From NCBI GenBank assembly GCA_947589075.1, contig CANQBS010000001.1:1-64000 (forward strand): a DNA stretch of 64,000 nt, read 5' to 3'. Position numbers and translations under genes: made by a program. Origin of the DNA: an uncultured Acetatifactor sp. GTDB taxonomy: Bacteria > Bacillota > Clostridia > Lachnospirales > Lachnospiraceae. Positions 1 through 64,000 of the stretch are shown here, in pieces; within the stretch, counting starts at the first letter, position 1, and each line of letters begins with the position of its first letter. The notes below the pieces were generated by a model. It made no database searches. It saw only the letters and a program-made list of their open reading frames with translations, and was not told the DNA's origin.

Positions 1-746
1 GACCTCATAAACGGAACTGCGGCATGACCGAAATCATGCCGCACTCCGAAAACAATCTAAACTTGTTTTATTGGACGACCCCTTGGTACAGTACCTTTTA
101 TGCGGAAAATGTGGATATGGATCTGACGGCGATTTTAAACGGGAAGGATGAAGAAGGCTATGAGCTTCTGATGCAGGATATTGACGCCATAGCGGAGCAG
201 ATTTCCGTTTTGCAGGATGCGGATGTGCCTGTTTTGTTCCGTCCCCTCCATGAAGCCTCAGGAGCCTGGTTCTGGTGGGGCGCGTCGGGGCCGGAGAGCT
301 TTATCCAGTTATGGAAGATCCTCTATGACAGGCTTACAAATGTCCACGGCCTGAATAACCTGATCTGGGTATGGAACGGACAGGCGGCGGACTGGTATCC
401 CGGGGATGAATATGTGGACATCATCGGGGAGGACATTTATCCGGGGAACAGAGTGTATACCTCCCAGAGCGGGAAGTTCCGGGAGGCGGTGGAATATTCC
501 CGGACCCCTAAGATCGTGGCCATGTCGGAAAACGGCTGCCTGTTTGATCCGGACCTGGCTTTCCGGGATCAGGCGCCCTGGGCCTGGTTTAGCACCTGGA
601 ACGGCGAATTCGTGGTGCAGAATGGATTTAATATTTTGTCCGAAGAGTATACGGAGGAGTATATGGTGAAAAAGGTCTACCAACATGAAAGGGTGATCAC
701 CCTGGACGAGCTGCCAGATTTAAAAAATTACGAGCCTAAGGGATGA
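1..746 (+). CDS. GH26 endo-beta-1,4-mannanase, 5' end outside window
   Basis: The 3' part of a glycoside hydrolase family 26 gene; the frame is open to the window edge, so the ATG at 24 is not a credible start. The motif RPLHEASGAWFWWG (from about 240) is the GH26 block that carries the acid/base Glu, and MSENG (near 525) fits the nucleophile block. Family knowledge: GH26 enzymes mostly cleave the backbone of beta-mannans such as galactomannan and glucomannan. The beta-mannosidase and GH1 gene downstream support a mannan role. Whether the enzyme is secreted cannot be told because the N-terminus is missing. Confidence 0.85.
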   Translation, partial: PHKRNCGMTEIMPHSENNLNLFYWTTPWYSTFYAENVDMDLTAILNGKDEEGYELLMQDIDAIAEQISVLQDADVPVLFRPLHEASGAWFWWGASGPESFIQLWKILYDRLTNVHGLNNLIWVWNGQAADWYPGDEYVDIIGEDIYPGNRVYTSQSGKFREAVEYSRTPKIVAMSENGCLFDPDLAFRDQAPWAWFSTWNGEFVVQNGFNILSEEYTEEYMVKKVYQHERVITLDELPDLKNYEPKG

Positions 747-797
747 TCGGCGAAGGACAGGAATTGATTTGCTAAAAATTCAGTCAGGAGGTTATTT

Positions 798-2156
798 ATG
801 GGATTTCAAAAAGATTTTGCATGGGGCGCGGCTACCAGCGCCTATCAGATCGAGGGAGCTGCAGAGGAGGACGGAAAGGGCAGAAATATCTGGGATGTGT
901 ATACCAGGGAGCCGGGAAAGGTGTATGAGGGTCACACCGGGGATATCGCCTGCGACCATTATCACAGGTTCCGGGAGGATGTGGCGATCATGAAGGAAAT
1001 GGGGCTTAAAGCCTATCGGTTTTCCATCAACTGGGCCAGGGTGCTGCCGGAAGGCAAGGGAAAGGTCAATGAGGCGGGAATCGCTTTTTATGATCAGCTG
1101 ATCGATGCCCTCCTGGAAGCCGGGATCGAGCCATATATTACCCTGTACCATTGGGAGCTGCCCTATGCCCTGTATTTAAAGGGCGGCTGGATGAATGAGA
1201 AGATCGTGGACTGGTTCGGCGCCTATGCAGGACTGATCTCAGAGCGTTTCAGCGACCGGGTGACCCATTTCTTTACCCTGAATGAGCCCCAGTGCTTTGT
1301 AGGGCTGGGATTTTTGACAGGGGGTCATGCGCCGGGCTTAAGGGCGCCCCTGCGGGATACCTTTCAGATGGGACATAACGTCCTGAAGGCCCACGGCAGG
1401 GCGGTACAAATGTTACGGCTTCACGCGAAGCAGCCCATCGAAGTGGGCATCGCCCCCACAGGCACCATGTGCTATCCTGCCACGGATGCGCCACAGGACA
1501 TTGATGCCGCCAGGCAGCAGCTTTTTGCCGTGGAGGAACTGGAAAACTGGACCTGGGGCGTGTCCTGGTGGTCCGATCCGGTGCTTTTAGGACACTATCC
1601 GGAGGAAGGGCTCCGAAAATATGAAGCTTATCTTCCCAGGATCACGCAGGAGGATTTGAAGCTGATTTCCGAACCCATCGACTTTTACGGGCAAAATATT
1701 TACAATGGGAAGTGCGTCCGCATGGGCGGGGACGGGAAGCCGGAGATCGTAAAAAGGTATGAAGGCTTTCCCAAAACCGCCATACAATGGCCTGTGACTC
1801 CCGAATGCCTGTACTGGGGACCCAGGTTTTTACAGGAGCGTTATCAAAAACCCATCTATATCACGGAAAACGGATTGTCCTGTCAGGATTCCATTTCCCT
1901 GGACGGGAAGGTGCATGACCCGGCAAGAATCGATTTCCTGGCAAGATATTTGAGGGAGCTTAAGCGGGCTGTCGAGGATGGGGTGGATATCAGAGGATAT
2001 TTCCAGTGGTCCCTTATGGATAATTTCGAGTGGGCATGTGGGTACTCCGAGCGTTTCGGGCTGATTTTTGTGGATTATCAGACCCAGAAGCGGATCTGGA
2101 AGGACTCCGCCTACTGGTACAGGGATCTGATCCGGGAGAACGGAGACGGGCTGTAA
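798..2156 (+). CDS. bglA: GH1 beta-glucosidase (or broad beta-glycosidase)
   Basis: A full-length GH1 enzyme of 452 aa, the usual size for the family. The N-terminus FAWGAATSAYQIEGA is the GH1 signature. The acid/base Glu is about residue 163 in TLNEP and the nucleophile Glu about residue 357 in ITENGL. There is no signal peptide, so it should act in the cytoplasm on imported oligosaccharides, releasing glucose or other beta-linked sugars from non-reducing ends. The start is set by CAGGAGG seven bases ahead of the ATG. It lies 51 bp after the GH26 gene and probably shares its transcript. The exact sugar specificity cannot be read from sequence; in this locus glucomannan- or xyloglucan-derived oligomers are likely. 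Confidence 0.9.
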   Translation: MGFQKDFAWGAATSAYQIEGAAEEDGKGRNIWDVYTREPGKVYEGHTGDIACDHYHRFREDVAIMKEMGLKAYRFSINWARVLPEGKGKVNEAGIAFYDQLIDALLEAGIEPYITLYHWELPYALYLKGGWMNEKIVDWFGAYAGLISERFSDRVTHFFTLNEPQCFVGLGFLTGGHAPGLRAPLRDTFQMGHNVLKAHGRAVQMLRLHAKQPIEVGIAPTGTMCYPATDAPQDIDAARQQLFAVEELENWTWGVSWWSDPVLLGHYPEEGLRKYEAYLPRITQEDLKLISEPIDFYGQNIYNGKCVRMGGDGKPEIVKRYEGFPKTAIQWPVTPECLYWGPRFLQERYQKPIYITENGLSCQDSISLDGKVHDPARIDFLARYLRELKRAVEDGVDIRGYFQWSLMDNFEWACGYSERFGLIFVDYQTQKRIWKDSAYWYRDLIRENGDGL

Positions 2157-2207
2157 GGAAGGAAACGGGTTGTAAGGAAGGAATTGGGCTGTAAGGAAGG
2201 AAACGGA
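2151..2207 (+). repeat. 19-bp unit in three copies carrying a stop codon and Shine-Dalgarno
   Basis: The spacer between the GH1 and GH31 genes is three near-identical 19-bp units; TGTAAGGAAGGAA begins at 2152, 2171 and 2190. The first copy contains the GH1 stop codon. Each copy carries an AAGGAAGG purine run like a ribosome binding site, and the last lies just before the GH31 ATG at 2213. It looks like tandem duplication of the gene end; an effect on GH31 translation is inference. Confidence 0.8.
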
Positions 2208-2212
2208 TTAAG

Positions 2213-4561
2213 ATGAAATTTCAAAACGGTTGCTGGCTGTTAAAGGAAGGTTGGGAGCGTTTTTCTCCCAAACAGGTATATGAGGTAAAAAGAGAGGGAG
2301 GCAGCGTAGTGCTGTGCGCCCCTACCTATCGGGTCTACGGAAAGGGAAGCACTTTGGGCGGCGTAAATCTGACGATCCGCATAAGCGCCCCCATGCCGGA
2401 GGTGATTCGGGTTCAGGCATGGCACCATAAGGGAGGATTGCAGAGAGGGCCGGAGTTTGAACTGAATCTGCCGGAAGGAAACCCCGGGAAGGGACAGGAT
2501 GGCAGCCTGGCGGAAGACATGGATCGGGCTGGATCTTCCTGGATGTCCGTGGAGGAAACGGACCGGCTCCTTACGGTAAAAAGCGGGCATTTGAGCCTGG
2601 TCATCGACAAAGAGAACTGGAGCATGACTTATCTGCGGGATGGAAGGGTGCTGACAGGGAGCGGGGAAAACGATCTGGCTTATATGAAAGAAAACTGGCG
2701 GGGGCTGGCTTACGACAGGGGAGGCGGCGCTTACCTGCGGCAGCAGCTTTCCCTGGGGGTGGACGAACTGATCTACGGGCTGGGGGAACGCTTTACTCCC
2801 TTTGTGAAAAACGGACAGTCCGTTTCCATTTGGAACGAGGACGGGGGCACCAGCACGGAGCAGTCCTACAAAAATGTGCCTTTTTATCTGTCCAATCAGG
2901 GTTACGGCGTATTCGTCAACCATCCGGAGCGGGTGGAATTTGAAATAGGCACGGAGCATGTGAGTAAGACGGCTTTTGCGGTAAAAGGGGAGAGCCTGGA
3001 TTACTTTTTCCTGGATGGACCTACCATGAAGGAGGCGCTGATGCGCTACACGGACCTGACGGGAAAACCGGCGCTGCCTCCCCAGTGGACCTTTGGGCTG
3101 TGGCTTTCCACATCTTTTACCACCAGCTATGATGAGGCTACGGTCATGAGCTTTATTGACGGTATGCTGGAGCGGGGGATACCCCTTTCCGTTTTCCATT
3201 TTGACTGCTGTTGGATGAGGGAATTCCATTGGACGGATTTTTTGTGGGATGAAAGGGTATTTCCGGATCCAGCGGGGATGCTTTCCCGGATCAAGGCGAA
3301 GGGGATCAGGGTCTGTGTCTGGATCAATTCCTATGTGGGGCAGGAGTCTGTTCTTTTCCAGGAGGGCATGGAAAAAGGATATTTCCTGAAAAGACCGGAC
3401 GGAAGCGTCTGGCAGTGGGACATGTGGCAGCCCGGCCTGGCCATTGTGGACTTCACCAACCCCGCCGCGACGGCCTGGTACCAGAGTAAGCTGGAGGCTC
3501 TGCTGGACATGGGAGTGGATTGCTTTAAAACGGATTTTGGGGAGCGTATTCCCACGGATGCGGTTTATTATAACGGCGCCGATCCTGAGAAAATGCATAA
3601 TTTTTATTCCTATTTGTACAACAAGGCTGTGTTTGAGGTGATCAAGCGCAAAAAAGGGGAACAGGAGGCGGTGGTCTTTGCCCGCTCCGCCACGGCAGGG
3701 GGACAGAAATTCCCGGTGCATTGGGGCGGCGACTGCTGGTCGGATTACAAATCCATGGAGGAAAGCCTGCATGGCGGATTGTCCCTGACAAGCAGCGGTT
3801 TCGGTTTCTGGAGCCATGATATCGGCGGCTTTGAGAATACCTCCACCCCGGACGTCTATAAGAGATGGGCGGCCTTCGGTCTGCTTTCCACCCACAGCAG
3901 GCTCCACGGAAGCAGCTCTTACCGGGTGCCCTGGGTCTATGATGAGGAGGCTGTGGATGTGGTACGGTTCTTCACACAGCTGAAACTGGAGCTTCTGCCT
4001 TATTTATACAGCAGCGCCTGTGTGACCTCCAGGACCGGCGTTCCCATGATGCGCAGCATGGCCCTGGAATTTCCGGAGGATGAGAACTGCCGTTATCTGG
4101 ACAAACAGTACATGCTTGGAGAAAGCCTGTTGGTGGCTCCTATTTTTAATGAAGAAGGAATTGCAAAATATTACTTGCCGGAAGAAACCTGGACCAATTA
4201 TTTTACAGGGGAAGAGGTTCAGGGCGGTCATTGGAGAAGGGAAAAGCACGGCTATCTTTCGATTCCCTTATGGGTGCGCCAGGGCAGCGTGATCCCTGTG
4301 GGCGTCGTCCATGAAAATGTGGACTACCGCTTCCGGGGCAATGTGGAATTCCGGGTTTATTGCCTGGAAGGGACTGTGCAGACGGCGGTATATCAGGACG
4401 GCGGGGTACTGATGAGCGGTGAGATCGGGAGCCGGGGATTTATCCGTTTGAAGGGCGCAGAAGGCTGTCGTGTGCGTTTCATGAACAGATGCCTGCCGGA
4501 TCAGCCGGAAGGAGCTGCATTTGTTCAGATGCAGGGCAAGGATACAGTTGTTTTTTTATAG
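2213..4561 (+). CDS. yicI: GH31 alpha-xylosidase, YicI type
   Basis: 782 aa, typical of the YicI group of GH31. The nucleophile Asp is about residue 441 in KTDFGERIPTDAVY and the acid/base Asp about residue 507 in GGDCWSDY. Their 66-residue spacing and the block GFGFWSHDIGGFEN match YicI. YicI-type enzymes remove alpha-1,6-xylose from xyloglucan oligosaccharides (isoprimeverose units). No signal peptide is seen, so it should be cytoplasmic. It follows the GH1 gene in the same direction, and the two could degrade xyloglucan oligomers together. Confidence in family is high; alpha-xylosidase rather than alpha-glucosidase rests on the YicI-like motifs. Confidence 0.88.
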   Translation: MKFQNGCWLLKEGWERFSPKQVYEVKREGGSVVLCAPTYRVYGKGSTLGGVNLTIRISAPMPEVIRVQAWHHKGGLQRGPEFELNLPEGNPGKGQDGSLAEDMDRAGSSWMSVEETDRLLTVKSGHLSLVIDKENWSMTYLRDGRVLTGSGENDLAYMKENWRGLAYDRGGGAYLRQQLSLGVDELIYGLGERFTPFVKNGQSVSIWNEDGGTSTEQSYKNVPFYLSNQGYGVFVNHPERVEFEIGTEHVSKTAFAVKGESLDYFFLDGPTMKEALMRYTDLTGKPALPPQWTFGLWLSTSFTTSYDEATVMSFIDGMLERGIPLSVFHFDCCWMREFHWTDFLWDERVFPDPAGMLSRIKAKGIRVCVWINSYVGQESVLFQEGMEKGYFLKRPDGSVWQWDMWQPGLAIVDFTNPAATAWYQSKLEALLDMGVDCFKTDFGERIPTDAVYYNGADPEKMHNFYSYLYNKAVFEVIKRKKGEQEAVVFARSATAGGQKFPVHWGGDCWSDYKSMEESLHGGLSLTSSGFGFWSHDIGGFENTSTPDVYKRWAAFGLLSTHSRLHGSSSYRVPWVYDEEAVDVVRFFTQLKLELLPYLYSSACVTSRTGVPMMRSMALEFPEDENCRYLDKQYMLGESLLVAPIFNEEGIAKYYLPEETWTNYFTGEEVQGGHWRREKHGYLSIPLWVRQGSVIPVGVVHENVDYRFRGNVEFRVYCLEGTVQTAVYQDGGVLMSGEIGSRGFIRLKGAEGCRVRFMNRCLPDQPEGAAFVQMQGKDTVVFL

Positions 4562-4577
4562 GAAGATGATTTATAAT

Positions 4578-4643
4578 AATACCAAGGCTGTAGGGGGTGA
4601 TTCCGCCTGAAATCCGGGGAATCTGCCTGATGGCCTTGGTATT
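4578..4643. other. Nested palindromic hairpin between GH31 and GH2 genes
   Basis: An 11-bp perfect inverted repeat (4578-4588 with 4633-4643, AATACCAAGGC) encloses a second one (GATTCC 4599-4604 with GGAATC 4618-4623). No T-run follows, so it is not a standard terminator. It could be an RNA-processing or stability hairpin between two glycosidase genes. Confidence 0.6.
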
Positions 4644-4842
4644 TGTCGGAAAATCGGGTATGAAGATCTGTGGGGAAGTTTGGGATAGGGATTTGCAAAG
4701 TTTTGCTTAAAACAATTGGTGCAGGAATAAATTGGAAGGTTGCTGCAGAAATTTGCAGGATCATTTTGCCTGAGATTTTTTGAAAAGGCTGTTATAGATA
4801 GTAGCAGGGAAGGTTCCCATAAAATAGATAGGAGAGGTTCGG

Positions 4843-7467
4843 ATGGTTAGAAAATATTTGCATGATGGTTGGAAAATGCGCTGTGTGGTATGTGAAGAGG
4901 ATAAATTGATCCCGGATGATTATATTCCTGCTCAGGTGCCTGGCAGCGTTTATCATGATTTGCTGCAAAACGGCAGGATGGAGGATCCCTATTACCGGGA
5001 CAATGAGCTTTGGACTCTTAAGCTGATGGATCAGGATTATGAATACATCACCAGCTTTACCGTTCCGGAACAGATACAGGCCAGTCAGGAGATATTGCTC
5101 TGCTTTGAGGGGATCGACACCGTCGCGGATCTTTTTCTGAATGATAGTTGGCTCGGTCATGTGGAAAATATGCACCATACCTGGGAATTTCCCGTAAAGA
5201 AGCTGCTTCGGGAAGGGGAAAATGAGCTTCGGGTATTGTTCCATTCTCCTACCCGTTTTATTAAGGAAGCTTTTGCAAAGGAAAGGATTCCCGGCAGCTG
5301 GGATGCCATGTGGGGCTATCCTTATCTGCGGAAGGCTCAATGTATGTTCGGTTGGGACTGGGGTCCCAGGCTTCCGGACGCAGGCTTATGGAAACCGGTG
5401 AGTCTTGTGGGTTTTGATGTCGCCAGACTGGATGGGGTCTATATTACCCAGGAGCATGCGCCGGGAAATCAGGCTGAAAGAACCGTAACTTTGAAATTTG
5501 CAATAGATGTGGAACGCCTTGTTCCAGGCCAGCCTGCAGGAGATCCGCAAATCATACAGAAGGAACTTTGCCGCTTTGGGCGGGATTCCTGGAAGCTGGA
5601 GGATCTGACCCTCCGGCTTAAGTTGACGGATCCTGACGGAAGAGCGGAATTCTATGATCTGGAGGATATCCTTCAGGGCGTTGTGATCAGGCAGCCCAGG
5701 CTCTGGTGGCCCAACGGTTATGGGGAGCAGCCCCTGTATGAGGTGGAGGCAGAGCTGTTATCCAGAAAAACCCGGCAGGTTCTCGATCGTTGGAAGAAGC
5801 GCATCGGTCTGCGCACCCTGACCATTCATCGGGAAAAGGATGAATATGGAGAATGCTTCTGCCATCAGGTGAACGGGGTGGACATTTTCGCCATGGGAGC
5901 TGATTATATTCCGGAGGACAATATCCTTTCCAGGATCACGCCCCGGCGCACCCGCCATCTCCTTACCCAGGCGAAGCTGGCCCATCATAACTGCATCCGG
6001 ATCTGGGGCGGGGGCTATTATGCGGACGATGCTTTCCTGGATGCCTGTGACGAGCTGGGGCTTATTGTGTGGCATGATTTTATGTTCGCCTGCTGTGCCG
6101 TCAGGCTGACAGAGGATTTTGAGGAAAATGTAAAGGCGGAATTTATCGATAATATCAAGCGGATCCGCAGTCATGCCTGTCTGGGGCTTTGGTGCGGCAA
6201 TAACGAAATGGAGTCCAATGTCCGGCGGGAGTTCTGGAAGCCCCAGTGGAAGCAGGATTATCTCAGACTGTATGAATCCATCCTTCCTGACCTGATAAAG
6301 CAGTATGATCCCAACACCTTTTACTGGCCCTCCAGCCCTTCCTCAGGCACCGCCTTTGATGAAACGGATGCGGAGGACAGAGGGGATGTGCATTACTGGG
6401 AGGTCTGGCACGGCAACAAGCCCTTTACGGATTACAGGAGACATTTTTTCCGTTACCTGTCGGAGTTCGGCTTCCAGTCCTTCCCTTCCCTGAAAACCTG
6501 CGAAAGCTTTACCCTGCCGGAGGACCGGAATATTTTCTCCTATGTGATGGAAAAGCATCAGAGAAGCTTCGTGGCAAACGGGAAGATCATGAGCTATATG
6601 GAGCAGACCTATCTGTACCCCACGAAGTTTGAAACGATCCTTTACGCATCTCAGCTTCTGCAGGCGGAAGCCATGCGTTTTGGGGTGGAGCATTTCAGGA
6701 GGCACCGGGGACGCTGCATGGGAACCCTGGTCTGGCAGCTCAATGACTGCTGGCCTGTTGCCAGCTGGTCCTCCATCGATTATTATGGAAGGTGGAAGGC
6801 GCTTCATTACTATGAAAAAAGGTTCTTCGCCCCGGTGCTGGTTTCCTGCGAGGAAGAGGGTCTGTTAAGCTATGGGATCAACCCCAATATGCAGCCTATG
6901 CCTGTAAAGAAGTCCATTCGCCTGAATGTGGCGAATGAGACCATGGACCAGATCGCGGTACTGGTCAGGTGGCAGCTTCGGGATTCCGGGGCAGGGATCC
7001 TGCGTCAGGAAGAGCGGAGGCTGGAGATCCCTGCCTTAAGCAGTGCCTGGCTGGAAAAGGAAGAAATGCCGGATGCGGATCTTTATGAAAATTACGTGAG
7101 TTACCAGTGCCTGGTGGACGGAAAAGAGGTTTCCTCCGGTACGGTTCTGTTCGCAGCTCCCAAGCAGTTCCATTTCCTGGATCCAAAGCTTGAAGTTACC
7201 CTGGTGAAGTCATCTGAGGGGCTGGAAGCACCCGGGGAACCAGGAGCACTCGGGGAAAAAGAAAAGCCTGGAAAAACGGAACCGGAAAAGCCGCTGCTTC
7301 TGGTGAAGGCTTCTGCTTATGCGAAATCGGTGGAAATCCTCAACGAGAATGAGGATCTGGTGCTGGAGGACAATTACTTTGATATGAACGCCGGGGAGAG
7401 GCTGGTGCGCATCTTGAGCGGAGAGCCCGTGGGGCTTAGGGTGCGAAGCGTATATGATATCCGGTAA
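4843..7467 (+). CDS. GH2 beta-mannosidase
   Basis: 874 aa with the GH2 order: N-terminal sugar-binding jelly roll, immunoglobulin-like domain and a TIM barrel. The acid/base Glu is about residue 455 in WCGNNEM and the nucleophile Glu about residue 541 in [10 protein letters not shown], both in the form found in beta-mannosidases. It would remove terminal beta-mannose from manno-oligosaccharides in the cytoplasm and fits the GH26 mannanase upstream. Near the C-terminus (7204-7300) there is a Pro/Glu/Gly/Lys-rich stretch of repeated character that looks inserted. The 280-bp gap upstream and the hairpin at 4578 suggest that it may have its own promoter. Confidence 0.88.
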
Positions 7468-7479
7468 AAAGCAGGAATC

Positions 7480-8478
7480 ATGGCGGAAGACGGGAAAAGC
7501 GGGGAATGCACGAAAATCAAGGAAGGGATGAAAAGCGTGGAGAGCATGGAAAGCATGAAAGAGAAGGAAAAAGAGTTTACGGCAGGAGAAGGATGCTCCT
7601 GGAATCCCATTATTCCGGGATTGTACGCGGATCCTGATGTGATCAGGGCAAATGGGCGTTATTATCTTTACCCTACCACCGACGGCTTTACCTGGTGGAG
7701 CGGCCATGAGTTTTATGTGTTTTCTTCGGAAGATAAGCTGCATTGGAAAAACGAGGGGAAGATCCTGGATCTGAAAAAGGACGTTCCATGGGCGGTGGGC
7801 AGCGCCTGGGCTCCCTGTGTGGCCGCGAGGGAGGGAAGATATTATTTTTATTTCTGCGGGAAAAAACCGGACGGAGAATCCAGTATTGGCGCAGCGGTGG
7901 CTGAGAGTCCCACAGGTCCCTTTCTTGTCAGGGAGGAACCTCTGGTTACCCTTAAGGAGGTGCGGAGCGCGGGAATTCCCATGGGACAGACCATAGACCC
8001 CTCTGTGTATACCGAAAACGGAACCACTTATCTGTTTTTCGGCAACGGCAGAGCTGCCTGCGCAGAGCTTGGGGAGGATATGGTGAGCCTGCGGCCGGGG
8101 ACCCTTACAGAGGTAGAAGGACTGTATGATTTCAGGGAAGCCCTTCATGTGTTGAAGCGGGGGGAGCTATATCATTTTACCTGGTCCTGCGACGACACCG
8201 GCAGCGAAAATTATCATGTCAATTACGGCGTCTCCAAATCCCTGCCAGGACCGGTGGAATACCAGTATCCGATCCTGGAGAAGAGACCCGGGAAGAATAT
8301 TCTGGGAACAGGTCATCATACCATCCTGCAGGAAGGGGATCGGTACACCATCTTTTATCACCGCTTCGGCACGCCCCTGGAGAAATATCCGGAAGGCAAG
8401 GGCTTCCACAGGGAGCTTTGCATGGACGAATTACATTTTTCTCCGGAGGGAAAAATCCTGCCGGTGGAGCCTACATGA
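7480..8478 (+). CDS. GH43-like five-bladed propeller glycosidase
   Basis: 332 aa. NPIIPGLYADPDVIR holds the general-base Asp typical of GH43, and GQTIDPSVY is the second conserved Asp block. A later GTGHHTIL block is also typical. The family contains beta-xylosidases and alpha-L-arabinofuranosidases. The first 35 residues are a Lys/Glu/Met-rich, low-complexity tail with several in-frame ATG codons. The chosen ATG has CAGGA close by; a start at 7528 is possible, though its purine run abuts the ATG. It lies 12 bp after the GH2 gene, so the two are almost certainly co-transcribed. The substrate is unknown. Confidence 0.75.
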   Translation: MAEDGKSGECTKIKEGMKSVESMESMKEKEKEFTAGEGCSWNPIIPGLYADPDVIRANGRYYLYPTTDGFTWWSGHEFYVFSSEDKLHWKNEGKILDLKKDVPWAVGSAWAPCVAAREGRYYFYFCGKKPDGESSIGAAVAESPTGPFLVREEPLVTLKEVRSAGIPMGQTIDPSVYTENGTTYLFFGNGRAACAELGEDMVSLRPGTLTEVEGLYDFREALHVLKRGELYHFTWSCDDTGSENYHVNYGVSKSLPGPVEYQYPILEKRPGKNILGTGHHTILQEGDRYTIFYHRFGTPLEKYPEGKGFHRELCMDELHFSPEGKILPVEPT

Positions 8479-8585
8479 GCTGATACGCCTTTTGTAAGCC
8501 GCAGGGGAACTGTGAAGGGAAAATAAAACTACATTTCGTGCAGATTATATCGGGAAGCTTTATCAAAAAAGAGAGAAGGTGACGT

Positions 8586-10097
8586 ATGGCACAGCAGTTT
8601 ATTTACCGTCCGGATGCGGCGGTGGTGGAGACAGGACAGGGAAAGGTCAGAGGCTATGTTTGCGACGGGATCACAATTTTTAAGGGGATTCCCTATGGAA
8701 AGGCAAGGCGCTTCCATGCGCCGCAGCCTCCAAAGCCCTGGGAAGGAGTTTTTGACGCCACAAGCTTCGGTTATGTATGCCCTCTTTTGGAGACGCCGCA
8801 GCCTGTGGGAGAACTGATGATTCCCTATCGCTTTTGGGTGATGAATGAGGATTGCCTGAATCTGAACATCTGGACTCCGGGCTGTGACGGGCAGAAGAGA
8901 CCTGTTATGGTGTGGCTCCACGGAGGAGGCTTTGAATCCGGCTCCGCCATCGAACATATCGCGTATGAAGGGGAAAATATGAGCCGGGAAGGGCAGGTGG
9001 TGGTGGTTTCCATCAATCACAGGCTGAATGTGCTGGGATACTGCGATCTGTCCGAATACGGAGAGGAATACGCCAACTCCGCCAATGCAGGGATGGACGA
9101 TATCATCCTGTCTTTAAAGTGGATTCAGGAGAATATCGGCCGTTTCGGGGGTGACCCGGATAATGTGGTTCTTTTTGGACAGTCCGGCGGGGGCGCCAAG
9201 ATCACGACCCTGCTGCAGATGCCCGGGGCGGACGGTTTGTATGCCAAGGGATTCAATATGAGCGGCGTTATCGGTTCCATGTCGGCGGACAGCACAGAAA
9301 GCGGCAGAAAGCTGGCGGAGGCCTTGATGAAAGAGCTTCACATCAGGACTGTTAAGGATCTGGAGACAGTTCCTTATGGGGCTTTGGCGGCGGCTTATCT
9401 GAAGGTACGTCCTCTCCTGGCTGCCAGGGGAGAATATGCGGGAGGAACGCCCAGACCCAACGCCTTTTATGCGGGAGATCCTGTGAAATACGGCTTCCGT
9501 AAGGAGACTTCCCAGATTCCCATGCTGGTGGGAACGGTGTTTGGGGAATTCACAGCCTTTTCGCCGGATCCTCTGGATATCCATAAGGCTTCCAGGGAGG
9601 AAGGAAGAGAGGCGGTGAGGAAGGTTCTGGGCGCAAAGAAGGCTGATGAGCTTCTGGCCTTATTTGAAAAAGCTTATCCGGAGCGCCACCCCGTCCAGCT
9701 GCTTAAGCTGGATACCCTTTTCCGGCTTCCGACCATGCAGTATATCCGGAAAAGAAGCGCGCTGAATCAATGTACCTATTCCTACCTGTTCAATCTGGAT
9801 CTTCCCGTGGACGGCGGACGCGCTCCCTGGCACTGCGCGGACATTCCTTATGTGTTCCACAATACCGGGCTGGTGCCTGTGACCCAGGAGGAGGGCGTGA
9901 CGGGACGGATCGAAAAAGAGATTTTTGAAAGCGTGATGGCCTTCGCCAGGACGGGAGATCCCAACCATGAGGGACTTCCCCGGTGGAACCCCAGCACTCC
10001 GGATAAGGAGTGGACCCTCATCGTCGACCGGAACACCCATGTAGTCTGCAACCATGACGCCAGACTGGTGCCCCTGCTGGCGGAAGCAATGCAGTGA
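8586..10097 (+). CDS. Type B carboxylesterase
   Basis: 503 aa alpha/beta hydrolase of the type B carboxylesterase family. The nucleophile Ser is about residue 200 in GQSGGG, the oxyanion block is HGGGFESGS and the likely catalytic His is about residue 416 in [11 protein letters not shown]. No signal peptide is visible. It is last in the hemicellulose locus, so removal of acetyl or feruloyl esters from glycans is plausible, but the family is broad and this is inferred from position only. Confidence 0.8.
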
Positions 10098-10105
10098 GTT
10101 TTTTG

Positions 10106-10143
10106 GTAACAGTTCAGCCAGCCACCTGAACTGTTACTTTTTT
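10106..10143 (+). terminator. Strong intrinsic terminator of the glycosidase locus
   Basis: A perfect 12-bp stem GTAACAGTTCAG (10106-10117) with CTGAACTGTTAC (10126-10137), an 8-nt loop and then TTTTTT. Its left arm and loop match the left end of the 223-bp element at 51672, including the T-run on both sides, so it may be a minimal copy of that element. Confidence 0.85.
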
Positions 10144-10167
10144 CTAAAAAAATATTATAAAAACCCA

Positions 10168-10195
10168 TTGACATTTCCTGTATTTATGATAATAT
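10168..10195 (+). promoter_or_regulatory. Sigma-A-type promoter of the metal-efflux operon
   Basis: TTGACA at 10168-10173 and TAATAT at 10190-10195 with a 16-bp spacer. It lies 55 bp ahead of the HMA gene start and just after the terminator at 10106, so the efflux pair is an independent unit. Confidence 0.85.
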
Positions 10196-10198
10196 AAA

Positions 10199-10220
10199 CA
10201 TATGAACAATGATTCATATG
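10199..10220. promoter_or_regulatory. ArsR/SmtB-type operator
   Basis: A perfect inverted repeat CATATGAA-6-TTCATATG overlaps the expected transcription start directly downstream of the -10 box. Its sequence resembles operators of ArsR/SmtB-family metal sensors (ATATGAA...TTCATAT). Metal-relieved repression of the efflux pair is therefore likely. No arsR-like gene lies within the window. Confidence 0.75.
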
Positions 10221-10249
10221 AAATATGAAATAAATGGGAGGTCAAAGGG

Positions 10250-10468
10250 ATGAAGAAAACTTATAAGATTGAAGTGGACTGCGCAAACTGCGCCAGGAAA
10301 ATGGAGGAAGCCGCGGCGAAGGTGGAGGGCGTGGCGGCTGCCACAGTCAGCTTCATGACGCAGAAGATGAACGTGGAATTCGCAGAGGGCGCGGATGTGA
10401 AGAACGTCATGCAGAACGTGGTGAAGGCCTGTAAGAAGGTGGAATCCGACTGCGAGGTATATATTTGA
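10250..10468 (+). CDS. Free-standing heavy-metal-associated (HMA) domain protein
   Basis: 72 aa, one ferredoxin-like HMA domain with the metal-binding motif DCANCA (CxxC) near residue 10. A GGGAGG box precedes the ATG. It should bind a soft metal ion and pass it to the ATPase encoded 21 bp downstream, which itself has no N-terminal HMA domain. In effect the usual N-terminal domain is supplied as a separate protein. The metal (zinc, cadmium or copper) is not certain. Confidence 0.85.
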   Translation: MKKTYKIEVDCANCARKMEEAAAKVEGVAAATVSFMTQKMNVEFAEGADVKNVMQNVVKACKKVESDCEVYI

Positions 10469-10489
10469 CGGCAGAAGGGTGTGGTTTGT

Positions 10490-12652
10490 ATGACGAAGAA
10501 ACAGAAAAAAATGCTTTATCGGATCATAGTGTCCTTTGTGTTATTGGTGTTGATCGCGCTTCTTCCCCTGGAGGAGGGGTGGCTCACGGGGGTTCTGTAT
10601 CTGGTGCCTTACCTGGTCATTGGATATGATATCCTGAAAAAGGCCGTTTTAGGCGTGGTTCATGGAGAAGTCTTTGATGAGAATTTCCTGATGGCTGTGG
10701 CGACGGTGGGCGCCATGCTTTTGGGAGAGTATCAGGAAGGCGCGGCGGTCATGCTTTTTTACCAGATCGGCGAGCTGTTCCAGAGCGTGGCGGTGGGCAA
10801 AAGCCGCCGCAATATCAGCGCCCTGATGGATATCCGGCCGGATTATGCCAATCTTGAAAAAGAGGATGGTTCCCTGGAACAGGTGGACCCGGATGAGGTT
10901 GCCATCGGATCTGTTATCGTAGTGAAGCCGGGGGAGAAAATTCCCATTGATGGTCAGATCTGCGACGGCAGCTCCGTTTTGAACACCAGCGCCCTTACAG
11001 GAGAAAGTCTCCCCAGGGAGGTGGCGGCAGGCGATATGGTGGTCAGCGGCTGCGTAAACATGTCAGGGCTTTTGAAGATCCGCACCACCCGGGAATTCGG
11101 GGAATCCACGGTTTCCAAGATCCTGGATCTGGTGGAGAATTCCAGCATGAAAAAGGCGAAGGCGGAAAACTTTATTACTCGTTTCGCCCATTATTATACG
11201 CCGGCGGTATGCTACAGCGCCCTTGCCCTGGCGCTTTTGCCCCCCATCATCAATCTGATCGCAGGCAATCCTGGAAACTGGGGAGATTGGGTAAACAGAG
11301 CCCTCACTTTCCTGGTGATCAGCTGTCCATGCGCTCTGGTGATTTCCATTCCATTAAGCTTTTTCGGCGGGATCGGGGGAGCTTCCGCCAGGGGAATTCT
11401 GGTGAAGGGTTCCAATTATCTGGAGATGCTTTCCAAAACCAGATATGTGGTCTTTGATAAAACCGGCACCCTGACAAAAGGCGTTTTTGAGGTGACAGAG
11501 GTGGTGCCGGATGAGAATTGGGCTGCCCTTGTCCGGGAAAAGCTTGCGGCTGGAGAGGCGTCGCTTTCCCTGGGCGAGACTTGCCGACTGGGAGATGCGT
11601 CGCAGGCAGGAGAGACAGCGCAGACAGGGGAGACGGCTGGAGAGGACCGGGCAAAAAAGACTCCCGGAGATCTTCTGCTGGAGTATGCGGCCCTGGCGGA
11701 GAGCTATTCCGATCATCCCATCAGCAAGAGCCTGCGCAAAGCCTGCAGCGACAGAAACAGCGGCGGGGACAGCGACAGGAACAGCGACAGAAACAGCGAC
11801 AGGAACAGCGGTCAGTCCCCTCAGGGCAGTCTCTCGGAGACGGGAGCCGTTTTGAAAGTCGGGAATGATCGGGTGAAGGATGTGGAGGAGATCAGCGGCC
11901 ATGGCGTAAAAGCCAAAGTGAGGGTTGGAATCCCTGGATTTCCTGCAAACGGTGCCGGAACCTCGTATTGCGAGGTGGCAGCGGGCAATGGAAAGCTGAT
12001 GAGACAGCTGGGGATTGCCTTTACAGAGGCGGACGCCGCCGGAACCGTTATTTATGTCGCCATAGATGGGGTTTATGCCGGACATATCCTGATCTCCGAT
12101 GTGCCGAAGGAGCATTCTGCCGATGCGGTTCGGGAGCTTAAGGCTTCCGGAGTCAGGAAGACTATTATGCTCACCGGAGATAACAGACGCGTGGCTCAGG
12201 CAGTAGCGTCCGAGCTTCATGTGGACGAGGTGCACAGCGGGCTTTTGCCGGCCGACAAGGTGGAGCAGGTGGAAAAGCTGCTTGCGCAAAAGGGAAAGAA
12301 GGAAATCCTCGCCTTTGTGGGAGACGGCATCAACGATGCGCCGGTGCTTTCTCGGGCGGATGTGGGCATCGCCATGGGCGCCCTGGGTTCCGATGCAGCC
12401 ATCGAAGCGGCAGATATCGTTCTGATGGACGACGATCCCCGCAAGATCTCCCTGGCAATGCGGATCTCCAGAAAATGCCTGCGCATTGTCTATGAAAATA
12501 TCGTTTTTGCCCTGGCGGTCAAGGCTGTCTGCCTGATCCTGGGAGCCACAGGCTATGCGAGCATGTGGCTGGCGATCTTTGCGGACGTAGGGGTAATGGT
12601 CATTGCGGTGCTCAATGCGGTAAGGTGCCTGAAGGTGGACTCCAGACCGTGA
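10490..12652 (+). CDS. P1B-type heavy-metal-transporting ATPase (Zn/Cd/Pb type)
   Basis: 720 aa. The transmembrane metal site SCPCALVIS has CPC near residue 279, the phosphorylated Asp is about residue 323 in DKTGTLTKG, and the HP dipeptide is in SDHPISKS. It exports metal ions from the cytoplasm using ATP. The ATG at 10490 is preferred because AGAAGGG lies about ten bases upstream; the in-frame GTG at 10481 is too close to it. Two low-complexity insertions lie in the nucleotide-binding domain, one rich in Gly/Glu/Thr (near 11560-11660) and one built from repeated Ser-Asp-Arg-Asn units (11746-11810). The CPC type and ArsR-like operator favour zinc or cadmium. Confidence 0.9.
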   Translation: MTKKQKKMLYRIIVSFVLLVLIALLPLEEGWLTGVLYLVPYLVIGYDILKKAVLGVVHGEVFDENFLMAVATVGAMLLGEYQEGAAVMLFYQIGELFQSVAVGKSRRNISALMDIRPDYANLEKEDGSLEQVDPDEVAIGSVIVVKPGEKIPIDGQICDGSSVLNTSALTGESLPREVAAGDMVVSGCVNMSGLLKIRTTREFGESTVSKILDLVENSSMKKAKAENFITRFAHYYTPAVCYSALALALLPPIINLIAGNPGNWGDWVNRALTFLVISCPCALVISIPLSFFGGIGGASARGILVKGSNYLEMLSKTRYVVFDKTGTLTKGVFEVTEVVPDENWAALVREKLAAGEASLSLGETCRLGDASQAGETAQTGETAGEDRAKKTPGDLLLEYAALAESYSDHPISKSLRKACSDRNSGGDSDRNSDRNSDRNSGQSPQGSLSETGAVLKVGNDRVKDVEEISGHGVKAKVRVGIPGFPANGAGTSYCEVAAGNGKLMRQLGIAFTEADAAGTVIYVAIDGVYAGHILISDVPKEHSADAVRELKASGVRKTIMLTGDNRRVAQAVASELHVDEVHSGLLPADKVEQVEKLLAQKGKKEILAFVGDGINDAPVLSRADVGIAMGALGSDAAIEAADIVLMDDDPRKISLAMRISRKCLRIVYENIVFALAVKAVCLILGATGYASMWLAIFADVGVMVIAVLNAVRCLKVDSRP
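11746..11810 (+). repeat. 12-bp in-frame repeat in the ATPase gene
   Basis: Units close to AGCGACAGRAAC are repeated about five times and encode Ser-Asp-Arg-Asn. They sit just after the HP motif of the nucleotide-binding domain. They keep the frame and should form a flexible loop. Confidence 0.85.
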
Positions 12653-12788
12653 TTCATAGGTATGCCGATGATGGGAAGGACAGATCTGAGGATGCTGCCC
12701 TTCTCTGGTATTTTTAACGGCAGTTTCCCATAAAATAGAAGTAAAATACATTGCCGTATCCTGCGGCGGATGGGGATTGCTATATTTT

Positions 12789-14594
12789 ATGGACTGCAGA
12801 GACAGAATACTTTCTGATCAATACCGGGATGTGATCGTGGATTACCCGATCCGGGTGAATCCCGGAGAGGGCGGAGATTTCTGCTATATCAATCTGGATA
12901 ATCTTTATAATCTCGTCTATATTAACAGTCTGGGGCTTCCGCCACTGATGGATGATCCCAAAGAATATCAAACGATTCCAAAGCTTTACGGTCTGATGCG
13001 CATATTGGGCGGGAGCGGAAGCTGCAATATTGGCCTGCCTCTCGGTGAGGGGGGCGGTCCTCCGGAGAGCGCTGGCAGAGAGATCTTCGATTCCAGCAGC
13101 CTGACTGCCAGCGGCATCACGCAGGTACAGCGTCAGCCCCTGAACCTGACGGGACGGGGAGTGGTGATCTGTGTCGTCAGTTCCGGAATCGATTATACAA
13201 AAGATATTTTTCGGGATGATGCGGGAAATACACGCATTCTGGCCATTTGGGATCAGCAGGATCAGAGCGGGACGCCGCCGGAAGGATTTTTGTTCGGCTC
13301 AGAGTATACCAGGGAAGAGATTGACCTGGCTCTCCGGTCGGAAAATCCTTTTGAGATCGTTCCCAGCAGGGATGAAGTCGGTCATGGAACCGCCATGGCA
13401 AGCGTAGCGGCAGGAAGCCGGCTGAGGGGTGGAGCCGGCTTTTTAGGAGCGGCGCCGGATGTACAGATCGTAGCGGTGAAGCTGAAGGACTGCAAGCCCT
13501 ATCTCAGGGACTATTATATGATCCCGGAGGGAGTTTTCGCCTTTGAAGAACAGGATATCATGCTTGCTGTAAAATATGCGGATTCTTTCGCGGATACCTT
13601 TCGCCGTCCCGTGGTCATCTGCCTGGGAATCGGCACCAGTCTGGGGGATCACAGCGGTAATTCCGCCCTTTCCAGATATTTGAACAATATAGCGGTCAAA
13701 AGGAGCCGTGCCCTGGTGGTCTGCGGCGGCAATGAAGGAAACGCCTCTCATCATTACAGCGGAAGGCTTGCCCCCTGTACGGAGCAAAGAGCCGGCGCAG
13801 GGATCTGCGGCAGGACGGATAATTACAGAGATGTGGAGGTGCGGGCAGGAGAAAATAATCGGGGGTTTCTCATGGAATTTTGGGGAAACATTCCGGATGT
13901 CTTTAATATTGCCATACGGACGCCGGGAGGGGAGACGGTGCCTCCCCTGCGCCTTGGGATCGACCAGACTTTGACCTACAGTTTTATCTACGAACGTACC
14001 CGTATCACCATATCCAGTGTATTGGTGGAGCCTGTTTCGGGAGAGGAACTGATTCTTTTCCGTATCGTGGAGCCTACCGCAGGGATATGGAATTTTCGGG
14101 TATCCGCAGTGGGGGAAGTTCATAACGGCGCCTTTAATTTCTGGCTTCCGATCACGGAATTCCTTTCAGGGGAGGTTTATTTTCTGGAACCGGATCCATA
14201 TATCACTCTGACGGAGCCCTCTATGGCGGAAAGCGTTATCGGCGTGTCTGCTTATAATGACTTTAATAACAGCTTTTATATCGACTCCGGGAGAGGATTT
14301 TCCAGAACGGGCGCCATCCGTCCTATCTTTGCGGCTCCGGGGGTGGATGTGCCTACTGTTTTCGGCAGGCAGACCGGGGGAAGCCTTGCGGCGGCCATTA
14401 CCGCCGGGGGTGTGGCCCAGTTCATGCAGTGGGCCGTGGTGGAAGGCAATAATGAGCTCATTGAAAGCAAAGAAGTGAAAAATTATTTTGCCAGGGGTGC
14501 CGCCAGGAGCCCGGATCTGGTCTATCCCAACCGGGAGTGGGGATACGGAAGGCTGGACGTGGCAGGAACCTTTGACGTGCTGGCAGGGGTGTGA
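12789..14594 (+). CDS. Csp-like subtilase (S8), probable pseudoprotease
   Basis: 601 aa, related to clostridial S8 proteases of the CspB/CspA/CspC group by overall layout (catalytic half, inserted beta-rich domain near residues 340-470, Ser half). The His is present near residue 199 (VGHGTAMAS) and the Ser near residue 532 (GGSLAAA). Where the catalytic Asp is expected (normally IIDTGIDYT) the sequence reads VVSSGIDYTK, so Asp is replaced by Ser at about residue 131. It is therefore probably inactive. In C. difficile, inactive Csp proteins act in spore germination; any such role here is inference. An in-frame TTG at 12777 is less likely because the purine run abuts it. Confidence 0.8.
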   Translation: MDCRDRILSDQYRDVIVDYPIRVNPGEGGDFCYINLDNLYNLVYINSLGLPPLMDDPKEYQTIPKLYGLMRILGGSGSCNIGLPLGEGGGPPESAGREIFDSSSLTASGITQVQRQPLNLTGRGVVICVVSSGIDYTKDIFRDDAGNTRILAIWDQQDQSGTPPEGFLFGSEYTREEIDLALRSENPFEIVPSRDEVGHGTAMASVAAGSRLRGGAGFLGAAPDVQIVAVKLKDCKPYLRDYYMIPEGVFAFEEQDIMLAVKYADSFADTFRRPVVICLGIGTSLGDHSGNSALSRYLNNIAVKRSRALVVCGGNEGNASHHYSGRLAPCTEQRAGAGICGRTDNYRDVEVRAGENNRGFLMEFWGNIPDVFNIAIRTPGGETVPPLRLGIDQTLTYSFIYERTRITISSVLVEPVSGEELILFRIVEPTAGIWNFRVSAVGEVHNGAFNFWLPITEFLSGEVYFLEPDPYITLTEPSMAESVIGVSAYNDFNNSFYIDSGRGFSRTGAIRPIFAAPGVDVPTVFGRQTGGSLAAAITAGGVAQFMQWAVVEGNNELIESKEVKNYFARGAARSPDLVYPNREWGYGRLDVAGTFDVLAGV

Positions 14595-14826
14595 AGGGAT
14601 AGAGGTACCGTGCCATGGACGTAGAAATAGTTCGAGCAGTTTGGCGCTGCGGTTCAGACTGCCGGGACTTCTTCATGGAACAGTTAAAATGGGACTGGTT
14701 CATGAAGCAGTTGAAAAGGTTTGCGGATTCTACTGCGAAATGGTATATTTTTTATCATTGGTAAGACAAATGGGAAAATGATTTCAAGCGGCTGGAGGGC
14801 TGAACCGAAAGGGAGTATGAGGATCG

Positions 14827-15625
14827 ATGATGAAATTGAATCTTCCATATGGTATTGATAATTTCGCAAAGCTTCGGACGAATAACTGTTATTACGTGGA
14901 TAAGACGGGTTTTGTAAAAGAGCTGCTGAGCGAGACTTTTGATGTGGTTTTGATCACCAGGCCACGTCGTTTCGGGAAGACTCTTGCTATGAGCATGCTC
15001 GCAGAATTTTTTGATATTCGGAAGGACAGTTGCCGCCTGTTTGAAGGACTTGAAATTACATTACGGAAAAGAAGTGATTCTGCTCATCGACGAGTATGAT
15101 GTTCCTCTGGCCAAGGCGAGAGATAATGGATATTATGAGGATATGTTGGATGTAGTCCACAGATTCCTCAGTATGACTTGGAAATCGAATCTGATTTAAA
15201 ATTCGCTTTGATGACAGGATGTCTCCGGATTGCGAAAGAAAGTACCTTTACCGGAGCGAACAATTTTATCTTTAATTCCATTTCTTGTAAAAAAATATGA
15301 GAATTATTTTGGGCTCCTGGAAAGAGAATATTGTTCTGAAGGAAAAGGAGTATAGATGTGCAATCGTAATTGAGGTCAAATGGTCGGGAAAAGGAGAGAG
15401 ATCAGCCTGGGCAAGGAATGTGATGAGGAGTTCAGGCAGATTGAGGAAAGGGAATATATTCAAAATCTTCAGCTTAAGGCTGCAAAACGGTTCTTTGCTT
15501 TGGCACCGCATTTTATGGGAACAGTGCCTGATAAAGCGAGCAGATCGTTTTGAGAAGCAGCAGGAGGAAAACGCAAAAAATAGCAGAAGACAGCAGAAGG
15601 CTGTGAAAAAGACATCCGAAGAATA
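14827..15625 (+). pseudogene. Decayed AAA-ATPase-like / PD-(D/E)XK nuclease gene
   Basis: The remains of the common AAA-ATPase-like family (predicted AAA domain plus C-terminal PD-(D/E)XK nuclease). The N-terminus is intact (LPYGIDNFAKLRTNN, Walker A region ITRPRRFGKT), then the frame shifts. LLIDEYDVPLAKA follows in another frame near 15080, and nuclease-like AIVIEVKWSGKGE near 15362. A final piece (EEFRQIEEREY near 15427) is in yet another frame. Large parts between these are deleted. It is not expected to make a functional protein. Confidence 0.8.
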
Positions 15626-15643
15626 GGGATTTATAAAAAAACG

Positions 15644-15682
15644 GAGCCGATGGGCTGGGTACAGTGCCATGGGCTCTTTTTT
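15644..15682. terminator. Bidirectional intrinsic terminator
   Basis: A 10-bp stem with one mismatch (GAGCCGATGG 15644-15653 with CCATGGGCTC 15667-15676) is followed by T6 on the + strand. It is preceded by A7, which gives a T-run on the - strand. It separates the decayed ATPase gene from the convergent XRE regulator. Confidence 0.8.
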
Positions 15683-15717
15683 AGGTACATCTGATTCAGA
15701 CGATTAAAGGGCAGGAT

Positions 15718-15963
15718 TTACAGTGAGATCCCTTCAAAGAAGTCCGCTATATTGACATGGAAGATTTCCGCCAGGGCCAGAAGCTCTTCCACCCGGATAT
15801 TATCGATTCCGCATTCGATGTGGGAGTAAGTACCTCTGGACATATCGATACCCATGAGCTGCAGCTTTACTACTGTTTGTTCCTGGGTTAAATGATTTTC
15901 AATGCGATATTTACGGATATTACTGCCGATATTGTATTTTCCCGTGTTCTGTCTGATTTTCAT
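15718..15963 (-). CDS. XRE-family helix-turn-helix regulator
   Basis: 81 aa, a single HTH_3 DNA-binding domain (IGSNIRKYRIENHLTQEQ...SHIECG...VEELLALAEIFHV). The start is the ATG at 15963 because AGGAG lies five bases upstream. It is one of very few - strand genes and is divergent from the TPR/LRR gene at 16250. The dyad repeats at 16134 and 16189 lie between the two and are good candidates for its operator. Its ligand, if any, is unknown. Confidence 0.85.
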   Translation of the reverse strand: MKIRQNTGKYNIGSNIRKYRIENHLTQEQTVVKLQLMGIDMSRGTYSHIECGIDNIRVEELLALAEIFHVNIADFFEGISL

Positions 15964-16104
15964 ATTCACTCCTGACAAAAACAATGATCAAAAATCCTGA
16001 TTTATGGATGTGGAAGGATTATCAATTACTATGACTATAAACTGCATGGTTATTTTGCATATTTATTTGCTTTTTATCTGTTTTAAGTAGTTATAGAATC
16101 TATG

Positions 16105-16133
16105 TTGATTTTAGAGGAGAAGAGCATATATAT
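16105..16133 (+). promoter_or_regulatory. Upstream member of a tandem promoter pair
   Basis: TTGATT at 16105-16110, a 17-bp spacer and ATATAT at 16128-16133, immediately followed by the first copy of the 22-bp dyad repeat. The layout matches the second promoter at 16161, which suggests that a promoter-plus-operator unit was duplicated. Its -10 box is weaker. Confidence 0.45.
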
Positions 16134-16210
16134 TTGCTAGTGATATATAGCAAAATTCTGTTGATTTTTATCATAAAAGCATTTATAATTGCTAGTGATA
16201 TATAGCAAAA
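16134..16210. repeat. Pair of 22-bp direct repeats with internal dyad (candidate operators)
   Basis: The same 22 bp occurs at 16134-16155 and 16189-16210. Each copy holds TTGCTA and TAGCAA as an inverted repeat around GTGATATA. The second copy begins at the last base of the -10 box at 16184-16189; the first abuts the -10 of the upstream promoter. A regulator bound there would block both promoters. The divergent XRE gene is the natural candidate. Confidence 0.75.
16161..16189 (+). promoter_or_regulatory. Promoter of the TPR/LRR gene
   Basis: TTGATT at 16161-16166 and TATAAT at 16184-16189 with a 17-bp spacer, 61 bp ahead of the gene start. The -10 is a perfect consensus. Confidence 0.8.
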
Positions 16211-16249
16211 CAATATTTGTTGTTTCAAGTCAGTGATTGGAGAAACTCT

Positions 16250-17671
16250 ATGAGGAAAGACGCAATAAGGAAAAAGATATTGATTATAGCAGGAATTACT
16301 GTATTTATTGGAATATTCGTCCTGGTGATGATAGCCTTTGGCGGGGATAGCCAGGCAAAGGCGTTGGAAAAAGCACTTAATCTTGGGGACAGATACTTGG
16401 GTGAGATGGACTACGAGAGAGCGCTTACAGCTTACCAGGATGCCATAGAAATAGATCCGAGATGCGAGATTGCTTACCTGGGGGCAGCAGATGCGTACAT
16501 AGGGCTTGGAAATTATGAAGGAGCGCTGGAAATTCTGGCAAGCGGTTATGAGGCTGTGCAGTCGGAAACTCTTGTTGCAAGGCGGGATGAAGTAGAGACG
16601 GAATATCGCGCAAAGACCGGGCAGAATGATGTGCTGGGAGCAGAAGATATACAGAATCAAACATCGCCTTCGAGCCAGGCATCTGTGGAGATGGGGGAAA
16701 GTGGGAATCAGGCGGAAGAACCAGAGGAACCACACTTCATACCCTGGGTGGAAGCCGGTCTGGAAGATCATGTGATGGACTGGCAGGATGAGAACCTGGA
16801 AGCAGCCATGAGAGAGATTACGGGCATTATGAATCGGGATATCATGCTGAGTGATGTGTGGGAGTTACGGCGATTAGATCTTAGCGAAAGAGAAATTGTG
16901 AATATAAATTCGTTTGGAGAACTGAAAAATTTAACATATTTGAATTTTGACTATAATCAAATCAGTGATATCAGCGTATTAGAAGGGCTGCCCTCTTTAA
17001 CAAGTTTGTATTTGGATGAAACTCAAATCGAAGATATCAGTATATTGGAAGAAATGACTTCTTTAACGGAATTGGGTTTGGGTGGTAATCAGATCAATGA
17101 CATCAGCCTCCTGGGTGGATTGACTTCTTTGACAGTTTTGTACTTGGACAATAACCAAATTAGTGACATTGATGCGCTGGAAAGCCTGACTTCCTTAACA
17201 GAATTGGGTTTGGCTAGTAATCAAATCAGTGATATCAGTGTACTAGGAGAGCTGACTTCTTTAACAAGGTTGTATTTGGGCGATAATCAAATCAGTGATA
17301 TTAGTGTGCTGGGAAGATTGACATCTTTAACATTCTTGGCATTGGATTACAGTCGAATCAGTGATATCAGCACACTGGGAGGACTGACTTCTTTAACAGA
17401 ATTGTATTTATACGATAACTCTATTGAAGATATCAGTGCATTAGGGGGACTGACCTCTTTAACAACTTTGGATTTAAGTTGGAATCAAATAAATGATATC
17501 AGCGTGCTGGGAGGGCTGAAAGAATTGACATATTTGGGTTTAATTGGTAATCAAATTAGTGATATTAGTGTGTTAGGTGGCTTGACCTCTTTGCAAGTTT
17601 TGAGATTACAGGACAATCCCATATCCGACTATTCCCCTGTATCCTTTGTGGAAGAATTGTACCATGATTGA
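16250..17671 (+). CDS. Membrane-anchored TPR and leucine-rich-repeat protein
   Basis: 473 aa. One N-terminal membrane helix (about residues 7-28) is followed by a TPR-like pair (LGDRYLGEMDYERALTAYQ), a Ser/Glu-rich linker and then ten full 22-residue internalin-type leucine-rich repeats plus a partial one (consensus LTSLTxLxLxxNQISDISVLGG). The bulk should lie outside the cell and bind a protein or glycan partner. The ATG at 16250 is favoured by GGAGA nine bases upstream; a TTG at 16217 lacks such a site. A truncated paralogue lies at 32709. The adjoining dyad repeats suggest control by the XRE regulator. Confidence 0.85.
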   Translation: MRKDAIRKKILIIAGITVFIGIFVLVMIAFGGDSQAKALEKALNLGDRYLGEMDYERALTAYQDAIEIDPRCEIAYLGAADAYIGLGNYEGALEILASGYEAVQSETLVARRDEVETEYRAKTGQNDVLGAEDIQNQTSPSSQASVEMGESGNQAEEPEEPHFIPWVEAGLEDHVMDWQDENLEAAMREITGIMNRDIMLSDVWELRRLDLSEREIVNINSFGELKNLTYLNFDYNQISDISVLEGLPSLTSLYLDETQIEDISILEEMTSLTELGLGGNQINDISLLGGLTSLTVLYLDNNQISDIDALESLTSLTELGLASNQISDISVLGELTSLTRLYLGDNQISDISVLGRLTSLTFLALDYSRISDISTLGGLTSLTELYLYDNSIEDISALGGLTSLTTLDLSWNQINDISVLGGLKELTYLGLIGNQISDISVLGGLTSLQVLRLQDNPISDYSPVSFVEELYHD

Positions 17672-17755
17672 TTTGAAGATAGAATAAAATATCATTAGAG
17701 GGAGTTTTCTCTAATAGTGGTAACAAACAGGAGCAATTGAGTTGTTATTTGGTAA

Positions 17756-17998
17756 AAAACTAGAAAGAACCCAGAGTCAGGGGATGCGGACATTTTCCTG
17801 GACTGCTCATACGACCAGGCCGAGACTTTGTCGGTACTCCCAAGGGCTCATATTTCGATTGCGATTACGGATAAGGTAGGATATTCCGCAGATTTTAACA
17901 ATATATGGGACACAAAGCTGAGGCTGCCATATCTGTTTGTCCTGAGTGGACAAAATATGTTTGATCCAGATATCTTCATGGGAGCGAGGGTTATTTAA
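17756..17998 (+). pseudogene. C-terminal remnant of an unrecognised gene
   Basis: An 80-codon open stretch with no start codon or ribosome binding site. It ends in a TAA that overlaps the ATG of the next gene (TAATG). The predicted residues (for example ITDKVGYSADFNNIW) look protein-like, and the overlap is typical of translationally coupled genes. It therefore looks like the 3' end of a gene that once preceded the transglutaminase gene in its operon. I do not recognise the family. Confidence 0.45.
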
Positions 17999-19251
17999 TG
18001 TTTTCACAGATGACAGAGAAACAAAAAATGTACATAAAACATAAACGGAAAGGTATTTTTATTTTTTTATCTCTTTTGTTCATGTTAGCCTTGGGCTTTA
18101 TTGGAGTAAAGGTATCTTCTTATCTTAACCGTCCCAGAGTAAAGGAGATGGTAACAGTGGAAGTTGGCAGTGCATTACCGGATATTTCCTTATTCCTGCT
18201 GGAGCAGGAGGACGCCTTTTTTTCGATTCCTTTGGAAGAAATCGTAAATATGAATGAATTGTCGGATTATGAAGTAGCAGTTACTGTGGGAGGGAAGGAA
18301 TATATTTCCGTTTTACATCTTGTGGATACGACTGCTCCGGAAGTAGAAGTTCGGGAGACCGAGATCTATACGGATGAGGAACTGAATCTGGAGGATTTGA
18401 TTCTCCGGATTGATGACTGTACAGAAACAAAGTCTGCTTTTGCCTGTCCTGTAAGGCTTGCTGCTGCCGGAATTTATTATATTCCTATAGTAGTCACTGA
18501 TTTGGGAGGAAATTCAGTCTGGGTTTGGGCGAAGGTTCATGTGTTGAAAGACATGGAGCCCCCTGTCATTACTGGGGTTCAGGAACTATCCATAAAAGCC
18601 GGAGAAAACATTTCCTATAAAAGGGGTGTAAAAGTTTCTGACAATCATGATCAGAATGTGAAACTGGAAATAGATAACAGTACGGTGAACCTTAACAAGG
18701 TGGGGGATTATCAGATTGTTTACAGTGCGGAAGATAATGCGGGGAATAGGACGGAGATCCCAACAGTCCTTCATATTCTGGAGCCGGGGGTGGAAGGGGC
18801 AACTGAGGAGATCGTAAATGCTGAGGCGGACGCGATATTGGCGGAGATTACTACAGAAGATATGACTCAGTATGAAGTTGCAAAAGCTATCTTTGACTGG
18901 ATTTATAATAATATAAAAAATACAAACGTCGCCCCGAAAACCACATGGGTAGAAGGCGCTTATAGAGGGCTTTTTGAACGTAAAGGGGACTGCTTTGTAT
19001 ATGCTATGACATCGAAATGTCTTTTGACAAGAGCGGGCATTCCTAATATGGATATAGGATTTAAGAATCCTAACAGAATGCATTATTGGAACCTGATTGA
19101 TTTAGGGGAAGGCTGGTATCATTGGGATGTTACAAAAAGAATAAACGGAGACTGCTTTTTTTATGTGTCGGATGACGTAATCAGGGCATATTCAAGCATT
19201 CATAATGGAAGTCATGCTTATGATCCTTCTAAATATCCAGAAATACAATAA
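17998..19251 (+). CDS. Membrane-anchored transglutaminase-like protein with Ig-like repeats (cluster A)
   Basis: 417 aa. An N-terminal membrane helix is followed by two or three beta-sandwich repeats of the DUF5011/HYR type (VDTTAPEVEV, DMEPPVITG, YSAEDNAGN) and a C-terminal transglutaminase-like domain. The triad is visible: Cys about 332 in GDCFVYA, His about 362 in MHYWNLID, Asp about 377 in WYHWDVT. The domain should face outside the cell. Such domains act as proteases, amidases or cross-linkers, so the reaction is not certain. It opens a tight operon with the carrier protein, MBOAT, asparagine synthetase, SGNH-like protein and lipoprotein. It is a close relative of the protein encoded at 35564. 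Confidence 0.82.
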   Translation: MFSQMTEKQKMYIKHKRKGIFIFLSLLFMLALGFIGVKVSSYLNRPRVKEMVTVEVGSALPDISLFLLEQEDAFFSIPLEEIVNMNELSDYEVAVTVGGKEYISVLHLVDTTAPEVEVRETEIYTDEELNLEDLILRIDDCTETKSAFACPVRLAAAGIYYIPIVVTDLGGNSVWVWAKVHVLKDMEPPVITGVQELSIKAGENISYKRGVKVSDNHDQNVKLEIDNSTVNLNKVGDYQIVYSAEDNAGNRTEIPTVLHILEPGVEGATEEIVNAEADAILAEITTEDMTQYEVAKAIFDWIYNNIKNTNVAPKTTWVEGAYRGLFERKGDCFVYAMTSKCLLTRAGIPNMDIGFKNPNRMHYWNLIDLGEGWYHWDVTKRINGDCFFYVSDDVIRAYSSIHNGSHAYDPSKYPEIQ

Positions 19252-19270
19252 GAAAAAAGGAGTAGAAAAG

Positions 19271-19498
19271 ATGGACAGATTATTGAAAATTTTAAGGGAG
19301 TTACATCCTGAAGTGGACTTTGAGACAGAGGAGCATTTGATTGATGGAATGATCCTGGATTCCTATGATATCGTAGCATTGATCACAGAGATCCAGGATG
19401 AATTTGATGTGACAATTGATGCAAGAAAGATTCTTCCCCAGAATTTTAATTCTGCGAAAGCCCTTTATGCACTGATTCAGGAGATGGAAGGAATTTGA
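19271..19498 (+). CDS. DltC-like (acyl/aminoacyl) carrier protein (cluster A)
   Basis: 75 aa, a four-helix carrier protein. The phosphopantetheine-accepting Ser is about residue 31 in ILDSYDIV. The start is the ATG with AAAGGAG eight bases upstream. It lies between the transglutaminase-like gene (19 bp) and the MBOAT gene (10 bp). Together with an MBOAT it resembles DltC-DltB, where the carrier delivers a thioester-bound D-alanine to the membrane protein. The cargo here is unknown, and no adenylating ligase lies in this cluster; the one at 38051 could serve it. Its paralogue at 42204 is nearly the same length and shares most core residues. Confidence 0.88.
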   Translation: MDRLLKILRELHPEVDFETEEHLIDGMILDSYDIVALITEIQDEFDVTIDARKILPQNFNSAKALYALIQEMEGI

Positions 19499-19508
19499 GG
19501 TTTCAGTC

Positions 19509-21101
19509 ATGCTTTTTACGACATACGAATTCATGGGGTTTTTCCTGATTTTACTCATAATATACTATTCGATTCCCAGCGGTTGCCAATGGTTGCTTTT
19601 GCTCATAGGAAGTTACTGGTTCTATTATAAGGCTGATCCCAGATATATATTGTATTTGGCGGTCATCACCTCACTGACCTATTTAGGTGCCAGGATTATT
19701 GAAAGAAATCAGATGCTTCAAAAGAAATATCTGGAAAAACTGGGTGCTGAACTAGGGAATGAGGAAAAGAAGAAATACAGAAAGAAACAGGAACAAATTA
19801 GACGCTTTTGGTTCGTTTCCTTTTTGGCAGCAACTCTGGGGATCCTGGCAATCGCTAAGTACACGAATTTTTTGATTCAAAATATCAATCATGTTCTGGA
19901 TTTTTTGGGAAGGACAGAACAGATATCTCTTATAGATCTGCTCCTTCCGCTTGGGATTTCTTTTTATACATTTCAGGCGGTGGGATATTTAATAGACGTA
20001 TATTGGGAAAATATTTCTGCAGAGCATAATTTTTTACGCTATGCCTTATTTGTTTCTTTTTTCCCGCAGCTGATTCAGGGACCTATCAGCAGGTTTGGAG
20101 ATCTATCTCAGACCCTGGGGAAAAAGCACAGACTGCATTGGGAAAATATCCGTGATGGGATGGGGCGTATGCTGTGGGGATATTTCAAGAAAATGGTGGT
20201 GGCAGACAGGATTGCCCCAGCAGTTCATTTGATGACGGGAAATCCGGATCTTTATCAGGGCGGTTATATTCTGGTATTGATGGTTTTGTATACGGTAGAG
20301 CTTTATGCGGATTTTACAGGAGGTATCGATATCACTATAGGAATTGCACAGACCTTTGGGATAGAAATAAAGGAAAATTTCAGATGCCCTTATTTTTCAA
20401 CTTCTCTGAGAGAATATTGGCGAAGGTGGCATATTTCCATGTGCACCTGGTTTAAGGATTATGTTTTTTATCCCATTTCCGCATCATCTATCATGCAGAA
20501 ACTCTATAAAAAAGCAAAAAAACGGGTTGGTGCAAAGGCAGGGAAACGTCTGCCTATCCATCTTTCCTCCTTTGTTGTCTGGCTTGCTACAGGAATCTGG
20601 CATGGAGCAAGCTGGAATTTTGTCGTATGGGGGCTTTTAAACTGGATAGTCCTGACCGTTTCGGAAGAACTGGAACCGATGTACAGAAGATTTCATCTTT
20701 GTGTGAAGTTTACGGATAAATGGGGGTATAAATTGTTTCAGATTGTAAGGACTTTCCTTCTGATCTGTGTCTTGAATCTATTTGACTGCTATGAGGCGGT
20801 CGCTACTACCCTTCGTATGCTCGGATCGGTAATTATAGGGGGAAACTGGAACATTTGGAATAATGGAGGATTGATGGAACTTGGACTTGGTATGTCAGAT
20901 TTCTGTGTTTTGTTAATCGGAGTATTGCTCATGATCGGCGTGAGTTTTGTGCAGCAGAAGGGAAGTGTAAGGGAGAAGCTTGCAGGAAGATCTTATCCGG
21001 TACAGGTGGCGGTTTGGTTCGGTTTATTTCTGACCGTGATCTTATGGGGAAAATACGGGATTGGCTACGATGCCAGTCAGTTTATCTACAATCGTTTTTA
21101 G
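19509..21101 (+). CDS. MBOAT-family membrane O-acyltransferase (DltB/AlgI-like, cluster A)
   Basis: 530 aa with many membrane helices. The active-site His is about residue 365 in GIWHGASWNFVVWG, and the block EYWRRWHISMCTWFKDYVF is typical of AlgI/DltB proteins. At this length it is closer to AlgI/PatA-type proteins than to the shorter classic DltB. It should take the group carried by the carrier protein and move it across the membrane or attach it to a hydroxyl of a surface molecule. Its paralogue at 39605 has its His at the same position. It is translationally close to the carrier protein gene. Confidence 0.88.
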   Translation: MLFTTYEFMGFFLILLIIYYSIPSGCQWLLLLIGSYWFYYKADPRYILYLAVITSLTYLGARIIERNQMLQKKYLEKLGAELGNEEKKKYRKKQEQIRRFWFVSFLAATLGILAIAKYTNFLIQNINHVLDFLGRTEQISLIDLLLPLGISFYTFQAVGYLIDVYWENISAEHNFLRYALFVSFFPQLIQGPISRFGDLSQTLGKKHRLHWENIRDGMGRMLWGYFKKMVVADRIAPAVHLMTGNPDLYQGGYILVLMVLYTVELYADFTGGIDITIGIAQTFGIEIKENFRCPYFSTSLREYWRRWHISMCTWFKDYVFYPISASSIMQKLYKKAKKRVGAKAGKRLPIHLSSFVVWLATGIWHGASWNFVVWGLLNWIVLTVSEELEPMYRRFHLCVKFTDKWGYKLFQIVRTFLLICVLNLFDCYEAVATTLRMLGSVIIGGNWNIWNNGGLMELGLGMSDFCVLLIGVLLMIGVSFVQQKGSVREKLAGRSYPVQVAVWFGLFLTVILWGKYGIGYDASQFIYNRF

Positions 21102-21155
21102 CTGGAAACGGTTTGCCTTCAGCGGCAACTTTCAGTAGTGGAGGAGAGACCGAAA

Positions 21156-22994
21156 ATGTGTGGAATTTGCGGTATCTATAATTTGAAAAACAGACACAGG
21201 ATCGACGGAAAAATATTGGATGCCATGATGAGCGCAATCAGACATAGGGGACCGGATCAAAGTGACAGCAGTGTTCTTTCCTGTATTGCATTAGGGTTCA
21301 ATCGGCTTAGTTTCCTGGATCTGAAAGGCGGCATGCAGCCCTTGTGGAATGAAGATAAAACCATTGTCATGATATGCAATGGAGAGATTTTTAATTATAA
21401 GGAATTGAAGCGAGAGCTTGTGGGTAAGGGGCATGTTTTTTCAACGGAGACGGATGTGGAAGTGATTCTCCATTTATATGAGGAAGAGAAGGAAGGATTT
21501 CCAAAATATTTAAATGGACAGTTTGCAATAGCGCTTTACGATGATAGAAAAAAACAGTTATTTCTGGTTCGGGATCAGATGGGTATTTGTCCGTTGTTTT
21601 ATACTGTATTTGATGGAAGGATTCTATTTGCCTCAGAGGTTAAAGCAATACTGGAATATCCGGGACTGGAGCGCAGACTGAATTTAAAAGCTGTTGACCA
21701 GCTGATGAATTTTCCTGGGGCAGTTGCTCCGCAGACTTTTTTCCGCGGGATATATGCTCTTGAGGCGGGACATATGTTGAGAGCGGCAGAAGGTTCGGGA
21801 ATACAGAATCAGGAATACTGGGACTTGATTTATCAGCCGGAAGAAAAGGATTTGGGAGAAGAGTATTACATTGAGAGACTCCATGAATTGCTAGAGAAAG
21901 CTATTAAGCGGAGATTAGTGGCCGACGTCCCGATTGGGTTCTATATTTCCGGAGGTTTGGACAGCTCGGTGGTAGCCTGTTATATCGGCAAATATCTGCT
22001 GAATAGTTTTTATTCTTTTTCCGCAGAGATAGGGGACGGGGAACTGAATGAAAGCCGCTTCCAGAAAATGGTGAGGGATTGTGTTCATTCAGAGCATCGC
22101 TGCATCAGGATTTCCGAGGAAGAGATATGGAAGCATTTGGAAAGGGTTGTATACCATGCGGAGTCAGGGCTGAAAGAAAGTTATGATGTCGCGGCATATC
22201 TGTTATCGGGGCTCGTGCATGCTTCTCCCGCTAAGGCAGTTCTTACCGGGCAGGGATCGGATGAGTTCTTTTATGGTTATGTTGGATATATGGTAGATAT
22301 GTTCCGTAATATGCAAAAAGAACTGATGTCTCCCGAAGAATGTGCCTGCAATGAAAAATTGTGGGGGGATCCGTACTTCCGTTATGAAAGAAACCATCCG
22401 GAGATCCGAAAGATACATCGTAAGGTTTACAGCGAAAGAATACGCGATGAAATAGATGATTTTTCCGCCATATGGAAAAGTCCGGTAAATACTGATCGTT
22501 TAAAGGGATTGAGCCCGCAAAAGCGAAGGTCATATATAGATTATAAGCTTCGTCTTTCGGATCATTTGTTGGGAGAACATGGTGACAGAATGTTTTTTTC
22601 CCATTCAGTTGAAGGCAGGCACCCTTTCTTAGATATGGAATTGTTGGATTTTATCGTCGGTATTCCAGATCATTATAAATTGAAGGGAATCAATGAAAAA
22701 TATATTCTGAAAAAAGCGGCAGAGGGAATTGTTCCGGAAGAAATTCTGAAACGAAAAAAATTTCCTTTTCAGGCTCCCGGCATGTCAGCTTTAATAAAAA
22801 AGGCTGCAAGGGTTCCATATCTCGAGCCGGAGCTGATAAAAAAATATGATGTATTTGATGTGAAATATATGGAAGAATTGAAAAAAATTTATGCGCAGGA
22901 TGATTTTAAGCTGATGGGTGCGTATGAGATAGATTATTTGTTGATCATTATGACAGTAACAATGTTGTGTGATCAATATTCCCTTTCTATCTGA
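21156..22994 (+). CDS. asnB: Glutamine-hydrolysing asparagine synthetase (cluster A)
   Basis: 612 aa. The start is the ATG at 21156, which places the glutaminase nucleophile Cys at position 2 (MCGICGIYN), with GGAGGAGA seven bases upstream. The second half carries the PP-loop SGGLDSSVV near residue 265. It would make asparagine from aspartate using glutamine amide nitrogen and ATP, or amidate another carboxylate. Relatives often sit in surface-polysaccharide and peptide-modification clusters. Its place between MBOAT and SGNH-like genes suggests that it makes or amidates the group being transferred, but this is inferred. Confidence 0.88.
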   Translation: MCGICGIYNLKNRHRIDGKILDAMMSAIRHRGPDQSDSSVLSCIALGFNRLSFLDLKGGMQPLWNEDKTIVMICNGEIFNYKELKRELVGKGHVFSTETDVEVILHLYEEEKEGFPKYLNGQFAIALYDDRKKQLFLVRDQMGICPLFYTVFDGRILFASEVKAILEYPGLERRLNLKAVDQLMNFPGAVAPQTFFRGIYALEAGHMLRAAEGSGIQNQEYWDLIYQPEEKDLGEEYYIERLHELLEKAIKRRLVADVPIGFYISGGLDSSVVACYIGKYLLNSFYSFSAEIGDGELNESRFQKMVRDCVHSEHRCIRISEEEIWKHLERVVYHAESGLKESYDVAAYLLSGLVHASPAKAVLTGQGSDEFFYGYVGYMVDMFRNMQKELMSPEECACNEKLWGDPYFRYERNHPEIRKIHRKVYSERIRDEIDDFSAIWKSPVNTDRLKGLSPQKRRSYIDYKLRLSDHLLGEHGDRMFFSHSVEGRHPFLDMELLDFIVGIPDHYKLKGINEKYILKKAAEGIVPEEILKRKKFPFQAPGMSALIKKAARVPYLEPELIKKYDVFDVKYMEELKKIYAQDDFKLMGAYEIDYLLIIMTVTMLCDQYSLSI

Positions 22995-23023
22995 GTTTAT
23001 TATCCGAATATAGAGGTTAGGAA

Positions 23024-24064
23024 ATGTATAAAAAGCGTATCAGGTATGCCGTCACGGTTTTTTTCACCGCAGGTATTTTGCTCTTTATATTGTTTGGAGT
23101 GCAGCGTTTATTGATGCCTAAATATGTGGGAAGCGACCTGGAAGGAAGTATGCTGGAGGAATATTATAGAGAGGTTAAAGATCACAATGTCGTTTTTTTC
23201 GGGGATTGTGAAGTATATAATAATTTCTCGCCGGCCGTACTATGGGAAGAATATGGGATTAATAGTTATATACGGGGAAGTGCGGAGCAATTAATCTGGC
23301 AGTCCTATTATATTATGGAAGAAACTTTTTCTTATGAGAAGCCTGAAGTGGCAGTATTTAATGTTTTGTCGATGATGACGGATGAACCTCAAAAGGAAAG
23401 TTATAATCGTATGACACTGGACGGGTTAAGGTGGTCGCCTGCAAAAATAAAATGCATACAGGCATCTATGACAGAGGGTGAGCACTTCTTGGAATATTTA
23501 TTTCCCATTCTCCGATATCATGACAGATGGGATCAATTAACATATGAGGATTTCCGATTCTTTTTTGGGAAAAATCCGGTGACTTTTAATGGATATTATA
23601 TGAGGACAGATATATTGCCTGCCGAAAATATTCCGAAGAAGCGGCCTTTGATAAATTATCAGTTTGGAGAGAGAGCGTATGCTTATCTGGATAAGATGGT
23701 GGATCTTTGCAGACAAAATAATGTGGAGCTGGTACTGATCAAGGCTCCCAGCCTATATCCATTCTGGTATGAACAGTGGGAAGAGCAGATCGTGAAATAT
23801 GCTGGGGAACATCAGCTTAAGTATTATAATTTTTTAAATGCGGCGGAGCAGATTGGCTTAGATTATTCGGCGGACACTTATGATGCAGGTCTTCATTTGA
23901 ACCTGACCGGGGCGGAAAAGCTTTCTCGATATTTCGGACAGATTCTTATAGATGAGTGCGGTATTTCAGATCGCAGGGATGAAGAAGATTTGGCAGCAAG
24001 GTGGGAAATAAAGCTGGAACGTTATTATAAGGAAATTGATCGTCAAAAGGAGATAAAGGAATGA
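23024..24064 (+). CDS. SGNH/DltD-like membrane-anchored protein with Cys at the nucleophile position (cluster A)
   Basis: 346 aa. An N-terminal membrane helix precedes an SGNH-like extracellular domain. Block I reads VVFFGDCEVYNNFSP, with Cys about residue 62 where DltD and other SGNH enzymes have Ser. The late block DAGLHLNLTGAEK supplies Asp about 287 and His about 291. DltD-like proteins act outside the membrane together with the MBOAT protein in transferring the aminoacyl group. The same Cys is kept in the paralogue at 42441. The gene overlaps the following lipoprotein gene by four bases. Confidence 0.78.
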   Translation: MYKKRIRYAVTVFFTAGILLFILFGVQRLLMPKYVGSDLEGSMLEEYYREVKDHNVVFFGDCEVYNNFSPAVLWEEYGINSYIRGSAEQLIWQSYYIMEETFSYEKPEVAVFNVLSMMTDEPQKESYNRMTLDGLRWSPAKIKCIQASMTEGEHFLEYLFPILRYHDRWDQLTYEDFRFFFGKNPVTFNGYYMRTDILPAENIPKKRPLINYQFGERAYAYLDKMVDLCRQNNVELVLIKAPSLYPFWYEQWEEQIVKYAGEHQLKYYNFLNAAEQIGLDYSADTYDAGLHLNLTGAEKLSRYFGQILIDECGISDRRDEEDLAARWEIKLERYYKEIDRQKEIKE

Positions 24065-24714
24065 TTATGAGAAAAAGCTTTTTATTTGTTGTGATGGCAG
24101 GTATTGCATTATGCGCCTGCGGCTGTGGATCTGATGAAGCAGGAAAGGTTTCGGAACAGAATTCATTTCAGGAGGCGGAGGATACTGAGTTGCAGAATAT
24201 ATTATTGGGCTCGGAGAGCACCAATCTAAAAGATATTGAAACAAAAACCTCTGACCCAGGACTCCTTGGGGCAGAAGCTGGGCAAGGAGGTGAATCAGAA
24301 GATGGCGGGAAGGGCTTCTTATTTCCGGCCGGGGATATTCTGATCGGTGTAGATATGGATATGAACGAGATTATTGATGAACTGGGGGAATATCAAAGTG
24401 TCTACAGTTCTCCTAGTTGTGCCGGGGATGGAATCAGTTATGTTTATGATTACGGTTCCTATGAAATAGAAACTTATCCTGCGGAGGATGGGAAAGATCG
24501 TATCGCATATATCCTGCTGCGGGATGATATGGTATCGACGCAGGAAGGAATTGACTTGTCCATGGACAGAGAAAGCATCATCAGCACATATGGCTCAGAT
24601 TACATTGAAAACGGAGACAGCCTTACCTATGAGAAGGATGGAGCAAAGTTGAATTTCATTTTTGAAAATGGCGAGTTTCTATCTATCGAATATGCATCTT
24701 CGGTGCTTGGGTAA
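24061..24714 (+). CDS. Lipoprotein of the dlt-like clusters (cluster A copy)
   Basis: 217 aa with a lipoprotein signal peptide (lipobox around ALCACGCGS), an acidic linker and a C-terminal globular domain of about 120 residues. The domain is related to that of the lipoprotein at 41516: both share a Cys near the middle (SCAGDGISYVYDYGSYEIETYP against SCAFEGLDKMYTY in the other) and end in (L/V)SIEY. The family function is unknown to me. It overlaps the SGNH-like gene (ATGA), so the two are translated together. An acceptor, chaperone or sensor role at the outer face of the membrane is possible. Confidence 0.75.
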   Translation: MIMRKSFLFVVMAGIALCACGCGSDEAGKVSEQNSFQEAEDTELQNILLGSESTNLKDIETKTSDPGLLGAEAGQGGESEDGGKGFLFPAGDILIGVDMDMNEIIDELGEYQSVYSSPSCAGDGISYVYDYGSYEIETYPAEDGKDRIAYILLRDDMVSTQEGIDLSMDRESIISTYGSDYIENGDSLTYEKDGAKLNFIFENGEFLSIEYASSVLG

Positions 24715-24765
24715 GTATAGTAAAGGGAGCAGAATATAAAGAAAAAATAAAAAAATGCGCAATCC

Positions 24766-25002
24766 TCATAGGCGTGGTTCGGTTGAGGTAGAAGCTACGT
24801 TTATACTGTCAATTGCGGTTTTGAGCGTTGGAATCTGATGTGTCAAGGCAAGGATATGCCCGCAGGCAGGGCAGTAACACTGAGAGGTAATAAGGGGCAG
24901 ATTGTTTCGGATACGGTAATCTGCGGTGGTAAAATAGGCGCCAACGATACCTCCAAACAGCAGTGTACATAGAAAAAGTAGAAGTTCAGAAAACAGTGTC
25001 AT
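24766..25002 (-). pseudogene. Prepilin peptidase N-terminal fragment
   Basis: Up to 78 codons. An N-terminal membrane helix (LLLFLCTLLFGGIVGAYF) is followed by YCPACGHILALTHQIP, the zinc-binding N-terminal block of type IV prepilin peptidases (normally two CxxC pairs; one is visible). The catalytic membrane part is absent and the reading frame runs into unrelated sequence. It is probably a truncated relic; a small functional membrane protein cannot be ruled out. Confidence 0.5.
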
Positions 25003-25259
25003 GACAACGGCTCCTTAAGATATTTTGTATTTTTCATTTCGAGGAAAAGCGTGTTCCTCATAGCAGGATTCTAATAATACTATTGTACATCTTAGAAGCA
25101 TCCGCTTCAAGGGGAAAAGCAGAAAGAACATATTTTTTTATAAATGACGAAAAATGAAACCCGTTGGTATAAGGTAATAAAGGTTAAATAATTCATAAAC
25201 CAAAAATCATCGGAACTACTATATATGATGGAGTAATACAATGTTTAAAGGAGGTACCC

Positions 25260-26258
25260 ATGAAAAAACATCGGATTATATTTGTTATTGCAGGGATCAT
25301 TGCTGTCGTGACAGCATCCCTGGTTGTCAATGTGTTCATCGGCTATGCAGCATCCGTAAAAAAGAGTAACGGTATAAATGACAGCCTTTCAACAGGGATT
25401 CATTATCTGAATGATATGGATTATGAAAAGGCAGTGGCATACTTTAATCAGACCCTGGAAATTGATGAGAAGAATGTTATGGCATATGCGGGAAGCGCTT
25501 TGGCATACGAAGGGCTGGGAAAGAATGATCAAGTCATTCAAATCCTGGAACAGGGCTATGATAACACAGAAAATGACCTTCTGGCAAGGATGGCGGCTAC
25601 AGTGCAGGAAGGGCAGCCCTTATTCGAACAATATGAATTCATGGAACTGGAGGATAAACTGCAGATACCGGAGGATCCCTTTGATTCATTGAAGGTATTG
25701 GGAAGCTCTTTTTATCAATGGGATTTTAGCGCAGGCGCGGAATTATTTGGATTTGACTATGAAAAATATGCTGGACAAAGTGTAGATCTTGGAACCTATT
25801 ATGATACGAATGTTTGTTTTGATGCCACTGATAAAAATGTAGGTTTCTCTCTGGAAAATCAAAACTATGAATATGGATACAGATTACTGTCTGGCAGCGG
25901 ACAACAGATTTTTCGTATCAACTGCCTGGATGATTGGAAAAAGATTCCGGAGCTAAAAGAGATTGGATGTAAATTTAAGATGGGAACAGGCTATGGGGAT
26001 GTGCTTGGCCTGCTGGGATTATCGGAACTAGAAGAAGGAATATATTACTATAGGGACAGTAGCTTAGGGAAAATAGGATATATTCAATGGACATCCGGGA
26101 GTAAAAAGAATTTGTTTTTATACCTGACGGACAGGAGACTCTTGGGAATGCAGTTTGTTTTTGAGAAGGATCAACTAATGGGGATCATTTATACCTGCGG
26201 AGTGCCTGACAATGCGCGGAGCAAGGTAATGAACTGGATCGCTGACATAATACATTAA
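25260..26258 (+). CDS. Membrane-anchored TPR protein
   Basis: 332 aa with an N-terminal membrane helix (about residues 5-30) and a TPR-like pair. The signature GIHYLNDMDYEKAVAYFNQTLEID is shared with the proteins at 16250, 29831 and 32709. The C-terminal 180 residues are a domain that I do not recognise. An AAAGGAGG box lies just ahead of the ATG. It is the first gene of a group that also contains the kinase and two more transglutaminase-like proteins. A scaffold role at the cell surface is inferred from the layout. Confidence 0.7.
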   Translation: MKKHRIIFVIAGIIAVVTASLVVNVFIGYAASVKKSNGINDSLSTGIHYLNDMDYEKAVAYFNQTLEIDEKNVMAYAGSALAYEGLGKNDQVIQILEQGYDNTENDLLARMAATVQEGQPLFEQYEFMELEDKLQIPEDPFDSLKVLGSSFYQWDFSAGAELFGFDYEKYAGQSVDLGTYYDTNVCFDATDKNVGFSLENQNYEYGYRLLSGSGQQIFRINCLDDWKKIPELKEIGCKFKMGTGYGDVLGLLGLSELEEGIYYYRDSSLGKIGYIQWTSGSKKNLFLYLTDRRLLGMQFVFEKDQLMGIIYTCGVPDNARSKVMNWIADIIH

Positions 26259-26347
26259 ACTGCTGCGGGAAGGGCAGGACTTCGTTTAAAATGAAATAAT
26301 AAATACAGTTCCGAGGATGTCGTTTTAAGAAGATTGTGAGGTGCAAT

Positions 26348-28651
26348 GTGCTGCAAAAGAACCAGGAGATAAACCAAACCTATATTATATTGGAAGAAAT
26401 CGGAAGCGGGGGCGGGGGAACTGTATTTAAGGCATACCATAAGAACTTGGAGAAGCCGGTGGTTCTCAAAAAAATACATGCCAACCTGTTAAAGAGTAAT
26501 GTACGGGCGGAAGTGGACATCTTAAAGAACCTAAAAAGCCCGTATCTTCCCCAAGTGTTTGACTTCATCCAACAGAATGACGATGTTTATACAGTAATGG
26601 ATTATATTCCGGGGAAGTCTTTAAAAGAAATGTTGGAAGAAAAGAACTGTTTTCCCCAAAAGCAGGTGCTGAAATGGATGGATCAGCTTTGCCAGGCAGT
26701 AGAACAGCTGCATATCCAGGAGCATCCAATCATCCATGGTGATATTAAGCCAGCAAATATTATGCTGACGCCAAAGGATGATATCTGTTTGATTGACTTT
26801 AATATATCCGGAGATTTCCAGGAAAACGGCGTTGTGGGATTTACCCGGGGTTATGCTGCACCGGAGCAGGTGGCAAGTGCGGTAAAGAGGCAACAGCGAT
26901 CCAAAAGAAAGGGACTATCTACTGGAGCGGAGGCAACTGTAACTGTGCCAGTGGATGCCGCGGAAGTAAAAGGGGTAGCCCTTGAGGACGCTACAGAAGT
27001 AGAAGAGGCGGCCATCGAGGACGCCACAGAAGTAGAAGGAACAGCACTCGAGGATGCCACAGAAGTAAAAGGAACAGTTTCTGGGGATGCTACAGAAGTA
27101 GAAAGTGCGGTTCCGGAGGATGCTACAGAGGTAGAAGGAACTCCCCAGAAGAGAACAGCAGATTTGGACAAAGTGTTCGATTGTGTTAAAAAAACGGAAA
27201 CAGAAGAGGAGATTCATGTGGATACCCGCTCCGATATCTATAGCATAGGAGCGACTGTTTATCATCTTCTAACTGGACAGAAGCCGGATCCGGGGAATAT
27301 CCGGCCAATCCTGGAATTGACGGATCAGATCGAGGATTCCTTTGCTTTTTTGATTATGAAGTGTCTTGAGCAAAATCCTGAGAAACGCTACCAGTCCATA
27401 CAGGAGCTTCATAAAGCGGTATTAAATGTACATAAATCCAGTAAAGAGTACAGCAGATTACTTCACAGACAGTTTTTCATACGTCTTTTGCTGATAGTTG
27501 GCGTGGTAGGTTGTCTGGGCCTGGCGGGAAACGGGCAGATACGAATGAAGAAGGAGCGGATGGCGCGCTATGAAGAATATTTGGCTTTGATGGATCAGGC
27601 AAGACAGCAGCAGGAATATGAGCAAGTGGAAGAGTATTATCAATTGGCTGTTGCATTGTTTCCTGATAGAGGAGGGGCACCCCTGAAAAAGATGGAGGCT
27701 CTGTACCAACAGAGAAAATATGAAGAGGTCATTGCGTTTGCCGACAGCTCTGTAGGGAATGTGGTGTCAGAGGAACAGAACCTGGGCGAGATGGATTCTC
27801 TTCGCGGAAGCAGTTATTTGGAGATGGAGGAATATGATAAGGCGGAAGAAGCTTTTCAGGAAGCCCTTGCACATGGACTGAGAAATTCCCAGGTGTACTG
27901 TGATTATGCAGTATCATTGGCCCGTATGAACAGAACTGATGAAGCAAAGGAACAATTGGAGCAGGCTATCAGTTATCAACTGGCAACGGACAGTATTTAT
28001 TATGTGCAGGGAGAGATTTATTTTTCTCAGGGAAACTGGACAGAGGCGTCAGATAGTTTCCGCTCCTGCATAGCGGATACGGATGACGAGTATATGAAGA
28101 TGAGAGCTTATCTGATGTGCGATAGGGTTCTGGTTCAAGAAGAGGGGAAACTGGAGGAGAGAAAGGAGCTTTTGGAAGAAGCGCAGAAGGTTCTTCCTGT
28201 GGAGTATCAGAATGCGGTTCTGGAGGAGCTGGCGCAGGTTTATATGGATCTTTCCAATGAATCAGGAGATCTCCAGTATGATCTGCAGGCTGTTGATATT
28301 CTGAAAAAAATTATTCAAAATGGCTGGGGGATTTACCTAACTTATAATAATATCGCTGTCCTTTATCAGAAGAATCGGATGTATACTGAGGAAAATGAAA
28401 TTTTGGATACCATGCTGAAGCTTTTCGGGGAACAGTATAACACTTACAAACGACTAGCATTTATGGAGGCGGGCGCACAAATGCTTTTGGAAAATGAGAA
28501 ACGCAGCTTCGCTCAATTTGCCGAATATTACGAAAAAGCTGTTGCTTTGTATGAGGAGCAGTTATCCAACAACCAGACGGATTTGGAAATGATCTCACTG
28601 GAGGATCTATACAAACAGGCCGTCGATGGAGGCTGGATTGCAGAAGAGTAA
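26348..28651 (+). CDS. Transmembrane Ser/Thr protein kinase with extracellular TPRs
   Basis: 767 aa. The cytoplasmic kinase has a Gly loop (GSGGGGTVFKA), the catalytic Lys in VVLKKI, the loop HGDIKPANIM near residue 130 and the metal site DFN near residue 150 in place of DFG. The APEQ motif is followed by a 33-bp-unit repeat insertion (residues about 205-260) before SDIYSIG. After the kinase comes one membrane helix (near residue 385) and about 370 residues rich in TPR motifs, which should lie outside. It resembles PknB-type receptor kinases but with TPRs instead of PASTA domains. The GTG at 26348 is favoured by GAGGTG; a GTG at 26336 is possible. Confidence 0.85.
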   Translation: MLQKNQEINQTYIILEEIGSGGGGTVFKAYHKNLEKPVVLKKIHANLLKSNVRAEVDILKNLKSPYLPQVFDFIQQNDDVYTVMDYIPGKSLKEMLEEKNCFPQKQVLKWMDQLCQAVEQLHIQEHPIIHGDIKPANIMLTPKDDICLIDFNISGDFQENGVVGFTRGYAAPEQVASAVKRQQRSKRKGLSTGAEATVTVPVDAAEVKGVALEDATEVEEAAIEDATEVEGTALEDATEVKGTVSGDATEVESAVPEDATEVEGTPQKRTADLDKVFDCVKKTETEEEIHVDTRSDIYSIGATVYHLLTGQKPDPGNIRPILELTDQIEDSFAFLIMKCLEQNPEKRYQSIQELHKAVLNVHKSSKEYSRLLHRQFFIRLLLIVGVVGCLGLAGNGQIRMKKERMARYEEYLALMDQARQQQEYEQVEEYYQLAVALFPDRGGAPLKKMEALYQQRKYEEVIAFADSSVGNVVSEEQNLGEMDSLRGSSYLEMEEYDKAEEAFQEALAHGLRNSQVYCDYAVSLARMNRTDEAKEQLEQAISYQLATDSIYYVQGEIYFSQGNWTEASDSFRSCIADTDDEYMKMRAYLMCDRVLVQEEGKLEERKELLEEAQKVLPVEYQNAVLEELAQVYMDLSNESGDLQYDLQAVDILKKIIQNGWGIYLTYNNIAVLYQKNRMYTEENEILDTMLKLFGEQYNTYKRLAFMEAGAQMLLENEKRSFAQFAEYYEKAVALYEEQLSNNQTDLEMISLEDLYKQAVDGGWIAEE
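26963..27127 (+). repeat. 33-bp in-frame tandem repeat, five units
   Basis: Five units of 33 bp encode an acidic 11-residue repeat close to EVEGTALEDAT. They lie in the kinase gene between the APE motif and subdomain IX. Units differ mainly at the middle positions. Copy-number change would keep the frame. Confidence 0.9.
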
Positions 28652-28703
28652 AGAAAGGAACTGGTTTGTAAATTACGGAAATTTAAAAAGGAGGTGGCGG
28701 ATT

Positions 28704-28841
28704 ATGGAAATCACGACGGGGTTCATTATGCTGACAGCAGGAATCGGTGGGGCGGTTTTATGCCTTATATTGCTGTTGATCACAATACCTATTTTTAAAA
28801 AGCAGAGAAGGAGACTGCTGGAGCGTTTGCAGGACATGTAG
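28704..28841 (+). CDS. Small single-pass membrane protein
   Basis: 45 aa: a short N-terminus, one long hydrophobic helix (FIMLTAGIGGAVLCLILLLI) and a basic C-terminus (KKQRRRLLERLQDM), which should place the tail in the cytoplasm. AGGAGGTGG seven bases ahead of the ATG is a very strong ribosome binding site, so I consider it real despite its size. It lies 52 bp after the kinase gene and 47 bp before a transglutaminase-like gene. A regulator or assembly partner of the kinase is possible but unproved. Confidence 0.7.
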   Translation: MEITTGFIMLTAGIGGAVLCLILLLITIPIFKKQRRRLLERLQDM

Positions 28842-28888
28842 GAAAGATAAATAAAAATATGCAGCTCTGAGCGCAGGGAATAAAACGG

Positions 28889-29767
28889 ATGAGGCATAAG
28901 AAGTTTAACAAACGCAAACAAAGGGCGAGACAGATCAGGTTTTTCTGCAAAATGATAACAATAACAGCCTTGCTCTTTATCCTGGTTATGGTCTGTTATG
29001 CAGCGAGTTATCTGATTGATTGCAAAAGAAAAGTCAATCCTGAGCTTATGGAAACGCAGGAGGAATTGAGGGAATCTGATAGCCTCTTTGAAGAAAACAA
29101 ATCACTTTCCGGGGCATTGGAGGATGAGGGAATGTTGATTGGCTCTGCGGAAAAGGCATCCGGTTCACAGGAAGAAGTATCTGAATCACAGGAGGAAGTA
29201 TCCAATCCGCAGGAAACGGCGTCATCAAACGATGTTCAGCAGGAAGAGGAACCTGACGTTCCCGAGAGTGAATCCCGTGTGCGTGAAATGGTAAATGATT
29301 TGTCTTTAAATCCCCAACCCCCAAATGATCAGGCTCTAAAAGTTCTGTTAGAACAGCTCATGCCCCAGATTACGGTCGACTGCGCCGATACCTATGAACG
29401 GGTGAAAGCCTGTTATGATTATCTGATAGAGAACTGCAGGTATTCTACGACGGTAAAATATGATTATGCACATGACGCTTATCTTTTGCTGACGGAGTTT
29501 CATGGAAGCTGCACCTATTATGTCGCAGCGTTGCACTATATGCTGCTCTATATTGGAGTTGATAATTCTATTGCCAGTGGATACCGTTATCCGCATCCGG
29601 AAACCAGTGATAAGACATCCTTTCACCGCTGGATTGAAATTTCCCTTGATGGAACGGAATATGTGTTGGATCCCCAATGGGAGGACACCCTTGCCGGAGA
29701 CGGAGAAATCTTATATGAAAGATTTTTCTATACGCATGAGGAATTAAGTCTCTTCTATGCGTTTTAG
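28889..29767 (+). CDS. Membrane-anchored transglutaminase-like protein
   Basis: 292 aa. A basic N-terminus and one membrane helix (about residues 25-48) precede an acidic, Ser/Glu-rich linker with repeats of SQEEVS. The C-terminal transglutaminase-like domain has Cys about 208 in GSCTYYVAA, His about 246 in SFHRWIEI and Asp in YVLDPQWED. The catalytic domain should face outside. It lacks the Ig-like repeats found in the paralogues at 17998 and 35564. The substrate is unknown. Confidence 0.78.
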   Translation: MRHKKFNKRKQRARQIRFFCKMITITALLFILVMVCYAASYLIDCKRKVNPELMETQEELRESDSLFEENKSLSGALEDEGMLIGSAEKASGSQEEVSESQEEVSNPQETASSNDVQQEEEPDVPESESRVREMVNDLSLNPQPPNDQALKVLLEQLMPQITVDCADTYERVKACYDYLIENCRYSTTVKYDYAHDAYLLLTEFHGSCTYYVAALHYMLLYIGVDNSIASGYRYPHPETSDKTSFHRWIEISLDGTEYVLDPQWEDTLAGDGEILYERFFYTHEELSLFYAF

Positions 29768-29830
29768 AAAATACCGATAGGAAATGTCGGTAAAATATGA
29801 GGATACTCAAATGACAGGAGGAATGCCAAA

Positions 29831-31513
29831 GTGGAAGAAATGAAGGAAAAGCAGGAAACAAAGGAAGTAGAAGAACAGAAGATTGAGGAAATGACCCAGG
29901 CAAGAGGAGATTCTCAAGTAAAGGATGGATCTCAAGCGGAGGAAGCGCAGAAGACACAGGAAACACAGGGAGATTTTAAGAAGGAAAAAGACAGGGGTTC
30001 GGGTCTGGCAGGCAAAATGAAAAAAATGGGCACAATGGGTTGGATCATTACGGCGATTGTGCTGGTTGCCGCAGCGGTCGCAATAGGGGTTCTGGTCTAC
30101 ATCAATAGCCCCTCTTACAAAGCACATCAGGCATTAAAGGAAGGCGAGCGCTACCTGGAGGACATGGATTATGACAGGGCTGTTGCGTCATTTATGGATG
30201 CATTGCGGATAGACCCGGATAATACTGAGGTCGCAGAGACGATTTACAGATATCTGGAGGATATGCTCGTAACCGCGCGAAGTAATGGAGAGGCAGGCAA
30301 TTATAGCGAAGAGAGGGAAATAGCTGTTTCTGTGCTGGATTTTGATGTCTCAAAGGAACAGGGAGGCGTTTCGCTTGCGGATGCACTGCCAGAGGGAACA
30401 GATAGCGGACAGCTCTTTGACCGTGCCAGGGATTTGGTCAGGGATGCGGATAAGCAGGAGCTGTTAGTACAGGCGGACCAGGAGTTCGAGAACAGAAATT
30501 ATGAAGATGCAAAGGGAAAGTATGAGGAGGCACTGGAAAAGGGGGCTGATGAATCTGAGGTAGAGCCCAGGCTGTCCTTGTGCGAGATATATGGAAAGAT
30601 TCTCGATCTTTGCGACGCGGAAGACTGGGAGGGATTGGCCAGGTATATGGATTCTGAGGAATTTGATGCTGCTGCAGATTATATGGAGGTGGAGAATCCC
30701 CAGTATGTTTCAAGGGATGATTTGTTTCTTGAGATTGGTGAGAGAGATGGAAGTTATTATGTAATGACAGAAGATAACGTCGGCGGAAAAGGGGATCCAG
30801 TGACCGGAACAGGCGTGGTGTCGTCTGCAAATACCTATGCGGTATATACAGGAGAATGGGCGTATAGCGAACCGAACGGAAACGGCAAGCTGCTTGTCTG
30901 GTATAAGAATGAAAGCATGGAAGAGGCTGACTCCTACGCAGGAACTTTCCAAAACGGTGTAGTGAATGGCAGTGCTGTTTTAGGTACTGCTGTGGATGAG
31001 ACGGCTGCCGCTTTGGAACTTACAGTGGATAATGGTGCCATTAATCTCTTTAAAGTAGATGAGGATGGGAATCAGTGGCTTTGCGGTGAGCAGAATGGCG
31101 GAATCTATATTATTGTCAATGTGAAGGAAGAAAACAACAGAGTTATCGATTATGTGGCAGGCGTGCCGGGATTTGGGGGAAGCGACGTTAAAGTGACGGT
31201 GGAATACCTGGTTATTGATAAGGAGCCGCCTGCGCTCAGCTGTAGCCTGGAAACTGGACATTGGTATGAGGATATTACGTTTGGAAAAGGAATCACTGCA
31301 CTTGATAATGTGGACGGCGATATCACAGATCAAATTACATATGTAAAGGAACAGACGAAAGATTCACGTGGATATCGGACTTCCTGGGAATGTGGTTATA
31401 AGGTGGTATACAGTGCAACGGATGCAGCGGGCAATACAGGGACACTTACTGTGTTGTATGATTATGAGGAGGATTGCGGTTTTGATATGTATAGGGTGGT
31501 AAAAGTTGAATGA
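29831..31513 (+). CDS. Membrane protein with TPR, MORN-like and DUF5011-type domains
   Basis: 560 aa. A 65-residue Glu/Lys-rich cytoplasmic tail leads to one membrane helix (IITAIVLVAAAVAIGVLVYI), then a TPR-like region with the shared signature YLEDMDYDRAVASFMDALRID. Next come a MORN-like stretch (YTGEWAYSEPNGNGKLLVW) and a C-terminal DUF5011-type beta-sandwich (DKEPPAL...YSATDAAGNTG). The start is a GTG placed nine bases after AGGAGG. Its stop overlaps the next gene's start region. It combines domains spread over the neighbouring proteins and may be a scaffold. Confidence 0.75.
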   Translation: MEEMKEKQETKEVEEQKIEEMTQARGDSQVKDGSQAEEAQKTQETQGDFKKEKDRGSGLAGKMKKMGTMGWIITAIVLVAAAVAIGVLVYINSPSYKAHQALKEGERYLEDMDYDRAVASFMDALRIDPDNTEVAETIYRYLEDMLVTARSNGEAGNYSEEREIAVSVLDFDVSKEQGGVSLADALPEGTDSGQLFDRARDLVRDADKQELLVQADQEFENRNYEDAKGKYEEALEKGADESEVEPRLSLCEIYGKILDLCDAEDWEGLARYMDSEEFDAAADYMEVENPQYVSRDDLFLEIGERDGSYYVMTEDNVGGKGDPVTGTGVVSSANTYAVYTGEWAYSEPNGNGKLLVWYKNESMEEADSYAGTFQNGVVNGSAVLGTAVDETAAALELTVDNGAINLFKVDEDGNQWLCGEQNGGIYIIVNVKEENNRVIDYVAGVPGFGGSDVKVTVEYLVIDKEPPALSCSLETGHWYEDITFGKGITALDNVDGDITDQITYVKEQTKDSRGYRTSWECGYKVVYSATDAAGNTGTLTVLYDYEEDCGFDMYRVVKVE

Positions 31514-32687
31514 ACAGATGTCATTTTATAAACATATGCTGAAAATAATCAAACCTGTTCAGCTGATTTGGCTGGTGAGCCTGCTGGTGTTGGCAGGCTG
31601 CACCGACCAGAAAAACCATACGGAGGCGGAACAGGAAAAAAAGGTGGAAGAAATTTCCTCATCACAGGGGCAGGAAGAAAATGCAGCGGAATTTTCCCTG
31701 CCCCGTAATTTTGCTGCTTATATTTTCCCTGAATTGGTCTGGGAAATGGGAGGTGAGTTAACACCACAGGATTTTCTGGATATGGAGACACTGGAGAAGG
31801 AATCGCTGCTTTCTGAGGAGGCTTTGCAGTCCATTTCCTTTTTTGAAGCCCCCGAAGAAGTTCAGCTCCAAACAGCAGGAACCTATGAGGTCTGGCTTAC
31901 GGACGGAACATCGAAGTGGTTGGCACATCTGACTGTACAGGATACACAGCCGCCGATAATAACGGTTCCGGAAACTTTGGAATACCCTGTAGGGGAACCC
32001 ATTCTATATAAAAAAGGGGTGTCCGTTATGGATAACAGCGGGGAAGTACTGGAAGTGACGGTGGATACCCATGCGGTATTTCCTAATATTCCCGGTCAGT
32101 ATCCGGTTTACTATTCCGCGACGGACAGCTCGTATAATACGGGAAGAGCGGAGAGCATGATCACTATTTTGGAAGAACATAAGCCTACGCAACAGGAGGT
32201 AGAAACGCTTGCAAGGGATTTGCTGGCATCTATCGTGACAGAGGACATGGAACCGTTGCAGAAGGCGTGGGCGATTTATGAATGGTGTTATTCCAATATC
32301 CGAAACGCTGCTGATGCGGTGAAGGATGATATGTTGCAGGCGGTCTATGACGGCCTGCACTATAAGGTAGGGGACTGTTACACCTATTTTGCCACCAGTT
32401 CCTATCTTTTAAGCATCTGCGGGATAGAGAACCTGGCAGTCAGCCGCAAGTCAGAGAACTCAACCCATTATTGGAGCCTGGTCAATATGGATGGAGGATG
32501 GTATCATTTTGACTGTTCGCACCAGCTGGAGCGTTATCAATGTTTTATGCAGACGGATGCTCAGGTGCAGGAGTACAGCCAAAAGGTCAGAGGTCAGGAT
32601 GGATATTATCAGTTTGATCAGGAGGATATGCCGGAGCGCGCAACAGAGATTATATATTCTGGAGAAAGGGAAAAGATAGGATATTGA
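31506..32687 (+). CDS. Transglutaminase-like lipoprotein with Ig-like domain
   Basis: 393 aa. A lipoprotein signal (LLVLAGCTD) is followed by an acidic linker, a DUF5011-type repeat (VQDTQPPIITVP...YSATDSSYNTG) and a transglutaminase-like domain with Cys about 291 in GDCYTYFA, His about 321 in THYWSLVN and Asp in WYHFDCSHQ. It should be anchored at the outer face of the membrane. The TTG start at 31506 overlaps the previous stop and has AGGGTGG upstream; the ATG at 31518 is an alternative. The end of the protein has no homologous tail in the other copies. Confidence 0.78.
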   Translation: MNEQMSFYKHMLKIIKPVQLIWLVSLLVLAGCTDQKNHTEAEQEKKVEEISSSQGQEENAAEFSLPRNFAAYIFPELVWEMGGELTPQDFLDMETLEKESLLSEEALQSISFFEAPEEVQLQTAGTYEVWLTDGTSKWLAHLTVQDTQPPIITVPETLEYPVGEPILYKKGVSVMDNSGEVLEVTVDTHAVFPNIPGQYPVYYSATDSSYNTGRAESMITILEEHKPTQQEVETLARDLLASIVTEDMEPLQKAWAIYEWCYSNIRNAADAVKDDMLQAVYDGLHYKVGDCYTYFATSSYLLSICGIENLAVSRKSENSTHYWSLVNMDGGWYHFDCSHQLERYQCFMQTDAQVQEYSQKVRGQDGYYQFDQEDMPERATEIIYSGEREKIGY

Positions 32688-32708
32688 GTCGATGATGGGA
32701 GAAAAACT

Positions 32709-33395
32709 ATGAAGAAGGTTACGTCGAAGAAAACGATATTGATTATAGCTGGGATCTCGGTATTTATTGGGACACTGGTCCTGGTGATGATCGTCTTTGG
32801 GGGAGATTCCAAGGCGAAGGCGCTGGAAAAAGCGCTTGATCTTGGGGACAGATACCTGAATGAGATGGACTACGAGAAAGCGCTTGCCGCCTACCAGGAT
32901 GCCATAAAAATAGATTCAAAGTGCGAGCTCGCCTATCTGGGAGCAGCAGATGCTTACATAGGACTTGGGGATTATGAAGGCGCCTTGGAGATTTTGGCAA
33001 GCGGTTATGAAGCTGTGCAGTCGGAAGTCCTTGCCGCAAGGCGGGATGAGGTAGAGGCGGAGTGCCTGGAGAAGGTCGGGCAGAACGAAGAACAGGGAGC
33101 AGAAGGTACATGGAATCAGACACCGTCCTCGAGCCAGGCATCTGCAGAGACGGAAGAAAGCGGGAATCAGGACGAAGAACCTGTAAGGCCGCAGTTTATA
33201 CCCTGGGTGGAAGCCAGCCCGAAAGATCATGTGATGGACTGGCAGGATGAGAAGCTGGAAGCTGCCATGAGGGAGATCACAGGCATTACGGATCGGGATA
33301 TCATGTTGAGTGATGTGTGGGAGCTGAAGGAATTATAGCTTACTGGAAAGGAAATTGTGAATATAAATGCACTGGGGAATTGAAGAATTTAACAT
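32709..33395 (+). pseudogene. Truncated copy of the TPR/LRR gene
   Basis: The first 630 bases (to a TAG at 33336-33338) encode 209 aa closely matching the N-terminus of the protein at 16250: membrane helix, TPR signature GDRYLNEMDYEKALAAYQ, linker and DIMLSDVWELKEL. After the stop, recognisable sequence continues (GKEIVNINALG, then a frameshift, then ELKNLTYL) to about 33395. There unrelated sequence begins. All leucine-rich repeats are lost. The shortened protein may still be made, since its start and ribosome binding site look intact. Confidence 0.8.
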
Positions 33396-33415
33396 ATTTG
33401 CCGTCGATGAATTTA

Positions 33416-33444
33416 TTGCCCGAACCCGAAAAGTATGGTATACT
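33416..33444 (+). promoter_or_regulatory. Promoter of the GT-C-like gene
   Basis: TTGCCC at 33416-33421 and TATACT at 33439-33444 with a 17-bp spacer, starting 21 bases after the end of the truncated TPR/LRR copy. Confidence 0.65.
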
Positions 33445-33525
33445 TTGTGAATCATGAAGAAGAGAATCTGACGAATTCATGTTCATGACGAGTTTATGTT
33501 CAGTTTTCTCGAAGGAGAAACAGGG

Positions 33526-35106
33526 ATGGAAAAGGTAACAAAAAGCATCTGTAGTCTGGCGTCCTGCCTGGTTCGGTATCTGAGTCTGATCTTGGCGGGG
33601 ATTCTTCTGATATGCGGCTATCTGTTCACGTGTTATTCGGAAGACATGGGCAGTCAGCTGGTGCTGACAAAATGGGATTTTCTTCCTGCCAGCCTGCTTG
33701 GGCTGGGAGTGTGGTTCTTCATTGCCTGGCTGCTATATCACTGGACGATGCAGAAACCGAAGAAAAGGCAAAAGCTTCTTTTGCTTGCGGTGATGTGCTG
33801 GTATACGCTGTGCGGTTTATTGCTGGTTCTGTTCGGGCGGACCTGTCCCGCTGCGGATGCGGCTTCTGTGTATCAGATCGCGGAAGCCCTTGCCGGCGGC
33901 GATACCGGCGTGATTCACCCTACCGCCTCCTACCTCTCCTATTATCCCCAACAGGTTGGTCTGGTTGCCTATGAAGAGATCCTGATCCGGTTATGGAATC
34001 TGCTCCCCATCGATATGCCTGCCTATCATGCCATGAAATGCGCCAACATTCTGTGGGTGTGCCTGCTGATCTATTCTCAATACAAGGCTGTGTGCCTTTT
34101 GTTTCGAAGGGACAGCGCGGGCACGGCCTATTTGCTCCTCATGTTCTGCAACCTTCCCCTGGTGATGTATACGTCTTTTCTTTATGGGGAGGTTCCTTCT
34201 TTTGCCGCCTTTTCCGCAGGGCTTTACCATCTCCTGAAGTTTTTGGAAAAAACAGACGGGCAGGATTCTTCTGCTTTCCCGCTGCCATCTTTTCTTTGCA
34301 GCCTGTTCTTTTTTACGGTCAGCGTGTTCCTGCGCAAAAATACGCTGATCCTGATGATCGCTGTGTTCCTGGCGGTCTTTTTGGAGGCTCTTCGCCGCAG
34401 GCGTCCGGTTCTGCTGGGATCGGCAGTCTGTTATCTGCTGGCGGGCTGTCTGGTTCTTCCTGCCGTTACCACTTATTATGAACACCGGGCAGATAATAAG
34501 CTGAGTTCCGGCGTTACCGCCCTGTCCTACCTGGCCATGGGGATGCAGGAATCTTCCCGGGGGAATGGCTGGTATAACGGCTTCAATTTCAATACCTACT
34601 CTGAAAGCGGCATGAATTCTGAACTGGCCAATGAAATCAGCAGAGAGGCAATATCGGAGAGAATGGCTTATTTTCGGCAGCATCCCCTGGAAGCCTTTTC
34701 CTTTTACAGCGGAAAGTTTCTCTCTCAGTGGGCGGACGGCACCTATGCTTCGAGACAGGCGACGCTTGCCACCTTTGGGGGGCGCAGCGCCTTTTTCCAG
34801 AGCTTATATGAGGGGAGTTACAGCAGATACTACATCGGTTTCTGCAATTTTACACAAAACGCCCTTTATCTGGGAGCCTTCCTGTTCTGTCTCGTGGCGT
34901 TTCGCGGGAAAAGCACTTTTCCCTGTCCGGATCTGGTCCTCTATCTGTGTATGATCGGAGTGATCGGGGGCTTTCTGTTTCATATGCTCTGGGAGGCCAA
35001 TTCCCGTTATATTCTTCCCTATGGTCTTCTCCTGCTGCCCTATGCGGCTTACGGAACGGGTCTGGTCAGCGAGTTCCTGGAGAAGGCACGTCCCCGGAAG
35101 GGTTAG
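33526..35106 (+). CDS. Polytopic membrane protein, probable GT-C-type glycosyltransferase
   Basis: 526 aa with roughly ten to twelve membrane helices. A conserved-looking Asp lies in the first large loop (CPAADAASVYQIAE), and the late block LWEANSRYILPY resembles the C-terminal part of polyprenyl-phosphate-dependent mannosyltransferases (PMT/ArnT-like, GT39 and relatives). Such enzymes transfer a sugar from a lipid carrier outside the membrane. The ATG at 33526 is chosen because AAGGAG lies eight bases upstream; the earlier ATG at 33496 has no such site. The acceptor is unknown. It precedes the second dlt-like cluster but has its own promoter. Confidence 0.65.
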   Translation: MEKVTKSICSLASCLVRYLSLILAGILLICGYLFTCYSEDMGSQLVLTKWDFLPASLLGLGVWFFIAWLLYHWTMQKPKKRQKLLLLAVMCWYTLCGLLLVLFGRTCPAADAASVYQIAEALAGGDTGVIHPTASYLSYYPQQVGLVAYEEILIRLWNLLPIDMPAYHAMKCANILWVCLLIYSQYKAVCLLFRRDSAGTAYLLLMFCNLPLVMYTSFLYGEVPSFAAFSAGLYHLLKFLEKTDGQDSSAFPLPSFLCSLFFFTVSVFLRKNTLILMIAVFLAVFLEALRRRRPVLLGSAVCYLLAGCLVLPAVTTYYEHRADNKLSSGVTALSYLAMGMQESSRGNGWYNGFNFNTYSESGMNSELANEISREAISERMAYFRQHPLEAFSFYSGKFLSQWADGTYASRQATLATFGGRSAFFQSLYEGSYSRYYIGFCNFTQNALYLGAFLFCLVAFRGKSTFPCPDLVLYLCMIGVIGGFLFHMLWEANSRYILPYGLLLLPYAAYGTGLVSEFLEKARPRKG

Positions 35107-35151
35107 GGATTTTTGGGGACTGCTACATACATCCCTAATATAAACCTGTTT
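35103..35151 (+). terminator. Possible terminator after the GT-C-like gene
   Basis: An 8-bp stem TTAGGGAT (35103-35110, containing the stop codon) with ATCCCTAA (35131-35138), followed after ten bases by T5. The distance to the T-run makes it weak. The remaining bases up to 35430 are AT-rich and hold nothing that I can support as a gene. Confidence 0.35.
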
Positions 35152-35435
35152 TTGTACTTCCTCATTTTGTCCTCCATTCCAGAGCGTTACAACCTATCAT
35201 CCGGATTCGGTAAAGAAATTCTAGCATTCCTGTTTATAAAAGTCAATCACGTCCGGAGTATCCGTCCTATTATGTATTTAGAAAAAGTGAATTCAAAAGT
35301 AAAAAATATATTTTATATTATCAATCATTAGAAGTAGATTATCTTAACATTATTAAAAAAGATGCTACTTTGATACAATCTCACTATAATATTCTATCTT
35401 AATAATTTGCGTATAATTTGCTGCGCGATATAAAG

Positions 35436-35464
35436 TTGACTATTGTGAACGAATGGTGTATGAT
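35436..35464 (+). promoter_or_regulatory. Promoter of dlt-like cluster B
   Basis: TTGACT at 35436-35441 and TATGAT at 35459-35464 with a 17-bp spacer. The leader carries AAGGAGGAG (35526) ahead of a six-codon ORF (ATG 35547) whose stop overlaps the ATG at 35564. The first gene may therefore be translated by coupling to a tiny leader. Confidence 0.75.
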
Positions 35465-35563
35465 GTTTGGGAAAATGTGATCGCCTGTCGGAAAAGGTGT
35501 CAGCTTTATTTCGTTTCCAGATCTTAAGGAGGAGCATATTTCTGATATGCAGATAAAGGCAGA

Positions 35564-37189
35564 ATGAAGAGAAGAAGGCGCAGAAGGCGGAGAAACAAAA
35601 GATTGTCCAGGATCCTGGTCCTGTATCTGCTGTTGATACTGGTGGGCGGTATCGGGGGATGGCTTTTTATCGATGGCCTTGCTTATAAAACCTGCCGCGT
35701 GGAGGCGGGCGGAACTGTGACCGCATCGGATTTTATCAAAAGCGGCGATGAGGAGGCATATTTTACCCAGGACAGCGCTCCTTTTGACACTTCTGTGCCG
35801 GGAGAATACCCAGTTAAGGTCAGAAGCGGTTATTTTACTCATAAAGCTACCCTGATCGTTCAGGATACGATCCCTCCCAAGGCAGTCCCCAGGACTGCGC
35901 GGATCGCCATAGGCGCCGCCTGTGATCCCCGGGAACTGGTAACGGATATTGAGGATGCCACCCAGGTCAGCGTATATTTTGAAAGCAAGCCGGATTACAG
36001 CATTCGGGGAAGCCAGACAGTCAAGGTCCTTCTTGTAGATGCAGAAGGAAATTGTACCAGTGTGAAATCGGAACTCATTATTTCTCAGGTGGTGGGAGAT
36101 CTTTATAGAGAAGTGGGAAGCCCTCTGCCGGGGCTTTCGGATTTTGTGGTGGAGGCGCAGACAAGCAGCTTCCAGACGGATATTTCCGCCATTGATATGA
36201 ATAAAATAGGGGACTATGAGGTGAATATACTGGCGGACGGCTATGAAGGCACTGCCATGCTTCATGTGGTGGATACCACGCCTCCCACAGGTCAGGCCGT
36301 TAATGTCAGCGGATATCTGCTGGCGCCCCATAGCCCCGAGGAATTTGTGACAAATGTGTCTGACGCCACTCAGGTGAGCTTTTCCTGGCAGCAGGAGCCG
36401 GATCTGACGAAGGAAGGCACCCAGGATGTGAGAATCGTCCTTACAGATGAAGGCGGGAATGAAACGGCGATTACGGCGCAGCTCACTCTGAAGGAGGATA
36501 CTGAGCCTCCCGTCATCACAGGCACCCGGGATATTGAGATCCTGACGGGAGAGGGCATTTCCTACAGGAGAGGCGTGGAGGTGACGGATAACTGTCCGGA
36601 AGGTCTGGAGCTGACAGTGGACAGCAGCAATGTGAATTCCGATGTGGAAGGGGTCTACGAGGCGGTCTACCAGGCGAAGGATCTGGCGGGGAACACCGCT
36701 ACGGCCAGGATCACTGTAACGGTCCATGCCAGAAAGTATTCCGAGGAAGAGATCAATAAGCTGGCGGATGCGGTTCTGGAGGATATCTTCAAACCGGACA
36801 TGACCCTGTTGGATAAGGTGGAGGCTATTTATAACTATAATCTTACGCATATTTCCTATATCAGTCATTCGGATAAGGGTGACTGGACCCAGGCCGCTTA
36901 TGAAGGGCTGGTGAACCACGCGGGAGACTGCTTCGTCTATGCCAGCACCGCAAAGGTGCTTCTTACCAGGGCGGGCATCACCAATATGGACATTGCCAAG
37001 ATCCCGGCTGAAACCTCCCATTACTGGAACCTGGTGGATATCGGGGATGGCTGGTATCATCTGGATACCACGCCCAGGAAGGATCATCCCAGGATCTTCA
37101 TGTGGACGGACGAACAGCTGATGGACTATTCCGAGAAGCACAAGAAGTCTCATAATTATGACCATTCCCTGTATCCGGAAGTGAACTGA
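35564..37189 (+). CDS. Membrane-anchored transglutaminase-like protein with Ig-like repeats (cluster B)
   Basis: 541 aa. A very basic N-terminus (RRRRRRRNKR) and a membrane helix precede several DUF5011/HYR-type repeats (VQDTIPPKAV, VVDTTPPTGQ, DTEPPVITGT) and a transglutaminase-like domain with Cys about 456 in GDCFVYAS, His about 486 in SHYWNLVD and Asp in WYHLDTTP. It is the longer relative of the protein at 17998, sharing LLTRAGI(T/P)NMDI near the active site. It leads cluster B. Proteolysis, cross-linking or amide transfer at the surface are all possible. Confidence 0.82.
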   Translation: MKRRRRRRRRNKRLSRILVLYLLLILVGGIGGWLFIDGLAYKTCRVEAGGTVTASDFIKSGDEEAYFTQDSAPFDTSVPGEYPVKVRSGYFTHKATLIVQDTIPPKAVPRTARIAIGAACDPRELVTDIEDATQVSVYFESKPDYSIRGSQTVKVLLVDAEGNCTSVKSELIISQVVGDLYREVGSPLPGLSDFVVEAQTSSFQTDISAIDMNKIGDYEVNILADGYEGTAMLHVVDTTPPTGQAVNVSGYLLAPHSPEEFVTNVSDATQVSFSWQQEPDLTKEGTQDVRIVLTDEGGNETAITAQLTLKEDTEPPVITGTRDIEILTGEGISYRRGVEVTDNCPEGLELTVDSSNVNSDVEGVYEAVYQAKDLAGNTATARITVTVHARKYSEEEINKLADAVLEDIFKPDMTLLDKVEAIYNYNLTHISYISHSDKGDWTQAAYEGLVNHAGDCFVYASTAKVLLTRAGITNMDIAKIPAETSHYWNLVDIGDGWYHLDTTPRKDHPRIFMWTDEQLMDYSEKHKKSHNYDHSLYPEVN

Positions 37190-37214
37190 CGTGAGGGAAG
37201 GGGGGAAGAACCGT

Positions 37215-38036
37215 ATGAAGGGCGAGAGAACGGGTGAGAATAGAGAAAAAACAGGCGAGAATATAGAAAAAACAGGCGAAAACAGGAAAATTCTGGGCGT
37301 TATAGGAGGTCTGGGACCCATGGCCACCGCGTATTTTCTGCAGCTTGTGACCCAGATGAGCGATGCGGTCACGGATCAGGAGCATATCGAGGTGCTGATC
37401 CATAGCAAGCCCCAGATCCCGGACCGGACCCGTTTTATCCTGGGCAAAAGTACCGAGAGTCCCTTGCCCGATATGCTGAAGGTCGGCAGGCAGCTGACAG
37501 GCCTTGGAGCCCAGGTTCTGGCGATTCCCTGCATCACAGCTCATTTTTTCCAGGGCGTTTTGGAAAAAGAGATTGGGGTTCCGGTGATCAACGCCATCGT
37601 GGAGACTGCGGAGTATCTGCGGCAGGAGGGAATTGTCCGGGCAGGGCTTATGGCTACAGACGGAACGGTCCAGAGCAGATTGTTTCAGGATACCTTTGCC
37701 CCCTACGGGATAGAAGTGGTCACGCCGGATGAAGAGAATCAGGCGAAGGTCATGCACCTGATCTACCGGAACGTCAAGGCGGGGGTAAAGCCGGAAATGG
37801 AGCTTTTAAGTCAGGTGAGAAAGCAGCTGTCCCATGAGGGAGCCCAGGTGCTATTGCTGGCCTGCACGGAGCTTTCCGTGATCAAAAGGGATTTCGCCCT
37901 GGAGCCGGAATACTTGGACGTGCTGGAGGTGCTTGCCAGGAAAGCGGTGCTGGAGTGCGGAACCCTCAAGGAGGAGTACAGAAGGCTGCTTCCTGAGCCG
38001 GGTTTAGCAGGGAAGAAAATAGAGAGTAAGGGATAA
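37215..38036 (+). CDS. Aspartate/glutamate racemase family protein (cluster B)
   Basis: 273 aa. The fold begins at KILGVIGGLGPMATAYF. The two catalytic Cys are in PCITAHFF and LACTELSV, the pattern of the Asp/Glu racemase family. It would interconvert the L- and D-forms of an acidic amino acid, or a related one, without a cofactor. About 22 extra N-terminal residues are a repeat of TGENxEK. The ATG at 37215 follows GAAGGGGGG; a GTG at 37191 is less likely. It lies directly upstream of the adenylating ligase, which suggests that it supplies a D-amino acid to it. Confidence 0.8.
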   Translation: MKGERTGENREKTGENIEKTGENRKILGVIGGLGPMATAYFLQLVTQMSDAVTDQEHIEVLIHSKPQIPDRTRFILGKSTESPLPDMLKVGRQLTGLGAQVLAIPCITAHFFQGVLEKEIGVPVINAIVETAEYLRQEGIVRAGLMATDGTVQSRLFQDTFAPYGIEVVTPDEENQAKVMHLIYRNVKAGVKPEMELLSQVRKQLSHEGAQVLLLACTELSVIKRDFALEPEYLDVLEVLARKAVLECGTLKEEYRRLLPEPGLAGKKIESKG

Positions 38037-38050
38037 GGAATACACGGATC

Positions 38051-39568
38051 ATGCAGAACCATGTACTGGATTATTTGGAAAATATTGTAAAGCTGAAGCC
38101 TGACAAGCTGGCTTTTGTGGACGATAGGGAGGCTCTGACCTTCAGGCAGGTTCGGGAATACTGCCGCAGCATCGGCACTTTTCTCCATCAAAAGGGGGTC
38201 TGCCGTCAGCCGGTGGTGGTTTTTATGAACAAGCATCCCAAGGAGATCGCAGCCTTCTTTGGAGTGATCGCCGGGGGTGATTTTTATGTGCCCATCGACG
38301 AGGAAATGCCTGCCGGCAGGATCGAGCTGATCCTGCAGAATGTGAAGCCCCGGGTGCTGATCTGCGATGAGGAAACCAGGGGAAAGGCGGAGAACTTTCA
38401 TACAGAGGGAGAGATCGTGCTGTTCGACGAGATCGCCCGAACCCCTGCGGACGAAGAAGCTCTCCGTGCCATATATGATAAAACCATCGATACCGACCCC
38501 ATTTATATTGTATTTACCTCCGGCTCCACGGGAGTACCCAAGGGGGTGGCGGCGTGCCACCGCTCTGTGCTGGACTATATCGAGCAGCTTTCCGAGGTGC
38601 TGGAATTTAATGAAGATACGGTATTCGGCAACCAGACGCCCCTTTATTTTGACGCCTGTCTGAAGGAGCTGTATCCCACCCTGAAATTCGGAGCCACCAC
38701 CTACCTGATCCCCAGAGAACATTTCCTTTTCCCGGTGAAGCTGGTGGAATATCTGAACGAGCACCGCATCAATACCATTTGCTGGGTGGTGTCGGCGCTG
38801 ACCATGATATCGGCCTTTGGAACCTTCCGCACCGTGAAGCCCCAGTATCTGCGGACTGTGGCCTTTGGAAGCGAGGTATTCCCCATCAAACAGTTTAACC
38901 GTTGGAGGGAGGCGCTGCCGGAGGCGAAGTTCGTCAATCTCTACGGACCCACAGAAGGAACGGGCATGTGCTGTTATTATAAGGTGAATCGGGAGTTTGC
39001 CCCCAATGAAGTGATCCCTATCGGGCGCCCTTTTAAAAATACGGATATCATTCTGCTCAATGAGCGCAATGAGCGGGCGGCGGAGGGAGAAGAGGGAGAG
39101 ATCTGTATCAGGGGAACCTCCGTTACCTTGGGCTATTACCATAACTTTGAGAAAACCAGGGAGGTTTATGTGCAGAATCCGCTGAACAACGCCTACCCTG
39201 AACTGATCTACAGGACCGGGGATCTGGGCCGCTATAATGAATACGGCGAGCTGGTCTTCGCTTCCAGAAAGGATTATCAGATCAAGCATATGGGACACCG
39301 CATCGAGCTGGGAGAGATCGAGGTCAATGTCAATATGCTGGAGGGCGTGAAGATCGCGGGCTGCATTTATGATAACGGAAAGGGACGCATCGTCCTGTAT
39401 TATGTGGGGGATGTGGATGAAAAGGAAATGGCCACTGCCCTGAAGGACAAGCTGCCCCGGTATATGATCCCCAATCATATTATCCGTCTGGAGCAGATGC
39501 CCTTTACCCCCAACGGCAAGATCGACCGGGTGACTCTGCGCAGCCGGTACGCCGCCGGAGAGAAGTAG
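38051..39568 (+). CDS. DltA-like amino-acid adenylating ligase (cluster B)
   Basis: 505 aa, the length of DltA. Core motifs of the adenylation family are present: VFTSGSTGVPKG (A3), FDACLKELYP (A4), NLYGPTEGT (A5), YRTGDLGRY (A7/A8) and PNGKIDR with the catalytic Lys (A10). The Asp in A4 is the residue that binds an alpha-amino group, so an amino acid is the likely substrate. It would activate the acid with ATP and load it on the carrier protein at 42204 or 19271. Which amino acid is unknown; the racemase next door hints at D-Asp, D-Glu or a derivative. Confidence 0.83.
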   Translation: MQNHVLDYLENIVKLKPDKLAFVDDREALTFRQVREYCRSIGTFLHQKGVCRQPVVVFMNKHPKEIAAFFGVIAGGDFYVPIDEEMPAGRIELILQNVKPRVLICDEETRGKAENFHTEGEIVLFDEIARTPADEEALRAIYDKTIDTDPIYIVFTSGSTGVPKGVAACHRSVLDYIEQLSEVLEFNEDTVFGNQTPLYFDACLKELYPTLKFGATTYLIPREHFLFPVKLVEYLNEHRINTICWVVSALTMISAFGTFRTVKPQYLRTVAFGSEVFPIKQFNRWREALPEAKFVNLYGPTEGTGMCCYYKVNREFAPNEVIPIGRPFKNTDIILLNERNERAAEGEEGEICIRGTSVTLGYYHNFEKTREVYVQNPLNNAYPELIYRTGDLGRYNEYGELVFASRKDYQIKHMGHRIELGEIEVNVNMLEGVKIAGCIYDNGKGRIVLYYVGDVDEKEMATALKDKLPRYMIPNHIIRLEQMPFTPNGKIDRVTLRSRYAAGEK

Positions 39569-39604
39569 TATAGGTATTTTAGTGGAAGATGAGGTTTTTG
39601 AAGG

Positions 39605-41200
39605 ATGCTTTTTACTTCCTATGAATTTCTTGGCTTTCTATTGATTTTGTTCCTGCTGTACTATCTGGTGCCGGTAAGGTTCCAGTGGAAGCTGCTTCTG
39701 CTTGCCAGCTATCTGTTTTATTTTCTGGCAAGCCCGATCTACGTGATCTATATTTTCACCACGACGGTGACGATCTATCTCGCCGCCTGTAAGATCGGCA
39801 GGATCTCAGAGGAGCAGAGCGCCTATCTGAAGGAGCATAAGGCGGAGCTGTCCAAGGAGGAAAAAAAGGATTATAAGGCCGGAATGAAGAAACGCCAGTG
39901 GCATTTCCTGCTGGCAGGGCTTTTATTCAACCTGGGAATCCTGGCGGTGGTAAAGTATACGAACTTTGCCATCAGCAACATCAACGGGCTTCTAAAGCTC
40001 TTCGGCAGTCCGGGACAGCTGGACTTCTGGGATATTGCCCTTCCCATGGGAATCTCCTTTTACACCTTTCAGTCCCTGGGATATCTCATCGACGTTTACA
40101 GGGGCGTTGTGCCTGCGGAGAAGAATCCCTTCAAGCTTGCCCTTTTCATCTCCTTCTTCCCCCAGCTGGTTCAGGGTCCCATCAGCCGGTTTGGGGATCT
40201 GTCCAAAAGCCTGTTTGCGGAACACCCCTTCCGGGGAGAGACTGTGGTCAGAGGACTTCAGAGGATTTTGTGGGGCTTCTTTAAAAAGCTGGTGATCGCC
40301 GACAGGATCCTGGTCGGAGTGAATACCATCATCAGGGGTTCCGACCAGTACGCCGGCGCCTATGTATTCCTGGGGATGCTGTTCTACGCCCTGGAGCTTT
40401 ATGCGGACTTTACCGGAGGCATCGATATCACCATCGGCGTGGCCGAAACCATGGGGATTACTGTGAAGGAGAATTTCCTGCAGCCCTATTTTTCCAAATC
40501 CATCAAGGAGTACTGGAGAAGATGGCACATTACCATGGGAACCTGGTTTACGGATTATATTTTTTATCCCATATCCGTGTGTAAGCCCATGCTGAAATTT
40601 TCCCGGTTTTCCCGTTCAAAGTTCGGGGATGCCATAGGAAAGAGGCTGCCGGTGTATCTTTCTTCTTTTGCGGTGTGGTTCGCTACGGGCATCTGGCACG
40701 GCGCCAGCTGGAATTTCATTGTATGGGGTCTGGGCAACTGGGTGGTGATCATGATCTCCCAGGAACTGGAACCGCTGTATGAACGCTTTCATGCCCGGTG
40801 GAAGGTGAAGGATAAATTCTTTTTCCGGCTGTTCCAGGTGATCAGGACGATCCTTCTGATGAGCTGTCTGCGGATGTTTGACTGCTATCGGGACGTTCCC
40901 CTGACATTTAAAATGTTCGGCAGCATGTTCACCCGCTGGAACTGGAATGTGCTCTGGAACGGATCTTTGTTGAACCTGGGGTTATCTGCCCTGGATTACG
41001 GGATTCTGGCAGCGGGTCTGGTGCTGCTGATCACAGTGAGCCTGCTTCAGGTGAAAAAAGGGAGCGTCCGCAGTCTGATCGCGGCAAGGCCCTATCCCGT
41101 CAGGTTTGTGATCTGGTTCGGCCTGTTCCTCATCGTCCTGCTGATGGGCGCATATGGGATCGGCTATGATGAGAGCCAGTTCATATATAATCAATTTTAG
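39605..41200 (+). CDS. MBOAT-family membrane O-acyltransferase (DltB/AlgI-like, cluster B)
   Basis: 531 aa, paralogue of the protein at 19509 over its whole length (start MLFTSYEFLGF against MLFTTYEFMGF, end GYDESQFIYNQF against GYDASQFIYNRF). The active-site His is about residue 365 in GIWHGASWNFIVWG. It lies 36 bp after the ligase gene. It should accept the loaded group from the carrier protein and pass it to an outer acceptor. It is longer than classical DltB. Confidence 0.88.
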   Translation: MLFTSYEFLGFLLILFLLYYLVPVRFQWKLLLLASYLFYFLASPIYVIYIFTTTVTIYLAACKIGRISEEQSAYLKEHKAELSKEEKKDYKAGMKKRQWHFLLAGLLFNLGILAVVKYTNFAISNINGLLKLFGSPGQLDFWDIALPMGISFYTFQSLGYLIDVYRGVVPAEKNPFKLALFISFFPQLVQGPISRFGDLSKSLFAEHPFRGETVVRGLQRILWGFFKKLVIADRILVGVNTIIRGSDQYAGAYVFLGMLFYALELYADFTGGIDITIGVAETMGITVKENFLQPYFSKSIKEYWRRWHITMGTWFTDYIFYPISVCKPMLKFSRFSRSKFGDAIGKRLPVYLSSFAVWFATGIWHGASWNFIVWGLGNWVVIMISQELEPLYERFHARWKVKDKFFFRLFQVIRTILLMSCLRMFDCYRDVPLTFKMFGSMFTRWNWNVLWNGSLLNLGLSALDYGILAAGLVLLITVSLLQVKKGSVRSLIAARPYPVRFVIWFGLFLIVLLMGAYGIGYDESQFIYNQF

Positions 41201-41213
41201 TGAAAAAATATCA

Positions 41214-41351
41214 GGCAATTGCGAAACTGCAGCGTTTGGGACGGCGGAAGTCAATATAGACAAAATCGGGCTCCGAATGCGGTGGCAAGTCGCCCTTATT
41301 TTGTCTATATTGCCTTCCGCCTGTTTTCAAGCCCGGCGTTTTGCAGTTACC
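41214..41351. repeat. 138-bp palindromic element, copy 1
   Basis: A near-palindromic element. The inner arms are 41243-41266 and 41298-41321 (23 of 24 bases pair, with core CAATATAGACAAAAT). The outer ends GGCAATTG and CAGTTACC pair imperfectly. The second copy at 45887 shares nearly all of the sequence. No reading frame is conserved beyond what the palindrome forces. It lies between the MBOAT gene and the lipoprotein gene inside cluster B. It may be a MITE-like element or a structured RNA. Confidence 0.85.
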
Positions 41352-41382
41352 TGAGTACAAACTATGGAAGGAGAGTAACAGG

Positions 41383-41518
41383 AGAAATGACAAGAGAAGT
41401 GTCAAGAGAAATGACAAGAGAAGTGTCAAGAGAAATAACAAGAGAAATGGCAGGAGGAATATCAGGAGAAATGACAAGAGAAATAACAGGAGGAGTATCA
41501 AGAGGAATGACAGGAATG
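41383..41518 (+). repeat. 12-bp tandem repeat carrying a ladder of in-frame start codons
   Basis: About eleven units close to AGAAATGACAAG run into the lipoprotein gene. In its frame, possible starts lie at 41387, 41399, 41411, 41423, 41447, 41471, 41507 and 41516, each preceded by a purine-rich AGAG or AGGAG run. Because 12 is a multiple of 3, unit gain or loss keeps the frame. Confidence 0.85.
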
Positions 41519-42115
41519 TCAAAAGGAAGGAAGACTGCGGCGGCGCTGCTGGCTTTGGTTACGATCATGGCCTTATTGGCAGGCTGCGGCAGTTCGGAGA
41601 ACAACATTGGAAGCGGGGCAAAGGATCAGATTGCCTCAGGCAGTCAGTCCGGTTCCGGGAACCAGGGAAGTTCCGGCACAGAGAATCAGGGGGGACAGAA
41701 CGGGACTCAGAAGGGTTATGTATTTACTTATAAGGATGTGACCATCAGCATGGACGCGGAAGCCGCTCCTCTGGTGGCTGCCCTGGGAGAGCCCAACTCT
41801 TATTTTGAGGCTGCAAGCTGTGCCTTCGAGGGACTGGATAAGATGTATACCTACAGCGGTTTTGAACTGGATACCTATCCCACGGGGGACAAGGATTTTG
41901 TTTCTGCCGTGGTTTTAAAGGATGATTCCGTGGCGACGCCGGAGGGCGTTGTGATCGGGGATTCCAAGTCGAAGCTGGAAAGCGTTTACGGGACGGCCTC
42001 CAGCACCACAGATACGCTGGCGGTTTATGAGAAGGATGGGATGGAGCTGCGTTTTATCTTAAGCGGAGACAGCATTGTATCCATAGAATATATGTCCGGG
42101 GCGGCGCTTCAGTAA
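41516..42115 (+). CDS. Lipoprotein of the dlt-like clusters (cluster B copy)
   Basis: 199 aa from the ATG at 41516. The signal peptide MSKGRKTAAALLALVTIMA ends in the lipobox LLAGC, followed by a Gly/Ser/Gln-rich linker and a globular domain related to that of the protein at 24061. The start is chosen because lipoprotein signals have short N-terminal regions; starts further up the 12-bp repeat would add up to 43 residues of TREV/SREM repeats. The ATG at 41507 is equally possible. The function is unknown, but the gene type is shared by both clusters. Confidence 0.75.
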   Translation: MSKGRKTAAALLALVTIMALLAGCGSSENNIGSGAKDQIASGSQSGSGNQGSSGTENQGGQNGTQKGYVFTYKDVTISMDAEAAPLVAALGEPNSYFEAASCAFEGLDKMYTYSGFELDTYPTGDKDFVSAVVLKDDSVATPEGVVIGDSKSKLESVYGTASSTTDTLAVYEKDGMELRFILSGDSIVSIEYMSGAALQ

Positions 42116-42203
42116 AAACCCTCTTGTATTTTACAGGGAAAGGGTTTAGAATGGTTTCAATCAATAGCGGTGGAGGCGATACCGCAGGAAAGGAATTGAT
42201 ACG

Positions 42204-42434
42204 ATGGAAGATTTATTGGAAATTTTAAGCTCCCTGCATCCGGAAGTAGATTTTGAGACCTGTGATACCCTGGTGGATGACAAGATTTTGGATTCCTTTG
42301 ATATTGTGTCCATTATCTCGGAGATCGAGGATCAGTTTGACGTTGTGATTTCCGCCGAGAAGATCACCCCCCAGAATTTTAACTCCGCAGAGGCGCTGTA
42401 CGCCTTGATTCAGGACTTGGAGGATGAGGACTAA
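42204..42434 (+). CDS. DltC-like carrier protein (cluster B)
   Basis: 76 aa. The phosphopantetheine Ser is about residue 31 in ILDSFDIV. It is a clear paralogue of the carrier at 19271: both begin with a helix ending LHPEVDFET and end with PQNFNSAxALYALIQ. GGAAAGGAATT precedes the ATG. It should carry the product of the ligase at 38051 and deliver it to the MBOAT at 39605. The SGNH-like gene begins seven bases after its stop. Confidence 0.88.
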   Translation: MEDLLEILSSLHPEVDFETCDTLVDDKILDSFDIVSIISEIEDQFDVVISAEKITPQNFNSAEALYALIQDLEDED

Positions 42435-42440
42435 GAAATT

Positions 42441-43478
42441 GTGAAGAGTAAAAAAACCTTGAAGGTGATAGTTTCTGCTATCATTGTTTTCGTGTGTCTG
42501 TTTTTGCTGCAAAGGCTATTGATGCCGAAATATGTGTCGGATATCGTGGAAGGCTCCATGATCGCAGAGTACTATCGGGAAGAGATGGATCATGATGTGG
42601 TCTTTATCGGGGATTGTGAGGTTTATGAAAATTTTTCCCCGAAGGTGCTCTGGGAGGAATATGGCATCAACAGCTATATCCGGGGCAGCGCCCAGCAGCT
42701 GATCTGGCAGTCCTATTATCTGCTGGAGGATACCCTGCGTTATGAGAAGCCTCAGGTGGTGATCTTCAATGTGCTGTCCATGCAGTACAATGAGCCCCAG
42801 AGGGAAGCCTATAACCGGATGACCCTGGAGGGCATGAAGTGGTCCGGAGCCAAGGTGAAGGCCATTCTGGCTTCCATGACGGAGGAAGAGAATTTCTTGG
42901 ATTATGTGTTTCCGATCCTGAGGTATCATTCCCGGTGGAGCGAACTGAAGGGGGAAGACCTGGAGTATCTGTTCAAGCCCCACCAGGTGTCCCACAACGG
43001 ATATTATATGAGGGTGGACGTAAAGCCTGCGGAGAACGTGCCGGAGGGAAAGGTTCTGGCGGATTACAGCTTCGGGGAAAACGCCTATGATTATCTGGAC
43101 AGGTTTACAAAGCTTTGCAAGGAGAATGATATTCAGCTGATCCTCATTAAGGCTCCCAGCCTTTATCCCTACTGGTACGACGAGTGGGAAGCCCAGATGG
43201 AGGAATATGCGGCGGGAAACAATCTTCTGTATATCAACTTCCTGGAACTGGTGGAGGAGACCGGGCTGGATTTCAGCACGGACACCTATGATGGGGGTCT
43301 GCACCTGAATCTGTCGGGAGCGGAAAAGGTCTCCAGATACCTGGGTAAGGTGCTGCAGGAGGAGGGAGTGCCGGATCGGAGGGGCGAGGAAGCTCTGGAG
43401 AAGATCTGGCAGGAAAAGGCAGCGCTTTACGAGCAGGAGAAGGAAGAGCAGTATCTTGCTCTGGAGGCGGAGAGATAG
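42441..43478 (+). CDS. SGNH/DltD-like membrane-anchored protein with Cys at the nucleophile position (cluster B)
   Basis: 345 aa, paralogue of the protein at 23024. A membrane helix near the N-terminus is followed by VVFIGDCEVYENFSP with Cys about residue 59 in the nucleophile position, and by DGGLHLNLSGAEK with Asp about 284 and His about 288. The GTG start lies seven bases after the carrier protein stop. It should act outside the membrane with the MBOAT protein, as DltD does with DltB. At 345 aa it is shorter than typical DltD (about 400 aa). Confidence 0.78.
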   Translation: MKSKKTLKVIVSAIIVFVCLFLLQRLLMPKYVSDIVEGSMIAEYYREEMDHDVVFIGDCEVYENFSPKVLWEEYGINSYIRGSAQQLIWQSYYLLEDTLRYEKPQVVIFNVLSMQYNEPQREAYNRMTLEGMKWSGAKVKAILASMTEEENFLDYVFPILRYHSRWSELKGEDLEYLFKPHQVSHNGYYMRVDVKPAENVPEGKVLADYSFGENAYDYLDRFTKLCKENDIQLILIKAPSLYPYWYDEWEAQMEEYAAGNNLLYINFLELVEETGLDFSTDTYDGGLHLNLSGAEKVSRYLGKVLQEEGVPDRRGEEALEKIWQEKAALYEQEKEEQYLALEAER

Positions 43479-43523
43479 AAAGGTCGAATTCACGGGGCAG
43501 GCCCGTTATGCAGGGGTGTAAAC

Positions 43524-44255
43524 ATGAAATTGTTGATCGTGCGGCATGGAGATCCGGATTATTCCATTGATTCATTGACGGAAAAGGGATGGAGAGAGGC
43601 GAAATATCTGTCCGAACGGCTGACGAAGCTTAAGGTGGCGGCTTTCTATACCTCCCCGTTGGGGAGGGCGAAAGACACCGCCTCTTTTACTTTGCAGAAA
43701 ATGAACCGTACTGCGGAGGAATTTGAATGGCTGAGGGAATTTTCTCCCAGCATTGTGCGACCGGACAGACCTGGCGCCCGTTCCATCTGCTGGGACTGGC
43801 TGCCCGAGGACTGGACCGCTGTCGATGATTTTTATGGGGCAGATTCCTGGTACCGGAATCCCGTCATGGAAGAGGGACGGGTCAGGGAAGAATATGATTG
43901 GGTGACGGAAAATTTTGACCGGCTGCTGGCACGCCATGGTTATGTCCGGGAGGGCAGGCTGTATCGGGCGGAACAGGCCAATAATGACACCATTGTGCTG
44001 TTCTGCCATTTTGGGGTGGAATGTGTCCTGCTATCTCATTTGACAGGCATATCCCCTATGGTGTTATGGCATGCTGCCTGCGCGGCTCCGGCGTCTGTGA
44101 CCACTGTGGTGACGGAGGAAAGAAGGGAAGGAAAAGCGCTTTTTAGGGTGACCTCCTTCGGGGATATTTCCCACTTGTATGTCCATGGAGAGGAACCGGC
44201 CTTCGCGGCAAGGTTCTGCGAAAGCTACGGAAATGAGGACGAGAGGCACGACTGA
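43524..44255 (+). CDS. Histidine phosphatase family protein
   Basis: 243 aa. The N-terminus LLIVRHGDPDYSIDSLTEKGWREA has the RHG motif whose His is phosphorylated during catalysis; a second His lies in VLFCHFGVE. Members dephosphorylate sugars, nucleotides or other small molecules. It is 61 bp ahead of the Nudix-HAD fusion gene, and both may handle nucleotide-like phosphates. The substrate is unknown. Confidence 0.85.
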   Translation: MKLLIVRHGDPDYSIDSLTEKGWREAKYLSERLTKLKVAAFYTSPLGRAKDTASFTLQKMNRTAEEFEWLREFSPSIVRPDRPGARSICWDWLPEDWTAVDDFYGADSWYRNPVMEEGRVREEYDWVTENFDRLLARHGYVREGRLYRAEQANNDTIVLFCHFGVECVLLSHLTGISPMVLWHAACAAPASVTTVVTEERREGKALFRVTSFGDISHLYVHGEEPAFAARFCESYGNEDERHD

Positions 44256-44316
44256 GAGAAATTGGATCCGAAGAGATGGAAGACGAAAAGCGAGTTGGAT
44301 CTGAGAGGAAAACAAA

Positions 44317-45891
44317 ATGACAAATCTGAGTACTTTGTGTTATATAGAACGGGATAATGCGTACTTGATGCTCCATCGCATCAAGAAGAAAAAGGACATC
44401 AATAAGGATAAATGGATCGGCGTGGGGGGACATTTTGAAGCGGGCGAGAGCCCGGAGGAATGTGTCCTCAGGGAAGTGAAGGAAGAGACAGGATATACTT
44501 TGACCAGCTTCCGCTACCGGGGGCTGGTCACCTTTGTGTCTTATACGGACGCCCCGGAGCCGGATATGGAATATATGTCCCTTTTTACGGCGGACGGATT
44601 TGAGGGGGAAGAAATTCCCTGTGATGAGGGGCAGCTTGAGTGGGTTGACAAGGAAGAGGTATGGAAGCTGAAGCTTTGGGAAGGGGACAAGATTTTTTTC
44701 CGGCTTCTGGAGGAAGAGGTGCCATTTTTTTCCCTGAAGCTGGTATATGACCACGACAGGCTTTGCTCTGCGGCGCTGAACGGCAGACCCCTGGAGCTGT
44801 TTGACGTTTTGCGGGAGGACGGTACGAAAAGCGGGATCGTCACGGAACGGGGCGTAGCCCACAGGGAAGGAGCCCTGCATCCCACCGCCCATACCTGGAT
44901 CGTCAGGAAAAAGCCGGGGGGCGCGGATGTCCTTTTGCAGAAACGAAGCGCCTGTAAGGATTCCCATCCGGGATGTTTTGACATCTCATCCGCGGGCCAT
45001 GTGCCGGCAGGGGCGGATTTCCTGGAGACCGCTGTCCGGGAGGCGTATGAAGAGCTGGGGCTTAAGGTTTTGCCGGAGGAACTGACCTGGATCGGAACCA
45101 GGCGCTATGTTTGGGAATCCGAATTTTATAACAGACCCTTTCGGGACAACGAATTTTGTCAGGTTTATGTATATGAAAAGCCTGTGGAGATCGACGGGCT
45201 TACCCTTCAGGAGTCGGAAGTGGAAAGCGTCCTCTGGATGGATTATCAGGATGTGGTGCGGATCGTAAGGGACCGCTCCCTGCCGAACTGCATTTTTGAG
45301 GAAGAGATTTTGATGTTGGGAAAGTATCTGAGGGAACAGGGCTTCATAAGGAGAAACCTGATTCTGTTTACCGACAGCGGCGATACCATTATTGACGAAA
45401 GCACCCAGGTTCTTGACGACAGGGGGATCGTGGTCCATGCGGAGCTGATCCCTCAGGCAGGGGAGGTGCTGCGGGGGCTTTATGAGGAAGGTTTCCGTAT
45501 CGCCCTGGTGGCTGACGGGGAATGGGAGTCCTTCCAGAATGTCTATCGGGAAAATGGTCTGGGGGAATGCTTTGAACAATGGATCGTTTCCGAAAAGGTC
45601 GGGGAACAGAAGCCGGCTGCAGCCATGTTTGAAACCGCCATGGAGAAAATGGGGCTTAGGGATGAGGATAAATTCAGGATCGTTATGGTGGGGAACAACC
45701 TGAAAAAGGATATTGCAGGGGCGAATCGTTTCGGCCTGACTTCCATATGGCTGGACTGGTCCCCCAGATATTTTCACCGGATAGAGGAACCGGACTGGCA
45801 GCCGGACTATATCGTCAGGTCTCCCGGGGAGCTCCTGGAGCTTTTGGATGTTCTGGAAAGCCGCCTGGAAAGCATGGAACCAAACAGGTAA
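44317..45891 (+). CDS. Nudix-Nudix-HAD triple-domain hydrolase
   Basis: 524 aa with three domains. Residues 1-150 are a Nudix domain of MutT type with a complete Nudix box (GHFEAGESPEECVLREVKEETGY). Residues about 160-330 are a second Nudix domain of the isopentenyl-isomerase-like type (SAGHVPAGADFLETAVREAYEEL), in which the first Glu of the box is Ala. Residues about 345-510 are a HAD domain (LFTDSGDTIIDE, KPAAAMF, MVGNNLKKDIAGAN). No frameshift or stop separates them. It may remove and then dephosphorylate damaged or signalling nucleotides. The gene ends inside the palindromic element at 45887. Confidence 0.82.
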   Translation: MTNLSTLCYIERDNAYLMLHRIKKKKDINKDKWIGVGGHFEAGESPEECVLREVKEETGYTLTSFRYRGLVTFVSYTDAPEPDMEYMSLFTADGFEGEEIPCDEGQLEWVDKEEVWKLKLWEGDKIFFRLLEEEVPFFSLKLVYDHDRLCSAALNGRPLELFDVLREDGTKSGIVTERGVAHREGALHPTAHTWIVRKKPGGADVLLQKRSACKDSHPGCFDISSAGHVPAGADFLETAVREAYEELGLKVLPEELTWIGTRRYVWESEFYNRPFRDNEFCQVYVYEKPVEIDGLTLQESEVESVLWMDYQDVVRIVRDRSLPNCIFEEEILMLGKYLREQGFIRRNLILFTDSGDTIIDESTQVLDDRGIVVHAELIPQAGEVLRGLYEEGFRIALVADGEWESFQNVYRENGLGECFEQWIVSEKVGEQKPAAAMFETAMEKMGLRDEDKFRIVMVGNNLKKDIAGANRFGLTSIWLDWSPRYFHRIEEPDWQPDYIVRSPGELLELLDVLESRLESMEPNR

Positions 45892-46025
45892 TTGTGAAAA
45901 TGCAGCTGTCTGGGACGGCGAAAGGCAATATAGACAAAAACGGGCTCCAGATGCAGTGGCAAGTCGCCCTTATTTTGTCTATATTGCCTTCCGCCTGTTT
46001 CCGGGGAAATCGTTTGGCAATTACC
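45887..46025. repeat. 139-bp palindromic element, copy 2
   Basis: Second copy of the element at 41214. The ends are a perfect 8-bp inverted repeat (GGTAATTG 45887-45894, CAATTACC 46018-46025). The inner arms 45917-45939 and 45973-45995 pair at 22 of 23 bases. The stop codon of the Nudix-HAD gene (45889-45891) lies inside the left end, which suggests that the element inserted at or replaced the gene's end. Confidence 0.85.
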
Positions 46026-46056
46026 TACACCAAAGAGGCAGGAGGAATTCTTTGTC

Positions 46057-47763
46057 ATGGAAAAACATTATCGGAAGATGGTTGAGGATACCCAGGACCG
46101 GGTGATAAAGTCTCTGCAGATCCAGATCCTGGATGAAAACAGTCCCAGGTATGGGGGCTTTCAAGAGGACAGCGGTATTGTGCAGGCAAAATTTTCCATA
46201 TACCGCGTGGCTTCCATGACGGCTGCCTATTGCTGCCGGGATACGGTTTATTATCACAGCGGGAAGGTGCTGCAGCGCATCCTTTTGGGGCTGGATTATA
46301 TAAAAAGGGTTCAGCATGAGAACGGCCTTTTTGACTATGTGACCTGTAATTTCTTTTCCGCTCCGGATACCGCCTTCTGTATTAAGAAGCTTCTGCCGAT
46401 ATACCAGTATCTGGCGCAGAAAGCGGGCGGGGAGGAGCCCGGTCAGGGAGAAGAGAAGAATCTGGAAAAGCTGGAGCCCGGTCGGGGAGAAGAGCGGATT
46501 CTGGAGAAGCTGGAGCCCATTGTGAGAAACGGTGCCAGGGGGCTTCTAGAGGGAGGTTTCCATACCCCCAACCACCGCTGGGCTATCGCATCCGTCCTTA
46601 TGACCTGCGGGAAGCTTTTTGATGACCCGAAGCTGAAGGAGGCTGCCGGGGTCTATCTGCGGGAGGGAATCGACTGCAATGAGGATGGAGAATTTTCGGA
46701 GAAGTCCGCAGGCAATTACAACCGCATCAACAACGACGCCATGATCATGCTTTCCAAAGCCACAGGGGACGAAACCTATGAACAGTACGCCCTCCGCAAC
46801 CTGAAGATGATGCTGACCTACTGGGAGCCGGACGACAGTATTTTTACCGCCAATTCCACCCGGTTTGACAAGGATCTGCTGATCTTTCCCAAGGATTATT
46901 ATATGGAATTCCTGGAGCTGGGACTGAAATACGGGATCCCGGAATTCCTTCAGATGTGCAATACGATTTTTGAAATTGTGGACAGGCATCATATCACCTC
47001 CCCAGATTTTTTGATCTGGTTCATGCTGAATCCGCAGTTCCGCACTCTGGAGGTTCAGGGCAGCTATACCTGCCCTGATTTTCACTGCTTCTATGAGGCG
47101 TCCGGAATCGCCAGGGGGAGGCAGGGACGCTTTACTTATACGGTTCTGGGCGGCAAGTCCAATTTTTTCTATTTACACAATGGCACCATGAAGCTGGAAA
47201 TGAAGGTGGCAGGAAGCTTTTGCGAGCATCGGGTCTTTAAGGGTCAGCATATGGAACGTCTTTCTCAGGGAGAATATCATCTCTCCCAGACCATGCGGGG
47301 GTGGTATTATCTTCCTTTCCGGGAAAAGCCGGCAACGAGCGACTGGTGGAAGATGGACCAGGCTTCCCGGGAGAAAAAATCGGGTCCAGACATGCAGATC
47401 GATGTGTGGGTGAAGGAAGTGGAGAACGGGGTGGATGTCCGTGTGAAGACCGGCGGCGTCGCAGGCGCTCCCTGGCGGATCGAGCTGGCTTTCACCGGCG
47501 TAAATTTTCTGACCAACGATTATCTGGATCTGCCCCTTTCGGGCAGTGAGGTGTTGGTGCTGAAGCAGGGCTGTGCGGAGGTGACCAACGGGAAGGATAC
47601 GCTGATCGTAGACCCCTGCTTCGGCGAGTATCACTTTACGGAAGGAAAAGAGGACAGCGAGGCCAAGGCTCCCGGCGCGGCGACCCTGTATCTGACGGCA
47701 TATACGCCTTTTGATCGGACCATAGAGATCCGGAATAAACGGAGCATGTTTGAAGGACGCTGA
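46057..47763 (+). CDS. Unrecognised protein, probable alpha/alpha-toroid fold
   Basis: 568 aa, no signal peptide. I do not recognise the family. The first 330 residues have the helix pattern and aromatic-rich loops of (alpha/alpha)6 glycosidases or polysaccharide lyases (GGFQEDSGIVQAKFSIYR, AGNYNRINNDAMIML); the rest looks beta-rich, as in heparinase- or lyase-type C-terminal domains. Residues about 127-152 are an inserted 13-residue repeat (EPGQGEEKNLEKL). AGGAGG lies eleven bases ahead of the ATG. The MFS permease gene follows after 36 bp, which suggests uptake and breakdown of a glycoside. Confidence 0.55.
   Translation: MEKHYRKMVEDTQDRVIKSLQIQILDENSPRYGGFQEDSGIVQAKFSIYRVASMTAAYCCRDTVYYHSGKVLQRILLGLDYIKRVQHENGLFDYVTCNFFSAPDTAFCIKKLLPIYQYLAQKAGGEEPGQGEEKNLEKLEPGRGEERILEKLEPIVRNGARGLLEGGFHTPNHRWAIASVLMTCGKLFDDPKLKEAAGVYLREGIDCNEDGEFSEKSAGNYNRINNDAMIMLSKATGDETYEQYALRNLKMMLTYWEPDDSIFTANSTRFDKDLLIFPKDYYMEFLELGLKYGIPEFLQMCNTIFEIVDRHHITSPDFLIWFMLNPQFRTLEVQGSYTCPDFHCFYEASGIARGRQGRFTYTVLGGKSNFFYLHNGTMKLEMKVAGSFCEHRVFKGQHMERLSQGEYHLSQTMRGWYYLPFREKPATSDWWKMDQASREKKSGPDMQIDVWVKEVENGVDVRVKTGGVAGAPWRIELAFTGVNFLTNDYLDLPLSGSEVLVLKQGCAEVTNGKDTLIVDPCFGEYHFTEGKEDSEAKAPGAATLYLTAYTPFDRTIEIRNKRSMFEGR
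46435..46512 (+). repeat. 39-bp in-frame duplication
   Basis: Two 39-bp units (46435-46473 and 46474-46512) encode a Glu/Lys/Gly-rich 13-residue unit. The frame is kept. It sits in a loop between two helical stretches of the protein encoded at 46057. Confidence 0.9.
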
Positions 47764-47799
47764 GAAGGCGGAAGAAGGGGCAGTAGGAGAAAGGAACGG

Positions 47800-49128
47800 A
47801 TGAAGAAAGGGCAGAAAGAGAAAGGACAGCAGCTTCTGGTATTCGTCATATTTATGGTGATCATGATCGCCCTCGGCATCAGTGACTCCAACAGAGGGGT
47901 ATTTTCCGGCATATTTGAGCGTGAGCTCGCCCTGACAAAGCCCCAGGTGTCCCTGATCGTGACGGTGAGCTATGTGGGAAACCTGCTGTTCATGTCTGTT
48001 GGCGGCAGAGCGGCGGACAAAATGGATAAAAAGAAGGCCTGCATGGGCATATTGGGTCTTTGGACGGCTGCCCAGGCGTTCTTTTTTTGTACGGACAATT
48101 ATGTCTGCCTGCTGGCTGGCATGTTCATCAGCATGGGAGCCTCCACGCTGATGAATACGATGATCAATATTTTGTCCCCCTATTTTTTCGGTATCATGGC
48201 GGGACTGTATGTAAACGTGCTGTTCTTTGTGCAGGGCATCGGCACCAGCGCAAACCAGAAGTTTACGGGAAGCCTGGCGGACAGCTTCGGCGATTACAGA
48301 AAGCTTTGCGGAGCGCTGGGACTTGTGGGTCTGGTCTGCCTGGCGGGGCTGGGAGCTGTAAAATTTCGCGGCGGGGCGGCATCCGGGAAACTTTCAGGGG
48401 AAGAAACGGATGGGAAAAAGACTGATGCGGAAAAGACGGATAGAGAAAAGATTGTAGAAGTGGTTCCTGAAGGGGTTACCGGAGAAGAAATTGCTGAAAA
48501 TGGCGCAAGGGAAGATGCGGTTAAAAAAGGAAAGCTCGGAAAAGGGAGAAGTTTCGGGAAAGGGAGAAGTTTTGGAAAAAGGCTCTGGGGAACCGTGATC
48601 CTCATGGGACTGGTTTTCGGATTTTATTTTGTGGCGGAGCACGGTATCATGAACTGGTGGGCGATGTACTGCAGCCAGGGTCTGGGGCTGGAAGGTAAAA
48701 GCGCAGGCTCCAGTGTCGCGTTGTTTTTCGGCACCATGACGCTGGGAAGGCTGCTTTTGGCTCCCCTGGTGCAGCGGCTGGGCAGCAGGCGCAGTATCCT
48801 GCTTCTGGGAGGGATAGGCAGCGGGGTGTATGTGTTGGGAGTGATTTTGGGCGGAAGAGGCGTCTGGATTTTGAGCTTCAGCGGCTGCTTTATTTCTATT
48901 GTGTACCCCACCATCGTGCTGTTTCTGCAGGAGGTATTTCCCCGGGGGACCATTACGGCGGCAACCGGAGCTGTGATCAGCGTAGGCACGCTTTTTGACA
49001 TTGGATTTAACGCTGGATTCGGCAGCCTGGTGGAAACCCTGGGATTCGGCGTCTGCAGAGTTGTGTTTCCCACAGCCATGATCGCTTTTTATGTAGGGTT
49101 TCTTTGGATGCAGGGCAGGAAAAAATAA
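47800..49128 (+). CDS. Major facilitator superfamily permease
   Basis: 442 aa with about twelve membrane helices and the MFS motif GGRAADKMDKKKA after helix two. The central cytoplasmic loop (residues about 200-262) is unusually long and made of Lys/Glu-rich repeats (KTDAEKTDREK, then GKGRSF twice). The substrate is unknown; it may import the substrate of the upstream unrecognised enzyme. AAAGGA precedes the ATG. Confidence 0.82.
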   Translation: MKKGQKEKGQQLLVFVIFMVIMIALGISDSNRGVFSGIFERELALTKPQVSLIVTVSYVGNLLFMSVGGRAADKMDKKKACMGILGLWTAAQAFFFCTDNYVCLLAGMFISMGASTLMNTMINILSPYFFGIMAGLYVNVLFFVQGIGTSANQKFTGSLADSFGDYRKLCGALGLVGLVCLAGLGAVKFRGGAASGKLSGEETDGKKTDAEKTDREKIVEVVPEGVTGEEIAENGAREDAVKKGKLGKGRSFGKGRSFGKRLWGTVILMGLVFGFYFVAEHGIMNWWAMYCSQGLGLEGKSAGSSVALFFGTMTLGRLLLAPLVQRLGSRRSILLLGGIGSGVYVLGVILGGRGVWILSFSGCFISIVYPTIVLFLQEVFPRGTITAATGAVISVGTLFDIGFNAGFGSLVETLGFGVCRVVFPTAMIAFYVGFLWMQGRKK

Positions 49129-49156
49129 AAAGTCCGAAATCTTCTGCAAATTTCCA

Positions 49157-49192
49157 TAAAAAAATCTCCGGAAGACGCATTCTCCCGGAGAT
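49157..49192 (-). terminator. Terminator of the tRNA-Gln gene
   Basis: On the - strand an 8-bp stem ATCTCCGG/CCGGAGAT (49185-49192 with 49164-49171) is followed by a run of seven T. It lies eight bases beyond the tRNA 3' end. Confidence 0.85.
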
Positions 49193-49199
49193 CCTTTCC

Positions 49200-49271
49200 C
49201 AGGGCTACAAGGATTCGAACCTTGAAATGACGGAGTCAGAGTCCGTTGCCTTACCGTTTGGCGATAGCCCT
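49200..49271 (-). tRNA. tRNA-Gln (anticodon CUG)
   Basis: A 72-nt cloverleaf on the - strand: acceptor AGGGCTA with TAGCCCT and discriminator G, a D-arm with GCC/GGC, an anticodon arm ACGGA-CTCTGAC-TCCGT giving CTG, and a T-arm CAAGG-TTCGAAT-CCTTG. No CCA is encoded. It reads CAG codons. Confidence 0.93.
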
Positions 49272-49290
49272 ATGTCCTGATTACCATGCT

Positions 49291-49319
49291 ATTATACAGT
49301 AAGTTTTTCCAATTTGCAA
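49291..49319 (-). promoter_or_regulatory. Promoter of the tRNA-Gln gene
   Basis: On the - strand, TTGCAA (49314-49319) and a perfect TATAAT (49291-49296) are separated by 17 bp. The start point falls about 13 bases before the mature tRNA. Confidence 0.85.
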
Positions 49320-49388
49320 GTGAAAAATTCAAATAAATAATCCTAAAAATTATTTTATTTGTCTTTATTTTTTGTTCAATTCATACAG

Positions 49389-49417
49389 TTGCAGTTTCTC
49401 TGTAAAAATGGGATAAT
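49389..49417 (+). promoter_or_regulatory. Promoter of the oligoendopeptidase gene
   Basis: TTGCAG at 49389-49394 and GATAAT at 49412-49417 with a 17-bp spacer. The ATG at 49476 lies about 50 bases downstream, which rules out the earlier in-frame starts near 49359. Confidence 0.7.
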
Positions 49418-49475
49418 GAAAAAAATGAGTGCCGGAGCGTCCCTATCGCGTGAAAGCTCCGGGATGGAGGTTAAG

Positions 49476-51179
49476 ATGAAGGATTTTAAATTTTCTGCCC
49501 TGAAATATGAGCGTCCGGATCTGGAGGCTCTGGGGGAGACCCTGCGGCAGTATACGAAGCGGGTGAAGAATGCCGGGAACTATGAAGAAGCCCGCAGCTG
49601 CATGATGGAGATGGACGGGAAGCTGCAGGAGCTGTCCACCATGATGAACATCGTCTATATCCGGCATACTGTGGATACCAGGGATGAGTTCTATGAGAAG
49701 GAAAACGAGTACCTCAACGAAGTGATGCCTACGGTCATGCCTTATTCCGTGGCGCTGAACAGGGCTTATATGGAAAGCCCTTTCCGGGCGGATTTTGAGG
49801 CGGAATTCGGAAAGCAGATCTTTGTGCAGATGGAGCTGCAGCAGAAATCCTTCTGCGAAGCCAACATTCCCCTGATGCAGCGGGAGGCGAAGCTGACGGA
49901 TGAATACCAGAAGATCATGGCGGCTGCTGCCATCGACTTTGACGGACAGACCCTGAACCTCTACGGCGTGCAGAAATATTTTGAGCATGACGACCGAAGC
50001 GTAAGGAAGGCGGCTTTTCAGGCATATTCGGATTTTTATCATTCCCATGAGAAACGGCTGGAGGAGATCTGGGACGAGCTGATCAGCATCCGCAATGAAA
50101 TGGGGCGCAATCTGGGCTTTGAGAATTTTATTCCTCTGGGATACCTGCAGCAGGGCAGGACGGATTACGGCGTGGAAGAGGTAGCGGCTTTCAGAGAGCA
50201 GGTGCGCAGGGAACTGGTGCCCCTGTGTCAGACTCTTTACGAGGCTCAGGCAAAGCGCCTGGGGATAGACAAGGTGATGGTTTACGACGAAAAACGTATT
50301 TATCCGGACGGCAACGCCATCCCTGCAGGGGACGATGATTTCATGGTGGAACAGGCCAGAAGGATGTACCACGCCATGAGCCCTGAGACCGGAGAATTCA
50401 TTGATTTTATGATCGGCCACGAGCTGATGGATCTGAAAAACAAGCCCGGCAAGGCTTCCACCGGATATATGACGGATCTGCCCTCCCTGAAGGCGCCCTT
50501 CGTTTTTTCCTGCTTTAACCAGACCATCGGGGACATGCAGGTGCTGACCCATGAGCTGGGACACGCTTTCGCGGGCTATATGGCCATGCGCAGCCAGCCC
50601 ATTTCCGATTATTACGGGGAATCCACGGATATCGCGGAGATCCATTCCATGTCCATGGAGCAGTTTGCCTATCCTTATGCGGAATGGTTTTTCGGGGATC
50701 AGGCGGATAAGTTCCGTTTTGCCCACCTGCAGGAAGCCATCACTTTCGTGCCCTTTGGGGTAGCAGTGGATGAATTCCAGCACATTTGTTATGCGAATCC
50801 GAAGCTTACGCCCAAGGAGCGTACTTATGAATGGCATAAGCTGGAGGAAAAGTACATGCCCTGGAGAACCTATGACCAGGATGAATTCATGGAGAGAGGG
50901 GGCTACTGGTATCACAAGCTCCATATCTACCTCTATCCCTTCTATTATATCAATTACACCCTGACCACCATGGGCGCCATGGAATTTGCGGCCAAGAACC
51001 GGGCAGACCATGAAAAGGCATGGGAGGATTACAAAAAGCTGTGTACCTGCGGAGGCAGCCTGAGCTATAAGGAAACCCTGCGCCATGCCAACCTGTCCAT
51101 TCCTTTTGAGGAGGGCAGCGTGGCGAAAGTGGTCAAAGAGGCGAAGGAAATCCTACTTAAGGGGCAATCCCCTGCCTGA
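49476..51179 (+). CDS. pepF: Oligoendopeptidase F-like M3 metallopeptidase
   Basis: 567 aa, the usual size of M3B peptidases. The zinc motif is HELGH near residue 359 (VLTHELGHAFAGY), and the third ligand is expected in the following helix (STDIAEIHSMSME). It is cytoplasmic and cleaves short peptides. The ATG at 49476 is set by GGAGG five bases upstream and by the promoter position. Its end overlaps the convergent DUF3842 gene by 23 bp. Confidence 0.9.
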   Translation: MKDFKFSALKYERPDLEALGETLRQYTKRVKNAGNYEEARSCMMEMDGKLQELSTMMNIVYIRHTVDTRDEFYEKENEYLNEVMPTVMPYSVALNRAYMESPFRADFEAEFGKQIFVQMELQQKSFCEANIPLMQREAKLTDEYQKIMAAAAIDFDGQTLNLYGVQKYFEHDDRSVRKAAFQAYSDFYHSHEKRLEEIWDELISIRNEMGRNLGFENFIPLGYLQQGRTDYGVEEVAAFREQVRRELVPLCQTLYEAQAKRLGIDKVMVYDEKRIYPDGNAIPAGDDDFMVEQARRMYHAMSPETGEFIDFMIGHELMDLKNKPGKASTGYMTDLPSLKAPFVFSCFNQTIGDMQVLTHELGHAFAGYMAMRSQPISDYYGESTDIAEIHSMSMEQFAYPYAEWFFGDQADKFRFAHLQEAITFVPFGVAVDEFQHICYANPKLTPKERTYEWHKLEEKYMPWRTYDQDEFMERGGYWYHKLHIYLYPFYYINYTLTTMGAMEFAAKNRADHEKAWEDYKKLCTCGGSLSYKETLRHANLSIPFEEGSVAKVVKEAKEILLKGQSPA

Positions 51180-51603
51180 TGATGCCGACGGCCTGTTCCA
51201 CCAGGGCGCTTAAGGGAAGATCCGGGACTCCTGCCACTTGGATGCTGCATCTGTTGACAGGAAGAAGGATCTTCTCTGCCCGGCTCCTGCCGATGGCGGC
51301 AGCCATTGCCGGGGTCACCTCTCCGTACAGGGCATCTGCTGCCAGAATCCCGATGGGGCCCAGGATATAGTCTGCGTCCCGGCAGGCTGCCAGGACAGGG
51401 TTCTCCCCTGTGGCGCCGTGTTCGGCGCCGGCGTGCAGCATGGCGGCAGTGGCTATGCTGTTGGTGCCGATGGCCAGAAGCTCAATAGGGGCAGTACCTG
51501 CCTTCAGGGAGGAAGATTCCAGGCTCAGGATCGTTTTCTTGATCTGTGCGGTCAGCAGGCTTCCCATCCTGCCGCCCTGCCCGTCTATGACCACTATTTT
51601 CAT
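51157..51603 (-). CDS. DUF3842 family protein
   Basis: 148 aa. The N-terminus MKIVVIDGQGGRMG has a Rossmann-like Gly-rich loop, and the block DYILGPIGILAADALYGEVTP is typical of DUF3842, a family found in Clostridia with no assigned function. The ATG at 51603 is preferred because TGGAGA lies a few bases upstream. It is the only protein-coding gene on the - strand in this half of the window. Confidence 0.8.
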   Translation of the reverse strand: MKIVVIDGQGGRMGSLLTAQIKKTILSLESSSLKAGTAPIELLAIGTNSIATAAMLHAGAEHGATGENPVLAACRDADYILGPIGILAADALYGEVTPAMAAAIGRSRAEKILLPVNRCSIQVAGVPDLPLSALVEQAVGIIRQGIAP

Positions 51604-51671
51604 GAATATCTCCATTCCGGAGCGTTTGCGCTATATCCGCTCCTTTTTATTTTGCGCCCTGCGCCTTTTTT

Positions 51672-51894
51672 GGTAACAGTTCAGCCAGCCGCCTGATTTG
51701 ATGGAAAATCGTGCTCGCACGAATTTTCCATCATGTCTGGCGGCAAGTCGAACTTTGTTCGACATGGGAGCGCCATTTAATGAGCAAAGGTAGTATGTCC
51801 GCTCCTGCGGAGCGGACTTGGCAGCGACGGAAAGCGCGTAAGCGCGGCTTTGCCAGTCGAACTTGTTCGGCTTGGGCGCGGCTGAACTGTTACC
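51672..51894. repeat. 223-bp multi-hairpin element with 15-bp terminal inverted repeats
   Basis: The ends GGTAACAGTTCAGCC (51672-51686) and GGCTGAACTGTTACC (51880-51894) are perfect inverted repeats, with T6 outside each end. Inside are further stems: GCCGCC/GGCGGC (51688-51693 with 51739-51744) enclosing a 14-bp hairpin at 51700-51732, GTCGAAC/GTTCGAC (51747-51763), GTCCGCTC/GAGCGGAC (51797-51817), a GCGC hairpin near 51834-51848 and another GTCGAAC stem near 51857. It has no coding capacity. The terminator at 10105-10137 looks like a minimal copy of its ends. Confidence 0.88.
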
Positions 51895-52058
51895 TTTTTT
51901 GAAGTTCGCTTTTTATTTCTGCAGGTCCCGGAAAACGGGGTCTTATAGCTTTTCGGAAGCCCGTTCCTACAGCTCCCTGGGATCTCATCTGCAGCTTCCA
52001 GAGCCTGATTTTATTATAGAGGGGATTGTTGAAAAAAACAATGTAAAAATCGTTTTTC

Positions 52059-52087
52059 TTGACAATCCGGAGGGAAGCTGTTACTAT
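52059..52087 (+). promoter_or_regulatory. Promoter of the Uma2-family gene
   Basis: TTGACA at 52059-52064 and TACTAT at 52082-52087 with a 17-bp spacer, about 100 bases ahead of the ATG. The leader holds a short GGCG/CGCC hairpin near 52129. The stretch 51895-52058 shows no other feature. Confidence 0.7.
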
Positions 52088-52188
52088 TTTTATGTAATCT
52101 GTATTTTCTAAGCTTCTGATGTCAATGGCGTATCGCCGTTTTCACCGATGATTAGAACAATTTCATAAAGCGAAAGGAAGGAAAAAGC

Positions 52189-52869
52189 ATGGAAAAAAAG
52201 CGCTTTTTTACACCTGAGAAAACATATTCTTATGAAAAGGATATGGAATCTTTGAAGCATGCGGGCGTACTGCAGGAAGCTTTTCAGTATGGGGAAGCAA
52301 ACCGGGAGAAAGAGCAGGGAAAATATACCCTGGAAGATTACTATGCGCTGCCGGAGGATGTGCGGGCGGAATTGATCGATGGTTATCTGTTTGTGATGGA
52401 CTCCCCTACTACATTCCATCAGAGCGCGCTTCTGGAAATTGCGGGTCAGATCAGAAGTTTCATCCGGGATCAGGAAGGCTCCTGTATGGTTTTTGTGGCT
52501 CCGGTGGACGTGCAGCTGGACTGCGACGACCGCACCATGGTGGTGCCGGATATTCTGATCCTTTGCGACCGGGACAAGCTGACCCGCAAATGTATCGTAG
52601 GGGCGCCGGACTTTATCCTGGAGGTGCTGTCGCCGTCCACGGGTTACAAAGACTCCACCCTGAAGCTTCAGAAATACGCTGCGGCAGGGGTGAAGGAATA
52701 CTGGCTTCTGGATCCGGATAAGGAGAAGCTGCTTGTCTATGACTTTGCCCGGGAGCAGAATCCCACGATTTACGGGCTGACCGGTAAAGTCCCGGTTGGG
52801 ATTTACGGGGGAAAGCTGCAGATCGACCTGGATCTTGTAAGGGAATATGGGCTTGATATTTTTGACTGA
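52189..52869 (+). CDS. Uma2-family (DUF820) putative endonuclease
   Basis: 226 aa. A PD-(D/E)XK-like fold of the Uma2/DUF820 family: the Asp in VVPDILILC and the Glu-containing block FILEVLSPSTGYKDSTLKLQKYAAAGVKEYWLLDP form the predicted active site. The first 45 residues are a charged tail. Members are abundant in cyanobacteria and some Clostridia, and their biological role is not established. It stands alone behind its own promoter. Confidence 0.82.
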   Translation: MEKKRFFTPEKTYSYEKDMESLKHAGVLQEAFQYGEANREKEQGKYTLEDYYALPEDVRAELIDGYLFVMDSPTTFHQSALLEIAGQIRSFIRDQEGSCMVFVAPVDVQLDCDDRTMVVPDILILCDRDKLTRKCIVGAPDFILEVLSPSTGYKDSTLKLQKYAAAGVKEYWLLDPDKEKLLVYDFAREQNPTIYGLTGKVPVGIYGGKLQIDLDLVREYGLDIFD

Positions 52870-52897
52870 ACTGTACCGATTAATTGACCGCAGGGGA

Positions 52898-52927
52898 TTG
52901 ACGAAGCGCCCTCTGTTGTGCTACAAT
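52898..52927 (+). promoter_or_regulatory. Promoter of the ECF S-component gene
   Basis: TTGACG at 52898-52903 and TACAAT at 52922-52927 with an 18-bp spacer. Transcription should start near 52934 and give a leader of about 128 nt. Confidence 0.7.
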
Positions 52928-52943
52928 AACAGACAGTTCAAAG

Positions 52944-53028
52944 TCTTCCCCAAGGGAAGATATAAAGATTGCCACGAAGGTATCATTGCGGTGTCAGAAG
53001 GACACGGCTGATCTCTGCGTGGCTTTTT
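52944..53028 (+). promoter_or_regulatory. Structured leader upstream of the ECF S-component gene
   Basis: Two structures lie in the leader. The first is a 7-bp hairpin TCTTCCC/GGGAAGA (52944-52960). The second is a domain closed by GCCACG (52971-52976) with CGTGGC (53018-53023), containing GTGTC/GACAC (52991-53005) and followed by T5, like a terminator. This is the layout of a metabolite-sensing attenuator, but I do not recognise the motif as a known riboswitch class. Confidence 0.5.
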
Positions 53029-53061
53029 ATGTACCTTTTTATGAATTTGGAGGATGAAGTG

Positions 53062-53586
53062 ATGAAGAAAACAAAAACTTATAAGCTTGTGATTTCCGGT
53101 TTGTGTCTTGCCCTGGGTCTGATTCTCCCTTCCGTGACAGGACACATCAAGCAGATAGGCGCCATGCTGCTTCCCATGCATATTCCGGTGCTGATCTGCG
53201 GTTTTGTCTGCGGTCCCCTTTATGGTCTTCTGGTGGGGGTTATCTGTCCGCTGCTTCGGAGCCTGCTCTTTTCCATGCCGAAGCTGATGCCTTCCGCGGT
53301 GGGAATGGCCTTTGAACTGGCGTCCTATGGCGCCTTTGCCGGTTTGTTCTATCGGCTGCTTCCCAAGAAGCCCCTGAATATTTATGTTTCTCTGGTGGGA
53401 GCCATGCTGGCAGGCCGGGCAGTGTGGGGGATCGTTTCCTTCGTCCTGTACCATATCCTGGGCAATCCTTTTACCATCAGCATCTTCATGGCGGGAGCGT
53501 TCCTAAATGCTATCCCCGGGATCATCTGTCAGCTGGTCTTCATTCCGCTCATCGTTATGGCGCTCCAGAAGGCGGATCTGATGTGA
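53062..53586 (+). CDS. ECF transporter substrate-binding (S) component
   Basis: 174 aa with about five to six membrane helices, the size and pattern of ECF S components. Examples are ISGLCLALGLILPSVTGH at the N-terminus and the loop GPLYGLLVGVICPLLRSL. It would bind a vitamin or similar micronutrient and work with the shared EcfA-EcfT energising module, which is not in this window. The ATG at 53062 is chosen because TTGGAGGA lies eight bases upstream. The substrate is not known. Confidence 0.8.
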   Translation: MKKTKTYKLVISGLCLALGLILPSVTGHIKQIGAMLLPMHIPVLICGFVCGPLYGLLVGVICPLLRSLLFSMPKLMPSAVGMAFELASYGAFAGLFYRLLPKKPLNIYVSLVGAMLAGRAVWGIVSFVLYHILGNPFTISIFMAGAFLNAIPGIICQLVFIPLIVMALQKADLM

Positions 53587-53713
53587 AGGCGTCTCGGCGG
53601 CGCGGGAAAATTCCGGGGAATTCTGTGGAGATCTGAAAAGTTCCGGATAATTCCGGAAAGCCCAGGAAAGTTTCATGAAATTCCGGGAACATAAAAGGTT
53701 TATGATGGGAAAT

Positions 53714-53780
53714 AAGTAAGGTAGAAGTAATCTTTTCGCTGCTCTGGCAGAGAGGCAGGATATTTTTACCTTACTTTTTT
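53714..53780 (+). terminator. Terminator after the ECF S-component gene
   Basis: A 10-bp stem AAGTAAGGTA (53714-53723) with TACCTTACTT (53767-53776) is followed by T4. The 43-nt interior holds a small CTGC/GCAG hairpin. The large interior is unusual for a plain terminator. The stretch 53590-53700 holds several loose copies of AATTCCGG and no gene. Confidence 0.6.
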
Positions 53781-53792
53781 GCTGTAATTGGC

Positions 53793-53821
53793 TTGCATCC
53801 CTATTTGAAAGAGGTTATAAT
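53793..53821 (+). promoter_or_regulatory. Promoter of the acyl-ACP thioesterase gene
   Basis: TTGCAT at 53793-53798 and a perfect TATAAT at 53816-53821 with a 17-bp spacer, 83 bp ahead of the ATG. Confidence 0.75.
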
Positions 53822-53904
53822 CTATTTGCATCTTGGGAGAGCCGGACAAAAAGTAAAACAGATAGTTTCACAAAAAAGTCCAAGTCGGACAGAAGGGTTA
53901 CATT

Positions 53905-54618
53905 ATGTATACATTTGAAAGCAGGATCAGATATAGCGAAGTTGACAGCGAAGGGATTCTGACCATGGAATCCCTCTTGGATTATTTTCAGGATTGTTCC
54001 ACCTTCCATTCAGAGGATCTGGGGGTGGGAGTGGATTATTTAAAGCGGAAACATATAGCCTGGGTCCTGAATTCCTGGCAGATCGTTGTGGAGCGCTATC
54101 CAAGGCTTTGCGAAAAAGTGGAGGTGGGGACCTTCCCTTATGAATTCCATTCCTTTTTAGGGTACCGTAATTTCTTTATGAAGGCGGAGGATGGCAGCTG
54201 GCTCGCAAAGGCAAACACCCTGTGGTGTCTGTTGGACATGGATACAGGAAGGCCTGCCGTACCGCCTGAAGAGATGATCAGGGCTTACAGGCTGGAACCA
54301 AAGCTTTCCATGGAATATCTGCCCCGCAGGATCGCAGTCCCTTTAAACGGAACGGAGGCGGAGCCTGTGGTGATCAAAAAGCATCATCTTGATACCAATC
54401 ATCACGTAAATAACGCTCAGTATGTCAACATGGCGCTGGAACTTCTGCCGGAGGGCTGCCTGAAGGATGATACGATCCACATGCTTCGGGCGGAGTATAA
54501 GAAACAGGCGTTTCTGGAGGACGTGCTTTATCCCTATGTTGTGCAGGAACCCGGACGTTTTCTGGTATCGCTGCGGGACGAATCCCAGGTACCGTATGTT
54601 AATATCGAACTGGATTAG
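53905..54618 (+). CDS. Acyl-ACP thioesterase (FatA/FatB family)
   Basis: 237 aa, a double hot-dog protein. The N-terminal block RIRYSEVDSEGILTMESLLDYFQD and the later DTNHHVNNAQYV carry the family's Asp/Asn/His residues. It releases free fatty acids from acyl carrier protein in the cytoplasm. It has its own promoter. The carrier proteins of the dlt-like clusters are far away, and there is no reason to link them. Confidence 0.88.
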   Translation: MYTFESRIRYSEVDSEGILTMESLLDYFQDCSTFHSEDLGVGVDYLKRKHIAWVLNSWQIVVERYPRLCEKVEVGTFPYEFHSFLGYRNFFMKAEDGSWLAKANTLWCLLDMDTGRPAVPPEEMIRAYRLEPKLSMEYLPRRIAVPLNGTEAEPVVIKKHHLDTNHHVNNAQYVNMALELLPEGCLKDDTIHMLRAEYKKQAFLEDVLYPYVVQEPGRFLVSLRDESQVPYVNIELD

Positions 54619-54735
54619 AGATTTCGCCGAGACTTCATATGACGGATTCAGGGCGTTGTTTCCAGAGGAGAGATGCGGCGGAAAAATTGAATTTTAGCGC
54701 GTATGTAAGAAAAATGATACAAACATGAAACATTT

Positions 54736-54763
54736 TTGTAACAAAATATGACTTATCTATAGA
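54736..54763 (+). promoter_or_regulatory. Promoter of cvfB
   Basis: TTGTAA at 54736-54741 and TATAGA at 54758-54763 with a 16-bp spacer. Its position rules out an ATG at 54765 as the start and supports 54801. Confidence 0.6.
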
Positions 54764-54800
54764 AATGATCATCTGGCAGGTCCAGACGGAAAGAGGGAAT

Positions 54801-55637
54801 ATGATTCAATTAGGAGAAAAACAGATACTGGAGATCGTAAAAAAAGTGGATTTTGGCGTATACCTTGCGCCGGATCAGGAGCATACGGACGACAGGGTGC
54901 TGCTTCCGGTCAAGCAGGTGCCTGAGGGAAGTGAGATCGGGGACAGGATGGAGGTGTTTGTTTACCGGGATTCCAGGGACAGGCTCATCGCTACCACCAA
55001 TACTCCCAGGCTTGTGATGGGGCAGGTAGCTCTGCTCAAGGTCGCCCAGGTCAGCAGCATCGGCGCTTTCCTGGACTGGGGACTGGAGAAGGATCTGCTG
55101 CTTCCCTTTAAGCAGCAGACAAAGCGTGTAAAGGAAGGGGAAGAAGTTCTGGTGTCCATGTATGTGGACAAGAGCGCCAGGCTGTGCGCCACCATGAACG
55201 TTTACCGTGACCTGCGCAATGACAGTCCCTATCAAAAGGACGATCGGGTCACCGGCAGAGTATATCAGATCAGCGAAGAGTTCGGGGCTTTTGTGGCGGT
55301 GGACGATCTGTATTCTGCCCTGATCCCCAGAAAAGAGCTTTACGGCCGGGTGGAGATCGGCGAACAGATACAGGCCCGGGTGGCGAATGTGCTGGAGGAC
55401 GGCCGACTGACCCTGAGCATCCGGGAAAAGGCTTACATACAGATGGGAAAAGATGCGGAGATCCTGCTGCATATCCTGGAGGAATATGAGGGCGTTCTGC
55501 CTTTTAACGACAAGGTTTCCCCTGAAATCATCAAGCGGGAGACCGGAATGAGCAAAAATGAATTCAAACGCGCTGTGGGAAAGCTTCTGAAAGAAGGCAA
55601 AATAGAGATCACGGATAAAGTGATCAGGAAAATTTAG
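54801..55637 (+). CDS. cvfB: CvfB-like S1 RNA-binding protein
   Basis: 278 aa with three S1-like OB folds (the second is GQVALLKVAQVSSIGAFLDWGL, the third GRVYQISEEFGAFVAVDDLYSALIP) and a C-terminal winged helix (FNDKVSPEIIKRETGMSKNEFKRAVGKLLKEG). This is the CvfB layout; the S. aureus protein is an RNA-binding virulence regulator. The start is set by AGAGGG and by the promoter position. Confidence 0.88.
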   Translation: MIQLGEKQILEIVKKVDFGVYLAPDQEHTDDRVLLPVKQVPEGSEIGDRMEVFVYRDSRDRLIATTNTPRLVMGQVALLKVAQVSSIGAFLDWGLEKDLLLPFKQQTKRVKEGEEVLVSMYVDKSARLCATMNVYRDLRNDSPYQKDDRVTGRVYQISEEFGAFVAVDDLYSALIPRKELYGRVEIGEQIQARVANVLEDGRLTLSIREKAYIQMGKDAEILLHILEEYEGVLPFNDKVSPEIIKRETGMSKNEFKRAVGKLLKEGKIEITDKVIRKI

Positions 55638-55760
55638 TCATTTTGGTAAAAAACCTATTGCTTTTTTGTAGATTTTTTTGTAAATTTGTATTAAAATGAT
55701 AATTGGGAGAAGGTTTTCTTTTTTGAATACATTTTTACAAAGCCGAAGGAGAGTAGGTTT

Positions 55761-56846
55761 ATGATATCAAATCAGATTTTGCAGAATACCATTGAGGGGC
55801 TGAAGGGCATTGCCAGGGTGGAACTGTGTGTGATGGATGTGGACGGTAAGGAGATCGCCGCGACAAAGGATATGAGCGGCTGCTCGAAGGCGGCGGCCCA
55901 GTTCGCATCTTCTCCCGCAGATTCCCAGGAGATTCAGGGGTTTCAGTATTTTAAGATCTTTGACGATCAGCAGCTGGAATATATTCTGGTGGCTGCCGGC
56001 AGCGGCGAGGACGTTTATATGGTGGGGAAAATGGTTGCCTTTCAGATACAGAATCTGATGGTAGCCTATAAGGAACGCTTTGATAAGGATAACTTTATCA
56101 AGAATCTTCTGTTGGACAATCTCCTTCTGGTGGATATCTACAGCCGTTCCAAAAAGCTTCATATTCAGACGGAGGTTCCCCGGGCCGCGATCATTCTGGA
56201 GGCCGATAACGGCAGGGACAACAATGCCCTGGAGCTGGTGCGGGCCCATTTTGGGGCGAGCACCAAGGATTTTGTTACGGCGGTGGACGAGGGCAATGTG
56301 GTTATTGTGAAGGATATGTCGGAGTCCGACAGCAGCAAGGAGATCGAGAAAACTGCCAGAACCCTGGAAGGAGCCATGAGGAAGGAAGGGCTCAAAGGGA
56401 TCAGGATCGCTTACGGCACTGTGGTGAATGAGATCAAGGAAGTCAGCCGTTCTTATAAGGAAGCGAAAATGGCTCTGGATGTAGGTAAGATCTTCTTTGG
56501 CGAGAGAAATATCATCGCATACGGGGAGCTGGGGATAGGGCGTCTGATCTATCAGCTGCCGATCCCCCTCTGCAGAATGTTTATCAGGGAGATTTTTGGC
56601 AGCAAGAGTCCTGACGAATTTGATGAAGAAACCCTGACCACTATCAGGAAGTTTTTTGAGAACAGTCTGAATGTATCAGAGACCTCGAGGCAGCTTTTCA
56701 TTCACCGCAATACCCTGGTGTACCGTCTTGATAAGCTGCAGAAGAGCACCGGTTTGGATCTGCGTGTGTTTGAGGACGCCATTACTTTTAAGATCGCCAT
56801 GATGGTGGTAAAATACATGCGGTATATGGAGAGCTTTGAGTATTGA
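55761..56846 (+). CDS. CdaR/PucR-family transcriptional regulator
   Basis: 361 aa. An N-terminal sensory domain (residues about 1-130) is followed by a GGDEF-like middle region and the C-terminal PucR-type HTH (SLNVSETSRQLFIHRNTLVYRLDKLQ). Family members control sugar diacid or purine use. The target genes here are not evident; the cell-division genes downstream are 55 bp or more away and are probably not its regulon. GAAGGAGAG precedes the ATG. Confidence 0.85.
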   Translation: MISNQILQNTIEGLKGIARVELCVMDVDGKEIAATKDMSGCSKAAAQFASSPADSQEIQGFQYFKIFDDQQLEYILVAAGSGEDVYMVGKMVAFQIQNLMVAYKERFDKDNFIKNLLLDNLLLVDIYSRSKKLHIQTEVPRAAIILEADNGRDNNALELVRAHFGASTKDFVTAVDEGNVVIVKDMSESDSSKEIEKTARTLEGAMRKEGLKGIRIAYGTVVNEIKEVSRSYKEAKMALDVGKIFFGERNIIAYGELGIGRLIYQLPIPLCRMFIREIFGSKSPDEFDEETLTTIRKFFENSLNVSETSRQLFIHRNTLVYRLDKLQKSTGLDLRVFEDAITFKIAMMVVKYMRYMESFEY

Positions 56847-56919
56847 TATTGAGATCCCCGATATCGGCGGATCGGCTTAGAGCTCCGTTTGGACAGATTA
56901 CATGAGAAAAGGACAGCTT

Positions 56920-57675
56920 ATGACAAAAAAAGAAGAAAGATTAAAAAAGCAGCAGCAGATCATGGAGGAGAAGGGCATTATCTATCTGGATAATGTGACC
57001 AAGTCCTATTCTACAGGATCCCCCGCCATTAACGGCATTACCCTGAGCATCCATAAGGGAGAATTTGTCTTTATCGTGGGAGACAGCGGCTCCGGCAAAT
57101 CCACGCTGATCCGCCTGCTTTTGCGGGAACTGACGGCTACCACCGGAGAGATTTATGTGATGGGCCAGAATGTGGCAAAGATCAGACATGGAAAAATACC
57201 CCAGTACCGCCGGAACCTGGGCGTGGTCTTTCAGGACTTCCGCCTGTTAAACGATAGGAATGTCTATGATAACGTGGCGTTCGCCCAGAGAGTCGTGGAG
57301 GTGCCCAACAGGGAGATCAGGAGAAACGTTCCTGCCATTCTTGCCACGGTAGGACTTGCGGGGAAGTATAAGGCCAAGACCACCCAGCTGTCAGGCGGCG
57401 AGCAGCAGAGAGTCGCCCTGGCCAGGGCCCTGGTGAATAAGCCCTCTATTTTGCTCGCTGACGAGCCTACAGGCAATCTGGATCCTCATAATTCCTGGGA
57501 GATCATGGGACTGCTGGAAGAGATCAACGAGAGGGGAACCACTGTGGTGGTGGTGACTCACAACAGGGAGATCGTCAACGCCATGAAAAAGCGCGTGATC
57601 GCCATGAAGAAGGGAATCATAGTCAGCGACATGGAGGAAGGTGTTTATAACGATGAAGATGATGAAGAGAATTAA
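56920..57675 (+). CDS. ftsE: Cell-division ABC ATPase FtsE
   Basis: 251 aa. Walker A GDSGSGKST, signature LSGGEQQRVALARA and Walker B ILLADEPTGNLD are intact. It has about 15 extra charged N-terminal residues compared with many FtsE proteins. The ATG at 56920 follows AAAAGGA; an ATG at 56902 is possible. Its end overlaps ftsX. FtsEX couples ATP hydrolysis to activation of a cell-wall hydrolase, here very probably the M23 protein at 58629. Confidence 0.92.
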   Translation: MTKKEERLKKQQQIMEEKGIIYLDNVTKSYSTGSPAINGITLSIHKGEFVFIVGDSGSGKSTLIRLLLRELTATTGEIYVMGQNVAKIRHGKIPQYRRNLGVVFQDFRLLNDRNVYDNVAFAQRVVEVPNREIRRNVPAILATVGLAGKYKAKTTQLSGGEQQRVALARALVNKPSILLADEPTGNLDPHNSWEIMGLLEEINERGTTVVVVTHNREIVNAMKKRVIAMKKGIIVSDMEEGVYNDEDDEEN

Positions 57676-58561
57676 TACCTTTTTTTATACGATGGGGCAG
57701 GGCATTTTAAACATTTTCCGCAATAAATGGTTTTCCCTGGCGTCTGTGGCCACGGTTGCCGCATGTCTGTTCCTTCTGGGAGTATTTTTTGCCCTGGTCG
57801 CCAACGTGCAGCATATTGTGAGGACGGTCCAGGAGGATATCTGTCTGACCGTCTTTTTTGTGGAAGGTACCACGAAAGAGCAGGAGGAAGAGATTCATGA
57901 AGCCATAGACAGCCGGGAAGAAGTGCTTAGGACGGACTACCGTTCCGAAGATGAAGAATGGCAAAGATTTAGTAGGGATTATCTTCATGCTGATGTAGAG
58001 GACTTTCCGGGGAATCCACTGACGGGAATGGATCAAATTCGAGTTTACATAAAGGATATCGCAAAACAGGAGGATCTGGCGATTTACATTGAATCTATTC
58101 CGGGGGTAAAACTCGTCCGTCGATCCTGGGATCTTGCCAATGTTTTGACCGCCATTAACAATTTGATATCAGTGGTATTTGTATTTATTATCGCAATTTT
58201 GCTTGTGGTCAGCATTTTCCTGATCGGCAATACGGTTTCCATCGGGATCTCGATCCGGAGGGAAGAGATCAATATTATGAAATATATCGGAGCATCGGAT
58301 TTCTTTGTCAGGGCTCCCTTTGTGCTGGAGGGCATGATCATTGGCCTGGCAGGTTCGTCAATCCCTCTAATATTGATCTATAACGGATATAATACGCTGC
58401 TGTATTATGTGAAGGATCAGTTTACCGTGCTGAGTAATATTTTAGATTTTCTTCCGGTAAAGGATATCTTCCATTTCCTGACGCCGGTTTCCCTCCTGGT
58501 GGGCGTTGGCATCGGTTTTTTTGGCAGTATGTCTACCATCAGAAAGCATCTTCATGTTTAA
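57653..58561 (+). CDS. ftsX: Cell-division membrane protein FtsX
   Basis: 302 aa with the FtsX layout: first membrane helix near residue 25 (WFSLASVATVAACLFLLGVFF), a large outer loop of about 110 residues, then three helices. It overlaps ftsE by 23 bp. The ATG at 57653 is used because GAAGGTG lies nine bases upstream. The outer loop would contact the hydrolase encoded next. Confidence 0.92.
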   Translation: MKMMKRINTFFYTMGQGILNIFRNKWFSLASVATVAACLFLLGVFFALVANVQHIVRTVQEDICLTVFFVEGTTKEQEEEIHEAIDSREEVLRTDYRSEDEEWQRFSRDYLHADVEDFPGNPLTGMDQIRVYIKDIAKQEDLAIYIESIPGVKLVRRSWDLANVLTAINNLISVVFVFIIAILLVVSIFLIGNTVSIGISIRREEINIMKYIGASDFFVRAPFVLEGMIIGLAGSSIPLILIYNGYNTLLYYVKDQFTVLSNILDFLPVKDIFHFLTPVSLLVGVGIGFFGSMSTIRKHLHV

Positions 58562-58628
58562 TGCAGGGACGCCGGGGTAAGGGCGCAGCGGGATATTATT
58601 TGATTTGACCGGGAATTGAGGATAGGGC

Positions 58629-59861
58629 ATGAAAAAGATAAGATTGATTTGCTTTATATTGATACTGACGCTGGCCGTGGTATCTCTGCCTGCCCCTGCG
58701 GTCAGTGCGGAGACTTCTTCTTCCAAGACGGCGAATGAAAGCATCCGGGAGAAAGAGGAAGAGATCAAGAAGGCCAAGGATGATATTAATAAGCTTAAAT
58801 CCGGTGTCAGTGATATCCAGAAGCTGAAAAAGGATCTGGAGAAGAATAAGAATAACCTGGAAAGCTATGTGACAAAGCTGGACGAAAGCATCGACGGGAT
58901 GGAGCAGCATATCCAGGGACTGGAAGTCCAGATCGCGGAGAAAGAGATAGAAATTTCACAGGCGGCGCTGGAACTGGAGCAGGCGGAAGAGGCTGCCCAG
59001 GATCAGTATGATTATATGGTGTCCTGCATAAGATATATTTATGAAGCGAGTTCTGCCTCCACCATCTGGCAGATCCTGTTCACCCTTGATAGTTTTGCGG
59101 ATTTCCTGAATCAGATGGATTACATGAACCGGGTCCAGGAATATAATCAGGAGCTTTTAGAAGAATATGAAGCGAACTGTCGGTACGTTGAACTCTGCAA
59201 AGAAGAGCTGGAGGTAGATAAGGAGCTCCTGGACGAACAGAAAAAAAGCGTTGAGGATGAGCAGGCTCAGATGGAAGCCCTCCTTGATGAAAAGAAGAAG
59301 CAGATCATCAGTTATGAGACGGACATTTCCAATCAGGAAAAGGCTCTTAAGGAGCTGGAGCAGGAGATCGCAGATCAGAACGCTCTGATGGAAGAGCTGG
59401 AAAAACAGGTGGCGGAAGAAAGGGAACGCCTGAGGAGAGAGAATCAAAAGGTTCTGACCTACGACGGCGGCATGTTTAAGTTCCCCCTGGCCACCTATAC
59501 CAGGGTATCTGATGATTTCGGAAACAGGATACATCCTACCCTGCATGTGCCGCAGTTTCATAACGGGGTGGATCTGGCGGCGCCCAAGGGAACTGCAATT
59601 TATGCGGCATATGACGGACAGGTAGTGGCGGCCACCAAGCATTCCACCATGGGAAATTACGTCATGATCGATCACGGGGATGATTTATACACCGTTTATA
59701 TGCATGCTTCTGTTCTTTATGTGTCGAAGGGGGATATGGTCAAACGGGGGGATACCATTGCCGCCGTGGGAATGACCGGAAGGGCCACGGGATATCATCT
59801 GCATTTTGGAGTGCGGAAAAACGGGGTTTATGTGTCGCCCTGGGATTATTTGAAGCAATAG
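58629..59861 (+). CDS. EnvC-like murein hydrolase activator / M23 endopeptidase
   Basis: 410 aa. A signal peptide (cut after PAPAVSAE) is followed by two long coiled-coil blocks (residues about 28-265) and a C-terminal M23 domain with HNGVDLAAP and HLHFG holding the zinc ligands. The zinc residues look complete, so unlike E. coli EnvC it may cut peptidoglycan peptides itself. Its place directly after ftsX indicates the FtsEX-controlled hydrolase. Confidence 0.9.
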   Translation: MKKIRLICFILILTLAVVSLPAPAVSAETSSSKTANESIREKEEEIKKAKDDINKLKSGVSDIQKLKKDLEKNKNNLESYVTKLDESIDGMEQHIQGLEVQIAEKEIEISQAALELEQAEEAAQDQYDYMVSCIRYIYEASSASTIWQILFTLDSFADFLNQMDYMNRVQEYNQELLEEYEANCRYVELCKEELEVDKELLDEQKKSVEDEQAQMEALLDEKKKQIISYETDISNQEKALKELEQEIADQNALMEELEKQVAEERERLRRENQKVLTYDGGMFKFPLATYTRVSDDFGNRIHPTLHVPQFHNGVDLAAPKGTAIYAAYDGQVVAATKHSTMGNYVMIDHGDDLYTVYMHASVLYVSKGDMVKRGDTIAAVGMTGRATGYHLHFGVRKNGVYVSPWDYLKQ

Positions 59862-59900
59862 CTGAGAAAGACGGATAAGCGGACGGAAGGGGCATGATCT

Positions 59901-61250
59901 ATGGATCGTTATGAAGCGAATGGGGACAATGAATTTTTGAATGAAGAGACCCTTGAAAATCTCAGACCGGAGAATTTACAGCCGGAGAATTTACAGGGCA
60001 GCAGGCATCCGGGACAGGAAGCCAGGAAGAAGAACAGGGGGCATTTTTATGGCGGTCTGATTACCGGCATGGTGGTTTCTTTCCTGATTATCTGTGTAGT
60101 ATACCTGGCCGTCCGGATCGAAGAGCGGGTGGGGATCATTCAGGAAAGCGCATCCCAGGGAAGCGTGTCAGAGTCTTCTGTGCTGGGAAAGATGCAGACC
60201 ATCGAACAGATCATCCGGTATTATTACTACCAGGATGAGGATATTGACGACCAGGAGATGGAGGAAGGCGCTTACCGGGGTTTGGTACAATCTCTGGGGG
60301 ATCCCTATTCCGAGTATTATTCCAAGGAAGAGCTGGAAAGTCTTATGGATCAGACGGAAGGCGTATACTATGGCATTGGCGCCGGCGTGCAGCTGGATCC
60401 GGACAGTTCCTATTCGAAGATCATAAAAGTATACAGCGGAACCCCTGCGGAAGAGGCCGGGCTGCGTGAAAACGATATCATCTATAAGATAGACGGAGTA
60501 GATACCTATGGGATGTCTACCACAGAAGTGGTGGGATTGATCAAAGGAGAAGAAGGGACCTATGTAAATATCACTGTTGTCAGGGAAGGCGAGCCTGATT
60601 ATCTGAGCCTGGATGTGCAGAGACGGAAGGTAAATATTCCTACTGTAGATTTTAAAATGCTGGACGAGGAAAAGGCATATATTCAGATCACGGAATTTGA
60701 TTCCATCACAGTGGATCAGTTTACGGATGCCCTGGCTATGGCAAAGGGCAATCACATGAAAGGGCTTGTGCTGGATCTTCGGGGCAATCCCGGCGGAAGC
60801 CTGGATGCCGTGGTGAAGATATCCCAGATGCTTCTGCCAAAGGGACTTATCGTCTATACAGAGGATAAATACGGAAAACGGATGGAATATTCCTGTGACG
60901 GAAGCCGCCAGATTGATGTGCCTATGGTGGTTCTGGTGGATGGAAATTCGGCCAGCGCTTCCGAAATCCTTGCCGGCGCCATTAAGGATTATGGGATTGG
61001 AACCCTGGTGGGAACCACAACTTTTGGGAAAGGGATCGTGCAGTCCATCATTACTTTGGAGGATGAGTCGGCTGTGAAGGTGACGGTCAGCAGGTATTTT
61101 ACGCCAAAAGGAAATAATATCCACGGCATCGGCATAGAGCCGGATGTGGAATGTATTTTCGACGGGGAAGCATACTATGGCAGCCCGGATCATCCGGATA
61201 ACCAGTTAGATGAGGCGAAGCGGGTGCTGGGAGAGCTGATCGGCGCATGA
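59901..61250 (+). CDS. S41 carboxyl-terminal processing protease (CtpA/CtpB-like)
   Basis: 449 aa. A cytoplasmic tail with a repeated PENLQ unit (59965-60000) leads to a membrane helix (about residues 50-75), a PDZ domain (about residues 125-215) and the S41 domain with GNSASASEIL holding the Ser and TTFGKG holding the Lys. It acts outside the membrane and trims C-termini of proteins. A ctp gene following ftsEX and an M23 hydrolase gene is common in Firmicutes. Confidence 0.9.
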   Translation: MDRYEANGDNEFLNEETLENLRPENLQPENLQGSRHPGQEARKKNRGHFYGGLITGMVVSFLIICVVYLAVRIEERVGIIQESASQGSVSESSVLGKMQTIEQIIRYYYYQDEDIDDQEMEEGAYRGLVQSLGDPYSEYYSKEELESLMDQTEGVYYGIGAGVQLDPDSSYSKIIKVYSGTPAEEAGLRENDIIYKIDGVDTYGMSTTEVVGLIKGEEGTYVNITVVREGEPDYLSLDVQRRKVNIPTVDFKMLDEEKAYIQITEFDSITVDQFTDALAMAKGNHMKGLVLDLRGNPGGSLDAVVKISQMLLPKGLIVYTEDKYGKRMEYSCDGSRQIDVPMVVLVDGNSASASEILAGAIKDYGIGTLVGTTTFGKGIVQSIITLEDESAVKVTVSRYFTPKGNNIHGIGIEPDVECIFDGEAYYGSPDHPDNQLDEAKRVLGELIGA

Positions 61251-61332
61251 AATGCCGGTCTGTGAATGAAACACCGGCGGGCGCATGAAATAGGAGAATT
61301 ACGGTACTGAGGCTATAGAGAATCAAAAGGCT

Positions 61333-61458
61333 TTGGAAAACAGAAATATTACGATCCATGATATCGCCAGAGAGGCAGGGATGCCCGCTGCAACGGTATC
61401 CCGGGCGCTGACGAATAACGCCAATGTACGCCCGGGAAAAAGGAGAAGATGGGTCTGA
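61333..61458 (+). pseudogene. LacI-family regulator, N-terminal HTH remnant
   Basis: About 41 codons encode a typical LacI helix-turn-helix (NITIHDIAREAGMPAATVSR). The frame then runs into a stop, and the ligand-binding domain is missing. There is no good start codon (a TTG at 61333 at best). It is a relic. The following 450 bases up to the GT2 gene hold a hairpin and no gene that I can support. Confidence 0.75.
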
Positions 61459-61647
61459 TGGAGTCTCTGGATCTATTGTCGGAAGCTTCTGAAAGCACCT
61501 ATCCTCAGAGTATGGAGCGCCTGGTTGGAGAAAGGGCTGCGTCTTTGAGGCGGAAGGGAAAACTTCCGGAGAAATCGTATTTTGGGACGAACCGGATATC
61601 GGATAAGGATAAGAAGGTTTTAAGGAGAAGAAGGTTTTTGTCTGTTG

Positions 61648-61696
61648 GCGAAACTGGCCGTTTGTCATCTGTTCTGGGACAAATGGCCAGTTTCGC
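61648..61696. repeat. 19-bp near-perfect inverted repeat
   Basis: GCGAAACTGGCC plus TTTGTC on the left (61648-61666) pairs with GACAAA plus GGCCAGTTTCGC on the right (61678-61696), with one G-T mismatch and an 11-nt loop. No T-run follows. Only one copy is seen in the window. Confidence 0.75.
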
Positions 61697-61925
61697 GTAA
61701 GAGGGGACTGGTAAGAGAAAATTGTAGGAGGACTCAGAATCTGGCTCTGAAAACGGAGGGGGAGACACGAGCATGGAAGATGCAGGATCTGGTTCCTGCT
61801 TGTAAATCAGGAAAGTGTATGTTAATATGGAAATGTAGACATTATGGCAGAAAATAGAAGCATGTTGCTCCTGCCTGGAGCTTGATTGGTCAATAGCTGC
61901 GCAGATTGGAAAAAGGATAAGGAAA

Positions 61926-62957
61926 ATGTTGGATTTAAGTGTGATAGTACCTGTTTACAATATGGCAAAGGATGGAGATTTGGAATATTGTATCAATTCT
62001 CTGGTAGGGCAGACCTTGCAAAGCATGGAAATTATAGCTGTCGACGACGCCTCCACGGATAATTCTCTGGAGATCCTTCGGGAATTCGAAAAAAAATATC
62101 CCGGAAGAGTGAAAGTGATCGCTTCACCGGAGAACAGAAGGCAGGGAGGGGCAAAAAATCTGGGTCTGCAGGAAGCACAGGGGCGGTATATAGGTTTTAT
62201 GGACGCAGACGACTGGGCTCTTGAAGATATGTATGAAAAGATGGTGACACTTGCAAAGAATAAGGGGGCAGATGTGGTCGGAACGGATATGAGCAGAGTC
62301 TATGAACATACCATGACTCCGGCACAGAGGGAGGAGTGTAATTTTTTGAGTCAGACGGGAGTATTCGATCATGAATTAAGGAAAAAGTATCTGCTGCATC
62401 CCGGACCCCTAGTCACAAAAATATATGCGCGAGAGATTTTTCTTGACCGGGAATTCCGATTTCCTGAGCACATGTCCTATGAGGACAATGCTGTTTTTGT
62501 TGAAATAGGAATGCGGATGAAGCATTTTGAGCATATACCGGAAGCGAATTTATTTTACTATCAGCATAGGGATTCAACAACGCATGCCATTGATCTGAAA
62601 AAATGCCGGGATCGAATGGAAGCAATGCGCATTATGCTGGAAAACGCTGAAAAAAATGGGGCATTGAGGGAGTACGGTGAGGTGATCGAGTACCATTTCT
62701 GCACTCTTTTTTACCGAAACACTTTGTTTTCCTATATGCAAAGTAAGCTCAGAAAGAATATGAACTTTATAAAAAAAATAGGAAAGGAAATGTTGTCCAC
62801 ATTTCCCGATTTTCGTCAAAATCCCTATTATCTTCAAAATGTCAGTGATTACGAACAGAAATTGATCAATCTGCATTTGAAGTCCGCAGCAGCGTTTATG
62901 GTTGTTTACAAGCTGAAGCAGATATCCAAAAAAATCAAGGGCGGGAGTTTGATATAA
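61926..62957 (+). CDS. Family 2 glycosyltransferase
   Basis: 343 aa. The GT-A fold begins at LSVIVPVYN, with the nucleotide-binding block VDDASTDNS and the metal-binding DxD as GFMDADDW near residue 97. It has no membrane helix. It would transfer a sugar from a nucleotide-sugar to a surface glycan or lipid. No other glycan genes are adjacent, so the product is unknown. GGATAAGGA precedes the ATG. Confidence 0.88.
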   Translation: MLDLSVIVPVYNMAKDGDLEYCINSLVGQTLQSMEIIAVDDASTDNSLEILREFEKKYPGRVKVIASPENRRQGGAKNLGLQEAQGRYIGFMDADDWALEDMYEKMVTLAKNKGADVVGTDMSRVYEHTMTPAQREECNFLSQTGVFDHELRKKYLLHPGPLVTKIYAREIFLDREFRFPEHMSYEDNAVFVEIGMRMKHFEHIPEANLFYYQHRDSTTHAIDLKKCRDRMEAMRIMLENAEKNGALREYGEVIEYHFCTLFYRNTLFSYMQSKLRKNMNFIKKIGKEMLSTFPDFRQNPYYLQNVSDYEQKLINLHLKSAAAFMVVYKLKQISKKIKGGSLI

Positions 62958-63014
62958 TAACGTAATGGTAACTGACGAAAATAATTTCAGAATTAAATTT
63001 TCGGAGGTGTTTTT

Positions 63015-64000
63015 GTGCAGTCTGAGCAGGAAGAAAGCAGAAATGTTTTTTTATATACGGCGCCTGGCGGAAATGGGGAAAACGGCGGCATTTTCAAGCT
63101 CCATGCCCCTTACCAGCCTACCGGCGATCAGCCCAAAGCCATAGCCGATCTCGTGAAGGGGTTCCGGGAAGGCAACCAGTTCCAGACCCTCCTTGGAGTC
63201 ACCGGCTCCGGAAAGACCTTCACCATGGCCAATGTCATTGCCGCCTTAAATAAGCCGACTCTGGTCATAGCCCACAATAAGACTCTGGCCGGGCAGCTTT
63301 ACGGAGAGTTCAAGGAGTTTTTTCCGGAGAATGCGGTGGAGTATTTTGTATCCTATTATGACTACTATCAGCCGGAGGCTTATGTGCCCTCTTCGGATAC
63401 CTATATCGCCAAGGATTCCTCCATCAATGACGAGATCGACAAGCTGCGGCTTTCCGCAACGGCATCCCTGACGGAGCGCAGGGACGTGGTGGTGGTGGCA
63501 AGCGTGTCCTGTATCTATGGGCTGGGCAGCCCGGAGGAATGGAAGCAGATGACCATATCCCTGCGGCCGGGGATGGTTAAGGAGCGGGATCAGGTGATCC
63601 GTGAGCTCATTGATATGCAGTATGACCGCAATGAGATGGAGGTGAAGAGAGGCTGCTTTCGGGTTCGTGGGGATGTGCTGGAGATCTATCCTGCCCAGGG
63701 CGGGGATTATCTGGTCCGGGTGGAATTTTTCGGGGATGAGATAGACAGAATCTCCGAGGTGGATCCCCTGAATGGAAAGATTCATGCCACGCTGAGCCAT
63801 ATTCTCATTTTCCCTGCTTCTCATTATGTGGTGGGTCAGGATAAGATCAACGCGGCCTGTGTGGAGATTGAGAAAGAGCTGGAAGAGCGGATCCGGTATT
63901 TTAAAGGAGAGGACAAGCTTCTGGAGGCTCAGAGGATCTCGGAACGGACGAATTTTGATATCGAGATGCTGCGGGAAACGGGTTTCTGCTCCGGTATCGA
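63015..64000 (+). CDS. uvrB: Excinuclease ABC subunit B, 3' end outside window
   Basis: The first 328 codons of UvrB. The start is a GTG preceded by GGAGGTG. The family's usual N-terminus [20 protein letters not shown] begins about 27 residues in, so this protein has an N-terminal extension. Walker A is GVTGSGKT, and the beta-hairpin region [12 protein letters not shown] and [10 protein letters not shown] are conserved. It loads onto damaged DNA with UvrA in nucleotide excision repair. Confidence 0.95.

Follow-up and report, generated by a model that had tools for sequence, protein, structure and literature searches.

In the MBOAT-SGNH systems closest to the locus described here, an acetyl or D-alanyl group is moved through Tyr and Ser esters and the products are esters, as far as the covered parts of the sources describe them. 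In PatA and DltX the FxYxxF motif serves as an acyl-Tyr shuttle, according to the part of PMC12148441 covered here. In the portion of PMC4155827 that we drew on, AsnH of L. lactis amidates D-Asp after ligation.

An initial annotation had placed two dlt-like clusters, A at 17998-24714 and B at 35564-43478, in the window (the whole 64-kb stretch of DNA that was analysed). Open frames were found at both places and translated as follows.

17998..19251, plus strand: cluster A membrane-anchored Ig/transglutaminase-like protein P0001 (PF01841 36.7 bits, PF16403 40.6 bits; Cys-His-Asp kept)
19271..19498 (likely start; frame opens at 19205), plus strand: cluster A DltC-like carrier P0002 (PF00550 22.4 bits; LDS-motif Ser kept; 67% to the cluster B carrier)
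19509..21101, plus strand: cluster A MBOAT P0003 (PF03062 67 bits; C-terminal FIYNRF acyl-shuttle motif)
21138..22994, plus strand: cluster A glutamine-dependent asparagine synthetase P0004 (TIGR01536 430.6 bits, cut-off 267.1)
23024..24064, plus strand: cluster A SGNH/DltD-like protein P0005 (GDC replaces GDS; 59% to P0013)
24061..24714, plus strand: cluster A lipoprotein P0006 (conserved SCA cysteine, from the alignment)
35564..37189, plus strand: cluster B Ig/transglutaminase-like protein P0007 (PF01841 37.3 bits; catalytic residues)
37191..38036, plus strand: cluster B aspartate-type racemase P0008 (TIGR00035 199.3, CuyB model 204.8; 1jfl; two catalytic-type Cys)
38051..39568, plus strand: cluster B DltA-like amino-acid:carrier ligase P0009 (TIGR01733 324.8, cut-off 317.4; pocket code DAKWAGLGMK)
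39605..41200, plus strand: cluster B MBOAT P0010 (PF03062 46.6 bits; C-terminal FIYNQF)
41516..42115 (likely start; frame opens at 41219), plus strand: cluster B lipoprotein (YjgB/BLIP-like fold, model pLDDT 83.4; conserved C102)
42204..42434, plus strand: cluster B carrier P0012 (PF00550 20.0 bits, just under the cut-off of 20.8; Ser kept)
42441..43478, plus strand: cluster B SGNH/DltD-like protein P0013 (Cys59 at the nucleophile position, D284/H288; model pLDDT 90.6, SGNH fold)
14612..35353, no strand: 20.7-kb block with cluster A (blastn of the window against sister contig L085)

The gene order is transglutaminase-Ig, carrier, MBOAT, asparagine synthetase, SGNH, lipoprotein in cluster A and transglutaminase-Ig, racemase, ligase, MBOAT, lipoprotein, carrier, SGNH in cluster B. 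The five gene pairs that the initial annotation had called paralogues proved to be so, with blastp identities of 35-67% (transglutaminase 39%, carrier 67%, MBOAT 54%, SGNH 59%, lipoprotein 35%; all E <= 3e-24). Matches to Transglut_core (36.7 and 37.3 bits; curated Pfam cut-off 23), MBOAT (67.0 and 46.6; 27), Asn_synthase (220.2; 21), Asp_Glu_race (116; 31) and AMP-binding (225.5; 29.9) lay above their cut-offs. The carriers gave weak Pfam matches (PF00550 22.4 in A and 20.0 in B, cut-off 20.8), as did the SGNH proteins (PF13472 21.5 and 22.2, cut-off 32.9), and the lipoproteins had no Pfam match at E 1; these three were assigned from paralogy, conserved motifs and predicted structures. Two further transglutaminase-core genes lie between the clusters, at 28889-29767 and 31506-32687.

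With the SGNH protein as sole query we gathered 80 loci, 43 of them complete. Genes for transglutaminase-Ig, aspartate-type racemase, DltA-like ligase, carrier, MBOAT, SGNH and lipoprotein stood together in 34 of the 43 complete loci, always on one strand (34/34) and within 6.8-9.8 kb; these form an autonomous seven-gene operon. The shared core had been described as five genes, with racemase and ligase as additions of cluster B; it has instead seven, and both of those genes belong to it. The asparagine synthetase, listed as an addition of cluster A, is indeed present there and is optional across loci (18/80). A check on co-occurrence found the core genes together in other genomes, and their recurrence as a set across many genomes shows that the clusters are not a chance arrangement. 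A transglutaminase-core protein was present in all 43 complete loci; the lipoprotein was absent from four of the 43 and the racemase from five. Since no racemase was found nearby at L113, L120, L141, L149 and L155, it is possible that their racemase lies elsewhere in the genome or that the L form is used. Carriers of the operon were Lachnospiraceae from gut and rumen, and related Clostridia; one cultured carrier, Pseudobutyrivibrio ruminis DSM 9787 (L143), has no lipoprotein gene close by. Flanking genes, inspected for a polysaccharide gene or an acceptor gene that might reveal the target, were not conserved (447 flanking proteins; the most frequent family occurred at 7 of the 80 loci). Most of the residue counts given below took proteins above a length floor (ligase, 68 of 71 matches plus the window's own; lipoprotein, 71; transglutaminase, 67 of 68; racemase, 56 of 57; MBOAT, 79 of 81). 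Lipoprotein matches under 46 bits, which mostly covered the signal-peptide part, were not counted in the co-occurrence search.

We consider it somewhat better than an even chance that both clusters are Dlt-like, carrier-dependent MBOAT-SGNH acyl-export operons that would carry an acidic amino acid from the cytoplasm to the surface, with D-aspartate the likeliest cargo. Gene content, catalytic residues, the basic pocket position, the acyl-shuttle motif and the Ser-to-Cys change were read from the sequence. The racemase would produce D-Asp, which the ligase would adenylate and load onto the phosphopantetheine arm of the carrier; in the asparagine-synthetase type, such as cluster A, the side chain would be amidated after activation to give Asn. 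The aminoacyl group would next be taken up by the MBOAT, on the Tyr of its C-terminal FIYNxF, and Cys59 of the SGNH protein would accept it as a thioester (the corresponding residue of DltD and PatB being Ser) before transfer to a surface acceptor. The lipoprotein, with its conserved Cys, and the transglutaminase-like protein may act outside, at or after the SGNH step. The acceptor, the bond and the roles of these last two proteins are those that we infer.

The carrier Ser was conserved in 75 of 75 relatives, and the C-terminal FxYxxF (FIYNRF in A, FIYNQF in B) was found in 77 of 78 MBOATs, the remaining one (L095) being split into two frames. The cluster B carrier scored 18.2 bits with the DltC model TIGR01688 (cut-off 52.35), and the two MBOATs scored 150.5 and 136.7 with the DltB model TIGR04091 (cut-off 375).

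The core Cys, His and Asp of the transglutaminase-like protein were kept in 66, 66 and 67 of 67 rows, respectively; no solved relative of this protein was found at E 0.01, and a search with the lipoprotein profile gave one match, at E 0.085. The extracytoplasmic Cys (SCA) of the lipoprotein was conserved in 68/68 aligned proteins and in 69/71 of a larger count. At loci without an MBOAT in the stretch examined, it was missing in L172 and L173 and kept in L167, L168 and L169. Lipoproteins of this family also adjoin AlgX-type SGNH proteins without a carrier or ligase, and the lipoprotein's role therefore depends on neither aminoacyl groups nor an SGNH protein of the Cys type. One alternative is compatible with the earlier steps, from racemase to SGNH thioester, and we regard it as a real possibility while leaning against it: the lipoprotein may inhibit the transglutaminase-like enzyme or act as its partner, outside acyl transfer, the pair trimming or removing the modification. 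The cluster B lipoprotein model resembles YjgB and, more weakly, BLIP and BamE, of which BLIP inhibits beta-lactamase, and at L170, L171 and L174 lipoprotein and transglutaminase core are adjacent, beside an AlgX-type transferase; a simple inhibitor, however, would not need the conserved Cys.

The SGNH protein departs from its relatives at the nucleophile. The catalytic Ser expected in block I of MBOAT-SGNH acyltransferases is replaced by Cys, which makes this protein a variant and not an orthodox member. Cys occupied the position in 80 of 81 rows (the exception being a second, distant SGNH protein of L150) and, in the clade of the first set, in 25 of 26 rows, versus Ser in 20 of 20 outgroup rows. 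The cluster B protein keeps the Asp-His pair (D284/H288) with Cys59, and its predicted structure is an SGNH fold resembling PatB and TesA. Cys226 was considered as a second catalytic thiol and rejected; it is invariant in the clade and also present in 16 of 20 outgroup rows, and is therefore probably structural.

A clade-specific Ser-to-Cys change with Asp-His kept could also mark an aminolysing transferase, as the same change in engineered subtilisin favours aminolysis. The product would then be no glycopolymer ester: the group would be joined by an amide bond to an acceptor with a free amine, either a protein or peptidoglycan. We think this sub-case of the D-aspartate export reading somewhat unlikely: L066 retains Ser, the flanks of the 80 loci hold no linked acceptor gene, and the compared MBOAT-SGNH systems, in the parts of the sources covered, produce esters. 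If the bond were an amide, mild-base release of amino acids would give a false negative. More speculative, and in our judgment doubtful, is a thiol relay ending in an amide, from phosphopantetheine thiol to MBOAT Tyr, SGNH Cys and possibly the lipoprotein Cys, in which the cell would form D-Asp or D-Asn amides extracytoplasmically, on peptidoglycan or surface proteins, and the transglutaminase-like protein would process or cross-link them. No extracellular aminoacyl-amide pathway of this kind was named in the literature among the matches listed.

The D-aspartate export reading draws its substrate from the racemase and the ligase. The cluster B racemase passed TIGR00035 (199.3 bits, cut-off 93.1) and also the cysteate racemase CuyB model NF052483 (204.8, cut-off 190), as did four scanned relatives, so that the models do not decide between Asp and cysteate. 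Its nearest solved relative is the aspartate racemase 1jfl, and both Cys were kept in 56 of 56 rows; we assign it as aspartate-type, with Asp as predicted substrate. The cluster B ligase scored 324.8 bits with TIGR01733, against only 281.5 with the DltA model TIGR01734 (cut-off 559.85). Position 239 of its pocket was basic in all 69 ligases read (66 Lys, 3 Arg), versus Met in the top-scoring DltA from every one of seven family genomes with DltD (7/7). The pocket codes of those seven, four of them above the DltA cut-off and three just short, were DLMSLCTVAK (6) or DLMSLCTVCK (1), as against DAKWAGLGMK in cluster B. The ligase pocket thus reads as other than D-Ala type, and suggests that the substrate is acidic, with D-Asp the most likely candidate. 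Lys239 occurs as well in another ligase class (L071, L072 and L076, with no racemase found nearby; L190, L193 and L194). An idea from the first ligase set, that a local racemase predicts the code (racemase-less loci having Val301), failed among the 69 ligases, with Val301 in racemase-bearing L089 and L090 and the common code in racemase-less L113, L120, L127 and L139.

P0004 exceeded the cut-off of TIGR01536, an asparagine synthase equivalog, which gives a predicted substrate only. Ligases of asparagine-synthetase loci kept Lys239 (15/15 read, and also L046 and L053), and amidation should therefore follow activation, for which AsnH of L. lactis offers a precedent; D-Asp would most likely be amidated to D-Asn in these types. 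P0004 could be a housekeeping enzyme, being the only asparagine synthetase match found in a search of its own genome.

The same machine might instead carry glutamate, in its D or L form. The asparagine-synthetase homologue would then convert it to glutamine, whose amide would be a natural transglutaminase substrate. The pocket code does not separate Asp from Glu; the surfactin Glu code likewise has Lys at the position that is basic in 69 of 69 ligases, and no complete locus lacks the transglutaminase-core protein (43/43). We nevertheless hold glutamate to be unlikely: the racemase is nearest to 1jfl and reached only 18.2 bits with the MurI model (cut-off 146.65), the genome already has a separate MurI, TIGR01536 is an asparagine synthetase model, and the transglutaminase is present also at loci without asparagine synthetase. 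The string DAKDLGVVDK, a Glu pocket code, did not occur in the literature searched, and acidic pocket codes were sought and not found in the covered part of PMC10212144.

Cluster A has neither racemase nor ligase, and its carrier is therefore probably charged by the cluster B ligase; a single further DltA-like ligase was found in the genome, in another dlt-like cluster whose SGNH protein is of the Ser type. The 20.7-kb block was missing from sister contig L085, where its flanks lie 36 bases apart. In the MBOAT tree, cluster A fell in a 28-row set containing all 21 asparagine-synthetase rows (support 96), and the cluster B MBOAT was sister to L085. Tandem duplication of one cluster was rejected on these placements and the absence of the block from L085; separate arrival or old divergence of A and B fits better, with loss of the A block in L085 possible.

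D-Ala makes the Gram-positive surface less negative. The predicted novelty with respect to the compared MBOAT-SGNH systems is a negatively charged (when amidated, neutral) amino acid together with a thioester at the SGNH step. Attachment of D-Asp through its alpha-carboxyl would bring in both of its charges; in the asparagine-synthetase type just the amino group would remain. With the two clusters in one genome, surface charge could thus be tuned.

That these are instead sequence-diverged, ordinary Dlt operons still D-alanylating teichoic acid is very improbable: carrier, ligase, MBOAT and SGNH share one operon as in dltABCD, and the best NCBIfam models for the cluster proteins include DltA and DltB, but the pocket code and DltA score are those given above, the racemase is not alanine-type, the operon has genes without a Dlt counterpart, and no DltD was found in the genome. 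That last search addressed the possibility, raised in the initial annotation as refuting, of an ordinary dltABCD elsewhere; PF04914 had no match in this genome (assembly 96% complete) and was detected in the controls Bacillus subtilis and Lactococcus lactis. DltD of at least 239 bits occurred in 7 of 150 family genomes and in none of the 25 with a close SGNH protein; we claim nothing about mutual exclusion with true Dlt, as about one overlap is expected by chance among the 25. The earlier view of a system related to yet distinct from DltABCD, predicted to move an amino-acid-derived group outward, is thus supported at the level of sequence.

Like the Dlt system (DltX/A/B/C/D, teichoic acid D-alanylation), these operons unite ligase, carrier, MBOAT and SGNH protein and share the FxYxxF acyl shuttle (in the covered part of PMC12148441). 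They differ in that the MBOAT tail, in place of DltX, carries the shuttle, the ligases have a basic pocket residue, an aspartate-type racemase is present, Cys stands at the SGNH Ser position, a lipoprotein, a transglutaminase-like protein and an optional asparagine synthetase are added, and model scores fall far under the Dlt cut-offs. With PatA/PatB and the AlgI/AlgX-type acetyltransferases they share an MBOAT with C-terminal FxYxxF and an SGNH partner of PatB/TesA-like fold, whereas a carrier-bound aminoacyl donor is predicted here and Cys is at the nucleophile position. The lipoprotein differs from YjgB/DUF4309 and SCP-associated BLIP-like proteins in its operon context and its SCA cysteine (68/68, counted on this side alone). 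Finally, the RacD-AslA-AsnH pathway of D-Asp/D-Asn peptidoglycan bridges in Lactococcus, as described in the covered portion of PMC4155827, likewise has an aspartate racemase, an Asp-activating ligase and a post-ligation asparagine synthase; AslA is, however, an ATP-grasp ligase acting on the precursor, whereas an adenylating ligase, a carrier and MBOAT export are predicted here.

The initial annotation had placed two dlt-like clusters at 17998-24714 (cluster A) and 35564-43478 (cluster B), and open frames and their translations confirmed all 13 of the 13 genes there, every one on the + strand. The paralogy claimed between the clusters also held, with five pairs at 35-67% identity (transglutaminase-like protein 39%, carrier 67%, MBOAT 54%, SGNH protein 59%, lipoprotein 35%). 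The transglutaminase core, MBOAT, asparagine synthetase, Asp/Glu-type racemase and amino-acid adenylating ligase scored over their Pfam/NCBIfam cut-offs. One carrier fell slightly above and the other slightly below the PF00550 cut-off, and the SGNH proteins scored under their Pfam cut-off. Beyond cluster B, at 44317-45891, a single frame fuses a NUDIX domain to a HAD hydrolase (Pfam).

Co-occurrence of the core genes in other genomes, which the initial annotation had named as a way of checking its reading, was found. The cluster B SGNH protein had some match in 81 of 150 family genomes and a close match (at least 341 bits) in 25. Scanning the SGNH alignment against named genomes gave at least 583 relatives among 595 stretches, of which the best 80 were kept; these loci were picked by the SGNH protein alone, and the other genes were then sought with profiles. 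Among these best 80 of at least 583, we found the MBOAT in 78, carrier in 72, ligase in 70, lipoprotein in 69, transglutaminase in 65, racemase in 57 and asparagine synthetase in 18, many loci being truncated by contig ends. In the 43 complete loci (at least 8.9 kb on both sides), the asparagine synthetase was present in 9 and all seven core genes (transglutaminase-like protein, racemase, ligase, carrier, MBOAT, SGNH protein, lipoprotein) in 34, always on a single strand (34/34) and spanning 6.8-9.8 kb. Gene content, motifs and conservation are direct observations. The operon looks autonomous, because flanking genes were not shared among the 80 loci. In the 16 loci retrieved through distant SGNH relatives there were carrier (6), ligase (6), MBOAT (14) and asparagine synthetase (2) genes, whereas the transglutaminase, lipoprotein and racemase families of this operon were absent from all of them. 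Phylum-wide, only 3 of 299 genomes besides the window's own matched the SGNH alignment at E 1e-40.

Among the matches listed, the lipoprotein (at least 46 bits) occurred in 25/25 close-SGNH genomes versus 6/125 others (Fisher p 4e-23), although not always beside the SGNH gene, being on another contig in G002, G016 and G111. Four Pseudobutyrivibrio operons (L143, L152, L158, L163) keep the Cys SGNH protein, with no lipoprotein found in the stretch. The lipoprotein is fast-evolving (mean identity 30%), yet the 68 aligned rows share five invariant columns: S101, C102, Y111, T141 and E143 (cluster B numbering), C102 being distinct from the lipobox Cys C24. Its predicted fold is YjgB-like, with a weaker resemblance to BLIP; the transglutaminase-like protein retains its triad. 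Three loci (L170, L171, L174) that lack ligase and carrier combine the lipoprotein and transglutaminase core with an MBOAT and an SGNH protein of AlgX type. The pair is therefore a module able to serve different acyl systems, and any idea that it acts on the aminoacyl group itself is weakened. The transglutaminase-core gene there lies 3' or 5' of the other genes. Locus L176 likewise has an MBOAT, an AlgX-type SGNH protein and a lipoprotein of this family but neither carrier nor ligase.

Ten ligase pocket positions, named as in the NRPS literature, were located by motif anchors in the alignment, with an LgrA alignment as guide for 278-301. The code was DAKWAGLGMK in 58 of 69 ligases, and position 239 carried Lys in 66 of them and Arg in the other 3. 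The best DltA from each of 7 DltD-bearing family genomes read DLMSLCTVAK (6) or DLMSLCTVCK (1), with Met239 in all 7. A basic residue at 239 fits a substrate whose side chain bears a carboxylate. Lys239 is also part of the surfactin Glu code, a code not found in the literature searched. The closest relatives of the racemase were aspartate racemases (1jfl, 174.7 bits); it also exceeded the cysteate-racemase model cut-off, and is separate from MurI, which is encoded elsewhere. Lys239 was kept in 15/15 ligases of asparagine-synthetase loci, plus those of L046 and L053, so amidation in such loci should follow activation; Lactococcus AsnH, which amidates D-Asp after ligation, offers a precedent (PMC4155827). 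Taken together, the basic pocket, aspartate-type racemase, separate MurI and AsnH precedent favour D-Asp over Glu as the predicted amino acid, with amidation to D-Asn where the locus has an asparagine synthetase. The DltA-like ligases of loci L071, L072, L076, L190, L193 and L194 form another class, with codes near DVKWLSLCNK; those of the first three adjoin SGNH proteins of the Ser type, at loci where a racemase was sought and not found.

The genome yielded only two DltA-like ligases, that of cluster B and one in a third dlt-like cluster:

L009 9899-14691 (G000:C8): ligase, carrier, MBOAT and Ser-type SGNH protein

Asp235 of the ligase pocket binds the substrate amino group. The L009 code, SMLWLALDIK (shared with L188), is without it, and the substrate of this ligase may not be an alpha-amino acid; cluster A therefore probably uses the cluster B ligase. 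In the MBOAT tree (94 rows), cluster B was sister to L085, the sister contig of the window, and cluster A fell in a 28-row set containing all 21 asparagine-synthetase rows (support 96), on a long branch whose position inside that set is unsure. L085 aligns to the window through 14611 and resumes at 35354, the ends lying 36 bases apart in L085, which thus lacks the 20.7-kb block that carries cluster A. G+C is 0.41 in cluster A, 0.52 in cluster B and 0.53 upstream. Between the clusters, this block also holds:

25260-26258: TPR-like protein
26336-28651: Ser/Thr kinase with TPRs
28889-29767: extra transglutaminase-core protein
29831-31513: TPR-like protein
31506-32687: extra transglutaminase-core protein
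32709-33338: TPR-like protein

Directly before cluster A is an LRR plus TPR protein (16217-17671, G+C 0.42), whose start resembles the 32709-33338 protein near the opposite end of the block.

The MBOAT His was kept in 78/79 at each of two sites. The predicted SGNH structure (pLDDT 90.6) matched SGNH esterases, TesA, DltD and PatB, and the Asp-His pair is retained. As the match, known by its ranges only, opens at model residue 50 = TesA residue 1, Cys59 of the cluster B protein would lie on TesA Ser10 if the alignment is ungapped; we presume Ser10 to be its counterpart in role. Block I reads GDC, with Cys in 80/81 rows, the exception being a second, distant SGNH protein of L150; in the first set, Cys stood in 25/26 clade rows (L066: Ser) versus Ser in 20/20 outgroup rows. 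No such system was named among the papers listed in the literature searches, subscription journals lying mostly outside the search. We infer its chemistry and target, and regard it as a Dlt/MBOAT-SGNH variant in which the amino acid is predicted to be acidic and the transferase to use Cys. The MBOAT C-terminus, FIY..F in 77/78 (the exception, L095, being a gene split into two frames), has the acyl-Tyr motif known from PatA and DltX, in which a passage of PMC12148441 describes the Tyr as carrying the acyl group. Passages of an SGNH review give Ser as the nucleophile (PMC9487903); the block I nucleophile position holds Cys here.
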